Assembly (NCBI GenBank): GCA_964035575.1 | Contig: OZ037920.1 | Coordinates: 434,001-498,000, forward strand | Direction: 5' to 3' | From: Rhynchopus sp. YZ270_cl-10 | Lineage: Eukaryota > Euglenozoa > Diplonemea > Diplonemida > Diplonemidae | Length of the DNA stretch: 64,000 nucleotides | Part shown: positions 1 through 64,000 of the stretch, piece by piece | Position numbering within the stretch: the first letter of the stretch is position 1 | How the letters are laid out: each line of letters opens with the position of its first letter | Notes under the pieces: model-generated | Seen by the model: only the letters and a program-made list of their open reading frames with translations | The model's database searches: none | What the model was told of the DNA's origin: nothing | Translations under genes and position numbers: made by a program

Positions 1-781
1 CTTACAAACGCGCCGTTTTGTTGCGTATCAAAGGCACGCTTAGAAACGCGCCGTTTTGTTGCGTATCAAAGGCACGCTTGAAAACGCGCCGTTTTGGTGC
101 GTATCAAAGGCACGCTTACAAACGCGCGGTTTTGTTGCGTATCAAAGGCACGCTTGAAAACGCGCCGTTTGTTGCGTATCAAAGGCACGCTTGAAAACGC
201 GCCGTTTTGTTGCGTATCAAAGGCACGCTTAGAAACGCGCCGTTTTGTTGCGTATCAAAGGCACGCTTGAAAACGTGCCGTTTTGTTGCGTATCAAAGGC
301 ACGCTTAGAAACGCGCCGTTTTGTTGCGTATCAAAGGCACGCTTAGAAACGCGCCGTTTTGGTGCGTATCAAAGGCACGCTTAGTAACGCGCCGTTTTGT
401 TGCGTATCAAAGGCACGCTTAGAAACGCGCGGTTTTGTTGCGTATCAAAGGCACGCTTAGAAACGCGCCGCTTTGGTGCGTATCAAAGGCACGCTTAGAA
501 ACGCGCCGTTTTGATGCGTATCAAAGGCACGCTTGAAAACGCGCCTTTTTGATGCGTATCAAAGGCACGCTTACAAACGCGCGGTTTTGTTGCGTATCAA
601 AGGCACGCTTACAAACGCGCGGTTTTGATGCGTATCAAAGGCACGCTTACAAACGCGCGGTTTTGTTGCGTATCAAAGGCACGCTTGAAAACGCGCCTTT
701 TTGGTGCGTATCAAAGGCACGCTTACAAACGCGCCGTTTTGTTGCGTATCAAAGGCAAGCTTAGAAGCGCGTCGTTGTGGG
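1..781. repeat. 38-bp tandem repeat array, about 20 copies
   Basis: About twenty head-to-tail copies of a 38-bp unit beginning CTTAGAAACGCGCCGTTTTG and ending in GGCACG. Copies differ at a few positions: TAGAAA, TGAAAA or TACAAA near the start, and GTTGCG, GGTGCG or GATGCG in the middle. One copy is a base short. The array is cut by the window edge, so its full length is unknown. Because 38 is not a multiple of 3, any frame through it cycles over three units; the short open frames inside are by-products. It is a minisatellite or satellite; whether it is subtelomeric cannot be seen here. Confidence 0.95.
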
Positions 782-1427
782 CTTTGACGTATTGACGAAG
801 AGGGTGAGTTTTCCTGTGGATTTGTGGATTGTGCACATGGGTGTTCCGTTTTCCGGGTGTTTTCGGGGGAATTTCGGGTCCGTATTCTACTATTGTTTCC
901 CTCGTTTCCCAGGGAGGGTCAAAAAGACCCTCCCGCCCGCTACTTTACAAGCCCGAGTCGTGGGTCAAACCCTCCCGGAGTAAGGGTAAACCTGGCGGGA
1001 GGGTCCGGATGCTCCCGCCTGGTTTTGGAACCTCCCGCCAGCTTTTTGGGGTTTTCTCACGCTACGTAGCGTCGGTGAGGGTTATTTTGAACCTCCCGCG
1101 CGAAACAAAGCGTCCTACCACCCCCCTAGCCACCCCTTAGAAAAACGTTAGAGTTTGTTGGCTGACGGATTGGTAGTGTACTTCAATATTTGGTTGGACA
1201 TTACCAATAGCTCAAGAGTAGTACAGGTCTAGCCTTTTTTCAAATTGTGCGACCTTGATTATTACTTTTTGTATCTGCAATGTAAATCAAATTATCGATC
1301 TTATTTTTTGTACCGCACCTCGATAAGGTACATTTCTTTGGTGACCCCTTTTGTGATCTACGTATGATTTTCACTCTTTGACGCCTTTTTTCTTGACACT
1401 CCCTTTCTACAGAGGTAGAAAAGCAAC
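782..1427. other. Intergenic; GC-rich inverted-repeat segment and leader of the UBL/WD40 gene
   Basis: From about 900 to 1135 the sequence is GC-rich, with a perfect hairpin GGGAGGGTC-AAAAA-GACCCTCCC (912-934). Several more GGGAGG/CCTCCC blocks follow, and a palindrome sits around ACGCTACGTAGCGT. It may be a small transposon remnant, but I see no clear ends. From 1140 the DNA becomes AT-rich. A pyrimidine tract ending in CTACAG (1407-1412) lies 16 bp before the start codon of the next gene and could be a splice acceptor for its leader. Confidence 0.5.
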
Positions 1428-2537
1428 ATGCAAGTGAACGCAGTACTGCAGGAGACTGGTGAATCCGAAGTGGTGGGAGTCGCTCTTGGTGCGACTGCTG
1501 CTGCTATCAAGATTGCAGTGTGCGATGCGTTTCACGTTGGGATTCCTGAGATCATGGAGTTACGACTTGGTGCTGACGGACGTGTTTTGGAAGATGCTGA
1601 TCTCTGTGAAACTGGCATCACCGGAAGCAGTACGGTGCTCCTGTGCATGATCCCCCACGCTGTGATGTCCTGTGATGTGGCACATGAACCGGTCCTCCGC
1701 TTCGAAGACTTCGGCGGTATGGTGTCTTGTATTGCGCTGTCTCCGACCGGACACAGTTGCTTTATAGGTACAAGCGACCGAAAGCTGCGCATCTGGGACA
1801 CCGAATCTAGCAAGGTGATAAAGGTGCTACCTATGTCCTGCAGTGTCCGCAGCATTGTCCCCTCGCGGTGCGGGAAGATTCTGTACATTGGAACACGGAA
1901 CGGTATTGCACGCGTTGATCTTGCGACAGGTTCTGTGGAGTTGGTTGCTGAGTGCAACGTGTCCATGATGATCCTGTCCCCGTGTGCGCGCTTCCTCTAT
2001 GCGGCTGTGGGCCCAACCAGCTGCAGGGTGGTGAAGCACAGCATTGGGGAGGGGTATCCGTGTGAACATACGTACGATCACCAGGATATGAGCGAGTCGG
2101 GCCTGGCTGTGTCGCCTTGTGGACGGTGGGTTGTGACCTGCGGGGAGGACACGGTGCGTGTCTGGGACGCGGAGACTGCTGCGACAGTAAGCGTTTTCGA
2201 CTGTCCGGAGGTATCGTACGTGGCAGTCTCGCCCTGTTCGGAGTACCTGCTGTGTGCGTCCTTCTGTGGACTGCATCAGCTGCGTCGCGACAGCGGAAAG
2301 CTGGTGCGCGACTTCGATGCTACTGAGGCAATGCTCCCTTCCTTCTCTCCCTGCGGCAAATGGGTGTACTGCGATGCTGGCTATTGCATCAGCAAGTTCA
2401 ATCTCGATTTGGGGTCACGTGATGACCTGTTCCAAGGCCCACTAGACACGTTCGTGCTTTCCCCCTGCGGGAAGTACGTGGTGTACAGCAACGGTGATGA
2501 GTCCTTGATGCTTCATGTTGTCGCCACCGGTGAGTAG
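1428..2537 (+). CDS. Ubiquitin-like domain / WD40 beta-propeller protein
   Basis: A 369-residue single-exon reading frame. Residues 1-76 have the ubiquitin-like pattern: an N-terminal beta hairpin, an LG-rich turn, and ELRLGADGRVLEDADLCETG, which corresponds to the segment of ubiquitin around the LEDGRTL motif. Residues about 84-369 form seven short WD40-type blades. Each carries a recurring V/L-S-P-C/T-G strand, and two have clear WD dipeptides (LRIWDTESS, VRVWDAETA). The last blade ends in VATGE, so the propeller looks complete. The protein is likely a cytosolic or nuclear scaffold with a ubiquitin-fold handle; no enzyme motif is visible. The start is the first ATG after an AG-ended pyrimidine tract. 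The final codons (GGT GAG TAG) resemble a splice donor, so a further exon cannot be excluded. Confidence 0.85.
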   Translation: MQVNAVLQETGESEVVGVALGATAAAIKIAVCDAFHVGIPEIMELRLGADGRVLEDADLCETGITGSSTVLLCMIPHAVMSCDVAHEPVLRFEDFGGMVSCIALSPTGHSCFIGTSDRKLRIWDTESSKVIKVLPMSCSVRSIVPSRCGKILYIGTRNGIARVDLATGSVELVAECNVSMMILSPCARFLYAAVGPTSCRVVKHSIGEGYPCEHTYDHQDMSESGLAVSPCGRWVVTCGEDTVRVWDAETAATVSVFDCPEVSYVAVSPCSEYLLCASFCGLHQLRRDSGKLVRDFDATEAMLPSFSPCGKWVYCDAGYCISKFNLDLGSRDDLFQGPLDTFVLSPCGKYVVYSNGDESLMLHVVATGE

Positions 2538-3292
2538 AATTCTGTCCCCCCCCCCTTTGTTTTACAGCACCACAAATAAAAAAACAGAATCAGGCACGTT
2601 TGTTTTCGTCTCTGTCAAACATTTTAGGAGTTCTGGCATTCCCCTTTTTGTGGATGATGCGGTCGTTGCGTAGTTCTGCATTGATAGTTAGTTTTGAATT
2701 TTAGCTCCCCCACCCCACAACACAACAGTATTCGTTTGGTTTTACCAGGCTTCTTCAGTTTATTGTATTCAATCCCCTTCCCGACTGGCGTTTGAACGCA
2801 GTCGATGCTCGATTTTTTTTTTTGTTTCTGCAATCGGTCCCCTTCTTGGACAACTCAGTGCCTTGCGTCCACCGATGAACGGTGAGTCGTTTGCACTTTC
2901 AACTTCTCTTCTTATTCCTTCAGATGTAAATCTAAAACCAAAAAAAAGGAAAGGGTGCATGTGTTGACCCTCTCAAATACTTTCAATTCTGTGAACTGAA
3001 AGTACATGAATCTAATTTAGATGTGTGTGCACGTGAGGCACATGCATCGTACAACTCTTTCTTTTCTCCTTATATCCAACATAGCAATAAACAGACATAT
3101 AAAAAATCTTACCGTCAAATTAGATACCATTCCCTCTCCCCCCACAGAATTCCGCTTTTTGGACACCAATTGTGTGCTGAGACAAGCGTTACTCACCACC
3201 ATCCTCCACCCCCCCCATAAAGGTTTCCTGTTCTCCTCCTCACCCCCGACTCTCCGCTCCTCTTCCTCCCCCTCCTCCTCCCCACCCCCTCT
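2538..3292. other. Intergenic; one hairpin repeat and pyrimidine-rich MATE leader
   Basis: Holds a T-tailed hairpin repeat at 2860-2912 (stem CACCG-ATGAA-CGGTG, then TTTGCACTTTCAACTTCTC), the family also seen near 18111, 32546 and 40347. The last 150 bp before the MATE gene are strongly pyrimidine-rich (CCTCCTCCCC-type). No other gene seen. Confidence 0.6.
2860..2912 (+). repeat. GGTGAG-type T-tailed hairpin repeat (family 5), representative copy
   Basis: Core: GCGTCC, a short stem-loop with CGGTGAG on its 3' side, then CGTTTGCACTTTCAACTTCT and a T run. Copies: 2860-2912, 16974-17010, 18111-18160, 21269-21310, 32546-32595, 32918-32970, 40347-40400; all on the + strand. The stem differs among copies but stays paired: CACCG/CGGTG here, CGCCG/CGGTG (one G-U) at 40347, CCGCC/GGTGG at 32918. 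Function unknown: it could be a small RNA, a processing signal or a dispersed element. Confidence 0.6.
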
Positions 3293-5276
3293 ATGAACGA
3301 GCACGCAGCATTGATTGCCTCTGATTGCGAGAGTGACGTTTCATCTGTGCATTCGCGCACTTCAGATGACACAGTGGATGGGGATTCTACACAGCCATGG
3401 TGGCGGCGGGAGACCGGACGGATGTTTCACGTTGGGGGGTTGGGGGCAGTGATTATGCTTGGTCGTTTGGCCATGATGCTGACCGACATCGCGATGCTTG
3501 GACATCTCGGGTCGAAGTATCTTGCAGCTGCGGCTACAGGGAATATATGGATTAATGTCACCTCGTTTTTTGTATGGCGCGCATTGGCATCAGTGTTGAA
3601 AACGTTAAGTTCTGCTGCGCTTGGAGCGAATAACCCACACCAGGCGGGGGAGTGGTTGCAGGTTGCATTGTTCTTTGGGGCGATTTCTGCGGTGGTGCTT
3701 GCGGGGTTGTGGGCGGCTTCGTATTATGTGTTTTATTATGTGTTCTCATTGCATGATGAGGATGCGCACCTTGCAGCGAAGTTTGTGCATTATAGCATGT
3801 TGCAGATTCCCCCTTTGGTGCTTTTTTCAATTTTCAACAACTATTTCCAAGCAATGAACATCATCATGCCTGCCTGTGTCGTAGCCTGGTCCTGGGTCGT
3901 CCTCAACGCAGGATGCAACCTCGCACTCATCTGGGGTCTCCCCAACACCTCCTTCGACGGCCTCCACTTCATCGGCTCTCCCCTCGCCACATCCTTCTGC
4001 AAATGGGGGCAGACAATAATGTTCCTCGCCTACACCCTATGGTACAAAGGCCACCACAAGCACTCATGGGGTGGTTGGTCTTACGATGCGGTCTTCAAGA
4101 GCGGGAAGATCGGGCGGTTTTGGAAGTTAATGCTCCCATTAGGTTTGGGAGGGTTGTTCGAAGAAGGTATGTTATCTGCAACGTTTTAACCGATTCTTGA
4201 GGTTCCTCTTTGAGAGAGTGTGAACCTATCGTTATACACCACCAATTGAAGAATGACTGAGTGAGGATCATCTCAATTTTTTATTTTTTCTCTTTTTTCT
4301 GTACCAGTTTTTCTCTCTACCCCACCCCGCAAACACAGGCCAGCTGCAAACCTTAGCAGTCATGGCAGTCAAACTCGGCCAAGACGAGATTGCTGCACAT
4401 ACGACAGTGTTAAATCTGTTTATTTTCCTTTGCGCCTTTATGATGGGCATTCGGTCTGCCGTGAACATACGAGGCAGTTACTACTTGGGTATGTTTCATC
4501 ACTCCTTTCGGTGCTTAAAATTCATTACACTTTTCCGGATTATGCGGTCTCAGGGATTGACTCCGCTGTAGCCTTCTCCCACATAGTGAAACGGGAAGAA
4601 TATTTCAGGAACCTCATTCATTTTGATGAGGCGGGCGGGATGGTTTCGGGTCCACCCCCAGTGTTCTGGTCATGCACAAACGATACACTGTTACGAGAGG
4701 ACTTTGTGTTTCACACTTTTTTTTCACTTTCTAATCTCATTTGATTATTTTCCTTTTGCAGGGCGTGGGTCACTCCGCGGGGGAAGGCTTGTTGCGAAGA
4801 TTGGGTTTTGTTTTGCGCTGTTGATTGGCTTTGCTGTGAGTGGTGCGTTGCTGCTTGGGCGGGACTATATTGGGCGTATCTTTACGTCGGAAACGCACAT
4901 TGACCACTTGATCAAGCAGATCCTTACGTTGATGTCTGGGTGCTACATTCTGTTTGGGTTGATGGTGGTCGGGATGATGGTGCTCATGACATTGCACAAA
5001 CCGGGGCTTGTTGCTGTAGCGTACCTGATTGGCTGCTGGTGTGTAGGGGTTCCTCTCGCGTACGTTCTAGGATTTACCTTCAACCACGGTCTTCTTGGCA
5101 TTTGGTATGGCATGTCGGCTGGGTACGTTGTCGTGACGTTCATTGCATTTATCGCAATGAACGTCATCGACCTTGAAAAGCAAACCAGGATTATCCATGA
5201 GATTGCTAGGGAAAAGGTGAAACTATCCCCAATACGGAATGATGGTGGTGTCAACGATGTGCAAGAAGAAGCGTAG
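3293..5276 (+). CDS. MATE family multidrug/toxin extrusion transporter, three exons
   Basis: Exons 3293-4166, 4339-4488 and 4762-5276 join in frame to 512 residues, normal for MATE proteins. Both introns (172 and 273 bp) begin GTATGT and end CACAG or TGCAG. The join GLFEEG-QLQTLAVMAVKLGQDE, followed by IAAHTTVLNLFIFLCAFMMG, matches the MATE pattern in which helix 7/8 carries AAHQIALNL-like residues, and the exon 2/3 join runs through SYYLG-GRGS. The acidic, hydrophilic N-terminus (residues 1-45) is followed by about twelve hydrophobic segments. The family exports organic cations and drugs in exchange for H+ or Na+ across the plasma or vacuolar membrane; the substrate here is unknown. Neighbours on both sides are unrelated + strand genes. 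Without splicing, each piece ends in an unrelated tail at once, which supports the introns. Confidence 0.92.
4683..4725 (+). repeat. ACGAGAG-loop hairpin (family 4) inside MATE intron 2
   Basis: A copy of the TACACTGT-ACGAGAG-TTTGT hairpin followed by a T run, lying in the intron about 40 bp before the 3' splice site and on the sense strand. Relative to the copy at 21208, the changes keep pairing (C-G to U-G, U-G to U-A, U-A to U-G). Confidence 0.65.
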
Positions 5277-6933
5277 GGAAGGACAGTGGAGATTGCACAA
5301 CTGTAGCAACACAACCGAGGCAACTACACTACTCCAACAATTTATCAAAAAAAAAGGCAACAAATGCTTCTCTCTGCCAGGCTCTGCCGTGACATTGAGT
5401 AGTCGGGAGGGGAGGAGGGAGGAGGGGGGGTGATTGTTGAGACAAAAAAATAATACATAGTTTGGGCGAGTTTTGCCTTCAGCGTTTAATATAACATTGG
5501 TCTTTCTGGGGGAAGGGGAAGGGGGTTTTCCAGGTGCAACATATGGATGAGAGGCCATCCATAAGTTGATTCTTGTAAAAAGGGGGAGGGATTGACCTAT
5601 AATATAGTACACAGAGTGGTGTGGTGGCTTTGTAATAATAGCTCTTTTTTTTGAATTGTGATAAAGAGTGTTTCTACTGACAAATCCCCAGAATTCGACT
5701 TTTGTTTTTTTAAAGTGAACAATAGGTCCATCCCCGCCCTTTAAGAACAACCTTTTTGCTCTTTTTTTTTTTTATTGCAGTGCATGCATCCCAGAGGCGT
5801 TTCTACTATCTTCACTTTTTATTTCCCGGGGAGTACTCCTCGTTGTCCTTTGTCTATATTAATATCTTTTGTTGCCTCATGAAGGGTTTGGGGTATCTCC
5901 AGACTCTTCTCACATTTTTTTTTCTTCTTCTTTTCCCCATTCTCGAAGTATCTCTGATTCTTCAAGCTATAGAGAATCTTTTTCCTCTATATTTTTTTTC
6001 CCTTTTATAAAAGGACGACCAACGCAAGCAACGGCTGCAGGGTACTTTTATGCTTTCATCCGGATGGTTGACATTGTACAGTGGGTCAGTCGGAGGTGCC
6101 TGCATCAACTGTTCTCTCTACAATTTTTTTTGAAAGGATGACCTACGCAAGCAATGCGGATGCTCGTCACTACCTTTTTTTTATACTTCCCAAAGTTCCC
6201 CTATATCACCCAAATTCTCTGAAGTACTGTATTACTTCATATTTCCCCCTAAGGTGAACAGATAAGCGAAAGACCCATTAACACCAGCGCAGCTTTATCC
6301 TCTAGGTACCAGGCACGCTATTGTAAGAGGGCTTTGTATTTCAAGTCACATTTTTTTTTTCTTTACACAGTTGGTGTTCCGGAGGGGGCCTATATTGACA
6401 TGTCCTTGGTGTTTCAGGAACACCAACAGTGCTTTTTTTTAGAAACCGGAATAATATAGCCACCATCTCTGATATCGACTGTGTGTCTCCCTCCCCTGTT
6501 ATCATTTGCGCCAAATTAAGATCTCTCTGTTTTGGCTGCGTTTAATGAAAGTAATTTTCCCTTTTTCAGTCAAAGATCAGGTGTCGATTGTAAAAAAAAA
6601 GTCCGGCTTTTTACGTAACAGAAAAAATGCAATGCGAAAGAGGAAAATATAGGGAACTGTCCACCTCTTCCACCAAGCGCAGTATTGCTCCGCAGCACGT
6701 CTTGTGAAGGTAGACAAAAAAAATGGGAGAGAGACCGCACCAGCTAGGGGAGTGTGCAGTTACCAGACACGCGATGCTCGCCTCAGTGGGTCTCAGTGGC
6801 AGGTTTGCACTCGAAGCCAAGCAGGTGTAGAACTGCTCTTGCTGTTGTGAGCATGCACCTTTGTTCTTCTTGGGGTGCCTGAGTATATGAGTCTTATTCA
6901 CCCTTACAATTTCCCTTTTCATCCTTTTTTTTT

Positions 6934-6975
6934 AAAGGTGACTAAGCACGAGAGGCTTAGGTTCATCTCACAAAC
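6934..6975 (+). repeat. Covarying ACGAGAG-loop hairpin (family 1), representative copy
   Basis: Structure: AAGGTGA, stem CTAAGC, loop ACGAGAG, stem GCTTAG, then GT and TCATCTT, which pairs with AAGGTGA through one G-U pair; a T-rich tail follows. Copies, all on the + strand: 6934, 7804-7846, 16904-16940, 20905-20940, 38104-38146, 45144-45200, 45244-45284, 49634-49675, 54270-54320, 54583-54620, 57221-57251, 57944-57977, 58312-58349, 58859-58890, 59538-59573, 61724-61765, 61922-61957. At 54583 the stem is CCAAGC/GCTTGG, a paired change. At 7804 the outer arm is AAGATGA, turning the G-U pair into A-U. A few copies have one mismatch. The core AGCACGAGAGG is one base from the sarcin-ricin loop core AGTACGAGAGG of LSU rRNA; descent from rRNA is unproven. 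Confidence 0.7.
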
Positions 6976-7189
6976 TTTTCTTTCTTTTTTGACGTAACAC
7001 CCATCTAACCAGTGTAACAAGAGATATTTATGCAGCACCTCTGCACAGTGCATGTGGCACAGAGAGATTAAAACGTCCTGCCGAGGTTTATTATTGAGAA
7101 TAAAGCAGCATCATTAGCGCTTCCTTTCTCAAGAAAAAAAAATGAAAAAAAAAAAAAAAACAATCCAATGTAAATACATGGATTACAAA

Positions 7190-7530
7190 AGATCTTAATT
7201 AAGATATGAGCGAAAAACACCGTTTTTTTAAGATCTTAGTGTTTTCTTAAAATTAAGTAAGATCTTAGTGTTTTGTGTTGAATATCTTAGTTTTTTTTTG
7301 TTAAGATCTTAGTTTCCACCAAAAAAAACTAAGATCTTAAAAACAAAACTAAGATCTTAAAAATAAAGTGGCTACGATCTTAGAAAAAAAAACTAAGATC
7401 TTAGAAAAAAAACTAAGATCTTAGTTTTTTGGTGTTTTTTTCCACTAAGATCTTAGTGGAAAAAAAAAACTAAGAAGATATCAAAACCCCGCTCAAAAAA
7501 AATTTCCCCTTACTAAGATCTTTTGTTTTC
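7190..7530. repeat. Irregular satellite of the palindrome CTAAGATCTTAG
   Basis: About ten to twelve AAGATCTTAG or CTAAGATC units are separated by A or T runs, with the T runs and A runs roughly mirror-arranged, so the whole stretch can fold back on itself. The spacing is irregular, unlike a classical satellite. Confidence 0.8.
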
Positions 7531-8137
7531 CATGTAAATAGTACCTCAACGATTTTTTCACTACGACTACTATTCACATCATGAAAATTCGGCTCCCATT
7601 TTTTTTTTAGATTTTACTTATTATTTACGAGAAAACTACGTAAATAGTAGGAGGGGTTTTGATGATGAGAACCCCCTTATTCTTTGCCATGCCCAAAGGC
7701 GGTGGCACCTTCGCAAAATGGAAAAAATTCCCGTGAAGTATAATTCATCTTTCAGCTTTAGGTTTAAGATTCGGCCAAACTGGCTGAGTACTTTATACGA
7801 TATAAAGATGACTAAGCACTGCAAGGCTTAAGTTCATCTTATCAAGTTTTCATGTCTCCTCCCTACCCCGTACTCAAAATTGCCCTTTGATGTACTGTAT
7901 GCACCTCAAATTCTGTGGCCTCTGCCCCCCTGAAAAACCTCTAACATCCCTCTAACCTAGAAGCTAAATTCGACCTCCACCTGTTGTCGATCGACCAAAA
8001 GAAAGATTACTCACCAATTCCTGTTTTCTCCCCCTCCCCTACTTTCCCCCTCTCCCCCCCGACAACAATTCACAGAAAGCAACACATTTAAAAACTCGTG
8101 TTTTTTTTACATTGTCAATGCACATATAGCGAAGTAC

Positions 8138-11100
8138 ATGGGAGACTTCTCTGCTGTCTTGCCAGACAGGACGCATTGCTCCCCTTCTCGCAGCACACAG
8201 GGTCATGAATATTACAAACGACCGGTTCCGCGGAAGAAGTACTATGGCGGGCCTGTCGCTGAGGACAGCTCTGCAGGCCTGCAACGGCGTGTGTCGGTCG
8301 ACCCTGGTGTGTCTGTGAAGCCAAGCAGCACTGCACGAAGCCTTTGCAGTCGTGCGTACTCACCATCAACATGGTCTATGGTCTCGGCAGTGTCCGGTGG
8401 GTCCATCCGCGAGGACAGTGCGCACTCCCTCGCCAGCACCAGAGGACCACAGTCGCCCACCCTCCCACAGACCGCCGTCGCCAGCACCTTCACGCAAACC
8501 CAGCATGTTGTCTCTACCCTGCACAGTCCGCGTAGGGAGGTGCGCCACCCGCCGCCTCTTGCACAGAGTCTGTCTCCACCGGGGCGGCAGACTTTGCAGG
8601 TTGGTGTGCCGTTAGTGGGGAAGCCGCTGCGTCCGCAGGCGGAGGTGATGGGGGAGACGAGGCGGTCCTGTGATAGCAGTTGCCATGACGATGGGTCTTC
8701 GAGTGTGTTGATGCAGACGTTGGAGTCGTTCACGCAGAGTGGTGTGAGTGGTGCGAGCGAGCATCGAGCTGAGAACACACACCACACCCCGCAGTCGTCT
8801 CCCTCATCACTGTCGTGCCACACCTCTGCTGCTGCCACCTCTACCACACACAGCAGCCTTGCCTATGAGTGCGCAGAGAGCACACCCGCAGAGCTGCTTC
8901 TCCGCACCATGGGAACAGTTTCGCTTGACGACTCAAGCACTTCAACGGGGAGGCTGCAGACTTCAAGTAGACAGACATCAGTGGAGACACCTTCCGAGCC
9001 ACCGGTGGAGGCCTCTGTGGGGCTGCATTCAGTGGTGTCTGCAGCGGAGGAGGAGTGTGCACCTATAGTGGAGAAGACGGTGTTGTGCCTGTGCAGAGAG
9101 CCGCACTGCTGCTGCGCCGATGTGGACAATGGTTTGGGGAGGAGTGTGTCGTCTTTTTCCTCTTCTTCAGAGGACGCTGTTGGGTCGTGTTTGATTGCAG
9201 TGAGTCCGCCGTGTGAGGATTTGGTGCTGGCGTGGACGGATTGCAGGGAAGAGGATGGGGAGGACACACCACGCCAGGGGGAGCTGCTCCCGATCGGGAG
9301 TGCGACGTCGCAGGACTACTCGATGCTGCCGCCGTCTGCGTCTGGTGCGCATCTGGACCTCCTTGGGGATGAGCTGTCTGCCGACCACCTCTCCCGGACA
9401 GCCACCTCGGAAGCCACCTCTGCGTCCTGCGAGACATACCAACCCGCTCTGAACCGCGTAATCAGCGTTGAAACCGCGGTGGTAATGAACCGTCGACGGT
9501 CCTCAACGGTCACCCCAGAAGCGAGCGAGGCGCCTGCGTCCCCCGATGTCTTCTCGGATGATACACAGCACGCCAAAACCGTTCCTGCGTGTGGTGATAT
9601 GTACAGAACTGAATCCTCTTCGTCAGCAGACACAGCAGGCCCATCAGAGTTGACAAAGGTGTCGTCTTCTGCGACACCGTTTTCTCCTCCCGCACCTCCA
9701 CCAAGTGAATACAACTCGAGAGGACCAGAGCTGACACCGACAGCATCGTTCGAATTTGCAGGGGACCATCTCGAGCACACCGACCCTACAGACGATGAGC
9801 TCCGCGGCACCGGCTCTGAATCGGTCACACCGTTTTTCGCCACCGAGCAGGACCGCGCAGTGTCACCATTCTACGGCCCCACCTCGCACACCAAAAGCAG
9901 CAGTGGGATTTCGGATGGCAGCCATCGGGGCAATTGGGGACCACCGTTCTCTCCAGAAACACAGCCCTCTGGGTATGAGACCTCTGGCAACATGGAGCTG
10001 CTTTCCCCTCTAACAGCAGTACCAATGCCACGCCCCAGATGCATCGATGTCAGCAAGGTGGCAGTAGCTGCGTCTGTTGCGTTGGCTGTCGCCTCTGGGG
10101 TGGAGGAGGCGGTGAGAGAGTGTGCAGTGTCGCAACGACGCGAACGTGCCCTGATGTGCAGCAGCGTGCTCACTGAGGTGGATAACCTGATCAACGACCA
10201 CAGCAGTGACGGCAGTGATGTACCCCCTGAGTCGTCATCCCCGCCACAGATCAGCACCAACAGCGAGGTGCCCTCTGGGGTCACGCGAGACCTCTTCACA
10301 GCGACGCTCCTGGAAGTCGACTCTGACCTGGCTGTCAGCAACACCGTCATCTCCCCGCACGACTCCACCACAGCAGACGTCTGCAGTGCGCTCTCCTCTC
10401 CAGAGCGGCGCGACACCCTAGGTGACTCTGGGGTGATGGCTACCCTTTCGCCCGACTCCACCACACAGCACACCGTGTCGCTGACAGCAGGGTGTATCAC
10501 CCCACCAACGCCGTTGGATCTCCAAGGAGGTACAACCCTTAGTGTCGTGCTGCCGCCTGCTGCACGACGCATCCCGCGAGTTGATGTGAATGAAGAAAGT
10601 GGGAATGTCAGCCCGAACTCTTGTGTGAGCCCACGGCAGTTGTCATCCAGCGGTTGGTTGACAGAACCGGAGGTTTCCCCGCGAGAGACACAGCAGATGC
10701 AACAGAAGCAGTACCCACGCGATGTGGTGTGCCTGAACATCACCCAGGGCACGACGGGGTCGTCCTCCTCTAGCTCTGGGGTGGTGGCGCCATCTGCGGT
10801 GCTCTCAGCGGAAGGTGGCCTGCAAGGACACTCTACTGGTCTGCAGGTGTTGAGCGACGTTGCAACAGACGGCAGTGACGCTGTTACACCAGACGGGGCT
10901 GCTCTCGCACCCCCTGAGCGCGATCCCTACCCCTGCAGCATCGAGGAGGAGCGGCGTGGCGAGGCTGACCTAGAGAGCCGGTCTGCAGTGCCCATTGAGG
11001 TCCTGCTTGCTTTGGCACAGAGTGGCAGTGGCTTTGCCGAGAGAGAGGCGCCTGCTGTGCTGCCTGAGCGTGAAGGGAGTAGCTTTGGTGCGCCTGCCGT

Positions 11101-13750
11101 CCCGAGTGAGGCTGTGTCCAGGATGGCCAGAAAGGGGAGTGAACACACCACGATCGATACTGCAAGCAGCGACGCAGGGGATGGCATCACGCTGCATCAG
11201 TGCAACTCTGCAATCACCAGTGTGCGGGCAGCTTTGGAAGGCGCTGGGGTAACGAATGCGGCAAGGATGGGGTCCTATTATGGGTCTGTGGGGACAGACT
11301 TGGACCAGATTGACACCATCAAAACGGATGGGGTGCTGTTTGCCACGTGTCTCGACCACACTGCGACAACGGCGAATTCGAACACATCCCCAGCAACCCC
11401 TGCGTCTCCTGCGCGCATCGCATCGCAAAGCTCTGTTGGGTCATCACCTCTTCCGCCAGCAGTTGCTGCATGCGGGGTCACTGTTGCATACACCGGGGAA
11501 GCTGACAGCAGTGTTGCCAGCTCGGAAGGCTTGAATATGCGCCGTGCACGCGACCCAGATGCGTCGTACGAACGCAGCACCACAGAGGCGCAGTCGGCAC
11601 CCCCACGCAGACCCGAGGTGCCCCTGCTGCCCGCCTTATCCACAATGTCCTCGCCGCTTGTGGATGAGTGGATCAACCTCAACATCACCCCAGCCTCGCC
11701 CCGCCCAGATGAGCTCGACATCGACGACACGCGAGAGGACAACCGCAAATCACGCTCCCCAACGAGCTCAGTATGCACACCGAAGGCGGACCTCCATCTG
11801 CGGCAGAGTTTGTCGATTTTGAGTTCTGGGTCGAGTAGATTGGCTTTTACTATGCAGGCTGCGAGGGATGCGGTGATTTCGGGGAATCGCAAGGAGACAC
11901 ACGAGGCACTTGACCAGATTGGTGAACAGGTCCGACAAAGCCGTTTCCACGACCCCTTGGCGTACCGGCTGCTAGACGAGGTGAAGGTGCACATCGACGA
12001 CGACAGCGACGCCTGCAGCAGCCAATGCCTCTCACCACCACCTGGGAAGGCTGTGGCCTTGACTATGCTTGAAGAGCGCCTACGGCAGCTGGACTCCCTT
12101 GAATGCGAAGAGTCTGACGAGGATGAGTTCGACGACGACGCACAACCTGACTACGACGAAGACCTCCTCATCCCCGAGACGCTCTACTTCAAAGGCCACG
12201 ACATCGGCGGCAAGGCCACCAAAACAGCAGAAGAATACGACGGCTTCATCCCCAAGGCAAAGGAATGCTTTGCCCTCCGCATGCCCTACAAAGTCAACCC
12301 TACACAACTCCAAGACATGGCGCGTCTCAGCTCCGACGGCGTTCTTATAGAAGAAAACCACGAAGGTGGACTAGAAGTGACCATCAAAGACGCGCAGATG
12401 ACCCCCGAATCCTTAAAGCGAGCGCTCTCTTCTGTGGTCGGGGTGTCCCTCGATTTGGAAGAGCTCGACGCACCGGAGGAGGGGTGTGCGGAGCTGGTGG
12501 ACAACCTTTTGACATGGTACGCAGAGAAGCAAGGGGACGTTATCAGCGAGCTCGCTGCAAACCTCCGGTTCCCTACCCACATCCGCACCCGCAACCAGAA
12601 ACGCCGTGCGCTCGCCCGCATTGCACGCTCTTTAGAGGAAAAATCACGTCAGGTCGGCATCAACCCTGTTGAAGCCATGGTACTGCGGCAGTACACACAA
12701 AAACCAATGGATGTAGATCGCGATCTCGGCTGGGGTAACGTCCCTATGCCACCAAGCAGTGAAGACGATCTCGCTGCGCGTCTGGCAGTGGATGATTATG
12801 TACGCCGCTACAGCGATTGGGATTGGTCCTTAATGCTGACAGATGACACAAAACGGAATGGATCTTTGTTCAGCCCGGTGTGCTCTGCATTGCGCGACCA
12901 AGGTCCGAATGGGTCTATGAGTGCCTGGAGTGAAGCGGTTTTGCGGAAATGGATTAAATGGCTTTTCACTGTCGCCGCCGTCACACATCGGGAGACTCAG
13001 GTCAAAGAAGGGGCGGTTCTGTACCGTGGGCTTGGTGCAGGGGGACTACCTGAGAGCACTGTGCTCTCTCACCGTTGCATGCCGAAGGGCTGTTGTTTGA
13101 CGTGGCCGGCGCTTTCATCTCTTTCGTTTGACTGTAATCAAAGCCAGGCCTATATGTACGGTCGAGCTGCAAATTCAAACAACCGACCAAATGCAGAACG
13201 CCCAGGGACAATCCTCTTCCGCATCGAAGGCATCGAATCCGGCATGTGTCTCAACACTCTTTCACAATATCCTGAAGAGAACGAAGTCTTGGTCGGCCCT
13301 CTCATGACATTCGAAGTGCAATGTGTCAGTGAAGACAGAGAAAACCCTTTTGACTGTGGGCTAAACATTACGATGAAGTGTGTAGGGCTGTTGGGGGACG
13401 CGATGGAGGAGATGAGGGGCGATTTGCATGGTTTCCTTGAAGATGTACGGGCGGATGCAAGCGCTGCGTATCAGTCGTTGATTCCTTCATTGTCGCCGTC
13501 ACCACAAAGCCACCCCTTCGCGTTGTCACCTGGATGCTCTCCATGTGTCTCCCCCAAAGCCCGTAGACAAGAAGACCCTCCGCTATCCATGAACGGTGTC
13601 CGTCGTGTTTCTGAGGTAGAAGGGCTCCTTTACCGTGGTATAAGCAGCCTCTCGCTTTCACCCTCGTGCGCACCAGCATCGCCAAAGCCTGGAAGAAAAG
13701 GGTGGGTAAAACATCGGGTCAACCATTTAGATAAAACCATTGAGTTGTAA
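8138..13750 (+). CDS. Giant Ser-rich protein with C-terminal ADP-ribosyltransferase-like domain
   Basis: One uninterrupted frame of 1870 residues. Residues 1 to about 1230 are low-complexity, rich in Ser, Thr, Pro and Glu, and probably disordered. An acidic patch lies near 1320-1340. Residues about 1345-1560 look folded but are not recognised. Residues about 1590-1740 resemble mono-ADP-ribosyltransferases of the R-S-E type: VLYRGLG with Arg1630, a WPALSSLSFD segment around Ser1660-Ser1663, and YPEENEVLVGP with Glu1714-x-Glu1716. In that family these three motifs bind NAD+ and transfer ADP-ribose to protein side chains. No signal peptide or membrane segment is seen, so it is probably cytosolic, with the long N-terminus as a regulatory or docking region. 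The domain call rests on motifs only. The start is the first ATG after an AG-ended pyrimidine tract. A T-rich 3' flank follows. Confidence 0.8.
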   Translation: MGDFSAVLPDRTHCSPSRSTQGHEYYKRPVPRKKYYGGPVAEDSSAGLQRRVSVDPGVSVKPSSTARSLCSRAYSPSTWSMVSAVSGGSIREDSAHSLASTRGPQSPTLPQTAVASTFTQTQHVVSTLHSPRREVRHPPPLAQSLSPPGRQTLQVGVPLVGKPLRPQAEVMGETRRSCDSSCHDDGSSSVLMQTLESFTQSGVSGASEHRAENTHHTPQSSPSSLSCHTSAAATSTTHSSLAYECAESTPAELLLRTMGTVSLDDSSTSTGRLQTSSRQTSVETPSEPPVEASVGLHSVVSAAEEECAPIVEKTVLCLCREPHCCCADVDNGLGRSVSSFSSSSEDAVGSCLIAVSPPCEDLVLAWTDCREEDGEDTPRQGELLPIGSATSQDYSMLPPSASGAHLDLLGDELSADHLSRTATSEATSASCETYQPALNRVISVETAVVMNRRRSSTVTPEASEAPASPDVFSDDTQHAKTVPACGDMYRTESSSSADTAGPSELTKVSSSATPFSPPAPPPSEYNSRGPELTPTASFEFAGDHLEHTDPTDDELRGTGSESVTPFFATEQDRAVSPFYGPTSHTKSSSGISDGSHRGNWGPPFSPETQPSGYETSGNMELLSPLTAVPMPRPRCIDVSKVAVAASVALAVASGVEEAVRECAVSQRRERALMCSSVLTEVDNLINDHSSDGSDVPPESSSPPQISTNSEVPSGVTRDLFTATLLEVDSDLAVSNTVISPHDSTTADVCSALSSPERRDTLGDSGVMATLSPDSTTQHTVSLTAGCITPPTPLDLQGGTTLSVVLPPAARRIPRVDVNEESGNVSPNSCVSPRQLSSSGWLTEPEVSPRETQQMQQKQYPRDVVCLNITQGTTGSSSSSSGVVAPSAVLSAEGGLQGHSTGLQVLSDVATDGSDAVTPDGAALAPPERDPYPCSIEEERRGEADLESRSAVPIEVLLALAQSGSGFAEREAPAVLPEREGSSFGAPAVPSEAVSRMARKGSEHTTIDTASSDAGDGITLHQCNSAITSVRAALEGAGVTNAARMGSYYGSVGTDLDQIDTIKTDGVLFATCLDHTATTANSNTSPATPASPARIASQSSVGSSPLPPAVAACGVTVAYTGEADSSVASSEGLNMRRARDPDASYERSTTEAQSAPPRRPEVPLLPALSTMSSPLVDEWINLNITPASPRPDELDIDDTREDNRKSRSPTSSVCTPKADLHLRQSLSILSSGSSRLAFTMQAARDAVISGNRKETHEALDQIGEQVRQSRFHDPLAYRLLDEVKVHIDDDSDACSSQCLSPPPGKAVALTMLEERLRQLDSLECEESDEDEFDDDAQPDYDEDLLIPETLYFKGHDIGGKATKTAEEYDGFIPKAKECFALRMPYKVNPTQLQDMARLSSDGVLIEENHEGGLEVTIKDAQMTPESLKRALSSVVGVSLDLEELDAPEEGCAELVDNLLTWYAEKQGDVISELAANLRFPTHIRTRNQKRRALARIARSLEEKSRQVGINPVEAMVLRQYTQKPMDVDRDLGWGNVPMPPSSEDDLAARLAVDDYVRRYSDWDWSLMLTDDTKRNGSLFSPVCSALRDQGPNGSMSAWSEAVLRKWIKWLFTVAAVTHRETQVKEGAVLYRGLGAGGLPESTVLSHRCMPKGCCLTWPALSSLSFDCNQSQAYMYGRAANSNNRPNAERPGTILFRIEGIESGMCLNTLSQYPEENEVLVGPLMTFEVQCVSEDRENPFDCGLNITMKCVGLLGDAMEEMRGDLHGFLEDVRADASAAYQSLIPSLSPSPQSHPFALSPGCSPCVSPKARRQEDPPLSMNGVRRVSEVEGLLYRGISSLSLSPSCAPASPKPGRKGWVKHRVNHLDKTIEL

Positions 13751-14038
13751 TCATTCCCTTTTTTGTTTAGGCAACGAAAAGGGTTTAAAAAGGGGAGAGA
13801 GAGTGATAGTGATTCTTTTCTATTGTAGATAAAATTCTGGATGTGAAAGAAAGAGAAAAAATAAGGTAGAGTTGCGTATTGTGTGTGTGGTTAGTTTCTT
13901 CCCTCCATTTTCCCCAATCTCGTTTCTTCATCTCTGAAAGAAAAGAATGCCAAAATAAAATTGGTCCTTTAAAAAAAGGAATATTTTTGATTTTTTGGTG
14001 TGTGTTTTATCTTTTTTACGTTCTTTCACAAAAGGAAA

Positions 14039-14106
14039 GTGGATATTGCATCAACTGTGGCAAACACAACCGAGGCAACCTACACTGTTCTAACAATTTA
14101 TCAAAG
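14039..14106 (+). repeat. A-tailed short element, family 2, representative copy
   Basis: Core GTGGATATTGCATCAACTGT, then GGCAACACAACCGAGGCAAC and CTACACTACTCCAACAATTT, ending ATCAAA plus an A run. Copies: 5285-5348, 14039-14106, 16629-16692, 18572-18635, 31282-31345, a short form at 32110-32158 and a deletion form at 35370-35420; one on the - strand at 50209-50273. A-run ends and dispersed, partly deleted copies suggest RNA-mediated spread, as in SINEs, though no tRNA-like promoter boxes are visible. Confidence 0.6.
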
Positions 14107-14110
14107 AAAT

Positions 14111-14183
14111 AAAAGGCTTCGGCCAATATCGAGTACAGACCCTACTAGCCCGAAGTGGGCTCTTGGGTGATTGTCGACACAAC
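14111..14183 (+). repeat. Short dispersed element, family 8, representative copy
   Basis: Core AAAGGCTTCGGCCAA, GAGTACAGACCC, and a 3' end GTGATTGTCGACACAAC before an A run. Full copies are at 14111-14183, 32301-32373 and 36776-36843. Partial 3' ends are at 25276-25300, 32490-32516 and 61475-61508. Confidence 0.55.
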
Positions 14184-14233
14184 AAAAAAAAAAATTATCA
14201 TCGTGTTCATCAGCGGTTACCTAACAACGTTTT

Positions 14234-14284
14234 GTATAGTGGAGTTCATCCTCGGGTGTCTACACTAATACAACCAAGTTTTCA
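14234..14284 (+). repeat. A-tailed short element, family 3, representative copy
   Basis: Core TAGTGGAGCTCATCCTCGGG then TGTCTACACTAATACAACCA and AGTTTTCAAAA. TAGTG pairs with CACTA, and inside it CATCC pairs with GGGTG. Copies: 14234-14284, 20622-20677, 31214-31267, 32041-32094, 33054-33108, 36709-36758, 37756-37808; all + strand. Copies at 32041 and 33054 share a preceding block ATCATCGCG plus TCTGCGGTGACA/GTAAAA, so the unit may be longer there. Confidence 0.6.
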
Positions 14285-15869
14285 AAAAAAAACAAAAACC
14301 AAAAACAAAACAATGCCTAACGATTCCTTTGTAGGATATTCACGTCGCTCGGGGGCAGGTCAGTGGTGAAACTATTGTATCACTGCCCCGCACCACACAA
14401 AGGTTGCTGCGAAGAGAAGAGAAAAAAGCCCCTCCATTTGCTTTCCCATTGAGGAAGTGGTTTATTCAAATAATTTGGGGATTTTTTTTTTTTTTTTGTT
14501 TCTTTCGGTCACACTCAGGGTATTTCCTAATTTGCTTCCGCTTCCGGGGATTTGGAAAAAATTGGCCAGGGAAAAAATTTGCGGGGAAAAATTAGGGACG
14601 TATTTAAAGTGCTTATTTTTTGATATTTTCCCGAAAAAAGTATATTCGCTGTTCTGGATCGCTCCAATCATTCAAATAAAGCAGTTTTCGGGAATTTTTA
14701 TTTTTACCGATGTTGGGTACCGTGCGCCTGCGGCGCTGCCTGTTCCTACCAGTTTCTACAGGCAAACACTTGGCCCCTTTGCCTTACACTGACGGGTTTT
14801 GACCAAAACCAAGGACTTGTCCATTTCGTCAAATTGACCCCACCACAGAACGGACGGATTCCGGAAATGCAAATGCCGGTGTTTTCGGGCATTTTCATGT
14901 TTTCAGGATCAGGGAGAGAAAATCTGGGTTGTGGGATTTACCTGGTCCCCTTTTCCTTACACTCATTTTGACCAACACCAAGAACTTGGCCATTTCGGCA
15001 AATTGACCCCACCACAGCGCGGACGGATTCCGGAAATGCCATTCGCGGTGTGTTTTGGGCCTGAAAACCTACCGTTTCTTCAGGGAAAAAATTTGCTTCC
15101 GGATGTCGAAAATTTCCGGAAAAGTTCCGAAATTAGGAAACACCCTGGTCACACTTCTATTATTTGGTGTAGAATCGGATGTGTGCAGATGAGCGGTACA
15201 TTCATCTTTCAAGTTGCCTTTTTTTCTTCTTTTTTTTTATTTCCCTAAAAAAAAATATTGAAGTCCCATTCCGTTTCTTTCCATGATGGAACGGTGCTGA
15301 CTCATACCGCACATACCCTACCAGAAAAGAGGGGGTGTCCGCAGCACGTTTATCTGCAACAGCTTTACTCATTTATGTCCTCCATTCATCTTATCACATA
15401 TTTGTGCTCTTCCATCCGGGGCTGGCATCGTGCGTCAGTCGGAGTTATTTTATGCATCAATAACTTCATCCCCCTTTTTTTGTTACCGTTTTTTCGGTTT
15501 AACCACGCTTCATATTTCACTCAAAAAAAAATCACACTTTCCTCATTTAAGAAGGAGAGTAACGCAAGCAGAGAAGACACTATTTGATACTCCCACATGG
15601 CTGAGCACAAGAGAGTCTTAGCTTAGGTTTTTAGGTTCAGCATTAGGGGGGTCTGTTTTCGATGCATGTACCCCTATCCGGCGATAGGTGATACAATACA
15701 TCGTTTCCTAAGTTCATCATCTCAGCTTCCTTTCAAATCCAGTTGAGTGAGTTTCAACCCCCCTCGCCACTAAGTTGACTGTCTCTGTGAGGTGTGTCTG
15801 CACTCATTAAGTATCATCCTCCTTCGGGTTGCGGTCTTTGTGAGGCGTGTGTATCTCAGATTAGTTTAC

Positions 15870-16000
15870 GTAGGGTGGGCACCTGACATAGCGACCTTTA
15901 ACTACCCGTCTTGAAACACGGACCAAGGAGTCTAACACGTGTGCAAGGCTTAGGGTGTCAAACCCATAAGCCGCACTGAAAGGGAGATGTGTCTAGCCTG
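15870..16000 (+). rRNA. Partial LSU (28S-type) rRNA fragment
   Basis: Contains the near-universal eukaryotic LSU block CCCGTCTTGAAACACGGACC followed by AAGGAGTCTAACACG. Next come GTGTGCAAGGCTTAGGGTGT and AAACCCATAAGCCGCACTGA, then AAGGGAGATG, in the order and spacing of the large-subunit helix that precedes the TAGCTGGTTCC region. Upstream, GACATAGCGACCTTTAACTA fits the expected neighbouring strand. Homology fades before about 15870 and stops by 16000, where unrelated T-rich DNA begins, and no other LSU parts lie nearby. It is therefore either an rDNA piece inserted here (a pseudogene) or one module of a naturally fragmented rRNA, as known in Euglenozoa. The first is simpler. Confidence 0.85.
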
Positions 16001-17999
16001 TTTATCCACACCACATTCCCCTCCCCCTTTGACTGACAAAAAACTAAATGAACCAGGAGACAGAAAACCTTCCATAACAACGAACAAAAAGGAAGCAAAC
16101 GAAAACTTTTTTTATGATGAAATCATAGTGGAGCTCATCCAAGAAAAAATACAACAAATGAAACCACAACGTAAAATTAACAAGCAACACCATAACAGCT
16201 CCTCCAACACCCGATGATGTTTTATGCCCTAAGACAGAGGTGTTTCGTCTATCGGATTAGGGAGTTTTTTTTGTGTGTATGTGTTTTTGACAGCTCAGTT
16301 TGTGTCAGTGGCGATAAACGGAAAAAAGAAAAAGTTATTTTTTTTTTCTTTGTTTTCTTTTATTCACTTGTCACATTCTGAAGTCAGATTCTATTTTGTT
16401 TCTCAGTCATTTTTCTTAAGATTAACAGTTTTGTTGAAGAGATGTGCTTCCGTGAGGTGCATATATGTCCCCCCCTTTTCCTCTTCCATGAAGTCTGTCA
16501 ATTTATTTTTTATTTTTTTTTAGTTCTTCCCCCTTCCCCCCCTCCACGCTATGCTTCACACCTCTTCACTTACTCAAATAACCCCCTCTCACCTTACTGT
16601 CATGGAGGGGGTTTGACACTAAAAACAAAGTGGAAATTGCATCAACTGTGGCAACACAACCGAGACAACCTACACTACTCCAATAATTTATCAAAAAAAC
16701 AATTTTTTTCTCTTCTTTTGTTGTTCTTTTTTGGTACAGCCGGTACCAAGGTACACTGTTCACGAGAGGGCTTTGTATTTCAACTCTACTTTTTTTTTTT
16801 TAGCTAAACATCCTCACATGGAAGTGCGAGATTCAAGTTCGCGATGCCGCAGTTCCTGTCCTGCGCCGTCTTTTTTGCTTTTTCACACCTTTATTGTGTG
16901 ATCAAGGTGACGAAGCACGAGATGCTTAGGTTCATCTTATAAAACCCCCCCTTTTTTTTCTCTCTTTTCCATTGCCCGCGTCCTCCTATATACGGTGAGG
17001 CGTTTAACTGAATGGTTCATGTTCATATCCCATAGTCTCTTCCCAGCCTCGTACGACTCAGCGTTCCCTTCCCGATTTTTTTTGTCCCCCATTTTTATTT
17101 TATTATTTTTTGAGTACTGAACAACAGTCAAGATTGAGCATGATCTGACAAAGACAACAACCATTATTGATACGAACAAGGTAGATGTTCCTCTTCTTCA
17201 GTTTCCCTTCTTTTATTTTTTTTTTTTTGCTCCCTTTTTTTTTGTCTGTACTTTTTTTGGGTAAATTGCGATATCACGTATACTTTTTTTCTCTTTTTGC
17301 ATGAGCTCGACTGATATGCGTTTTAGCACGTTTCAACTGCTCTTTTTCTTCTTCTTCCGGTTTGCGATAACACGTACACAAAAAGTGTACGTGTAATCAG
17401 AAACGGAAAAAAGGTGTAGTGCTTTCGGAAATCGATCAACGACCTGTCAGCGACCTGTCAATATCGACCCCCTCCCGGAGCACCATATACGTATTCTCGC
17501 GATTTCCCCTTTCAATTTCTGTTGAAGGAAAATAATTGAAATTTGTGTGCGAACAGCGAGACACATTCATTATTCAAGGCTTCTTTGAATTTTTTTTTGG
17601 CTCATCTCGCAGACAAATAAAGGGCAGTGAAATGTGTCATTTGAGGGTTTCTTTGGAAACAAAAAAGTTGCGTTACATCGTCGGCTACTAACCACACAAT
17701 GAAGAAAGAAACAAAACAAACACACAAGATGATAAGGTACCTAGACATGAATGGGGTGATTTAGAAAACCTCTCGGCGAAAGCCAAGAGGTTTTATAAGC
17801 AAACCTCTTACCCCCCCCTCGTCTTTCGTCACATCATGTTGTCATCACTTTCCATCAAGCAAAGGAAAAGAAAAGGGTTAGGCCACAGTTTTCCCCCCCA
17901 TTTTTGGTGCTTTCTGGAGACACATTTCCCTCCCGAAGCAGGTTTATTTACTATTGTTTGTGTGAAACTGCTTGGGAGCGAAGGTCATACGCGCCCCAA

Positions 18000-18040
<41 letters not shown>

Positions 18041-19172
18041 ATTTTTTCATTTTGAACTACTTTTATAAAACATTGTGCGTGGTGAGGTTTTTTTTATATT
18101 TTTTCTCCAGCCTGCGTCCTCCGGTGTATGGTGAGGCGTTTGCTCTTTCAACTTCTCTTTTTTTTTCTTCTATGAAACGTGTTTCTTGCATAAAACAAAG
18201 TCTGCGGTTTTCTGAAATGTTTTGTCAATACAGCTTTAACCCTTCTTTAGAGTCTGGGTAAAACGAGAGACACATTGGGGTATTTTTTCCCTCTCTTTTT
18301 CTGGGAACATTATTGATCCCTATACCTATGCTCTTAATCCATTGAATGTATATGTTGAAATACTCTTTTTTCTATGCCTTCTTTTCTTTTCTTCTTCTTT
18401 CAGAAAAAGAATGTATATGAAATACTCTTTTCTATTTCTGGCTGCTTTGAATCCGGAGAAACGAATATTTCTCTCCTTTGTATCTGCAAGTCTCCGTGGT
18501 GGTTTTCTTCCTTCTTTGAAAGACGCAGGTTGATTTCACAGTTCTTTTTTGCTTTCTTTCAAAAAGACGTAGAGTAGATATTGCACCAACTCTGGCAACA
18601 CAACCGAGGCAGTAACACTATTCCAACAATTTATCAAAATAATAAAAAACCAAAAAAAAAAAAAACAAATTAGAAATGTATCAAATCTCATTAGATGAGC
18701 GCATAGTGATGCACATTTCATCTTTTCATCTTTTCTCTATTATTTATTGGGCGGTTGTGAACCGCCTCCGTTCTCTTTAACGGTACGGAACACCCACGTC
18801 CCCACTCTTTTTGCATGAGCTCGACTGAGATGCGTTTTTATCACGTTTCAACTACCCTTTATTTTTTTCTTCCTCCTCACTCTTCACACCTTAAGTTTTG
18901 TCTCAGTCTTGACTGAAGAACGAAAACAGATGGCTAGAACATCCACAACGATTTTTTCTTCTTTCCCCCCCCCGCAATAGCCTACGAACCAAAAACATAC
19001 TCCCTCCTTCTTTTTTTTTTGAACAGTCTTTTTATTTAACGCATTTTCCAGGGGGGCAAATAATGCACGGTATCTTTCAATACCTACCCCCTCTCGGCGC
19101 GAAGAAAACCAAATGCAAAGTGTATTCAAGCGTTAAATTTACAAGAAAAAAAAATCTCTTTTTTTTTTTCCA
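16001..19172. other. Intergenic 3.2 kb; T-rich, several short repeats
   Basis: Holds family 2 units (16629-16692, 18572-18635), a family 4 hairpin (16748-16790), a family 1 hairpin (16904-16940), family 5 (16974-17010, 18111-18160) and family 6 units (17298-17355 and 18808-18860; GCATGAGCTCGACTGA then ATGCGTTTT and CACGTTTCAACT). It also has a perfect hairpin CACGTACAC-AAAAA-GTGTACGTG (17371-17393), and a small inverted-repeat unit at 17417-17494 that recurs at 57438. No gene supported; the short open frames are in T-run DNA. Confidence 0.55.
17417..17494. repeat. Short inverted-repeat unit, two copies in the window
   Basis: Shared with 57438-57495: GTGCTTTCGGAA at one end and CCTCCCGGAGCACC at the other, which partly pair, with CAACGACCTGTCA and ATATCGACC between. 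This copy has an extra internal repeat of the CGACCTGTCA segment. Confidence 0.6.
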
Positions 19173-20289
19173 TATGGGTCGATTTCAAAACCCCCCCCCC
19201 CAAAAACACGGGTCGGGAAAGATCTTTTTTTTTTTTTTTTTTTTCGAGAAAAAAAATCCTCTTCTCCCGAAAAAAAAAAAAAAAAAAAAGATTTTTGGGA
19301 GAAAAAAAAAAAGAGAAAAGATTTGAAAATCCTGGGAAAATCCTGAAAAAATCCTGAAAAATCCTGGAAAAATCCATGAAATTTCATGAAAAATCTCGAG
19401 ATCTTGAGAAATCTTTGAAAAAAAAAAAAAAGATTTTCAAAATCTTTTTTTTTTTTTTTCCCAAAAAGATTTTTCAAAATCCCAAAAATCTTTTTTATCT
19501 TTTTTTTGAGAAAAAAAAGATTTTCAAGATCTTTTTCATCTTTTTTTCTCTTTTTTTCCTTTTTTTTTCAGGATTTTTCAAAGATCTCAAAGATCTCGAG
19601 AGATCCTGAAAAAAAAAGACAAAAATCCTGAAAATCTTGATTTTTTTTTTTTTTCTCCCGAGATTCTCGAAAAAAGACAAAAAAAGACAAAAGATCTTTC
19701 CCGACCCGTGCAAAAAGTTCTTTTTTGTCTTTTTCATGATATAGGCAGTTTTTTTGCAGTCTGAGGTCCGGAACCGCCCCAAAAACGATTTTCTGGGAGG
19801 TTTTGGGTGGTTTTGGGGCGAAATGGACCTTTTTTGACCATTTTTATGGTATTTTTAGGCTGTTTTTGGCCCTTCTTCTTACACAGCCTATTGGGGGTCA
19901 AAATAGCTATTTTTGACCAAAAAACACAATTTATTTGACGCCAGGAGGCCTCCGTTGGCCCAAATATATCCCAAAAATGGGCTGTGAGCCCAATCCGACC
20001 TGTTTTGGGCACATTTGGCACTTTTCTTGGTGCTTATTTGATGTTTTTTGGTCAAAAATAGCTATTTTGACCCCCCAATAGGCTGTGTAGAAGAAGGGCC
20101 AAAAACAGCCTAAAAATACCATAAAAATGGTCAAAAAAGGTCCATTTCGCCCCAAAACCACCCAAAACCTCCCAGAAAATCGTTTTTGGGGCGGTTCCGG
20201 ACCTCAGACTGCAAAAAAACTGCCTATATCATGAAAAAGACAAAAAAGAACTTTTGGGGGGGGGGGGTTTTTTTGAAATCGACCCATAT
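19173..20289. mobile_element. Foldback-type element with long inverted arms
   Basis: Terminal inverted repeats ATATGGGTCGATTTCAAAA at both ends, each next to a C or G run. An inner pair of arms (about 19712-19925 and 20035-20250) is a near-perfect inverted repeat of roughly 215 bp around a 110-bp spacer. A third inverted pair, CACGGGTCGGGAAAGATC, lies at about 19206 and 19690-19710. Between these, the left part is made of A/T runs with repeated AAATCCTG and AAATCTCGAG motifs. No transposase is visible. ATAT at the ends could be part of the element or a 4-bp target duplication. The arms would make a very stable hairpin in RNA. Confidence 0.7.
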
Positions 20290-21700
20290 TAAAACCGAGT
20301 CACATTTGTCCCTATTTCTTTGCTGAATCTTTACGAAGATGTCAAAAAAAAAAAACAAAAAACAACAAAAAAAAAAAAAAAAAAAAAAACACACACATTT
20401 CACAACGAACTTTCCCCTCCCTCCACCCATTCCATCTGGTTCTTTTCTATTAGTTTCTCCATATTACCATCCGTATGCACATTCCCCTCCTCTCAGAAAT
20501 ACTCTTATTTTTTCTCTCTCTTTTTTTTCCCCATTTGACTTTTTCTAAATTGTGTCTCGCCAGCAAATTGTACAGTGGAGGATGGCTGGTTAAGCAAGAA
20601 CAAAAAAAAAAAAAAAAAAAAATAGTATAGTGGAGCACACTCTAGGGTGGCTACACTAATACAACCAAGTTTTCAAAAAAAAAAAAAAACTATTCACAAC
20701 ATACGTTACATTACCACACCTCCCCCCCTTTCACACAATTCCCAATATTCTCCCCATTCTAGGATCTGTCTGCGTACAAAAAAAGATAGTAAAAAAAAAA
20801 GCCTTTCACGTCTTCTTCGCAGCCTTTTCCAAAACACATAGCGGAAATACGGTGTTGTGCACACCAAAATACGCAGTTTTTTTTCTCTTTTCTTTTCCTC
20901 CATTTGACTCAGCACAGCGAGACTTATGGTTTCCATCTTACCTTTTTTTTTTGACGTTGTACGATAACGTTTTCTGGTCAAAGGTGACGAAAGCACCCAT
21001 AGCAAAGCTTTACGGTTCCTTCTTGACTAAGTTTTTCTCTTTCCCCCCCTCTCTCTATCGCGCCGTATTGGGGGTGGGAGATTCCGTTACGGAAAAAAAG
21101 AAAATAATAACAAAAGTCCACTAAGGAAACTAGGTCAGCCTTTTGTAGAATTCTGCAAAAAACAGCACGCTTTCTCCCCCCAATTTTTTTTTTTTTTTTT
21201 TTTTTTTGGTACACTGTCACGAGAGGGCTTTGTATTTCAAGTCAATTTTTTTTTTTCTCATCCAATAACCCGCATCCGGTTGTCTGGTGAGGGGTTTGGA
21301 ATTTTTAACTTCTGGATGTTCACCCTATGGAGGGTTATCCAAGATTCAAGTTATTTTTGATTTTATTTTTTTCACTATTCTCACGAGTGTGTTTTCATTG
21401 AGGGGGGACAGAAGGGGTGCGTACGTAACCCCATATCTTTCTGTGGTTGTCGATAAAAAAGTAACTAAACTAAAGCAAATGCAAAAAAAAGAGGTCAAAG
21501 GGGGGGTAAGGAGCCCCGCCTGTGTATGAGTTATTTAAAAGTTAAAAACGCTTCCACCCCCTTTCCCTTTTTTCTTACGTCTGAGGGTGCTAGTTGTCGA
21601 AGGGTATGGTCGCTTGAGTTGCAGTTTGTGTTTCAGCACCGTTGCTCTGCTTCCGTAGTAGTCGTAAGAGAGATCCTGATTCCAGCGTGGTTTGAGTTAT
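20290..21700. other. Intergenic; short repeats, no gene
   Basis: A/T-run DNA with a family 3 unit (20622-20677), family 1-like hairpin (20905-20940), family 4 hairpin (21208-21246) and family 5 unit (21269-21310). No protein gene or tRNA seen. Confidence 0.5.
21208..21246 (+). repeat. ACGAGAG-loop hairpin (family 4), representative copy
   Basis: GGTACACTGTC, loop ACGAGAG, GGCTTTGTATTTC, then AAGTCAA and a T run. The arms pair as six outer base pairs (two of them G-U), a 2x2 internal loop and three inner pairs. Copies: 4683-4725, 6304-6350, 16748-16790, 21208-21246, 30843-30883, 41073-41115, 44948-44995, 57136-57172; all + strand. It shares its loop with family 1 although the stems differ. 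Confidence 0.65.
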
Positions 21701-23036
21701 TCACAGCCGTTTCTGTGCTGATCATGATGAGCAATACACCACACAAACAAAAGTGTGCCTGAAGGCTTCTGCCCTTTGATGTCTACAACAAGTATTCTCG
21801 GGTCTCAACAATCTGAACAGCACAAAATCATCGAGAAGTATTTTGTGGAGAAAAAAAGCACAGGTGCCACGGAAGTCCCCTTCCTCTTAGGGACAGTCTT
21901 CCACCAGTCCTCGTTGCGAGAGATGTTTTCTCTGAAGTGAATGTCGAGGGAAATGATGACAGTTTTTCATCTGGATCCAACACCTACCCCTTTGTGGGGC
22001 TGACGATACACTGAAAATCAAAACGAGCTTTTTAACAGTCTGAACACCTTCATGAGTTCCATCGTGTGTCTGTTCTTCACAGCACACCTGACGACCCAAA
22101 CCTGACGCAGCATCAAGGACCTGCCGCCCCCTTCTGGGGCTGGTGGGATAATACTGCTGCAAGACGCATCCACACCCACACACCTCACAACCACAACCTT
22201 GCGTATGATGACCAACTGTAACACAAAACACATCGTACTGGAGCTGCTTCTGGGAGTTCCCAGATCACGTGCTGCAGAGTGACCGAGAGAACACAGTTGA
22301 GACGGCATCGTCTGACGCTTCTTGTCTTTTCCTGTTGTGTTTGGGGTGTGGGTGTGGATGGGTTGGGGTGGGTGGGTTGGGGAGGGAGTGGATGAGCGAA
22401 ATGCAAACAGCACAGGTGCCACGGAAGTCCCCTTCCTCTTAGGGACAGTCTTCCACCAGTCCTCGTTGCGAGACAAGGATGTTTTCTCTGGAGTGAGTGT
22501 TGATCAGCAAAAAGGCGTGTCTTCATAGTCCCTCACGTGTGCCCAACTTACAGCAAATGGGCGTGAGGTCTCCCAAGGGCGCAAGAAAAGATCACATCAC
22601 GTCACATCACACCACACTCAAAATGATGACAGTTTTTCATCTGGATCCAACACCTACCCCTTTGTGGGGCTGACGATACACTGAAAATCAAAACGAGCTT
22701 TTTAACAGTCTGAACACCACCCCCACCACACACCACTTCCAAGAAAGATGATGAGAACATACTAAGCAACGTCCGTGTTTCACATGAATACTTTTACGAG
22801 TTAAACGCTTTTGTATTTTTCGGGTTCCAAATAGTTCGAGCATGATGAGTAATACACCACACAACAAAAGTGTGCCTGAAGGCTTCTGCCCTTTGATGTC
22901 TACAACAAGTATTCTCGGGTCCCAATCTGAACAGCACATCATCAGAAGTCTTTTCCCCTTCCCCTCAATACAGCACAGGTGCCACGGAAGTCCCCTTCCT
23001 CTTAGGGACAGTCTTCCACCAGTCCTCGTTGCGAGA
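21701..23036 (+). promoter_or_regulatory. Modular repeat cassette upstream of the SRPK-like kinase
   Basis: Order of modules: A (about 21720-21835), B (21858-21945), C (21950-22045), D (22045-22320), B (22410-22610), C (22612-22725), E (22725-22845), A (22843-22950), B (22972-23036); the start codon is 156 bp further on. Module B begins CACAGGTGCCACGGAAGTCC and contains two hairpins (GGAAGTCCC with GGGAC/TTCC, and GTCCTCG-TTG-CGAGAC). Module A has CACAC/GTGTG and GCC-TGAA-GGC hairpins. Module C has CCCC-TTTG-TGGGG. Modules occur nowhere else in the window except upstream of three other genes (38437, 45606, 59683). CACGTG and CAGGTG E-box-like words are present. It could be a promoter or leader cassette, or an element that tends to settle there. 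Confidence 0.6.
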
Positions 23037-23191
23037 CAACACTCTAATTTTTGTTTAATTTTCCACTGACTTCCTCCCACCCCACCACCACCCCCTCTTC
23101 CCTCCAGGGTGTTGGACAAAACAAACATAACGACCGTGCACTTTGTGCACACACCACACAACACTACCTCCCCCCTCCCCCTTTTGACACA

Positions 23192-26100
23192 ATGACGCTC
23201 TTCAACATCTCCTTGGAGGAGCGCACAGGGAGGGTCGAGACACAGCTGCTGGAGTTGGAGGACCGGCGGCGGATACGGAAGGAGTTCTTTCCGTATCACT
23301 TGGAGATCATTGAGGCCACGGCACGTGCCTCCGTGCATGCGACACTACCGCTGATGGAGAACGACAGCTCCGACGAATTTGAATACGAAAGCCACCCCTC
23401 CAACGAACACGAAGAGCAGGACCCCTCGCTCCCCTCCCCAGTAGACCTCCCCGAGCAGCAGGCCATCTATGTAGACACAGTCTTCGACATCTTCGACCGC
23501 AACCGCGACGGATTCTGGTGCATGACCGAAGCAAACCGATGGATGCGCCTCATGGAAAACCAGATGTGCAACCTCGAGGACTGGGAGTACACCTGCCAAT
23601 CCGCGCAGTGCGACCCTGCGAAGGGGCTCGACCTCGAAGCTGTCCGCCAATGGTACCGCACCGCAAACTGCGCAGAACGCCACTTTGAAGCCGTTGTCGA
23701 TGAATCCGGCGAGCCCGATTTCTCTGTTGGCAAACTGACGGACTCTGACCTACACCGCTTGGACACTATGTTGGAACACATTTTCAATGAATTCGACGTT
23801 CGGGAAGAAGGTGTCTGGGACGAAGAAGCTGGTAGCACTTGGCTCGAATACCTCGGGTGGTACGACACCTGGCAGGAGGCCTGCGAATGCGCTGGAGCAG
23901 ACGGACTTACCCTCTCCAAGGAGCACGTTGCCGTCCTCTACGGTGCAAATGAGTACCTCCTTGCCCGCCACACTGTAGGCAGATGGAAGGAGAAGAACGA
24001 AGGCAACACCTTCAACGCCGACGACGACGAAGACGAAGAAGAGTACTGCGTAGGCGGCTACCACAGGGTGGAGGTTGGGGACGTCTACAACGATAAATAC
24101 AAAATCCTCCGCAAGCTTGGGTGGGGGAATTTTTCGACGGTGTGGCTGGCTAGCGACACCTCGGGTGGGGTGCCGGTTGCATTGAAGATAGGGAAGGGTG
24201 CGTCTGCGTTCCGTGAGATGTCAGAGCTGGAGGTAGACGTCCTGAAGAAGGCGAACGCTCACTTCGACGAAGCGGAGGCAGGCATCTTAAAAGAATGCGC
24301 AAAAAAGCTTGTCCGTCTTACAGACTTCTTCAACATCCAAGGACCTCATGGGACCCACCCCACCATGGCTCTCGAAGCTGTTGGCCCCGACATCCTCAAG
24401 CTTCTCACAGCGCACGACTTTGCAGGGGTCGCTCCTTGCATTGTAAAAATGCTTATAAAAGATATGTTGCAAGGTATTGCCTTCCTTCATGACATGGGGC
24501 TTGCTCATGCGGATATCAAACCCGAAAATGTTTTGATCCAAACAATCAGTCCTGATGGCACAACCGACGCAGAGCGGACCGCAAAGCTCCTTGCAGGGAC
24601 ATTGGAACGACCAGAGGGGATGTCTTTGGCAGAGTTTGTGCGTGCGAACTATGCTTGCAAGGTGTCTGACTTTGGGTCGTCAAAATGGGTCCACGTGGAC
24701 AAGACGGTGCACCAGATGCAGACGCTTGAGTACCGTGCACCAGAGGTCGTGCTTGGCTACTCCCCTGGTGTCGCGATCGACATATGGAGTGTGGCGTGCA
24801 CATGCTTCGAGCTGCTCAGCGGCTGTTTCCTCTTCAACCCAAAGGCCTGCCAGGGACCGCTCACCCAGGAGGCCAGCCACATCTCCCTCTTCATGCGCAC
24901 GCTAGGCCCGTTCCCGCAGAACCTTGTTCTCGGTGGTGGAAGGCATTGCGACAACTTCTTCAACCAAGACGGATCCTTCCGTTACGGCCCTGTCGAAACC
25001 CAAGGCATTCATGATGCGATGAACGAAAAATTTGTGGAGGGACGGGTATGTTACATATAATACCAAAAAAGGCCAAAATTTAACTCAGAGGAGACAGCAC
25101 CTTGTCTGCTACATAGCGAGGGGATGGGGGGATGGGCACTTTTCGAGGGTACACTATTTACCCCAAAACAAACAGGGAAAATTTTGTCTCCCACTTCCCC
25201 TCCACGTAGAACAACAAGAACACCGTCAATAGAGATAGGACATAGCATATACTACAGCAATTTTGTAAAAAAAAATTCTCGGACAGGTGATTGTCGAAAC
25301 TTTCCAGGCACTCCGCTAGGTACTAAAGTTCTGTTGATTGTCAACAGAACTTTTTGAAAATGGGGAAAAAAAAAAAAAAAAAAAAAAGTTCTGCTGAGTG
25401 GTTCAGACCCGTTCTACCTGTCAAAAAAGCTCAGGAGAAGAAGATATGGAGAGGTGAGTGCTCAAACGTCCCAAAAAAGTCAAAATCGGGCGTTGGTAAA
25501 AAAAAAAGTTGCGTACCGTGCGCCTGCGGCGCAAGCATGTACCCCACCAACGTGGACCATCAACAGAATATTTTCAAAATCGGGAATCCTAGCGGAGAGC
25601 CTGGTCGAAACTACAAAAAAAAAAAACACACCACCAAAACCAGGGTAGATCCTTAGCGAAAGTGAAAATAAGGATTCGAGATTTTTTATTTTTTTTTCCT
25701 TTTTTTTTTTCCTTTTTTCAGGGCTTCCCGCAGGATCTGGGGGTTTGGCCTCCCAGGGGGACCAGCCAAAAAAAGGTGAAAAAAATTTTTTTTTCGCGCC
25801 TTCAGGGTTTCCGCCAGGATTTGGGGTTTCAGAAATTGGGGGGGACCATCAAAAAGACCCCCCAAAATTTTTTTTCTCCCCGCAATAGCGGTCGTCGCGC
25901 GCTTCGCGCGCGCCTCCCTGCAGGCCACAGAGTGGAGAGGCGAAGGGTGTGACAACCGTGGGAGTCTCCTTCTTGACAGCAAAGACAAGTCTGCTCTGCC
26001 AGCTTTGGCACAACTTTTTTGCGCCAGGCTTTTTAGCACCAGGTTAGATAGCCGTGCTAAGCTTCACAGCTGCGTTGTCTGGTAGAGGTAGGTAAGGGGT

Positions 26101-29100
26101 CTTGTGAGAGTGGAGGGTGATGGTATTTGCTTTTTTCCTTGTATGGCGCCACACAGTGATTGCAGTGCTGCAGTTGGAACATGTAATGAAAGTGTATGTA
26201 CTCGTCGCTTGCCGAAGCCTCCTTTTAAAAGGGGCAATGCTCGGAAGTATCAATGGTATCAATAATATCAACATCAAAGAGCCAGCAACACAGCGCCGCA
26301 GGCGCACGGTACGCTACTTTTTTATTTTTTTAGAGTTCGCCATCCCCTTTTCTTCCACTCCTTTTGACACAGCGAGTCAAATGCTCTGCACGGTGGGGTC
26401 ACATGACCACGGGGGGTCATCTACAACCTCCAAAACCCATTTTTCTTAGGGGGGACCATGGTACCCCCCAAACCCCTGTAAAAATCCGGATTTTTCTGGG
26501 AAAAATATTGGGGGGGACCATGGTCCCCCCCGGTCCCCCTTGGCGGAAACCCTGGCCTTGTTGTGTGTGGTGTGTAGCACTAACGCTGACGCTACGTTAC
26601 GTTACGTTACGCGCCTCTACGCACTTTAAGTGGTCAAAAATCATTTTTTCGCCTCCGGCGAAAATGTCCCGGTAAACCGTTAAAACTGCTGCATTCACTC
26701 GCATATTGCATATCATCTCACGTTCCCCACCTTTGCGGGATAAGCAAAAAAATCATGTCAGGTCGGTAGCGTGCAGACGTTTCCTAGTATAGACATCTAC
26801 AAAAAGAAACGACAGTCATGGCAAAGGTTCCTGGCGAAGCCACGGTACGCAACATTTTTAAAAAAAAATGTTGCGCACCGATCAAATGGCACTGTCGTTG
26901 GTCATTATCGTCAGTTCCCGTAAATGTTACTTCCATATTTTGCTGAACGAAAGTTTTTGGCGAAGCCACGGTACGCAACATTTCAAAATATTGTGCTTAA
27001 AATTGCACTATTTTACAGCCAAACTATGTCATGCGTGGCTTGCAATCTTGCGCCGCAGGCGCACGGTACGCTACTTTTTTCCTTTCGCCATGTTGCATGC
27101 TTCCTTTTCCTTCGGCGTTTGACCAATTGAGTCGCGTTCTGGCTGTGACGGGGTCACTTTGTTCATGAGGCATACTCGTGGTTCTTTGCAACCGTTATAT
27201 TCTGCCTCTTCCTGAGCAGATAACTTGGGACTCCGCCGGTCGCTTTGCAAATTCCATTATGGAAAGCTGTCTTGGTCCAGAGGACTTTTTTGGTGCCATC
27301 CTTTCCCCCTGTTAGTTGCCTGTATTTGGATGCGCGGGGACGGGAGGGTAGGAAAAAATTTAAAAAATGTGGAAAATTCCTAATACAGTCCCGCCTCTAA
27401 TTAGTGAATTTCTAATTTATAAATTCGACCAAATCTGAAAATATTTAATTAGCGACTTTATAAATTAGAACGTCACTAATTAAGATTTTATAAATTAGCT
27501 TGTCCACCCAAATCCCAGTCTGAATCTCTACAAGACTATCTGCATCTTTCTCTCCGACCATCATGTCTGTCTCCACCACGGAATGAACGGAAAAAATGAA
27601 AGAAATATGCCGAAGATGTGACCATCGTCGAGCAGGCTGTCCTCACCGCCCCGGAGATTGTCACCATCACAGACAACGCCATGGCGGATGACAGAGAAGT
27701 TGAAAGTGCCAGCCTCACCGTTCATCGGCGGACGCAGGCACTGATGACAGACCGCACGCTGATGTGATGGCGTGGTGGAATGACGCTCACCCAGGACGCC
27801 ATATTTCTGCTCCCACCATCTCCAAGTACAAAACCCACAAAAAGAGAGCGGTTCGTACTTCACCCAAGGCTCTTTTGAACCCCGAGGAGCTGAAGAGGTT
27901 TCTCAACCTTACGGGGATGACCCGCAAGTTCAACAGCCAACCGATTTGCGTCGCTTGCGAGGGGGATGGTGGTGAAGACGAGGCGGGACACGCCTCGGTG
28001 TAACCGACTCCTGGTGCCAGGTCTTTTCATCTCGTGGGCGAAATAGACCATGGAGGTGAACGGCATGCGCGTCCGCACAGCCACCACCGACCGCACCGTT
28101 TTTTACCTCCGTGTATCACTGATTACACACCTCCTTTTCCACATATTCCTCCAACAGAACCCGCACAAACCCGTCGTCACTTGTGCAGGCAAAAAAAATT
28201 TCTTCGGCTCCGCCGGGGAAAATAAATTCAATAACTTAGTATTCCCCCCCGAAAAATAAATTAATTCACGACTTTATAAATTAGAACGTCACTAATTAGG
28301 ATTTTATAAAATAAAACGCTATTAATAATAGGCGGGACTGTAGGCAGCTTCGGAACACTCAACGGCAGGCTGGTCCCCCCTGGTCCCCCCTTATTTTTTT
28401 TTTTTTCCCCCAGGGGGACCAGTGGTCCCCCCTGGTCCCCCCTGTGGGAAGCCCTGTTTTTCTCTGGCCCATTTTTTTGGTTACCTACTAATTTCCAGGC
28501 ACAGAGTGGCACCACCACGGTCCGCAATCGATCCGGAAAGTCAAAATAAGGGGGAAACCAAAAGGAAAAAAAAATAAAAGTTCGCTACCGTTTTTTTGGC
28601 TGGCCTTCGGCCCGCCATTAATGCCCCTTTAATATTTGTCTTCAGTTCATAAGACAAGGACCAATGAGTGTCAATTCTCAGTGTCACCTTGCATAAGACG
28701 ATTTTGAAGCATAACCTTGAAGAACACAATTACTATGTCCGCAAACCCGCAAAGCGGACCATTGTAAAAAGGTTGGTGCTGAGGGTGGAGGTTTCGAAGA
28801 AGTGCGTGTGTGTTAAAGGTCGGGTATGGGTCACCTGTACGGAGTATGAGATCCAGTAATAAAGACTTCAACCGGACCAAGGCAGAAACACAACACTGTT
28901 CGGCCAAAATCCAAAAACCCATAGGGGCCCCAGTATTGTTGTCGAAAATCCCCACTTAATTTTTAGTGAGATTTTGAACTTTGCCCAAAAACTGCGAAAA
29001 AAAATTTCCGCTCGCTGCGCTCGCGGAGGTTCACCCAATGCTGTCTCGCCCACCCAAACTGCTGGTGCATCGGCACTACCTATTTAATTTTGAAAATTTT

Positions 29101-30526
29101 CTTGCCGGGCACTACCACTTTTTTTCAGAATGTTTCTAGAAAGTATTACCCTTGTCAGAGGGCGCAGTGTCCGACAAGGGTCACAGCCAGAATGCGATTT
29201 AATTGGTCAAACGCCAAAGGAAAAGGAAGCATGCGAAAGAAAAAAAGTAGCGTACCGTGCCTGCGGCGCAAGATTGCAACCCACCCTTCCCTTTGACATA
29301 GTATATCAGTAAATATCTGCAATTTTGAGCGCAATTTTTAGAAATGTTGCGTACCGTGGCTTCGCCATGGGTGCCGCGACCGCCGTTTCTTTTTGTAAAT
29401 ATACTGAGGTCGCTGCGTGTGCCTGGTGCAAATATCAATGCAGTGCCGAACTCCGCAGTAGGATAACCGCGGAATTCTCACATTCCGCCGGAGGCCCTAA
29501 CGAGCTGGGTTGGGCTCGACCGAGTTTCAGCGAAAACCCCCAAAACCTATATTATCCCCTGGGGTCTAGTTCTACGACAGCTGAGATGTGTAAAAAAACA
29601 CCACTATTCTGCCTCAGTACGGTACCAACCTGCTTGTTGGATTTTTTTTAGACCGTCACTCATTTTTTCCGCTCGCTGCGCTCGCGGACAAACCATCAAC
29701 ACCCCACGATTTCCCAAAAACCTGAAAGTTAGCGTCAGGCCTGCGCGGAAAAATTTCAAAAACGGGAGAGAAAAAAAAAGGAAAAAAACGAAAATAAATC
29801 TGGGATTTTTAGCGTTTTTAGCGAAAATAAGGATCTACCCTGACCAAAACAACACAGACGGACCTCCTTGAAGACTTCCTTGCAGGGATGCTTAGTATTG
29901 ACACCGAAGAGCGTACCACCGCTTTGCAGGCAATCGAACACGAATGGTTGAACGTCGTTGAGGGCGATGATGTCATTTTGGTCCGCGACCGACACGACGA
30001 CGACGACGAAGATGACTCCCTCCAGGAACACGACCACGAACACAACAGCTCTGTGCAGTACGCCCAGGACGACGATCACCACCACCACCACCACCAAAGC
30101 CAACCCGTCTTACAAGGCGACAGCACCCACAACTCCTACAACGCAGGGGAGGAGCCTTCCCCTGCCTATGAAGAACGCGACGTACACGCTTCCGATGCAC
30201 ATGACGCAGAAGGGCCAAGCAGGGCACGTGACATGTCCTCTGTGGTCGTAGAAGGCAAAGCCCTAGTGATGCTCACCCTCAGACACAGAGCAGACTACGC
30301 AGACCTCCGGAGAGATGAATTGGTCGAAAGAAGAAAGCTCCGTACCGCATTCTTCCCAAAGCATTTGCAGGCGATTAAGGTATTGTAAGGGGGTTTATTG
30401 GGAAAGGGGTGGGTGGGAGAGGGTTTTTTTTTTTTGGGTTGTTTTGATTTATTTTGTTTTGTTGGTACTCAACTTCTCTTTTTTTTTTTTTTTTTTTTGC
30501 AGGAATCTGCCAGGGCGCGGGCGTGA
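23192..30526 (+). CDS. EF-hand / SRPK-like protein kinase, three exons
   Basis: Exons 23192-25045, 29858-30379 and 30503-30526, all phase 0, give 799 residues. Residues 94-125 (DIFDRNRDGFWCMTE) and 196-225 (NEFDVREEGVWDEE) look like EF-hands, the second degenerate. The kinase domain starts near 302 with LGWGNFSTVWLA, a hallmark of SR-protein kinases. Lys332 (VALK), Asp441 (HADIKPENVL) and Asp493 (SDFGSS) are the catalytic and metal-binding residues, and QTLEYRAPEVVLGY follows. Exon 2 resumes exactly at the C-lobe: TDLLEDFLAGMLSIDTEERT, then IEHEWLN. A His/Asp/Glu-rich linker follows. The ends of the protein share a motif: RRRIRKEFFPYHLEIIEA...ARA near the N-terminus and RRKLRTAFFPKHLQAIKESARA at the C-terminus. 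SRPKs phosphorylate RS-rich splicing factors; EF-hands suggest calcium control. Intron 1 is 4812 bp because of transposon insertions. Intron 2 is 123 bp. Confidence 0.9.
25305..25603. mobile_element. hAT-type MITE, copy 1 (in kinase intron 1)
   Basis: A 299-bp non-coding element with terminal inverted repeats CAGGCACTCCGCTAGG / CCTAGCGGAGAGCCTG. The right flank is GTCGAAAC; the same 8 bp stand on the left, separated from the element by four bases (TTTC). An inverted, nearly identical copy is at 37394-37691. Inside are an AGTTCTGTTGA-type hairpin, A runs and a GTACCGTGCGCCTGCGGCGC block shared with other local elements. Confidence 0.85.
25803..26554. mobile_element. Smaller element with CAGGGTTTCCGCCA inverted ends
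   Basis: Perfect 14-bp terminal inverted repeats; the short flank GCCTT is repeated on both sides. The ends are clearly related to those of the element around it (25719-28456). GGGGGGACCATGGT-type subterminal repeats, no transposase visible. It includes a GCGCGC-rich block near 25893-25915 that recurs at 51845. Confidence 0.6.
27386..28340. mobile_element. pogo-like (Tc1/mariner superfamily) DNA element, 955 bp
   Basis: Terminal inverted repeats CAGTCCCGCCT with a TA on each side, the target preference of this superfamily. Subterminal DNA repeats TAATTAGTGA and TAATTTATAAA-type words in both orientations, as pogo/Tigger ends do. Between 27704 and 28003 a short open frame encodes WWNDAHPGRHISAPTISKYK and a basic stretch, which resembles the helix-turn-helix of pogo/CENP-B-type transposases. 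The rest of a transposase is missing, so it is a decayed or internally deleted copy. Confidence 0.7.
29155..29750 (+). mobile_element. Unclassified repeat family, copy related to 51.2 kb
   Basis: Shares with 51240-51765 the order GTCACAGCCAGAA, GAAGGAAAAGGAAGCATGC or similar, GTACCGTGCCTGCGGCGC, TGCAACCCACCCTTCCC, AATGTTGCGTACCGTGGCTT and GAATTCTCACATTCCGCCGG. A third, inverted copy lies at about 26780-27175. Direct copies of a palindromic block (CCGCTCGCTGCGCTCGCGG) flank this copy at about 28999 and 29668. No protein recognised. Confidence 0.55.
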
Positions 30527-33500
30527 TTTATAAAAGAAACGAAAAATTGCTGATGGTGATTGTTTAAAATATTGGGTGTGTGTTGTGTGTATGTTTATAT
30601 TTTTTGACATTTTTTTTTGTTTTTGTTGTTGTCGTTGGTAGAGGGAGGAGGGAGAGGGAACGGGGAGGGGGGTTTTTTTTGTTTGCAACGTTTTGTGTTG
30701 GTTTTTTCTCTCTCTCTCTTTTTTTCTCTGCGCACTTTTCCTTTTCTGTTTTTTTTGTACTGTTTCTTATTTGATTTTTCTGTGTAAAAAAGGGACAACG
30801 ATACTTAAAATTTCAGAGTCCTTTTCCTGAGTGTTTTTTTAAAGGTACATTGTCACGAGAGGGCTTTGTATTTCAAGTCAACCTTTTTTTTCTCTTCCAA
30901 ACAGTGAAGACTGTTTGGTATGGTGGTTGCACTGATCCCGACAGAGTATCAAAATCAAAAAAAAGGGGGGAAAAATATAGTGAACGACTTTTCGAAAAGT
31001 AGAGTGTGTTGTACGTAACCTCAAGAATTTAGCGCAAAGAAGAGAAAATGGAAATGAACAACATAAAAAAAAACACTGTGCGTATGTGTGTGGTGCAAAA
31101 CCACTCTCTCCGGTTCGATGAGAACCAATAACGTTATGTGGGGGGTATCACACAAAGTTTTCGCTCTCCCTCTCTCTTTTTTCCACCCGAAAAAAGAAAA
31201 GAAAAAGAAAAAAATAGTATGGTGGAGCTCATCCTCGGGTGCCTACACTAATACAATGAAGTTTTCAAAAAAAAAAATAAGCAGTGGATATTGCACAACT
31301 GTGGCAACACAACTGAGGCAACCTACACTACTCCAACAATTTGTCTAAAAAAAAAAAAGAAAAAAAAGGGAAAAAGGAAGAAGTTGGAGTTTGCATCGAT
31401 CGGCAACTGCACTATTCCTGTTCTTTCATCGAAAAGAAGGAGAAGAAGGAAGAAGGAAAGAGCTAGCACAAGCTATTTTCCTTTTTTTTTGTTATTGTGT
31501 AGAAAATTAGAAAAAAAATTTTTTGTTTGTTTGTGTTTTTTTATTGACATCGAATTTTGTAGATTGTTTCCCCCCCCACAAAAAAATGTGGGGCAAAAAT
31601 AAACGCCACGTTATTCTTGACTTTTCTTTCAAAAAAAGAGATCTGTCATTTTTTTCTTCCTTCTTTTCTTTTTTTTGACTGGGTGGAGACAAGGTGGAGT
31701 TTGGTAGGTAACAGGGCTTAAAAGCGGGGCTCTCAGCCTTTTATGGACTTACACACGGTGATGTCCTGTGTTCACCTTTCTCCCTCTCCAATGTCTTCAC
31801 CTGTACGATGTGTTTTAGAAAGTCCTTAACCCCATCCCTCTTCGTTGCGATGTTTTTTTTTTTATTATGGGTTTGTTATTTCCTGATCACCACCATATTT
31901 CCCTTCTTAGACACTCAATGTTGAGCGAGGGGGGTTGTTTCTTTTACTTTTTTTTTTTGGAGCATTTGTTTGACATTTTTCTTTGTGAAGTGTAAAAAAA
32001 AAAAATCATCGCGTTATGTCTGCGGTGACATAAAAGTGGTTAGTATAGTGAAGCGCACACAAAAGGGTGGCTACACTAATACAACCAAGTTTTCAAAAAA
32101 AAAGAGTTGACAGTGGAGCCCTGCATAGGTGGCAACTACACTATTCCAACAATTTTTCAAAAAAAAAAAAAAAACAGGAAAGAAGTACCGGGAGTGTTCC
32201 ACACTCGCGAGAAACTTAGCCTGGTAAAAAAAGGTATTCTTTTTTCCATAAAAATTGCTTTCAAGGGTTCAAGGACGATTGACGTCTATACCTTCCGTAC
32301 AAAAGGCTTTGACCAACATTGAGTACAAACCCTAGGCTCCCCAAGCGGGTTCTTAGGCGATTGTCGACACAGCAAATGATGGAGGATTGCACAAGGCGGC
32401 AAAAAAGGCTGATGTGCGGTACTCCAATACCATTTTTATTTTTATTTTATTTTTCAAAATAAAACCTCCCGCCCCCGCCCCCAAGCCAGATTGGGTCTTG
32501 GGTAGTTGTCAATAGGACCGAATTTTTTTTCTCTCCTCCCCCGGTGCCTTTCGTCTGTCGGTACTCCCGGTGAGGCGTTTGCACTTTCAACTTTTATTTT
32601 TATTTTTAGAGGCTTTCCCTTTTCCCCCCCACACCCTAGGATAGTTTTTTTTTTTATTTTTCGTAGATCTTCGCTTGTTTGTTTTCAGTCTATATTTTTT
32701 TTTTTTTGAGGAGTGGGAGGGAATGTGGTGGTGGGTGGTTGTGGTGCTGGTGTGTGTGGGTGTAGGGTCCAAAATATCAACTCCGATGTTTTATTTCTTT
32801 CTTCAAAAGCAAGGGTACATTTTTTGCACCCTCTTTGCATTCTTTTTTGTTGCATTCCTGGGGAGTCGAATAGTGAGAATAGTAAGAAAAGAATGTACAT
32901 GAAATGATTTTTTCAATGCCTGCGTTCCCGCCCGGTATACGGTGGTGCGTTTGCACACTTTCAATTTCTCTTTCTTACGTGGTTTCTGTTAAAAAAAATA
33001 AAATTGCCACACAAAAGAAATCATCGCGCTCGTCTGCGGTGACGTAAAAATGTTTAGTACAGTGTAGCACACTCTAGGGTGGCTACACTAATACAACCAA
33101 GTTTTCAACAAAAAAATATAGTTGTCGTTTTTCCCACCAAAAGACAGCTGAAAAATCGCTGGGGAAGAATGGTATGCAGGGAGAGGGGGAAAGGGAATGC
33201 GGAAGGGGAAGGAGGGAGATCATGTTGAGTTGAGTTGAGTGTTCACTGCACTACCCCCCTCGGCTATCAGAGGGGGTGGGGGTGGGGGTGTGTCAACAGG
33301 ATTCAATATTCATTTTTTTTTTTCTCTTGAAATTTGTGCTGAATTTTCAAAAAAAAGAGGCATTCTTTTTTGTCGTTTGTTTGTGTTTTTTTTTGAATTT
33401 TTTTTTGGATTGTATTGTTTCTATCGATTATATTTGAAGCATCGGTACGTCTGCTCGTCACGCAAACGTTACAAATAAAAACTGCAAAAACTGGAAGTAT

Positions 33501-34120
33501 TGCACCACTGTGAAGTAAATTATTTGCCTCTGTAGCTTTACTTGTGGTTTTTATTGTTGGCTAACAACGATGAAAGCACAAAAGTAAAAAAAAAAAACTA
33601 CAAGTCAAGTCATTTACTTCACCGTCGTGTAGAAAAACACCCCCCTCCCTTGTCTTGAAATATGTGTTGTCCATACACTAAGACCCTTTCATGTTTTCAA
33701 GTCTTTTCTTTTCCTCGTTTCTTTTGGATGCGTGGTATTGTTCAATAAACCGAACATTATTATTTTTTTTTGGTATTTTTCCATTCCTGTTTTCTGTTTC
33801 CAAAAAATACAATGCAAGGAAGTAGCTGTTTGCACAAAGGTGGTTTTACCATACACATGTTCCAAAAAAAAATAATCAAAAGCAATACAGCTGGTGACTA
33901 CTCATCAATTATTATTTTGCAGTCAAAAAAAAAAAAAAAATTAAAATTAAAACCCAAATCCAATTGTGGATCTTTCGTCTGCACATTTTTTTTTGATTTT
34001 TTTTTTTAAAACAAACAACTTTCCCTCTCCCCCCCAATTCCCTTGCCCGCTTGTGTGTCAGGGCGCTCCACTGAACCAACGTATTTATAGTGCGATTTTT
34101 TTGAGGAAATGATTTTCTCT
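30527..34120. other. Intergenic 3.6 kb; many short repeats, no gene
   Basis: Contains a family 4 hairpin (30843-30883), families 3 and 2 together (31214-31267, 31282-31345), then 3, 2 and 8 (32041-32094, 32110-32158, 32301-32373), family 5 twice (32546-32595, 32918-32970) and family 3 (33054-33108). It also holds a small inverted-repeat element (33503-33629). The remainder is A/T-run DNA. Confidence 0.55.
33503..33629. mobile_element. Small MITE-like inverted-repeat element
   Basis: Ends CACCACTGTGAAGTAAAT and ATTTACTTCACCGTCGTG are inverted repeats with two or three mismatches, around a 90-bp AT-rich centre. The left end overlaps a TATTGCACCACTGTG word that looks like the start of family 2. 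No clear target duplication. Confidence 0.5.
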
Positions 34121-35175
34121 CAGGCCTGAACCGTGACGGGCCTATTTTCCGGGGGTTTTTCGGCTGGGGACCGGTTTTTTTCCCGCCCTTTTCCCGCCCT
34201 TTTCGCGTCTTTTTTGTGTGATTTTTGTGCCCTTTTTCGGGTTTTTTTGCGCTTTGCGCCCGCCTCCATGACAAATTTGGGAAGCGCTGTGAAAATTTGA
34301 CCCATTTGAACACAATCTGGGCCATATTTGGGTGATGGGTGGAGGGATTTTTAGACAAAGCTGATATGGGCTGGCCCCTTGCTCATACGCAGCGCAAAAT
34401 CGTCCTCACGGATAGTGTGGAAGAATGGCGGAGGGGGTACTTGTGCCTCGACGAGGGTGATGGAGGGCTCCAGGTTGGCCAGGGCTGCAGTAATCCTCCG
34501 AAAGTGGCGTTTGCCCACCTCACTTTGTGGTCTCTCGGAAAAACTACCACTGTTTTCTGTATGAGTTTCAGGGATTTCTTTATCGAGGCAGACTTGAAAG
34601 AAAATGAACCATTGGTTCGTGCACCGCCTCAGCGAAGTGTGGTCCATGAGATAATTTTCGGCGCTGCTGACCAGGGAAGACATTGGGAACAGATGGACTG
34701 TATTTTTTTTTTGCGGAGCAAAAAAAATACAAAAAAAAATGGCGCCGCAGGCAAAAAAAAATTTAGGGCACGGTGTAAAAATCTAGCTTTTTACATCACA
34801 GAGTCACTCAACGAACCCTTTTTTGCGAGCAAAAAATGAAAAATGGCGCCGCAGGCAAAAAAAATTTGAGGTACAGCCTGGATGGTGCGGTCAGCAACCC
34901 ACTTCCCCAAGGTACTCCCGTTCAACCACAGGGGGACTTGGTGATGGTGGGGGGCCGTTCTGGATTCGGCACCCCTCCCCCCCTTTTTTTTCCCTCCCCC
35001 AAAAACTGGTTATTTTGCATGAGCGGTCTCATCCAGACACGTGGTATTTTTTCTCGGGCTCCTCTGAGCCCCTGTGAACCCCTAAAGCGCAGTAGAGACG
35101 GCGGGAAAAAAAGTGCGGGAAAAAAATTTATTTTCCCAAATCTGGGGACGGGGACCGGATTTAGAAACAGGCCTG
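34121..35175. mobile_element. hAT-like element, 1055 bp, with perfect 8-bp duplication
   Basis: Starts and ends with CAGGCCTG and is flanked on both sides by TTTTCTCT (34113-34120, 35176-35183). The terminal repeat is only 8 bp and diverges inward. A GC-rich block (34340-34700) is open on both strands (166 and 110 residues), but neither product is recognised. Two near-identical GGCGCCGCAGGCAAAAAAAA blocks lie at about 34740 and 34846. Probably non-autonomous. Confidence 0.78.
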
Positions 35176-35506
35176 TTTTCTCTCTATTTTTATTTTTATT
35201 TTTGTGTGGTAATGGAGAGAAATCGTGGCTGCTGTCCTGTTATAGTAGTCTTTAAATCAGACAATTTGTATGTGGGTATGATTTTGTTTTTGGTAGGGTC
35301 TATACCAGAACAAAAGTGTTCTGTGTCTTTTCAATGCCATCTTTATATTTCATTGGAAAAAAAAAATTGACAATGGAGATTGCATCAACTGTGGCAACTA
35401 CACTACTCCAACAATTTATCGAACAAAACAATTTCATCTTTTTTTTAGTTCGGTGTAGAACGCAATGATGTGACCCCCCACACAACACGCTCCCCCAAAA
35501 AAGAAA

Positions 35507-35835
35507 ACACCACCACCACCACCACCACCACCACCACCACCACCACCACCACCACCACCACCACCACCACCACCACCACCACCACCACCACCACCACCAC
35601 CACCACCACCACCACCACCACCACCACCACCACCACCACCACCACCACCACCACCACCACCACCACCACCACCACCACCACCACCACCACCACCACCACC
35701 ACCACCACCACCACCACCACCACCACCACCACCACCACCACCACCACCACCACCACCACCACCACCACCACCACCACCACCACCACCACCACCACCACCA
35801 CCACCACCACCACCACCACCACCACCACCACCACC
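35507..35835. repeat. (ACC)n microsatellite, 329 bp
   Basis: An apparently uninterrupted run of about 109 ACC triplets. It is open in all frames on both strands (poly-Thr, poly-His, poly-Pro; poly-Val, poly-Gly, poly-Trp), but nothing suggests it is translated. Confidence 0.97.
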
Positions 35836-36887
35836 CTCTCCTCCTCCCTCATTGTACTCAAGGGAAGGGTTAGCGTCCCCACCCCTTTATTTTGAGCCAC
35901 AAAAAAAAAGAGGGATTTTTTTTTGCCCCCATTTATACCTCGCCATCTAGCCGTGTTTCGTGGGGTTTTTTTATTTTATTTTTTATTTCGAAAATTTTAC
36001 CGAAATTTCAAAAAAAAACGTAAAGACAAAAACATCCCCCCCTTGTACCAGAAACATCACAACACAAAAAAAAAAAAAAAATGTTCTGGGATCCCGTTGG
36101 TGTCAGCAGTACCTCCTGGCGCCTGCACTGGGGCTGCATCCCGTACCATCCAGACATGCCGGTTGCGATTCTTACCCTATCCATCCCAGGTGCTATCATA
36201 GCGACTGCAAGGCCAGCAGCAATGTATGTCAAATCACCTTTTGAGTCCCAATCCTCCAAAGATTGGCAATACAGTTGGACAAGAAAATTGGCGACCAAAT
36301 AATATTGGCGGATTTTGGGGTTTTTTCTTGCAATTGGCGACTTTTTTGGTCGCCAATATGGTGTTTATGTTGTGTTGCCTGGCTGCGGAAAATACATAGA
36401 TAAAGGTAAGGACAGAATCAGTTGGAAAAAATTCTGTCCAGTTTTATGGATACAATACCTACTTTTTTATTGTCCACCGCCTCACAACTCATCTTCACAC
36501 CCCATTTTTTTTTAAAAATTTTTTCAAAAAAAAAGAAAAATAGTGATTTAAAAACAAAGGGTCAGGCGATGTGTAATCCTGAATAATATTATAGACTCCG
36601 TCAACTCCCCTTTACTACATTGAAGTTCGCTTTGGTTAAGGATCTAAAAAGCTAAAAAAAAACACACACAAAAAAGCAAACACAAAGAGTACAAACCATA
36701 AAAAAATATATAGTAGAGCACACTCTAGGGTGGCTACACTAATAGAACCAAGTTTTCAAAAAAAAAAAAACAGTACAAAGGCTTCGGCCAACGATGAGTA
36801 CAGACCCGAATTCTCCCACCTGGTCGGCGATTGTCGACACAACAAAGCATCTACAAACCCCCCTTTACCATCTCACAGGCACCGTAT

Positions 36888-37246
36888 GACGTCCGCAATG
36901 CAGAAGAAATACCGCATCCACCATAGAGCGCTCGTGGGCCTGGGAATCATGTTCGCAATTAATTGCCAGTTGAAGCTCTACGCGATGTCCGTCTCAGGGG
37001 CTGGGGAGATGTACGAATGCCACGGCAAGGGGTTTCCCGAGATTGCAGGCACCTAAGAAAACCGGCGGAATTGTTGGCCACTACCGCCAACACCCCTTTT
37101 TTTCTTTCTTTTGCTCCGAACGGCCTACACCCGCACCAGGATCGTATCATCTGTTTGAAGCCAATCGCATGCTTCTGCAGACCCTAATTGATAGACCCCT
37201 ATTAATCCCGCTGGGCAAGTGGCCGTGCATAATTCCGAAGAATTAA
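36888..37246 (+). other. GC-rich island with short open frames, unassigned
   Basis: Two overlapping short frames: one of 56 residues starting MTSAMQKKYRIHHRALVGLG, and one ending ANRMLLQTLIDRPLLIPLGK then WPCIIPKN. Base composition is exon-like against the T/A-run surroundings. It could be a gene relic, a transposon coding remnant or an unrecognised small gene. No family recognised. Confidence 0.3.
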
Positions 37247-37393
37247 AAAGAAGCGCCAAAACAGTCCAGAACCACCTCCTTCCCAGGAAACCAACAAAGC
37301 GATCTGAGAGAATCGATCCCTCATTTTTGGACACTTCGTCTTATGGATGAAGCCGTTTTTTTTTTTTTTTTTTTTTTTTTTGGCTGTATTGAC

Positions 37394-37691
37394 CAGGCTC
37401 TCCGCTAGGATTTCCGATTTTGAAAATATTCTGTTGATGGTCCACGTTGGTGGGGTACATGCTTGCGCCGCAGGCGCACGGTACGCAACTTTTTTTTTTA
37501 CCAACGCCCGATTTTGACTTTTTTGGGACGTTTGAGCACTCACCTCTCCATATCTTCTTCTCCTGAGCTTTTTTGACAGGTAGAACGGGTCTGAACCACT
37601 TAGCAGAACTTTTTTTTTTTTTCTTTTTTTCCCCATTTTCAAAAAGTTCTGTTGACAATCAACAGAACTTTAGTACCTAGCGGAGTGCCTG
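37394..37691. mobile_element. hAT-type MITE, copy 2 (inverted)
   Basis: Inverted near-identical copy of 25305-25603 with ends CAGGCTCTCCGCTAGG / CCTAGCGGAGTGCCTG. It is flanked by a perfect 8-bp duplication GTATTGAC (37386-37393, 37692-37699), which fixes the element ends. Confidence 0.88.
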
Positions 37692-38436
37692 GTATTGACA
37701 GAGGGGAGGGGTCTGTACAGTAGGTTGCGTCTTTGGAAAGCACAGAGAGAAAAATCATTGTGGAGCAAAGGCTAGGGTGTCTACACTAATAGTACCAAGT
37801 TTTCAAAAAGCATAAACTGTACCCGAATTTTGTGTATACACGAATGGTGCAGATTCGGACCTTGTAAAGAGGCAATACCAAACGATGCTGTGCTGAAGAG
37901 TCTACAAGGAGGAAACCACTGCAAGCATTGTTATGAAGGCTTCTAATGTGTGGGATGGGAGGGTGGTGGGAGAAAATTATGGGGAAGGAATAGTATGTGG
38001 GAAAACCATGTTTTTTTTCTCCCTGTGCTCGCAGGTCGGTGTTGCATTGCTGTGTCTCCACCGGGTTTGTGAGCGGTGCAGATGGTTCTTATGTGATGGT
38101 GAGTAAGGTGACTAGGCATGTGAGGCTTAGGGGTTAGGGTTCATATAAGCAAACTTATTTTTTCGTTCGATAGTCTGCATTTGGGACAGCTTTGGTAGAG
38201 ATTGCACAGAGCCTGCCTTGAGAGGTGTTCTGTATGTGATCAAATTCACTTTCTTTGGCAGATGTGTGTGTGTCTGGGATGCACATCTTTAAGTTGTGCC
38301 TTCTTGTAGGGAAGGTGTCAAAGGTAGGGCACGGTGCAATGCCTTGTGACAACAAAAAAAAGAGAGAGAGAAGAGCATCAAAGAAGCCCCACCCTTTTAT
38401 TTTTTGTATAGTTGCCAACTGTATCTGCAGTCCCCG

Positions 38437-39245
38437 CAGTTGCCTTTTCTGTGCTGAGCATGATGAGCAATACACCACACAAACAAAAGTGTGCCTGAAG
38501 GCTTCTGCCCTTTGATGTCTGCAACAAGTATTCTCGGGTCTCAACAATCTGAACAGCACAACATCATCGAGAAGTATTTTGTTCTTTCGTGAAGAAAGCA
38601 CAGGTGCCACGGAAGTCCCCTTCCTCTTAGGGACAGTCTTCCACCAGTCCTCGTTGCGAGACGGATGTTTTCTCTGGAGTGAGTGTTGATCAGCAAAAAG
38701 GCGTGTCTTCATAGTCCCTCACGTGTGCCCAACTTACAGCAAATGGGCGTGAGGTCTCCCAAGGGCGCAAGAAAAGATCACATCACATCACATCACACTC
38801 AAAATGATGACAGTTTTTCATCTGGATCCAACACCTACCCCTTTGTGGGGCTGACGATACACTGAAAATCAAAACGAGCTTTTTAACAGTCTGAACACCA
38901 CCCCCACCACACACCACTTCCAAGAAAGATGATGAGAACATACTAAGCAACGTCTGTGTTTCACATGGATACTTTTATGAGTTAAACGCTTTTGTATTTT
39001 TCGGGTTCCAAATAGTTCGAGCATGATGAGTAATACACTGCACGACAAAAGTGTGCCTGAAGGCTTCTGCCCTTTGATGTCTACAACAAGTATTCTCGGG
39101 TCCCAATCTGAACAGCACATCATCAGAAGTCTTTTGTTCTTCCCTCAAAGACAGGACAGGTGCCACGGAAGTCCCCTTCCTCTTAGGGACAGTCTTCCAC
39201 CAGTCCTCGTTGCGAGACAAGGATGTTTTCTCTGAAGTGAATGTC
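38437..39245 (+). promoter_or_regulatory. Modular repeat cassette upstream of RPAC2
   Basis: Module order A, B with its 3' extension, C, E, A, B. The last B ends 138-150 bp before the RPAC2 start codon. Compared with the kinase cassette it lacks D and one B-C pair. Sequence is near identical in each module, with small insertions and deletions. Confidence 0.6.
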
Positions 39246-39382
39246 ACCACAACACACATACGACACACCACCGAACCACATCCCCGCCTATCCCCACACG
39301 GTTTATTTTCATTTTCTTTTTCACCATGCTTCACATCATTCCACCACCACAGACACACATTTTTATATTTTTTGTACACAAT

Positions 39383-40030
39383 ATGGGGGACCCTATCACG
39401 ATTGTTGTCAGGGACACCGACATAGCTGAGAGGGAGACGCAACTGCAGATCTCGCTTGCAGACAGAACCGAGCAGATTAAGACGATGATATGCCAGGTGT
39501 GGCCTGAGTGGATCACCATTGAGATGGTCCTGCTTGACGCAGGGCGCAATGAGCTCCGTGATGGGTGCACTGTGGCGGACTGCAACCTTAAGCAAAATCA
39601 GATAATTACAGTTACATCGAGAAGCTCGTTGTTGGAAGCTGCATTGAAGAATAGGAAAGAGAAGAGTAAGACGGAGGATGGCGATGCTGAGAAGTGGGGT
39701 GTGTTTGGTCATGCACATGACAAAAAGGTTTCGATTAAAATCCGTCAGAACGATGTAGGGCACACCTCGGCGAGTTTGACCTGGCTCAACGAAGGGCACA
39801 CCCTTGGTAACACCTTGAGGCACGCGCTCATCCAGAACCCAAGTGTTCTTCAGTGTGGCTACTCGATCCCCCACCCCCTCGAACCCAGCATGGTCATGGA
39901 GCTTACCTCCAAGATCTACCCGCCAGAGCTCGTTGCGCACTCTCTCGAGTCGCTTGCAGTGCTCTGCCAACACTCTGCTGATACCTTCGCCAAAGCCTGT
40001 ACAGACTTTGAGAACAGAATGGAAGATTGA
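39383..40030 (+). CDS. RPAC2: RNA polymerase I/III subunit RPAC2 (AC19) with N-terminal ubiquitin-like domain
   Basis: A 215-residue protein. Residues about 111-215 carry the RPB11/AC19 signature: EGHTLGNTLRHALIQNPSVL, CGYSIPHPLEPSMVMELTSK and a C-terminal helix. AC19 pairs with AC40 as the alpha-like dimer that nucleates Pol I and Pol III assembly in the nucleus and nucleolus. Residues 5-75 (ITIVVRDTD, LADRTEQIKTMICQVW, LLDAGRNELRDGCTVADCNL, QIITVTSR) fit a ubiquitin-like fold: beta hairpin, helix, LxDxGRxLxDxxTVxxxxL. Ordinary AC19 is about 105-145 residues with no such domain. A charged linker (NRKEKSKTEDGDAEK) joins the parts. The start is the first ATG that gives the whole ubiquitin-like domain; an earlier in-frame Met at 39326 would add a hydrophobic, His/Pro-containing tail and is less likely. 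It is preceded by the shared cassette. Confidence 0.92.
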   Translation: MGDPITIVVRDTDIAERETQLQISLADRTEQIKTMICQVWPEWITIEMVLLDAGRNELRDGCTVADCNLKQNQIITVTSRSSLLEAALKNRKEKSKTEDGDAEKWGVFGHAHDKKVSIKIRQNDVGHTSASLTWLNEGHTLGNTLRHALIQNPSVLQCGYSIPHPLEPSMVMELTSKIYPPELVAHSLESLAVLCQHSADTFAKACTDFENRMED

Positions 40031-41204
40031 TTTTATTATTATTATTTTTTGCAATCAAGTGATCAAGTGGGGTGGGGTGGGGTAGGGTAGGGTAGGGTGG
40101 GTGGAGGGGGGGGTAATGGGGAAATATTCAAAAGGTTTCGAATATGGGCTTTGGTTTGGTTATGTTTGGTATAGGGGGGTGGGGTGGGGTGGGGTGTGCT
40201 TCGGAAGAGTTGGGTTGTCTCTGTGTGTCTGTTCTGGCCGTCTTTCCAGGGTTTTATTTTTATTTTTATTTTTATTTTATTTTTTAAACCGTGTGCATTG
40301 CCAATGAAGTGCTCTTTGGAAGGTCGAGAATTCGAAGGGAAACAATGCCTTGTGTCCGCCGATGCACGGTGAGACGCTCTTTTGCACTTTCAAATTCTCT
40401 ATTTTTCCTTTTTTTCTCCTTCCGTTTTTAAAGATATGCCACACAGATTTTTTTACCCCACGAAAAGGCGCGGATAGGCGCGTATGTGGTCCTATTCGGT
40501 CCTATACTCGGGGTACAAATCAGGTGGTTGTGCACACGAGAGTCACATTCATCTTAATTTATTTTCCCCTCTTTTTCCCGCACCTAATCTGCACACTCGA
40601 TTTGCCATGCCACATCCCCACCTCCCCTCCCCTCCCTCCGTCTTACCCAATCACCGCGTTGGGGAGGTGGGTGCATATCTCATGACAAGGTGTAAACGGT
40701 TACGGTCCACATACGGCAGGAATACAGGAATTATTTTAAAAGGCCACAGCACACAGAGAGAGCCTTCTCTTTTGTTCTCCTTTTTTTCTTTTGGAATGAA
40801 AAAAAAAAAGAAAATTTGATTCTATTTTCTTGAACCCACACCCACCACTCTCTGCCTTCTTGTATCTACCCCACTCCACTTAGTGGCACACTTCTTTCCT
40901 ACATAGCTCCAAGGTGTGACTTTAGACCCTTCTTCACCGGCTGTCTGTGCCATCTGGAGGGTGCATCACCATGACCGAGATTTGCTTCCATTTGTCTGAA
41001 CAGATGTAAACCACGAAATGAATGTAGGACTGCATGGCTGGGGTCCACCCCGGTACAGCCGGTCATGTTCCAAGGTACACTGTCGCGAGCGGGCTGTTGT
41101 ATTTTACGTCAACTTTATTTCTCCCCTCTTTGTCCCGTATCCTCCCCTTTCTCTTCCCCCTTTAAAAATAACCACATTCCACTTTCAGACAGAAACAACT
41201 AAAA
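40031..41204. other. Intergenic; G-rich tract and hairpin repeats
   Basis: GGGGT/TAGGG repeats at 40068-40120 and GGGGT at 40174-40200 can form G-quadruplexes. A family 5 unit lies at 40347-40400 and a family 4 hairpin at 41073-41115. Just before the first eL41 gene is a pyrimidine-rich stretch ending CACTTTCAG (41180-41188). Confidence 0.6.
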
Positions 41205-41309
41205 ATGGGATCCGTCCCCAGACCTAACGGCATGAGGCCGAAGTGGAAGAAGAAGAGGTTGAAGAGATTGAAGCTCCGTAGGAGGAAGATGAGGCAGAGG
41301 TCCAAATAA
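41205..41309 (+). CDS. RPL41: 60S ribosomal protein eL41, copy 1
   Basis: Encodes 34 residues. From Met10 (41232) the product MRPKWKKKRLKRLKLRRRKM plus RQRSK has exactly the 25-residue length and Arg/Lys/Trp pattern of eL41, the smallest ribosomal protein, which sits at the subunit interface. The first nine codons (MGSVPRPNG) are an unusual extension, so the true start may be 41232. CCCCAG (41216-41221) just before it could also be a splice acceptor. A TTTCAG acceptor-like site lies 17 bp before the first ATG. The whole block 41164-41312 is repeated exactly at 42314-42462. Confidence 0.93.
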   Translation: MGSVPRPNGMRPKWKKKRLKRLKLRRRKMRQRSK

Positions 41310-42354
41310 GACTGCTCTTCTATTGATTTGAAGCTTTCCGAATGAGACTAAGGCAAATACCGATAAAAAATGCACGCAAAGTGATCAAAAACGCAATACC
41401 ACTTTTCTCAACGAAAACAATCCACATAATCGAGAAATCAGAGGTAAAAAAGAAAGGTGCTTTCAATCCGAGGTAAAATTATGGAGGGGGAAAAAAAAAA
41501 AGGCGTCTATAACTTGTATCTCAGAATGGAGAGAAAGCACTCCGGATTCGCAACAAAAAGAAGCATCCGTCCCGACGTTCCGGCGTTCAGCAGCCCAATG
41601 CAACAAAGCAACATCCATAAAAAAAAAATATTTTTTTAAAAATAGAAATCTTATCTGAGGGGCAGGTTTCATCCACCCGTGTAGAGCGAAAATAGAACTC
41701 AAAAAAAATTCGTTTTGCAGAAGACAAACACACAACATAAAAAGGGGAAAAAAAGGGGGGGAGGGTGGGAAAACAAAAGTCGTCCGAACTAACCTTTTTT
41801 TTTTAATTTTTTTTACTTTCAAAAAATATTGTAGATAAACCATGAACAACAACAAAAAAAAAAAGCTTGGAACGAACACAAAAACTGAAATGGGGGGGGG
41901 TGCTTTTTCATTTTCATCAATTTTTCATGCTAAAAAAACACACAAAATCTCCGGTGTCATAATATCACTCACCTACAATCAGTAGAGCCGCGTCTGCAGT
42001 ACTCACAGCAGCACCTCCTAGCGCGGGACACATCCATGATCTCCATAATCATTTCCATCAACCACCATAACCTTTCCTTACACATGGTGCCATTACCATG
42101 GTTGATAGCGCACAGGTCTTGATCTTCTAAGATGTTTGACCCACAGCCAACACTATGACATCATTATTACATCCACAAAAAAAGCCCTAAATCCGCTATA
42201 AAGAATCTCTGCTACTAGAACCTTCCATCATTTCCTGCCGTATAATTCTATTCTCTGGATTAAAATGGTGTTTTTTTTTATTCCTTCTTTTTTTTTTTAT
42301 ATTTTTCCCACCAAAAAATAACCACATTCCACTTTCAGACAGAAACAACTAAAA
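41310..42354. other. Spacer between the two eL41 genes
   Basis: AT-rich DNA without a supported gene. A less AT-rich part (41960-42170) has no recognised product on either strand. The spacer shows no repeat families. Confidence 0.5.
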
Positions 42355-42459
42355 ATGGGATCCGTCCCCAGACCTAACGGCATGAGGCCGAAGTGGAAGA
42401 AGAAGAGGTTGAAGAGATTGAAGCTCCGTAGGAGGAAGATGAGGCAGAGGTCCAAATAA
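42355..42459 (+). CDS. RPL41: 60S ribosomal protein eL41, copy 2
   Basis: Identical to copy 1 over all 105 coding bases and also over about 40 bp upstream, including the TTTCAG site. Identity stops at an A run upstream and three bases after the stop codon. Downstream, both copies are followed by CGATAAAAAA-type DNA. It is either a very recent duplication or a copy kept identical by gene conversion. Confidence 0.93.
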   Translation: MGSVPRPNGMRPKWKKKRLKRLKLRRRKMRQRSK

Positions 42460-42837
42460 GACCACCCTGCTTTTGAGCTGTCCGCCACATTGCCGATAAA
42501 AAAAAAAAATTAAAAGCTGCAACATCCTGAACGCACTTCATTTTTCTTTTACGACGTCATCGCCGAACTTCAGATAAATTCCCTTTGGAATTTTCCAAAG
42601 CCATCAATTTTTCCCCCCTCGATCAACCACAACGGGAAAAAGAAAAAAAAGAAAATCAAGAGCACAGGATGTATGAATCAAAAAAAAAGATACCCCCCCT
42701 TTTTTTATCCTTTCACCCCTCCTCCTCTTCTCCTCCTTTTCTCCTCCTCCCCCTTTTCATAACATAAAGGATATAAAGAATAACAAAAAAGGCGACCTAT
42801 TGTCCCTGAAGTGTAGGGAATTGTGGAAAAAAAAAAT

Positions 42838-44892
42838 ATGTCAAGTGGTGCTGTGCTGAAAGCGATACGGGGTTGCGATCGGCATAATATAGATAGCAAA
42901 AAGGTTGCGTCTGCTGTACGAGATTTGTATAGGTCCTGCGGGGATGCGTTCCCCGCGTCTTTGCGGGATGAGGTTCACCCTTGGGAGATGGTGAAGTGCG
43001 TTGAATCCCTCTCGCGAGCGACAGCTTTGACTGAACCCCGGCTTCTCGAAACCGTACAAAACGGTGCGAAACACATTCTTAACCGTTCCCATCACCACGC
43101 CGCATACCCTCAGGCAGCGCACCTTCTGCGATCATTTTCTCTTTCCTCCGTCCCCGCAAACACCCTTCTCAGAGCTCGTCTCTTCTCTCAGACCCCTCCA
43201 ACACAGATTGCCATTGCAGTGCACATCGACCTATTAATCTCTCTCCTCTCCCTAGAAGCACGACAGCTATCGCAGACGCGTTTATTGTCCCCTTTATTGC
43301 ATTATGTGGGGGAAGAGATTGGGGGTGGTGTGGTGCTGGAAGGGAGGGAAAGGGTGCGGTTAGTGTCGTTGGTGAAGGCAGCAACGTTTTTTGAGAAGAG
43401 AGTCGAGAAGGTAGGAATAAAGGGATTGCGACGGGAGTGTTTACGGCAGTTGGTTGCGAATATTGGAGTAGTATCGATGCAAGAATGTATGGGGGTCTTG
43501 GAGTGTTTAAACCTCACAGATGACCGTGCTATTATTGATATCTTCTACAAATCCGCTGCAGGCCGCATTGCGAATTGCTCATCCACCCAAAAGGCAACCT
43601 TTCTCGAAACCTCCGCTCGATTAAAACGGTCTCCTGATCCTAAGATTACTACTTCGCTTCTTTCAGACTATAAAGCTCTTATTACCTCTGACCCTGATGT
43701 TGCGGTGTCAATTCTTCATTCGTTAACGAAGAATAAGGATCCAAAGGCGCGTTCCGTTTTTTCATTGATTAGTGAAGGGGAAAGGGTGAATGTAAACGTA
43801 TTATCAGTGAAGTCGTTGGTGAATTTGATATGGTCTCAGGCTCATTTGAAGGTCAGAGATAAAGCCTTTGCTGAGCAGGTGGCGGAGCAGTTTGGAAGTC
43901 CTGGAGTGGCGATGGAAATGGTCCCAATCCAAGCAGCCAACGTACTATGGGGCTTTGCGACCCTAGGAATTAGACCAGCCTCCGCAGCGGTCATCGAAGC
44001 TGCGATTAGCACGACACAAACTGTGCGTACAATGGACCCTATTGCGGCATGCCGGATCGCGTGGGCTGCAGTAACCCTCAAACTATCGAACCGATTTTTA
44101 AAACAGTTCATTTCAATTCATATTACCAATTCCTCTACGTTGCTCACAAATGCAAACTCTTCGGATGAAATAACGATTCTATGGGCTCTGGTTAAAGCGA
44201 AGGTGGTCAAATTGGATTCAAAATTCGAGCAGATTTTGAAAAATTGTGCGTCCAAGGTTATCACGAGGAATGACCGCGATAGAACACATATTCCAAAGCT
44301 GTTGTGGGTTTATTCAACTCTACGTTGTGCAGATCGACCTACGTTGCATAGAATAGGAGGATACATAGCAAAAGGAGTAGGTGAGATGTCTGTTGATCAT
44401 ATGGCAATGAATGGGAGGGCGTTGGCCAGTATAGGTGGTTTATGGGGAAATCCGTTTTTTGCGGAGATCCTAGAGGCGACAGTGAAGGAAGGGGCAAGAT
44501 GGAGGATCAGCGCAGATGTGGCCTGCCAGCTTCTCTGGGTCACATCGAGTCTGCGAACCAACCACCCGAGAGAGCGGCTTCAACAAGCGGGAGAAATTTT
44601 AGGTCGTCACCTCCGTCCGCATCTCAAAGCACTCACAGAAGCGCAGTTGCTTGGTGCGGTGCGGTCTTTCGCACGGCTTCATGTTGCCTTGCCTCGTGGT
44701 GCCATTGACCAAACCCTCAAATTGATACCACACTGCAACCTAGAGTCTCATGCTTCGACGTTAACGGCATTAAGTACGTTGTCATGTGCAGGGCGATATG
44801 TCAATGGACTGCAGGAGATGGCATCGCAATGTGGCAATGCAGAGCAGAAAAAAAAGATTGCGATTCTTGAGGTGGTGAAGAAGTTTTCGTAG
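42838..44892 (+). CDS. OPR/HPR-like helical-repeat protein, probably mitochondrial RNA-binding
   Basis: A 684-residue single-exon protein built of repeated helix pairs. Recurrent motifs are SLVNLIWSQAHLKVRD (about 326), AANVLWGFATLGIRPAS (about 367), TILWALVKAKV, IPKLLWVYSTLRCADRP (about 486) and ACQLLWVTSSLRTNHPR (about 562). The LLWxxxxL...P pattern is that of octotricopeptide/heptatricopeptide and FASTK-like repeats, which bind organelle RNAs and help process or translate mitochondrial (or plastid) transcripts. The N-terminus is basic with few acids, compatible with an organelle-targeting sequence. No RAP domain is visible at the end. The start is the first ATG, following a strongly C/T-rich leader. 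Confidence 0.75.
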   Translation: MSSGAVLKAIRGCDRHNIDSKKVASAVRDLYRSCGDAFPASLRDEVHPWEMVKCVESLSRATALTEPRLLETVQNGAKHILNRSHHHAAYPQAAHLLRSFSLSSVPANTLLRARLFSQTPPTQIAIAVHIDLLISLLSLEARQLSQTRLLSPLLHYVGEEIGGGVVLEGRERVRLVSLVKAATFFEKRVEKVGIKGLRRECLRQLVANIGVVSMQECMGVLECLNLTDDRAIIDIFYKSAAGRIANCSSTQKATFLETSARLKRSPDPKITTSLLSDYKALITSDPDVAVSILHSLTKNKDPKARSVFSLISEGERVNVNVLSVKSLVNLIWSQAHLKVRDKAFAEQVAEQFGSPGVAMEMVPIQAANVLWGFATLGIRPASAAVIEAAISTTQTVRTMDPIAACRIAWAAVTLKLSNRFLKQFISIHITNSSTLLTNANSSDEITILWALVKAKVVKLDSKFEQILKNCASKVITRNDRDRTHIPKLLWVYSTLRCADRPTLHRIGGYIAKGVGEMSVDHMAMNGRALASIGGLWGNPFFAEILEATVKEGARWRISADVACQLLWVTSSLRTNHPRERLQQAGEILGRHLRPHLKALTEAQLLGAVRSFARLHVALPRGAIDQTLKLIPHCNLESHASTLTALSTLSCAGRYVNGLQEMASQCGNAEQKKKIAILEVVKKFS

Positions 44893-45605
44893 TGGAATTA
44901 AAGGGGGAGGGAGGGGGGGTTTTGTTGTTGCATGTGGTCATACTGAGTACAGTGGACAGTGTTCACGAGAGGGCTTTTGTATTTCAACTCTACTTTTGTT
45001 TTCCCCATTGTCTACTCCTGAGGGAGAAGGAGGAGAATAAGCTTTCAGAAGCTCTTTTCTTTTGTGCTTTCATCTGGATGGCTGTCACATTGTACAGTAG
45101 GTCAGTCAATCGGAGGTGCATAAACTACCATTTTATTCAGTAGAAGGTGACTAAACTAAACTAACCCAACTAAGCACAGAGAGGCTCAGGTTCATCTCTA
45201 AAAGTTTCTTTTGCGCAGCTGTTGCTCCGCGATAACGAATATGATAAGGTGACTAAGCAACGAGAGGCTTAGGGTTTCATCTTATAAACTTTTCTTCTTT
45301 GATTCGTGAAGATTTTCATTTTTGCGCAGAGGGGGGAGAATGTTTCACCTTACCCTAGCTCCCCAGGGCGTTGTAGCAAATTGAGTGCGAACCAAAAGGT
45401 TAAGCAAACTTAATGTGTAGCTCTGTAGGGCACAACGTGGTACACAAATTCGAACGATTTATAGAATTAACAAAAAAAAAGGAAATGGGAAAACATTTCG
45501 TCGTAGGCGCAGATGTTCAACGCTTGTCCGTTTCTCGAAATATATCAGATCCACGTGTTCCCACTTATTTTCATCCTTTTGATTCCTTTCCCATGGAAGC
45601 TGTCC
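44893..45605. other. Intergenic; hairpin repeats after the helical-repeat gene
   Basis: A family 4 hairpin (44948-44995), a family 7 unit (45063-45125) and two family 1 hairpins (45144-45200, with an internal duplication of CTAA-type DNA, and 45244-45284). Then unremarkable DNA up to the cassette. Confidence 0.6.
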
Positions 45606-47104
45606 TCACAGTTGCCGTTTCTGTGCTGAGCATGATGAGCAATACACCACACAAACAAAAGTGTGCCTGAAGGCTTCTGCCCTTTGATGTCTGCAACAAG
45701 TATTCTCGGGTCTCAACAATCTGAACAGCACAAAATCATCGAGAAGTATTTTGTGATTTTGTGGAGAAAAAAAGCACAGGTGCCACGGAAGTCCCCTTCC
45801 TCTTAGGGACAGTCTTCCACCAGTCCTCGTTGCGAGAAATTTTCTGAAGTGAATGCCGAAGGAAATGATGACAGTTTTTCATCTGGATCCAACCCCTACC
45901 CCTTTGTGGGGCTGACGATACACTGAAAATCAAAACGAGCTTTTTAACAGTCTGAACACCTTCATGAGTTCCATCGTGTGTCTGTTCTTCACAGCACACC
46001 TGACGACCCAAACCTGACGCAGCATCAAGGACCTGCCGCCCCCTTCTGGGGCTGGTGGGATAATACTGCTGCAAGACGCATCCACACCCACACACCTCAC
46101 AACCACAACCTTGCGTATGATGACCAACTGTAACACAAAACACATCGTACTGGAGCTGCTTCTGGGAGTTCCCAGATCACGTGCTGCAGAGTGACCGAGA
46201 GAACACAGTTGAGACGGCATCGTCTGACGCTTCTTGTCTTTTCCTGTTGTGGATGGGGTGTGGGTGTGGATGGGATGGGTAGGTGAGGGGAGGGAGTGGA
46301 TGAGCGAAATGCAAACAGCACAGGTGCCACGGAAGTCCCCTTCCTCTTAGGGACAGTCTTCCACCAGTCCTCGTTGCGAGACAAGGATGTTTTCTCTGGA
46401 GTGAGTGTTGATCAGCAAAAGGCGTGTCTTCATAGTCCCTCACGTGTGCCCAACTTACAGCAAATGGGCGTGAGGTCTCCCAAGGGCGCAAGAAAAGATC
46501 ACACCACATCACATCACACTCAAAATGATGACAGTTTTTCATCTGGATCCAACACCTACCCCTTTGTGGGGCTGACGATACACTGAAAATCAAAACGAGC
46601 TTTTTAACAGTCTGAACACCACCCCCACCACACACCACTTCCAAGAAAGATGATGAGAACATACTAAGCAACGTCCGTGTTTCACATGAATACTTTTATG
46701 AGTTAAACGCTTTTGTATTTTCGGGTTCCAATCTGATTCCATTCCTTTGCCGCCTTTTTTACTTCCCTCGAGACAGCACAGGTGCCACGGAAGTCCCCCT
46801 CCTCTTAGGGACAGTCTTCCACCAGTCCTCGTTGCGAGACAAGGATGTTTTTTCTGCAGTGAGTGTTGATGAACAAAAAGGCGTGTCTTCATAGTCCGAG
46901 CATGATGAGCAATACACCACACAACAAAAGTGTGCCTGAAGGCTTCTGCCCTTTGATGTCTGCAACAAGTATTCTCGGGTCTCAACAATCTGAACAGCAC
47001 AAAATCACCAGAAGTCTTTTCTTCTTTTGTGGCGAAAAGCACAGGTGCCACGGAAGTCCCCTTCCTCTTAGGGACAGTCTTCCACCAGTCCTCGTTGCGA
47101 GACA
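45606..47104 (+). promoter_or_regulatory. Modular repeat cassette upstream of the LVIVD-type gene
   Basis: The longest cassette. Order: A, B, C, D, B, C, E, B, A, B, with the last B ending 188 bp before the start codon. Apart from one extra B after E, it matches the kinase cassette module for module, so the two share a recent common source of more than 1.3 kb although the genes are unrelated. Confidence 0.6.
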
Positions 47105-47291
47105 CCGCTCTGCTCCTGCTCTTCTCGGGTTTACAGTCACCTCAACGTCACTTCACACACTACCACACTACTCTTTGCTACATTCCCTAGCCCTCCCTCC
47201 CCTCCCACCCACCCACCCACTTCCTTTACCCCACCACCCGAACAGACCTCTACCACGGTAGCGGGGCACTGCCAACACCTTACACACGACA

Positions 47292-49538
47292 ATGGCAGGG
47301 CGCTGCTGCCTCCTCGTCTTGCTCATGCTCGTGGACGTGCCTCTGTGCTCATCAAAGTTCCTTGAGACGCTCAGCACCATGCAGATCGAGGGGCACTCGC
47401 CGTACTACTATTTGAAGGTCCCACAGCAGCCTGCCGGGAGCGGGGTGATCTACGTCGCTGAACGCGAAGGGGTGCGGGTGGTTGAGGTGAGCGAGAACGG
47501 CAAGATCGACACTGAAGAGATGTTCCCTGTTGCAGGGTCGTCCTTGAAGCGCATACACCTTAAAGGGGACTATATGTACGTAGCGCAGGCGAAGTCCCTG
47601 AGCATATATGACATCACCAACATCCTCAAGCCTACCTTAGTCGGGCGTCTCAAGATGCGAGAATCAGAAGGAATCCCATACACCGTCGCAGTCAACAAAC
47701 GGCACGCCTATCTCTTCAGTGTCGGCAACGTCCATGCGTTGACCATCATCGATGTATCCGACCCAACCAAACCCTTCGCAACAAACAAAATGAACGTAAA
47801 AGGGAAAGTAATCGACGCTGTCTTTCAAGACAACGTGCTCTACGCGTTTACGCTGAACGGATATATTTTGCAGTGGGATTTTTCAAACCCGATTTTATTC
47901 AGCGACAAACCGGACTTAAAAATCACTCAACCCGCAGCAGCGGTCGCTGTGTACAAAGAGTACCTCTATGCAGCAGTTGACCACGACCTGCGGATCTACT
48001 ACACCAAGGGAGCTGAACTGGAAGATGCCTTCAGAGTCAACCTCGGGAGCCATGTGTCCGATGTGGTGTGGTACCGTGGTAGGGTATATGCCTCTACCGA
48101 CGAAGGCATCAGTGTCGTAGATGTGTCCAACCCTCGAGACGCCTTCTTAATCAAATCCCTCACCACAAACGGCAGAGCAACCAGCATCCGTGTCCTCCAC
48201 ACCTATAAAGCGCTGTTTACCGATGACTCTGGGCTGACCTGTATCAACATAAAAGAGGACGCAAAGCGGACCCCATTGCCGACAGTGCTGCCTGATGATG
48301 AGGATGATGACGTACCAGTGAAAAAGCGGAAAAAAATTGAGGATGATATTGACGAAGATGACAACAAGAAGAAGAGAAAGAGGAAGAGGCCGAGGAAACA
48401 CGAAGAAGATGAAGACAGCGAGGACGATGCGACCAACCCTCCAAAAAAACAGAAAACGTCGCCAAAAAAGCAAAAAACCGCGAAGCCTCGCAGGACAGCA
48501 GAACCTCCCTCCTCAGACGCCTCTGACTCCTCCTCCTCGGATTCCTCCTCCTCCTCCTCCTCCTCAGACTCCGACGTAGCCTCACCTCCACCCCCTAAGA
48601 AAACAAAAAAACCGGTTGTTGAGGACAGCAACAGCGACTCAGATTCCTCCTCAGATGCCTCATCTTCCTCTTCCTCTTCCACTCCTGTCAGAGCACCCAG
48701 CAAAAAGGTCAAAAAGGTAGCGGAGAGTGAAGAAAGCGACGATGAAGACGACACACCGCCCCCAAAACGGCGTAAGGTTACCCCTAGGCCTCGTCGTGAT
48801 GATGACGACGATGAAGATAGTGAAGATGCTGTGCGTTCTCAGAAGCTTAAAAAACTTAAGAAAAAGCGGGCGTTAAAGGATGCTTCTGATGATGACGACA
48901 CTTCTCCTGCTACTCCGAAAGGAAAGACCTGTGGATTCACCCTCAAACCTACCTCCAAGCTCAACCACGCCACTTTCCACGAAGGTCTCCACGCATGGAC
49001 GGACCTTCCGGAGAGCAGATTCATCGCTGTGCCTTCATGGCTGCAGGACAGTACAGTGTACGTTCCACAGAGTGGGTTGAAGGAGGGGACCCAAATTGAG
49101 GTGTCCTGTTGTGAACGGAGCTGCGACGTGTTTGTCTTTTTTGAGCATTGTGTACCGTGCTCGTCACAGAGTAATGGAGGGTTGCCTGGGATTTTGTTGT
49201 CGGGTGGGTGGGTGGCGACAACGTGTGGTCCGACGTTCAAGGTGAAGGAGGACGGTGTGTCGCATCCAACAGTGGTCTTCCGGAAGCAGCTTGCGAAAAA
49301 CGACAAGGAAACGGTCGCGATTCTCACAAAAAAACTCAAATTTGTGGGTTTTGCGACAACACCTCTCAAAGCAGAATGCCCAGACCTCACGAAACGCTCA
49401 GCCTGCAAAGCGCAAGAGCTCTGCACCTGGGATACCCAATCCTCCATCTGTGCAGCATCGCTGCCGTCTTGCGATACAACGACAGAAGAGAAAGGGAAAA
49501 ACGCTTGTTTTGGTTGTGCAGCATCAGAATTGGAATGA
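47292..49538 (+). CDS. Secreted LVIVD-type beta-propeller with charged/Ser tract and Cys-rich C-terminus
   Basis: A 748-residue single-exon protein. Residues 1-21 (MAGRCCLLVLLMLVDVPLCS) are a signal peptide. Residues about 30-310 contain LVIVD-like repeats: LSIYDITNILKPTLVGRL, LTIIDVSDPTKPF and ISVVDVSNPRDAFLIKSL, each a strand ending in xVDVSNPxxP, predicted to form a propeller. Residues about 336-540 are a low-complexity tract of Lys/Arg-rich patches, Asp/Glu runs and Ser runs. Residues 545-748 hold about 16 Cys; the end resembles small PSI/EGF-like modules (C-x-A-x-E-x-C-T-W-D). It probably acts at the surface or in the secretory route; the propeller may bind a partner, and the charged tract may bind ions or polyanions. 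The exact role is unknown. It is preceded by the shared cassette. Confidence 0.8.
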   Translation: MAGRCCLLVLLMLVDVPLCSSKFLETLSTMQIEGHSPYYYLKVPQQPAGSGVIYVAEREGVRVVEVSENGKIDTEEMFPVAGSSLKRIHLKGDYMYVAQAKSLSIYDITNILKPTLVGRLKMRESEGIPYTVAVNKRHAYLFSVGNVHALTIIDVSDPTKPFATNKMNVKGKVIDAVFQDNVLYAFTLNGYILQWDFSNPILFSDKPDLKITQPAAAVAVYKEYLYAAVDHDLRIYYTKGAELEDAFRVNLGSHVSDVVWYRGRVYASTDEGISVVDVSNPRDAFLIKSLTTNGRATSIRVLHTYKALFTDDSGLTCINIKEDAKRTPLPTVLPDDEDDDVPVKKRKKIEDDIDEDDNKKKRKRKRPRKHEEDEDSEDDATNPPKKQKTSPKKQKTAKPRRTAEPPSSDASDSSSSDSSSSSSSSDSDVASPPPPKKTKKPVVEDSNSDSDSSSDASSSSSSSTPVRAPSKKVKKVAESEESDDEDDTPPPKRRKVTPRPRRDDDDDEDSEDAVRSQKLKKLKKKRALKDASDDDDTSPATPKGKTCGFTLKPTSKLNHATFHEGLHAWTDLPESRFIAVPSWLQDSTVYVPQSGLKEGTQIEVSCCERSCDVFVFFEHCVPCSSQSNGGLPGILLSGGWVATTCGPTFKVKEDGVSHPTVVFRKQLAKNDKETVAILTKKLKFVGFATTPLKAECPDLTKRSACKAQELCTWDTQSSICAASLPSCDTTTEEKGKNACFGCAASELE

Positions 49539-49794
49539 AGAAAAAGTAGAATTCCTTTTCATCTCGGTTTGGAGAGGGGAGGGAAGGGGGGGTAGGTAGA
49601 CATGTTACGCTGGTGTACTTAATATTTTTTTTTAAATAGCTAACTAAGCATCGAGTAGCTTATGTTTCATCTTTTAAACTTTTTCTCTTTTTCTTCTTCT
49701 TCTTCCAGGCATTCCGCTAGTTTCTGGGAAATTCTAAGAAAAGGAATAAAGAAAAATGTGAAAGAATAAAAAAATCACTTGTGGTTGGGGAGGG

Positions 49795-49916
49795 TTGGTG
49801 GTTGGCTGTTTTGTGATAATTACCCCATCATAATACATAATACACATAACAATACAAGCTGTATTGTGTATTATGTATTATGGTGGGGTAATTATCACAA
49901 TACAGCCATCCACTAA
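49795..49916. mobile_element. Palindromic MITE, copy 1
   Basis: A 122-bp near-perfect inverted repeat: GGCTGTTTTGTGATAATTAC with CATAATACATAATACA and their complements. A second copy is at 58719-58832. Flanks GGGGAGGG and GGGTGGGT match at 6 of 8 bases, a weak target duplication. Confidence 0.75.
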
Positions 49917-50965
49917 GGGTGGGTTGCGTGTTGGGTGCTGGGGTGGGGCTTATATGTACGCTTTCTTTGCTTTTTTTTTTTGTTAGAAGGGGTTTGTTCG
50001 TTTATCTACCTTTTTATCTCTTTCCGTTGCAAAAAAATCCCACCCTGCTTTGTAGCTGTGTGTTTGCATGAGAGAAGCACAATTCATTAAAGGGGAGTTT
50101 TTTTCTTCAAAATAACTAATCAATGAGAATCTTCGCACTGTCTTTACTAATCTTTGTGCTAACCATCATTTCTTCTCCTTCTTCTCCTTCTTTTTTCTTT
50201 GATACATTGCTAGAATAGTGTAGGTTGCCTCAGTTGTGTTTGCCACAGTTGATACAATCTCTACTTTCCAACAAAGTTTCAGCGCGAATAGGCCGTCTGA
50301 ACCGTTTCCCCCCTTTTTACTGAAATGCGTTTGGCACGTTTTTCAACTACTCTTTTTTCATTTTTTCATTTTGGACTGCCCACATTCCATCTACGATGTG
50401 GGCAGGCCATTAGGGAGGGGAGGTTTTTTTTTTGGAAGGGCGGGGGCGGGGCACCGTTCTAAAATACGTATTAATACGTGAGGGGCGGATCACGTATTTT
50501 AGAACACTGGGGGCAGGGAGGGGGGGGGGTATTTCTGTTTATTAATGCAACGATGTCTTGAAAGCAGCTGTGGGTGTTCCTTAGAGAACGGAACGTTGCG
50601 CATATGTGTATGAAGAGCGGTGCCATCTTACAAGGCAGCTTCATAACTATTAAGATGGATGTGGACAACGAGAGAGGCACACACACACTTCATCTGACAA
50701 AGTTTTCGTTTTTTTTTCTTTCTTCTTTGTTTTTTTTGTACAGAAACGGTTAAGGTTTTGCTTCTCTAACCCCCCATCACCACTTTCCCCTCCCCCGCTA
50801 TGGCCTCCCCCATCCGATACACACCTTGGATGTCCTTAAGAAAAAAAAAAATGCCTAAACCTCATGTTTCCTTGATATAAACCTCAAAATGGACGTCTAC
50901 TACTGCATTGTGGGTGTACCTCAACTCTGTTCGCGGGAGGAATTTTTTTTTTTTTTTGTATTTCA

Positions 50966-52072
50966 CACGGTGGAGTCCGGACCTGGCGCTAAGTGTGAAG
51001 TATTATTTCACAAATTCTATAAGAAAATTTTATAAGAAAATTTTCTCTGTTTAAAAGTAGTAGCGAGAAATTTACCAAAACTAAAAATTAGTCCATTTCT
51101 CCGAAGTGACCCCACCATGTCCCGCAATTGGCTCGGAAAGTCCAAATAAGGGGAGAAAAAAGGGGGGGCGAAAGTCCAAAAAAAATAAGTCCCGTACCGT
51201 TGGTACTTCACACGAGTCTCTCGCCTCGTGAACAACGTGACCCCGTCACAGCCAGAACGCGACTCAATTGGTCAAGCGCCGAAGGAAAAGGAAGCATGCA
51301 GCATGGCGAAAGACAAAAAGTAGCGTACCGTGCGCCTGCGGCGCAAACTTGCAACCCACCCTTCCCATGACAGAGTTTGGCAGTAAAAATGAGCAATTTT
51401 AAGCGCAAATTTTAGAAATGTTGCGTACCGTGGCTTCGCCAGGAACCTGGGTGCCATGACCGCCGTTTCTTTTGTAAATGTACTGAAGTTACTGATATTT
51501 CGTGTGCCCCGTCTGCCTGGTGTAAAGATCAGTGAAGTGCCGACTCCGCAGTTGGACAACCACGGAATTCTTACATTCCGCCGGAGACCCCCAACTTGAG
51601 CTCAGGTGGGGACCCGGGCGCGCTTCGCGCGCCCGAGCTCGACTGGAAAAAAAAAAAAGGTCAAAAAAAGTTTTTTTATATGACCGGCCAGCCGGCCTTA
51701 GCGTCAGCACTCCCCCCCTTTTTTCGACCATCGCCCCACGAAATCCCAAAATCTCGAAAGTTAGCAATATCCCTGATCAGTCTCGGATGTTGCCCCTCGA
51801 ATTCGAACATTCGCAGGAGCAAGAGCCTCTCACCCCTAGTTCCGGCAGGGAGGCGCGCGCGCGAAGCGCGCGCGAAAAAATAAAATTTTCTAATGCATTA
51901 TTTCAAAATCGAAAAAAGCCATTATTTCACCCCACGTCCGGTGGAGTCTGACCAGCTTGGCCTCTGAGTCCAAACCGGACTCACCCCTGAGTCCGCCTGG
52001 CCGGACTCAGGGGTCCGTCCTTTAGTCTGGCCAAAAGGGTCCGGCCATTTTGGTCAGACTCTCTCCACCGTG
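50966..52072. mobile_element. Unclassified element with CACGGTGGAG inverted ends
   Basis: Ends CACGGTGGAGTCCGGACC and GGTCAGACTCTCTCCACCGTG-like DNA share a 10-bp inverted repeat. No target duplication is evident, so the ends are tentative. The middle (51240-51765) is related to 29155-29750 and, inverted, 26780-27175. GCGCGC-rich inverted blocks at 51618-51630 and 51851-51873 recur in the kinase-intron elements. The right end is full of GTCCGG/CCGGAC words. No protein recognised. Confidence 0.55.
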
Positions 52073-52270
52073 CAAGTTAACTTTTTGTACTGCTCCCACC
52101 CGTTGTACCAATTCAACCCAATACCTTAACGATTCATAAGCCCACCTATACCCCTCAAAAAGCGAAGTTGACTCCACACGAAACCACATTTCAAAAACTT
52201 ACCCCAGCACACAGCACTGCCCTATTCTTTACACTACCCCCCCTTTCCCCTTTAACACCCTCATTCATTG

Positions 52271-54109
52271 ATGCGAAGTACCTCCCACGCAAGCAGCAGT
52301 GGTGTGCCGCCAATAGCCCCACAGCGCACCCCCTCTGCGTCCCCAGCAGTGCACACCGAACGCAGTGTTTATGAAGCGTGGGAGGCGTTTGGGTTTGACG
52401 CAACGTTGGGCGCCTTTCAGAAGACGTTCTCAGAGGTGGTGGACAGCACTGCTGCTGCTGCAACCGACAAAGCTGAATTAGTTTCCTACGTCACTGCGTT
52501 AAAACGGCGCACCCACGGCAAAGACACACTACCCTCTAAGGAGCTGGAAGAATGCCTCGCCTTTTTTAAACGTCTCTTCTCGAATGCACTATCCCGAGCG
52601 CACACCAGTGAGCAAGCGTTTTCGCAGCTATTCGAGAGGGTAGGGAGGTTGCCGGATCCGACCCCGGTGTTGTCGAGCAATAATGTTTTGGCGGCGAAGG
52701 TGGTGCGGTTGGAGAAGGAGAGGGAGGCATTGGCGGAGGCGAGCACCGAAGCTGTCCAGGCTGTCTCCCTCAGCAAAGAAACCCAGGCGGAGCTGGCACG
52801 TCTCCGAACGGACCTAGAAAACAGCGAACAGAGCGTCCGACGTCGTTCCGAGGAGCTAGAAGCGCTTACCGCACGTCTCTCTGACATGTCAGCACGCGAA
52901 GCAGAAGCATCAGCCTCCCACAACGACCTCGAGGAACGCTACCTCCAAATCACCGACGAACTATCCTCTCTCCGAACCGAAGGGGAAAGGAGAACCGAAC
53001 TGACCTCAGATGAGGTGACCCATTTATCACAACTTCTTGCAGACCGGGATCTAGAGTTGAGTGAACTGAAGAGGAAGGGGGGTGCAGAGCCTTTGGAAAG
53101 CAGTCGCGTGGAGACAGCGGAGCTGCGTTGTTTGCAATTAGAAAACAGTTTGCAAACCGAGCGCAGTCTTCGCGAAACGGCGGAAATAGAAACAACGCGG
53201 TTACTTGCAGAAGGGGCACGACGTGATGCAGAAGCAGTAGAATTGAAGCGAACTCTGCTTACCGACCCTGCAGCGGAACAAGAAAAACGGATGGCAAAAT
53301 TGCAAAAGATTGTTCGCGACCTGGGGGATCTCGGGGATGTCTGCTTTACACACACCTCGACTACCAATAATATTGACGAAGCGTTGAGAACTGCGTGCGA
53401 TGAGCAAGACATCATCTTTGCTCTTCGCAGTAGAATCCGTGCTTTAGTTTCTATTTGCAAAGAGCGAGACGGGGCTACAGCGAAGGCAGAGCAAACCGCC
53501 TTTAACGCCACCCAACGAGAGGAGAACCTTGTCGTTCAGCTGTCCGAAGCGGACGCAAAGATCTCCTCGATGCGTGCTAGGCTAGACACCATCGTCTCTG
53601 CAAGAGAAAACACCACCACCACCACCCCCGAAAAACAAACCGGGTTCGACCTGGGGAATCTCGTTGAAGACTTCTCCCCTGAAGGTGAACTGCGTATAGA
53701 CATAGCCGGGGGTGACACGGAGGTCACCCAGCTTCTCATGACCCAAAGGGATACCCTCAACGAACGCATCCTAGAACTCCAAAAACACAACGCCCGCCTT
53801 CAAAAAGAGGTCTACAGCCTGCGAAGCAACGAAGACAATACCGGAAACAAAGCGAGACAGTCCGCTTCCCCTGGGAGAAGGATTCCGCAGGTAGGTGGAG
53901 GAGGAGGAGGAGGAGGGGGTGCGGGAGGGCTACTCTCACCATTAGATGCGATGGGTGCTAAAACGTTATCGCTGCTAAACCTCAATGTGTACACACGAAG
54001 GTTTGCGGTGCTCTACGTTCTACTACTTCATATGTTGGTTTCAGTGGTGTTATGGCACGTCTCCGTCTCATCCGGAAGCATAGGTACAAAGGAACGGCAT
54101 TCATATTAG
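52271..54109 (+). CDS. CASP/COY1-like golgin, tail-anchored coiled-coil protein
   Basis: 612 residues. After a Ser/Pro-rich start, residues about 30-135 match the N-terminus of CASP: a helical region followed by FSQLFERVGRLPDPTPVL, then ALAAKVVRLEKE-like coiled coil. Residues about 140-540 are mostly heptad-rich coiled coil (LARLRTDLENSEQSVRRRSE and similar). Near the end, RRFAVLYVLLLHMLVSVVLW is a single membrane anchor with the Tyr and His that CASP and giantin conserve in this segment. CASP-type golgins are anchored in Golgi membranes by the C-terminus and tether vesicles in retrograde traffic. A poly-Gly stretch precedes the anchor. The start is the first ATG (52271), after a C/T-rich leader. 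Confidence 0.88.
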   Translation: MRSTSHASSSGVPPIAPQRTPSASPAVHTERSVYEAWEAFGFDATLGAFQKTFSEVVDSTAAAATDKAELVSYVTALKRRTHGKDTLPSKELEECLAFFKRLFSNALSRAHTSEQAFSQLFERVGRLPDPTPVLSSNNVLAAKVVRLEKEREALAEASTEAVQAVSLSKETQAELARLRTDLENSEQSVRRRSEELEALTARLSDMSAREAEASASHNDLEERYLQITDELSSLRTEGERRTELTSDEVTHLSQLLADRDLELSELKRKGGAEPLESSRVETAELRCLQLENSLQTERSLRETAEIETTRLLAEGARRDAEAVELKRTLLTDPAAEQEKRMAKLQKIVRDLGDLGDVCFTHTSTTNNIDEALRTACDEQDIIFALRSRIRALVSICKERDGATAKAEQTAFNATQREENLVVQLSEADAKISSMRARLDTIVSARENTTTTTPEKQTGFDLGNLVEDFSPEGELRIDIAGGDTEVTQLLMTQRDTLNERILELQKHNARLQKEVYSLRSNEDNTGNKARQSASPGRRIPQVGGGGGGGGGAGGLLSPLDAMGAKTLSLLNLNVYTRRFAVLYVLLLHMLVSVVLWHVSVSSGSIGTKERHSY

Positions 54110-55270
54110 AGAAAAAATAGGAGAAGAAAGAGAAAGCCTCACTCTCCGCTAATAGAAAGACTGGAATAGAAGTTTGGGCCGCGAGAGGAAGGAGAGAAAA
54201 AAAAAAATGCTGCGTTTTTTGTTGCGTCGACAATCACCTGCTAGTGGATCTGTACTCTTTTTTTTCTTAGGTGACGGTGACCTAAGCACAGAGAGGCTTA
54301 GGTTAGGGTCATATTATAAACTTTTTTTTCCTCCCCCCCTTCAAGGGAAATTGATATTGTGTGTCTTGCGTCCAGAGAGTCGTTTTGCGTTTTATATGAC
54401 TATCTTTTTGTGCGCAAAGTGAGAGAGGAGAGAGAGAGAGAGAAGGGGTGAGGGGTGAGGGTAGACGGGGCGGTGGGGGGAGGACAGGTGAGAACAGACA
54501 AAGGTGAAAAAAAAAAAATCGTGTTTTTTTTTTTTCTAACGACACATCTTGCCTCGTTAGTTTTTTTTGGTTTTGTTTTTTTAAAGGTGACCAAGCAATG
54601 AGAGGCTTGGAATTATCTTATACACATTTATTTCTCTCTTTTCCCCCCTCTACAGCTGTTGATACTGTGTTTAGGTTAGTTGTAAGGAAAACCTACGAAA
54701 CGGGAGCGAATGTACACTATTTTTTTCAAGATTCTTTCAAAAAAAAAAAAATAATGCGCAACCAAAAGGGCATCACTCATTTAGGTGTCTATAGGTTGGG
54801 CAACAGCCAAAGGTTTTTTTTATAGCAAAAACACCCAAAAAGCTAATCCTACCAAGGTGAGGAAGGGTACTTTTGGTGATTATTTGACACAAAGAAAAAA
54901 AAAAAGCAGGTGTCAATGAGTTTAGGTTTGATATATTTGCAACTAGAGTTATTGCAAATAAGGTTACGTTATGCGAGCTTGTGCACATACAGGGGGGGAA
55001 GGGGGGGCAGAAAATCTTAGAGTACAAAAAGAAATATTGGTCCACCTCCTCCTTCTTTTCTTCTTCCCTATTTTTTCCTTCTTTGTGTCCCCCCCCTAAA
55101 ACCACAATTTCAAATCATTTCACATCAAATCCACCAGACATTTTCATACACAACACCCTCTCTCTCATCCCCCCTGCGTGAACAACACAAAAGAGTTTCT
55201 TTTCTCTTTTTTCTTCGTATTTGCTTCCCCCTCCTTTTCCCTTATCTCCCCTTTTTTGTGTTAGAAAAAA
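54110..55270. other. Intergenic; two family 1 hairpins and a C/T-rich leader
   Basis: Family 1 copies at 54270-54320 and 54583-54620; the second has the compensatory stem CCAAGC/GCTTGG. The 5' flank of the next gene is a long T/C tract ending TGTGTTAG, only six A residues before the ATG, an arrangement like a trans-splice or cis-splice acceptor. Confidence 0.6.
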
Positions 55271-56092
55271 ATGGCTGCTCCGCTTGTTATCCCAGAGGAC
55301 TTTAAGCCTGAGGCGGCAGATAAGAAGACGAAGTGCAAGACATGCACTGACTTCCGGTTTTTCAAGACTGCTGCGGATTTGGAGGTATTGAGAAAGGGGG
55401 CATCTTTCTATGGGTTTTTGTGCTCCCCTGGAACGTCGTTGGGGGGTGTGGAGAAGGGGATGATTGAGTCTGTGATTAATTTGAGCAGTTTCAAGGCGGG
55501 TGATGCGGATTTTGTCCCGGACATCAACTTCAGCGACCCGAAGGATATGGGGAAGTACACATACATCCTTAACAAGGCTGTGTACACTTTGTTGGATGTC
55601 ACTTTAGATGATATTTCGCCGGAATTGGTTGCTTCCGTTCCTTTCCAGAAGGCGTGCCAGCCTGGAGCATGCAAGGTGTGGACCGACTGCGAACGGTCTG
55701 ACACCTTCCGTTTGACGAAAACGATTATCCGTGCAATCTATAAGGTGACAATTCAGTTTAGAGTGTCCTGGGTGCCGGAAGAGATTTTGGAGTCTTTGGC
55801 GCCTCTCTGTGACGGCCTGAAGGTCCACAAGGCCATCATCCTCGAAAGAACAAAGCGCGACACCACATACGTGGACAGCACCTACAAAGTCCGCTCTGTC
55901 CTCATGTACCACTCCCTCAAGAACGGTGGCCTCGTTGTGTCAAACATCACCTGCGTTGCCAACACCTCCATCCCCTCCGTCGTCGCACGGTTGGTGGACA
56001 ACCTTGGCTGGGCTGGAGCAGCGGAAGTCCACGAAACCGCACAAAAAACCCGCGCACATCTTGAACTCCTCAAGAAAAAGGCGAAAAAGTAA
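55271..56092 (+). CDS. START-like (SRPBCC-fold) protein, tentative
   Basis: 273 residues, one exon, exon-like codon use throughout. The C-terminal third has the order seen in START domains: charged strands (RTKRDTTYVDSTYKVRSVLM), then GGLVVSNITCVANTSIPSVV, then a long amphipathic helix (RLVDNLGWAGAAEVHETAQK) that would close a lipid pocket. The first third (CKTCTDFRFFKTAADLEVLR) could be the opening helix and strands. START proteins bind sterols, phospholipids or ceramide. There is no signal peptide or membrane segment, so it is probably soluble; the Lys-rich end may touch membranes. The fold call rests on pattern only and the ligand is unknown. Confidence 0.7.
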   Translation: MAAPLVIPEDFKPEAADKKTKCKTCTDFRFFKTAADLEVLRKGASFYGFLCSPGTSLGGVEKGMIESVINLSSFKAGDADFVPDINFSDPKDMGKYTYILNKAVYTLLDVTLDDISPELVASVPFQKACQPGACKVWTDCERSDTFRLTKTIIRAIYKVTIQFRVSWVPEEILESLAPLCDGLKVHKAIILERTKRDTTYVDSTYKVRSVLMYHSLKNGGLVVSNITCVANTSIPSVVARLVDNLGWAGAAEVHETAQKTRAHLELLKKKAKK

Positions 56093-57993
56093 GGGATTAG
56101 GGTTATATTTTGGGTAACTACATACTAATTGTATGAACCCGATGTGTTTTTTTTTTTTTGAGACTCCAGAGAAAAATATATGTTTTTCGTTTGGCAAGAA
56201 AGGGGTAATTGTGCTTCGTTTCTATACCACACATACCATAAAATACCCCTCCCTCCCTACCTGTTTTTTTCCCCCCCTCACTCCGTAGCGCCACACCCGG
56301 GGTTCGATACTCCGCAGAGAGTGTCGTTTTTTACTTTCTGTTCAACATTACTACATAAAAAGAGAGATGGGATCTTTTTTTTTTTGAATATACGAGAATC
56401 GTCATATAAAAATAAAACTCTGTTTTTAGATAGTGCTTGCCGAATTACTCCCCAGATTCATTCACTCAGGGACACTAATTCGAGCGATCAACGAAAAAAC
56501 TTTCTCCCTTTTTTTCCTTGTTTTCGTTTCTTTTTACTGAATATCTATCTAAAAAAGGAAGAGTTTTATTTTTTACTGATCCCTCCCCCTCCTATGCTAT
56601 CAATTTATTGATTGCGGATGTTGAAATACTATTGGCAGGTTCTCCCATAAACACCTAATACGACGGTTTCATTCATAATTCCTGTGTATGTGAGTTGCCA
56701 CTAAGATGAAGAACAACAAAGATGATGAATCCGAAGGGAAAAAAACATCCTCCCCATTTAGAAAAGAAAACAAAAACAAAAAAAAACGTAGGGTATCAGG
56801 AGTGATACCCTTTTTTTAAAAAAAAATGATGACCCTACCCCCCTTAGTGTCATCTTTTTTTATGAATTTTTCTTTTGGAGCGGGGGTTTTTTCTCTTTGG
56901 AAAGTATTATGTTTATGAAATTCATCGTGGAGAGAAAAAGAAAGCGGGGAGGGAGGGAGGGGAGGGAAAAGGGAGAGCCAAGACAATGGGACATTAATCA
57001 AGGGATTACTGTTTATTATTATTATTTTTTTTTTTTACCCCGAATATATTACTCTAGAGTTCTCGGTAGAGGTGGGGGGGGAGTGAGGTATGCCTTTTAT
57101 GTTCATTTTTTTTCTCCCCAGATGCGTTTTTTTGTTGTAGGTCCACAGAGAGGGCCTTTGTATCTCAATTTTTGGTTTGAGGGGGTTTTTTTTTGTTTGT
57201 TTTGTTCGTTTTCTCTTAAAAAGGTGGATAAAAGGGGCTGAGATTCATCTTGGGTGCTAGCGTCCCCTACGGTGTTTGCACCTTCTTTATGTCAACCGCG
57301 AAATCGAATGGTTGGGCACTTAAAGGTACACTGTGGCTTGTCAATTTTTTTTTTTGGCGATGTGCCAAATGGGAAGGAAATCAGGCAGTTATTTAAGATG
57401 TTGCGCGACACAAAAACAGATTTTTTTTTTAAAAATCTGGTGCTTTCGGAAGTCGGTCAACGACCTGTCAATATCGACCCCCTCCCGGAGCACCATTATC
57501 GTTTAATTTTTGTGTTTTGAGTTTCGTGTTTTGAATAAAAAGAAAATATTATCAAAAGTAGTGTAGCGCACTTCATGCGTCAGTTTAGGATCAAAAAAAA
57601 GGGCTTTTTTTTTTTGTGAGATTATTCTCTGCCAAAGCACACAAGAGATTTCTTTCAGGAAAACAACCTTTATTGGCTAAAAGCCCTTGTCCCATTTATT
57701 GGAACAGGAAAAAGGTGTTCATATTTTTTTTTCCCTGCTTCCTGGTAGGGTGGGGTCTGATAATTGTCAGGGGCTATCCAAGATTCTGTTGTGTTCATTT
57801 CACCCATTATTATTATTTTTTTTTTTTTTGGATTTTTATATTATGGGTGAGGTTTGGGTTCAAATCTTAACAATTTTTTGCAATTCTCGTTTGTCCCCCT
57901 TTTTCTCCACCGAAAAAAAAACTCCCTCCCTTTTTTATTTATACTAGGTGACTAAGCACGAGAGGCTTAGGGTCATTGTATACGCGTTTCTTT

Positions 57994-58053
57994 TGTGCTT
58001 TCATCCGGATGGCTGGCATCGTACGTGGGTCAGTCGGAGGTGCCTGCATCAAC
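57994..58053 (+). repeat. Short dispersed unit, family 7, representative copy
   Basis: TTTCATCCGGATGGCTGGCA, then GTGGGTCAGTCGGAGGTGCC and TGCATCAAC before a T-rich tail. Copies: 6049-6110, 15402-15470, 45063-45125, 57994-58053; all + strand. CATCCGGATG is self-complementary. Two copies (45063, 57994) are close to a family 1 hairpin. Confidence 0.55.
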
Positions 58054-58718
58054 AACCATTTCTTTTTTTTGGGAGGTACATGAGTGTTTTTTCTATCCAA
58101 AATTCATCTGTCATGGGGGTTTCAAAAAAAAAAGACTCTGGAGTTGAGTTGCTACATTTTCCCCCACCCCTCACCCTCACCCCCATGTTTTCTATCCACT
58201 GAACGGGGTGCTGTCTTTCGAATTGCCCTGATGTTTTTTTATTTTCATTTTTTCGAAATGTGCGTGCACAGTGTAGGCACACTCAATTCTCAATTTTTTT
58301 CCTTTTGTTTTAAAAGGTGACTAAGCAATGAGGCTTGAATGCATCTTAAAAAAAACCTTTCTTTTTCTTTTTGCACAGAAGCTTCAGAATGAAGGCAAAT
58401 AGGCGGGGGTGATGCGGAGGGAAACGGATAGGATGAGAGGGATTTTCTGACCAAAATTGTCGACCCTCCCCCTTTTTTTTTCTCTCTTCCCTTTTTTCAA
58501 TTCCTCAGAAAAAAAAGGAAAAAGAAGGAACGGAGCTAATCGTAAAAACGATCTCCAATCTGACTGCCATCTCCCTGCCTCTTTCTGTATTCTCTAGATT
58601 CCCCCTTTTTTTTTTGTGACACTGTGTGAGTTAGTACCATTTTCTTCCCCCTAATCTTTTTAACAGTGCAAAGAAACCAAGAAATGCAAAAAATTGTATT
58701 TCGACATTTGAAATGTGA

Positions 58719-58832
58719 TTAGTGGGCTGTACTGTGATAACTTCCCTATTATAATACATAATCCACCAATGCAAGCTGTATTGTGTATATTATGTATTAT
58801 GATAGAGCAATCATCACAATATAACCACTACT
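58719..58832. mobile_element. Palindromic MITE, copy 2
   Basis: Diverged copy of 49795-49916: TTAGTGGGCTGTACTGTGAT and TATAATACATAAT with their complements. It is flanked by AAATGTGA on both sides (58711-58718, 58833-58840), an 8-bp duplication that suggests a hAT-type origin; two bases at the right end do not fit the inverted repeat. Confidence 0.78.
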
Positions 58833-59682
58833 AAATGTGACAGCCCCCCCCTTGCTTTCAAGGTGGCTAAGAAGAGGGGCTGAACTTTGTGTGCATTTTT
58901 TGGGGGGCACATTTTTTCAATCTCTTTTGCATTTTGTTTTTTTTTTTCCTCTCTTTTTTTTGCTATGTGCAGTATCTTCTTCCCACCAACACTACTCCTG
59001 ACCTCCTTCCCCTGTCTCCCCTCTCCCTTTCAATCTGAAAGGGCGGAAAATTTCTCTCTTCGTGTCTCGATCTTTGTGATTGTATCTGTTGATATGTTCG
59101 TTGAGATTGTTTCTTTTACAAAGAATGGGAGGAAAGGAGGGGTGACCCAAAAAAAAAAAATGTATTGCCGATAATGAGGCAACCACTCTGTGTGTCCATC
59201 CAGTACAAAAAAAGAAAACAAAAAGAAAATAGTACTCTCTTCTGAACAAAACAAAAAAAAAACAAAAAATATCTCTCTCCTCCCAAGAAATAAAAAAGCA
59301 AACAAAAACAAAAACAAAAAACGATTTCAAAAAAAAAAAAAAAAAAAATACAAAAAATAATAGTTCATCGAGCAGAAGACTTTAGAACATTTTCCTTCCT
59401 TCCATTAAAAAAAGAGAGCGAGGAGGAAGGGGACAGAGGTTCTTGCAAACGCTTCTCAGAGGTGGGGAAAAATTCATGAAAAAAAAAGAGTGGGCTGGGA
59501 TGAGTTTTGTTGTTGTCATTTTTTTTTTCTTCCACCCAAGGTGTCTGAGAATGTGAGACTTGGGGTCATCTTATCTTCACAGGGTTCTCTTCATCAGCTC
59601 TGTGCCAGTCTGTGATTTTCCTGTCTGTCGAATGAAAAGAGAGTAGAGGTTTTTCCGGTGAGGTGGAAAAGTTTTAAAAAAA

Positions 59683-60008
59683 AGCACAGGTGCCACGGAA
59701 GTCCCCTTCCTCTTAGGGACAGTCTTCCACCAGTCCTCGTTGCGAGACAAGGATGTTTTCTCTGGAGTGAGTGTTGAGCAGCAAAAAAGGCGTGTCTTCA
59801 TAGTCCCTCACGTGTGCCCAACTTACAGCAAATGGGCGTGAGGTCTCCCAAGGGCGCAAGAAAAGATCACATCATATCACATCACACTCAAAAATGATGA
59901 CAGTTTTTCATCTGGATCCAACACCTACCCCTTTGTGGGGCTGACGATACACTGAAAATCAAAACGAGCTTTTTAACAGTCTGAACACCACCTCCACCAC
60001 ACACCACC
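59683..60008 (+). promoter_or_regulatory. Short modular cassette upstream of the aspartic protease
   Basis: Holds one B with its full 3' extension, one C and the start of E; A and D are absent. It ends about 90 bp before the protease start codon. This is the minimal form of the cassette in the window and so points to B plus C as the core. Confidence 0.6.
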
Positions 60009-60097
60009 ATGTCTATTCTTCACACCTTACGACCCAACCCCACACCACCTCTCTTTGACACTCTACACCACCACCACCACTTCAAGGATATCACAAA

Positions 60098-61378
60098 ATG
60101 AACAAAATGATCACTTTGGCAGCCCTCTGCGGGGTTGCCTGCGCAGGGAGCTTTAAGAACTCCGAGGGTGTTGTTGTCTCTGACATGTTCCGCCACGTGC
60201 ACCATGAGGAGCGCAAGGTGGTGCGCCAGAGCCAGCTCGGCTCTGAGCCGATGGGCGGCAACGTGTGGCCCGTGGCGATCTACTGGGTTGAGATTGAGGT
60301 GGGCACGCCTGCACAGAAGTTCCCTGTTGCGGTGGACACTGGAAGCTACACTCTGGACATCCCTGACCACACCTGCACGACGTGCATCACGAAGTCACCC
60401 AACAACGCATTTGACAACACAAAGTCCACCACCTGCGACGCACTCCCATGCGGCCTCTCCTGCACCATCAAGGGCGGCTCTTGCAAGGACGGACAGTGCC
60501 AGTTCTCCAACACATACGAGACATGCGAGCTGAAGGACCCCACCGCACCATGCACCATCAAGGGCAAGTGGTGGAAGGACCAGGTCACCCTCGGTGGTGC
60601 CTCTGGCACTGTTGAGGTTGAGTTTGGAACGATCACCTCGCAGACAAGCAACTTCGACCAGTTCAAGAACATCGACGGTGTGGTCGGGCTTGCAGGCCCT
60701 GCAGGGGAGTCGAACGTCTTCGAGCAGCTGGTCAAGGGAGGCAAGCTCCCTGCCAACGTCTTCGCGATGTGCTTCGAGCACGGCAAGACCTCCAACGGTA
60801 CCATCACCTTCGGAGGAATTGACCCCCGCCTGCACACCGAGCCAATCCAGTACGTCCCGGACACTGGAGGCCAGGGGTTCTACTCGGTTGAGCTGAAGTC
60901 GATTGCGGTTTCGGGAAAAGCTGCGCCGGGAACTTCTTCGACAAAGGCGATTCTTGACTCTGGTACCAACATCCTTCTGCTTCCTTCCGCTATGTACGCT
61001 GCGGTCAAGAAGGAGTTCACGGACCTCTGCGACGGCGGTGCGTCGCTTCCGGGTGTGTGCAACACAACGAAGTCGATCTTCGACAAGTACTGCTATGACT
61101 ACACCCCTGAGCAGATGGCACTCTTCCCCAACGTCACCCTCGCTCTCGACAACAACGTGAACCTCAACATGTACCCCAAGGACTACCTCCTCCAGGGCGA
61201 ACCCAGCGAGTCTGCCGACGTCTACTGCCTTGGTCTCCGCGACACAGGGCACAATGGTCTCCTCATCATCGGCGACACCACCATGCAGAACTACTACATG
61301 GTCATGGACCGTACCAACGAGCAGATCGGATGGGCGAAGGTCAACCGCACCTCCTGTGGATCGATTGGCGCGCTGTGA
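60098..61378 (+). CDS. Secreted pepsin-family (A1) aspartic protease
   Basis: 426 residues. Residues 1-17 (MNKMITLAALCGVACAG) form a signal peptide, followed by a short pro-region. The mature-type fold begins near YWVEIEVGTPAQKFPVAVDT. Catalytic Asp80 (VDTGSY) and Asp287 (LDSGTN) are present with normal spacing, and VVGLAGPAG and GLLIIGDTTMQNYY match the conserved psi-loop and C-terminal strands. Extra Cys residues after the first active-site loop (CTTCITK, CDALPCGLSC, CELKDPTAPC) suggest added disulfides, as in many protist and plant A1 enzymes. It probably cleaves proteins in a lysosome-like compartment or outside the cell. The second in-frame Met (residue 4) is an alternative start. The 5' side holds the shared cassette. 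Confidence 0.93.
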   Translation: MNKMITLAALCGVACAGSFKNSEGVVVSDMFRHVHHEERKVVRQSQLGSEPMGGNVWPVAIYWVEIEVGTPAQKFPVAVDTGSYTLDIPDHTCTTCITKSPNNAFDNTKSTTCDALPCGLSCTIKGGSCKDGQCQFSNTYETCELKDPTAPCTIKGKWWKDQVTLGGASGTVEVEFGTITSQTSNFDQFKNIDGVVGLAGPAGESNVFEQLVKGGKLPANVFAMCFEHGKTSNGTITFGGIDPRLHTEPIQYVPDTGGQGFYSVELKSIAVSGKAAPGTSSTKAILDSGTNILLLPSAMYAAVKKEFTDLCDGGASLPGVCNTTKSIFDKYCYDYTPEQMALFPNVTLALDNNVNLNMYPKDYLLQGEPSESADVYCLGLRDTGHNGLLIIGDTTMQNYYMVMDRTNEQIGWAKVNRTSCGSIGAL

Positions 61379-62427
61379 GGGGGGGAAAAAAAGGTGGGAG
61401 AAAAAGAAAGTTTCGAGTGTTTTTAAAAAAAATGTGTAAATGATATCAGTATGTATAAAAACCCCCCTTTGTGCAGAACCCATCCTCGGATAGGTGATTG
61501 TCGAAACCACAAAAAAAAAATGTTTCAGCGCAAAGTGTTTTTGCGTTTGAGATTTTTTTTTAAAAAAAGCTATCTCCGGGGTTTACTAAACGTTTCTCGG
61601 TGGTCTCCTTGCCACACACCCTCTCCCTTCTTCCCCCCCTCCCTTCCCCCCCTCCTCCCGTGAAAAAAAACATGTGTGGCGTCAATGAATGGTTTTGTTT
61701 CCTCTCCTTGTATTTTGTTTTTTAGATGACGAAAAAAGCACGAGAGGCTTAGGATCATCTTATAAACTCTTCTTTTTTTTTTTGGATGTAAGATGGAATG
61801 TGTAGCCTTTGTGATACACACATCTTCCCATTTTTTTTTTTGTTTCTTTTTTGGAAAGAAATTGTTGTAAAGATATGTGTGTGCAAGAGGCATTATCGGG
61901 CAACATTTCTTTCTATTATTTCAAGGTGACTCAACGAGAGGCTTAGGTTCATCTCAGAAAACTGTTCTTTATTTTTTGCGTTTTTCTTATTTGCTCTTGT
62001 CTCCTTTTTGTATAATCGAGCAGGGTAATTAGCAGAATCAGCAGAAAGAGCAGGTGGGAAAAAAAAGGAATGGGTGTATCTGCCTATTTCCTTTGGTCTT
62101 AGAAAAAGAACACTTCCGAGAAGAACGAGAAGAAGAAAAAAAAAAGACATTTTTGTATCCTTTTACAACTTCTAACACCCGATTTTTACCCGCGCAGAGT
62201 CGCGTATCGGACCGAAAACCCGCCTGTACCCGCCTATACGCGGGTAAAAATCAGATGGTTCTACACTACCCCCAGCCTCCAAATCCACAACCAACATCAC
62301 CACCTTCCCTACAGAACCACAGCAAAAAAAAACTACACCATGCTCCCATAACAACCCCCTTTTCCCCCCCACACTTCACCCCACGAAACTATAAAGCAAA
62401 CAAAAAAATCCAATTTTTTAACGAACA
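61379..62427. other. Intergenic; two family 1 hairpins, partial family 8 unit
   Basis: Partial family 8 (61475-61508), family 1 copies (61724-61765, 61922-61957), and a small inverted repeat of ATTTTTACCCGCG / CGCGGGTAAAAAT around 62181-62250. The last 100 bp before the J-protein are C/T-rich. Confidence 0.55.
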
Positions 62428-63363
62428 ATGGAGCACTACAGAGTGCTTGGTGTTTTGCCTGGCGCCTCGACAGCAGAGTTGAGGAGTGCCTATAAAAAGA
62501 AGGCGCTGTTATTCCATCCGGACCGCAATCCGCGTGGCGAGGAGATCTTTAAACGGGTGTGCGAGGCGTACCAGACGCTGTCAGCAGGGCGGAGTATGAA
62601 CAGTACCACTCCGACACCACCACCACCACCTGCAGCAGTCCCCAGACCTGCCCCGCCAACTCGAAAGACCCCTCCATCTTCTTCCCCAAGACAACCCGAT
62701 GTTGAACCCCAATCTGCATCCCACCTTCCCTATACTGTTTCTGGATATGGCCTGCGAGCAGAAGACCACGCAAACGTTGCAGAACAGATGAGACGTGATG
62801 CCGAAGCTAACTCTCGAATGGAAAGACACACCGCCTCTACTACCCCAAAATCCCCGAAACCATCAAAACAGCATTCCGCAAGGAAGCATCCCGATCCTTT
62901 TGGATATTCAGAAACAATTCAGACGATGCTAGCAGAGGATGAGCGGGAGAGGCAGGCTGCTGGGGCGTCATATGCGGAATACTGTGCAGCAAAGAGAGGG
63001 GAAGGGACAGAAGAGGTGGCAGCGATATGTAGTGACAGTGACAATGAGGGGGATGAGGGGAAGGTGCCGCTTGGGGCGTCGGTGGCGGATTTGCTTCGAT
63101 TGAAGCGTGCTCGGGTAGACCAGGATAGTGCAGAGTGTGTGGCCTACCTTCAACGGAAAGTCTCAAAAGGCGTTGATCTAAAGAAGAAGAAAGTGGAAGG
63201 GGGAAAGGTGGGTTCTGTCGTGGCAAGACACAGGCTAGGCTGTGCAGTGCCGTCTGATACCGCCATATGTGCCTTGCCTGAGGCAGAAGTGGAAGATCTG
63301 CTGCAAGCGTTGAGACATAAGATGGAGTTGGTATGTGGGTGGGTGGGTGGGGTGGTGGTGTAG
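62428..63363 (+). CDS. J-domain (DnaJ/Hsp40-type) protein, class III-like
   Basis: Residues 1-57 are a J domain: [37 protein letters not shown] and [14 protein letters not shown], with the HPD motif at residues 30-32 that stimulates Hsp70 ATPase. No Gly/Phe region or zinc-finger follows; the rest is Pro/Ser-rich, then charged helices with no known domain, so it is a class C type co-chaperone. A strong splice donor GTATGT (63331) follows the codon for Leu301, and the codons after it are a G-rich run typical of intron. If TTGCAG (63364-63369) is the acceptor, the protein ends LCD at 63381, before an AATAAA at 63402; that intron would be only 39 bp. A longer second exon from 63402 is the alternative. 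Confidence 0.85.
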
Positions 63364-63381
63364 TTGCAGCTCTGCGACTAG

Positions 63382-64000
63382 GGGGGTTCACGGATTTTCA
63401 GAATAAATTTTTTTCTTTTGCTCTCACATTTAATGCCAAATTTCTGGCTAGGGAAGATAAATGCTATGTCAGTGGCTTCCCCATGCAGGGTGTTTGCACT
63501 CTGAGCATGAAACAGCAACCAACACGATGCCGTTCTCGGGTATCCAGTGTTAAACTCATAGGCGGTTAGGTGGGGTGCATACGTACTGCAGAACTGTTCT
63601 GCATTACATTGATCCTGCAGTGGAATAGCACTACTAATGCAATGGTTGCATTGTAGATATTCGTGGAAACAACACGCAATGGCACATGGGATGTGTGCAC
63701 ACAAGCATTGCGTACTACCTCTCTGCACACATGCGCCCCGACACAACAGATTGAATCACTACGCGCGGCAAAGGGTATTGAGTGATGGGGAGGCCGTTTG
63801 TAGTATTGCAGTGTTGCAGTGCTGATGATGCGTGTCCTGTCATCATGTCACGATGTGCGTCACATTGTAGTGTACTGGATACGCGACAAACATCGACTTA
63901 TCAACCTCTGTTCTGTTCATTTTTCTCGACATCCCCACAACCCTCTTACGAGGAGAGGCGGAGAGAACATCGTGCACCAAGCATGTGCCAATTTAGAATG
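63382..64000. other. 3' flank of the J-protein gene; no further gene seen
   Basis: AATAAA at 63402 could be a polyadenylation signal. A palindrome TGCAGAACTGTTCTGCA lies near 63587-63603, close to another TGCAGT word. An open frame from 63402 to 63569 might be an extra exon of the J-protein but has no recognised content. Confidence 0.4.

What the first reader, a model, noticed from the sequence alone, without database searches (positions are those of the whole stretch)
6934..61957. Superfamily of strand-biased hairpins with a shared ACGAGAG loop and paired stem changes
Family 1 (about 17 copies) and family 4 (8 copies) have different stems but present the same loop, ACGAGAG. Seen directly: stem CTAAGC/GCTTAG becomes CCAAGC/GCTTGG at 54583; the outer arm AAGGTGA or AAGATGA faces the same TCATCTT, so a G-U pair alternates with A-U; family 4 shows C-G to U-G, U-G to U-A and U-A to U-G changes. 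All copies found are on the + strand, like all genes. Inference: the RNA form is selected, perhaps as a small RNA, a pre-mRNA processing signal or a 3' end signal. The core AGCACGAGAGG is one base from the LSU rRNA sarcin-ricin loop core AGTACGAGAGG, so rRNA descent or mimicry is possible.
Basis: partly seen in the sequence, partly recalled or inferred. Interest (0 to 1): 0.85.

Follow-up and report, generated by a model that had tools for sequence, protein, structure and literature searches.

The report
Sense-only mobile RNA hairpins in diplonemid
A marine protist's genome is peppered with tiny copied hairpins that almost always point the same way as its genes, which suggests that their RNA form controls how they spread or what they do.

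Summary
The hairpins are real and far above chance. The genome (152 Mb, 126 contigs) looks like a diplonemid's from its spliced-leader arrays. The exact core occurs 3422 times against 98 for the reversed control. A covariance model of family 1 finds 98 hits (89 distinct) in 262 kb, all on the gene strand. Hairpin strand follows one minus-to-plus switch per contig: 2 exceptions in 295 points (shuffled mean 61) and 1 in 191 in a second set. The "ACGAGAG loop" is a bulged A plus C(GAGA)G, a GNRA tetraloop. Three families share this cap on different stems. Copies lie evenly in noncoding gaps, often between T-tracts, with no clear link to splice acceptors. Another dispersed repeat is mixed in orientation. 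Best reading: tiny non-autonomous mobile elements whose folded sense strand matters for copying and whose insertion is polar with transcription. That mechanism is inferred; no RNA data, empty site or enzyme is in hand. rRNA descent is not supported.

The parts
6933..6979 (+). F1 hairpin, exact core, near-consensus copy
   Evidence: E 1.2e-14
7803..7850 (+). F1 hairpin, cap reads GCAA (GNRA) by eye
   Evidence: E 1.1e-09; sequence
16902..16948 (+). F1 hairpin
   Evidence: E 1.1e-10
38103..38157 (+). F1 hairpin with GTGA (GNRA) cap
   Evidence: E 6.2e-05
45142..45208 (+). F1 hairpin with insert in the 5' arm
   Evidence: E 0.0021
45244..45293 (+). F1 hairpin
   Evidence: E 7.5e-13
49635..49683 (+). 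F1 hairpin, diverged
   Evidence: E 5.8e-06
54272..54325 (+). F1 hairpin, diverged
   Evidence: E 7.9e-07
54582..54629 (+). F1 hairpin with CCAAGC/GCTTGG paired stem change
   Evidence: E 3.3e-10
57943..57989 (+). F1 hairpin, exact core
   Evidence: E 1.1e-09
58312..58357 (+). F1 hairpin, diverged
   Evidence: E 2.8e-05
59536..59582 (+). F1 hairpin, cap reads GTGA by eye
   Evidence: E 3.5e-06; sequence
61721..61771 (+). F1 hairpin, exact core
   Evidence: E 9.6e-11
61921..61965 (+). F1 hairpin, shortened 5' arm
   Evidence: E 5.2e-07
4680..4714 (+). F4 hairpin inside intron 2 (4489-4761, borders read by eye) of the MatE gene
6310..6344 (+). F4 hairpin
   Evidence: 27 of 35
16749..16783 (+). 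F4 hairpin
   Evidence: 26 of 35
21206..21240 (+). F4 hairpin
   Evidence: 33 of 35
30842..30876 (+). F4 hairpin
   Evidence: 34 of 35
41072..41106 (+). F4 hairpin
   Evidence: 26 of 35
44946..44987 (+). F4 hairpin, one extra T; borders by eye
   Evidence: loop at 44965
3020..3060 (+). F5 hairpin, 11 stem pairs, GTGA cap
15178..15218 (+). F5 hairpin
   Evidence: 31 of 41
40525..40565 (+). F5 hairpin with ACGAGAG cap
50652..50695 (+). F5-like hairpin with ACGAGAG cap; borders by eye
   Evidence: loop at 50668

Best explanation
These are tiny (about 36-50 nt) non-autonomous mobile elements of a diplonemid. Each copy is read in sense inside a long polycistronic precursor and can fold into a hairpin capped by a bulged A and a C-GNRA-G tetraloop. 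Inferred: the hairpin RNA (or the same strand as single-stranded DNA) is what the copying machinery recognises. It enters T-tracts only in the direction of transcription, for example by RNA joining to U-tracts of pre-mRNA followed by reverse transcription, or by entry into the exposed non-template strand. After insertion most copies decay.
For: Exact core 3422 in the genome against 98 reversed. Model hits 98 of 98 sense, 89 of them distinct in sequence (gene strand). Six sense-biased repeat families together 143 sense, 6 antisense. Strand runs: 2 exceptions in 295 points on 45 contigs, 1 in 191 on 25 contigs in a second set. Conservation starts and stops sharply, with T-rich flanks on both sides (46 copies), although T8+ and A8+ runs are about equally common on the window's + strand (108 and 100). 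Another dispersed repeat is mixed in orientation (8-9 places per word). Loop: in decayed copies the second base differs in 20 of 51, the last A in 1 of 51. Genome-wide the second base carries 118 single changes (81 of 100 listed are transversions, some in tandem clusters) and the last A 27 (4 of 27 transversions), both in GAG context. Stem changes mostly unpaired, 92 of 100 listed, so no sign that each copy is held. Even position in gaps: F1 mean 0.52, expected error 0.05, n 29.
Against: No empty site among 287 flank pairs from 116 copies (fetched loci only). No enzyme was looked for or identified. No RNA data. Target-site duplications cannot be seen in T-tracts. The last A of the loop is rarer as a mutant than the bulged A (27 against 110) and almost fixed in decayed copies, which may mean selection on copies. 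Loose hairpin counts without the bulged A show no sense excess of other GNRA loops (one free bulge 37 sense, 32 antisense; no bulge 21 and 42).
Confidence: 0.42

Rival explanations
1. Each copy is a working RNA signal in the precursor (a binding site for an RNA-binding protein that marks non-mRNA segments, steers processing or keeps the polymerase going), spread by copying and then kept by selection.
For: Sense bias without exception among model hits, GNRA pattern and near-fixed last A in decayed copies, shared cap on different stems, covariation score above 499 of 500 shuffles.
Against: No positional preference, at most a small acceptor excess (0.44 of 91 hairpins, 0.35 of 341 T-rich controls), stems broken without compensation, a graded series of decay.
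Confidence: 0.25
2. Insertion as single-stranded DNA tied to the replication fork (as recalled for bacterial IS200/IS605 or REP hairpins). Orientation follows replication, which would run the same way as transcription if each chromosome fires from its centre.
For: One divergent switch per contig would give the same polarity for both processes; hairpin unit.
Against: Fork direction is unknown here and no HUH enzyme was looked for; the GNRA pattern is an RNA-type signature.
Confidence: 0.15
3. Insertion is unpolar and antisense copies are removed by selection, for instance because they pair with the many sense copies in one precursor.
For: The six counted families are nearly all sense.
Against: Another dispersed repeat occurs in both orientations; no antisense F1 hit remains even at E <= 1 in 262 kb.
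Confidence: 0.12
4. Splice-site element or introner: the hairpin builds or marks an intron 3' end.
For: F4 in MatE intron 2, and F1/F4 close before likely spliced-leader acceptors in L023 and L020, read by eye.
Against: Not general; element borders are not intron borders in MatE.
Confidence: 0.04
5. Fragments or mimics of the LSU rRNA sarcin-ricin loop.
For: Eight shared letters ACGAGAGG (rRNA recalled).
Against: These letters are a C(GAGA)G cap; stems and tails differ between families; no Rfam match in the window.
Confidence: 0.01

Closest known systems
REP/REPIN hairpins of bacteria (PMC3116915 seen in a search listing only; mobilisation by RAYT recalled)
   Same: Tiny hairpin units in large numbers
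   Different: Bacterial DNA elements; here a eukaryote, on the gene strand, with an RNA-type GNRA cap; no RAYT or kin was searched for
SIDER retroposons of Leishmania (PMC2689281, passages read)
   Same: Euglenozoan, dispersed in polycistronic units, orientation linked to genes
   Different: Described as extinct degenerate retroposons; sense copies about 4-fold commoner overall and antisense enriched in spacers; here no antisense F1 model hit, and sense copies in spacers
Introner elements and base-paired noncanonical introns (Amoebophrya PMC7789003, passages; diplonemids PMC12621601, passages and two sections)
   Same: Repeated or paired hairpins in protist noncoding RNA
   Different: Those concern intron ends inside genes; here hairpins lie anywhere in noncoding gaps
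MITEs (recalled)
   Same: Short, no coding capacity, inverted arms at the ends
   Different: Orientation strictly polar; arms cap a GNRA loop
LSU rRNA sarcin-ricin loop (recalled)
   Same: C(GAGA)G cap
   Different: Stems differ between families; no similarity seen beyond the cap

Membership tests
MITE / TIR DNA transposon | terminal inverted repeats | tested here: met
   AAGGTGA/TCATCTT arms at the two ends of F1
MITE / TIR DNA transposon | insertion in either orientation | tested here: not met
   98 of 98 model hits sense
MITE / TIR DNA transposon | target-site duplication | tested here: inconclusive
   T-rich flanks on both sides would hide it
Introner element | copies coincide with introns and supply splice sites | tested here: not met
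   MatE intron 2 borders lie outside F4 (by eye); even scatter in gaps; small untested acceptor excess
SIDER / LINE-derived retroposon | A-tail and a length of several hundred bases (recalled) | tested here: not met
   about 50 nt, T-rich on both sides, no A-tail
REP/IS200-IS605 type | hairpin unit | tested here: met
REP/IS200-IS605 type | HUH enzyme in the genome | not tested
Known RNA family (Rfam 15) | match at gathering score | tested here: not met
   0 in the window
LSU rRNA sarcin-ricin loop | similarity beyond the loop | tested here: inconclusive
   three different stems under one cap, but this organism's rRNA was not obtained

The most novel reading that the evidence does not exclude
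An RNA-level mobile element: a GNRA-capped hairpin RNA is joined to U-tracts of pre-mRNA, reverse transcribed and fixed in the genome, so that order 10^4 copies all read in sense. It would be a transposition route whose polarity is set by the transcript.
Probability: 0.2. Interest if true: 0.92.

Novelty: new variant of a known kind. Interest (0 to 1): 0.72.

Why it matters
A dispersed element with nearly total sense orientation over a nuclear genome is unexpected: insertion or selection must see the strand that is transcribed. The hairpins also serve as a strand marker. On the contigs tested they draw a map with a single divergent switch per chromosome unit in a diplonemid, a very species-rich and little understood group of ocean protists.

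Tried and rejected
Splice-acceptor or branch-site role: looked convincing in examples (MatE intron 2, L020, L023) but showed only a small, untested excess over controls. U2 pairing of the tail: the U2 branch region here reads GUAUUA and does not pair well with TATAAAC (by eye). 5' splice site inside GGTGACT: SL RNA and both MatE introns use GTATG. Covariation as proof: weak in A1, no clear compensation in near-perfect copies. T-tract preference as sole cause of polarity: T- and A-runs are about equally common on the window's + strand. Empty sites: none among 287 flank pairs from 116 copies in fetched loci; the output was cut, so it was repeated, where the only two near-zero gaps came from a neighbouring F1 copy in L005. 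Two apparent antisense cores (L034, L035) are chance matches without the hairpin, one inside a coding stretch. Two weak F4 hits inside coding sequence (L015, L019) are threshold noise. At looser thresholds the consensus scan does give antisense matches (24 letters: 82 and 1; 23: 95 and 3; 22: 116 and 12). Group II domain V: similar rough layout by eye, no Rfam hit.

Ascertainment: L001-L008 were returned by the exact core; L015-L028 were chosen round listed core hits; L009-L014 flank the window; L033-L036 were chosen round apparent exceptions; only L037 and L038 were chosen blind. One search includes overlapping and tandem loci; one search includes tandem units in L012 and L023 (98 hits, 89 distinct). 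Strand results hardly depend on this; conservation of the core does, hence the count on 65 hits without the exact core (gap cells set aside). One misaligned row (L038:8907) stayed in A1 and so in model R1. L012 was left out. Listings show 100 places at most; spectra for searches are from 100 of 118, 167, 164, 110, 143 and 390, counted by eye and recounted. The strand points were typed in and, in kb, collapsed within 8 kb. Gene strand rests on a home-made codon score trained on window frames. MatE introns and the acceptors in L020 and L023 were read by eye.

Papers: PMC12621601 outline, passages and sections 5 and 15; PMC7789003, PMC10161547 and PMC2689281 passages; others seen only in listings. 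Searches for a prior description; nothing like it showed in their listings. Supplements were not open to me and the library holds open-licence papers only.
Full report
The genome. The window is G000:C88:434001-498000 of a 152.4 Mb, 126-contig genome. It carries tandem spliced-leader RNA genes reading CCAACGATTTCTAAAGCTACAGTTTCTGTACTTCATTG|GTATGG (L031); the two fetched array stretches also hold U2, U4, U5, U6 and SRP RNA (L031, L032). The leader resembles that of Diplonema (recalled), so I take the organism for a diplonemid; SSU rRNA could not be obtained. 739 places match the leader's last 19 bases, as recalled, with at most one mismatch. Window genes include a WD40 protein, MatE with two GT-AG introns (4167-4338, 4489-4761, by eye), a protein kinase, an aspartyl protease and a DnaJ protein.

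The repeats. Family 1 (F1) reads AAGGTGA CTAAGC A C(GAGA)G GCTTAG GN TCATCTT ATAAACTTTTC. Family 4 (F4) reads AAGGTACA CT GTC A C(GAGA)G GGC TT TGTATTTC. I found a third family, F5: GATGAATGTGC A C(GAGA)G GCACATTCATC TTTCAAGTTTTC. F1 conservation begins and ends sharply, with T-rich flanks on both sides (46 copies).

Number. The exact core occurs 3422 times in the genome, against 98 for the pattern read backwards; a 22-letter F5 pattern occurs 390 times, control 0. The window has 14 F1 copies but only 3 exact cores, and is about twice as rich in cores as the genome, so F1 alone should number of the order of 10^4 (my estimate).

Orientation. A covariance model of F1 (R1, 60 copies) gave 98 hits at E <= 1 in 262 kb of both strands; all 98 (89 distinct) lie on the strand of the genes, with gene strand called from codon scores that do not use the hairpins. 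The consensus scan gave 76 sense and 0 antisense at 25 of 41 letters in 294 kb, overlapping loci included; below that, antisense noise appears (22 letters: 116 and 12). Exact ACGAGAG: 82 sense, 15 antisense; with three or more closing pairs 44 sense, 0 antisense. Six families together: 143 sense, 6 antisense; D16 is least strict, 14 to 2. As an internal control, another dispersed repeat (words such as TACCGTGCGCCTGC) is mixed, 4 to 5 and 4 to 4; numbers are small.

Genome-wide strand runs. Places listed for five F1 variants give 380 points after collapsing tandems. On the 45 contigs with four or more points (295 points) a single switch from minus to plus explains all but 2; shuffled strands leave 61 on average and 48 at least. 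A second set gives 1 exception in 191 points on 25 contigs; shuffled 48, least 34. The exceptions are on C1, C2 and C33. On C1 (about 1.32-1.50 Mb) and C2 (about 0.96-1.05 Mb) spliced-leader and U2 arrays lie inside the contig, so each may be two chromosome units joined; on C33 the odd point (37 kb) lies among U2 genes near the contig's left end. Elsewhere one divergent centre with outward transcription fits. Replication from the same centre would have the same polarity, so the two cannot be separated here.

RNA signature. In 65 F1 hits without the exact core (gap cells set aside), the second loop base differs in 20 of 51, the last A in 1 of 51, the third base in 4 of 50 and the first G in 9 of 50; the closing C is T in 19 of 50, which keeps a U-G pair. 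The model that found them favours the consensus, so this is supportive, not conclusive. Genome-wide single changes in near-perfect copies: first G 167 (of 100 listed A 80, C 12, T 8; a CpG site), second base 118 (of 100 listed C 44, T 37, G 19; the T include a cluster of 7 on C38), third 82 (A 61, C 11, T 10), last A 27 (G 23, C 3, T 1), bulged A 110 (of 100 listed G 76, C 13, T 11). Of these five sites only the second loop base has more transversions than transitions. As A to G is about equal at the second and fourth base in the same GAG context (about 22 and 23), I read this as GNRA variants that were themselves copied, rather than as strong selection on every copy. With a bulged A, a Y-G closing pair and at least three stem pairs, GAGA occurs 40 times sense and once antisense; single changes of it that keep GNRA 13 and 4, that break it 9 and 8. 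Without the bulged-A condition other GNRA loops show no sense excess (one free bulge 37 and 32, none 21 and 42).

Results against selection on pairing. On A1, 89.4% of cells pair (88.3% shuffled, 2 of 500 reach it), 8 cells change on both sides against 3.6 expected (11 of 500), and the covariation score is 0.112 against 0.095 (1 of 500); related copies can exceed this control without structure. Genome-wide, when T of one inner pair changes, 92 of 100 listed copies are left unpaired and 8 paired, six of these in two local clusters. Changes of its partner A (G 65, C 25, T 10 of 100; nine of the C on contig C21) resemble those of the unpaired bulged A. In F5 the Y-R pair beside the bulge is C-G 80, C.A 13, U.G 6, U-A 1 of 100 listed, no compensation beyond chance.

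Place. Hairpins are spread evenly in noncoding gaps (relative position F1 0.52, n 29, expected error 0.05; F4 0.48, n 11; F5 0.45, n 12; L012 left out). Single cases sit before splice acceptors (MatE intron 2; likely spliced-leader acceptors in L020 and L023, by eye), but an acceptor-like YAG follows 0.44 of 91 hairpins, 0.35 of 341 T-rich controls and 0.34 of 762 random places, a small excess that I did not test. Of 51 distances between neighbouring hairpins in one gap, 14 are 49-165 nt, as if new ones land in the T-rich tails of old ones (inference).

Interpretation. Sharp units at unrelated places mean copying. Broken pairs and a graded decay series suggest that most copies are not individually held. 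The GNRA pattern and sense-only orientation suggest that the sense strand, as RNA or single strand, matters in copying. T-tract targets alone do not explain polarity, since T- and A-runs are about equally common on the window's + strand, and the control repeat argues against a general genome effect. I therefore favour small non-autonomous mobile elements with insertion polar to transcription; the enzyme and the intermediate are unknown. Searches of open papers listed no such element; the passages read on diplonemids report unidirectional clusters and transposable elements (PMC10161547) and base-paired noncanonical introns (PMC12621601), which are different things.

Noticed in passing
45 contigs of G000, 25: Hairpin strands imply one divergent transcription switch per chromosome unit, arms reading outward; C1 and C2 look like two units joined at spliced-leader/U2 arrays.
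   Followed up: partly
L032 1501-1691 (-): U2 snRNA branch-recognition stretch reads GUGUAUUAUCUG where the Rfam consensus has GUGUAGUAUCUG.
   Followed up: no
L031, L032: SL RNA, U6 and SRP RNA (L031) and U2, U4, U5 and SRP RNA (L032) lie together in array stretches.
   Followed up: no
L029, L030: The two copies with the leader ending TTTATTG (not TTCATTG) look like recycled spliced-leader mRNAs before open frames (by eye).
   Followed up: no
window 14238-37816 and 5285-35440: Two A-tailed sense-biased repeats (D16, CC); antisense D16 copies lie 62 and 193 nt behind an F1 hairpin in L016 and L020, and a CC-like antisense stretch behind F1 in L018 (by eye).
   Followed up: partly
window 21840-23042, 38580-39223, 45756-47108, 59666-60007: Repeat blocks of about 90-300 nt, several standing before genes (D7, D9, D10, D11).
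   Followed up: no
L012-L014: Near-perfect tandem array of a unit of about 3.49 kb holding one coding stretch and three F1 hairpins.
   Followed up: no
window 35473-35900: Long CAC repeat inside a frame, possibly poly-histidine.
   Followed up: no
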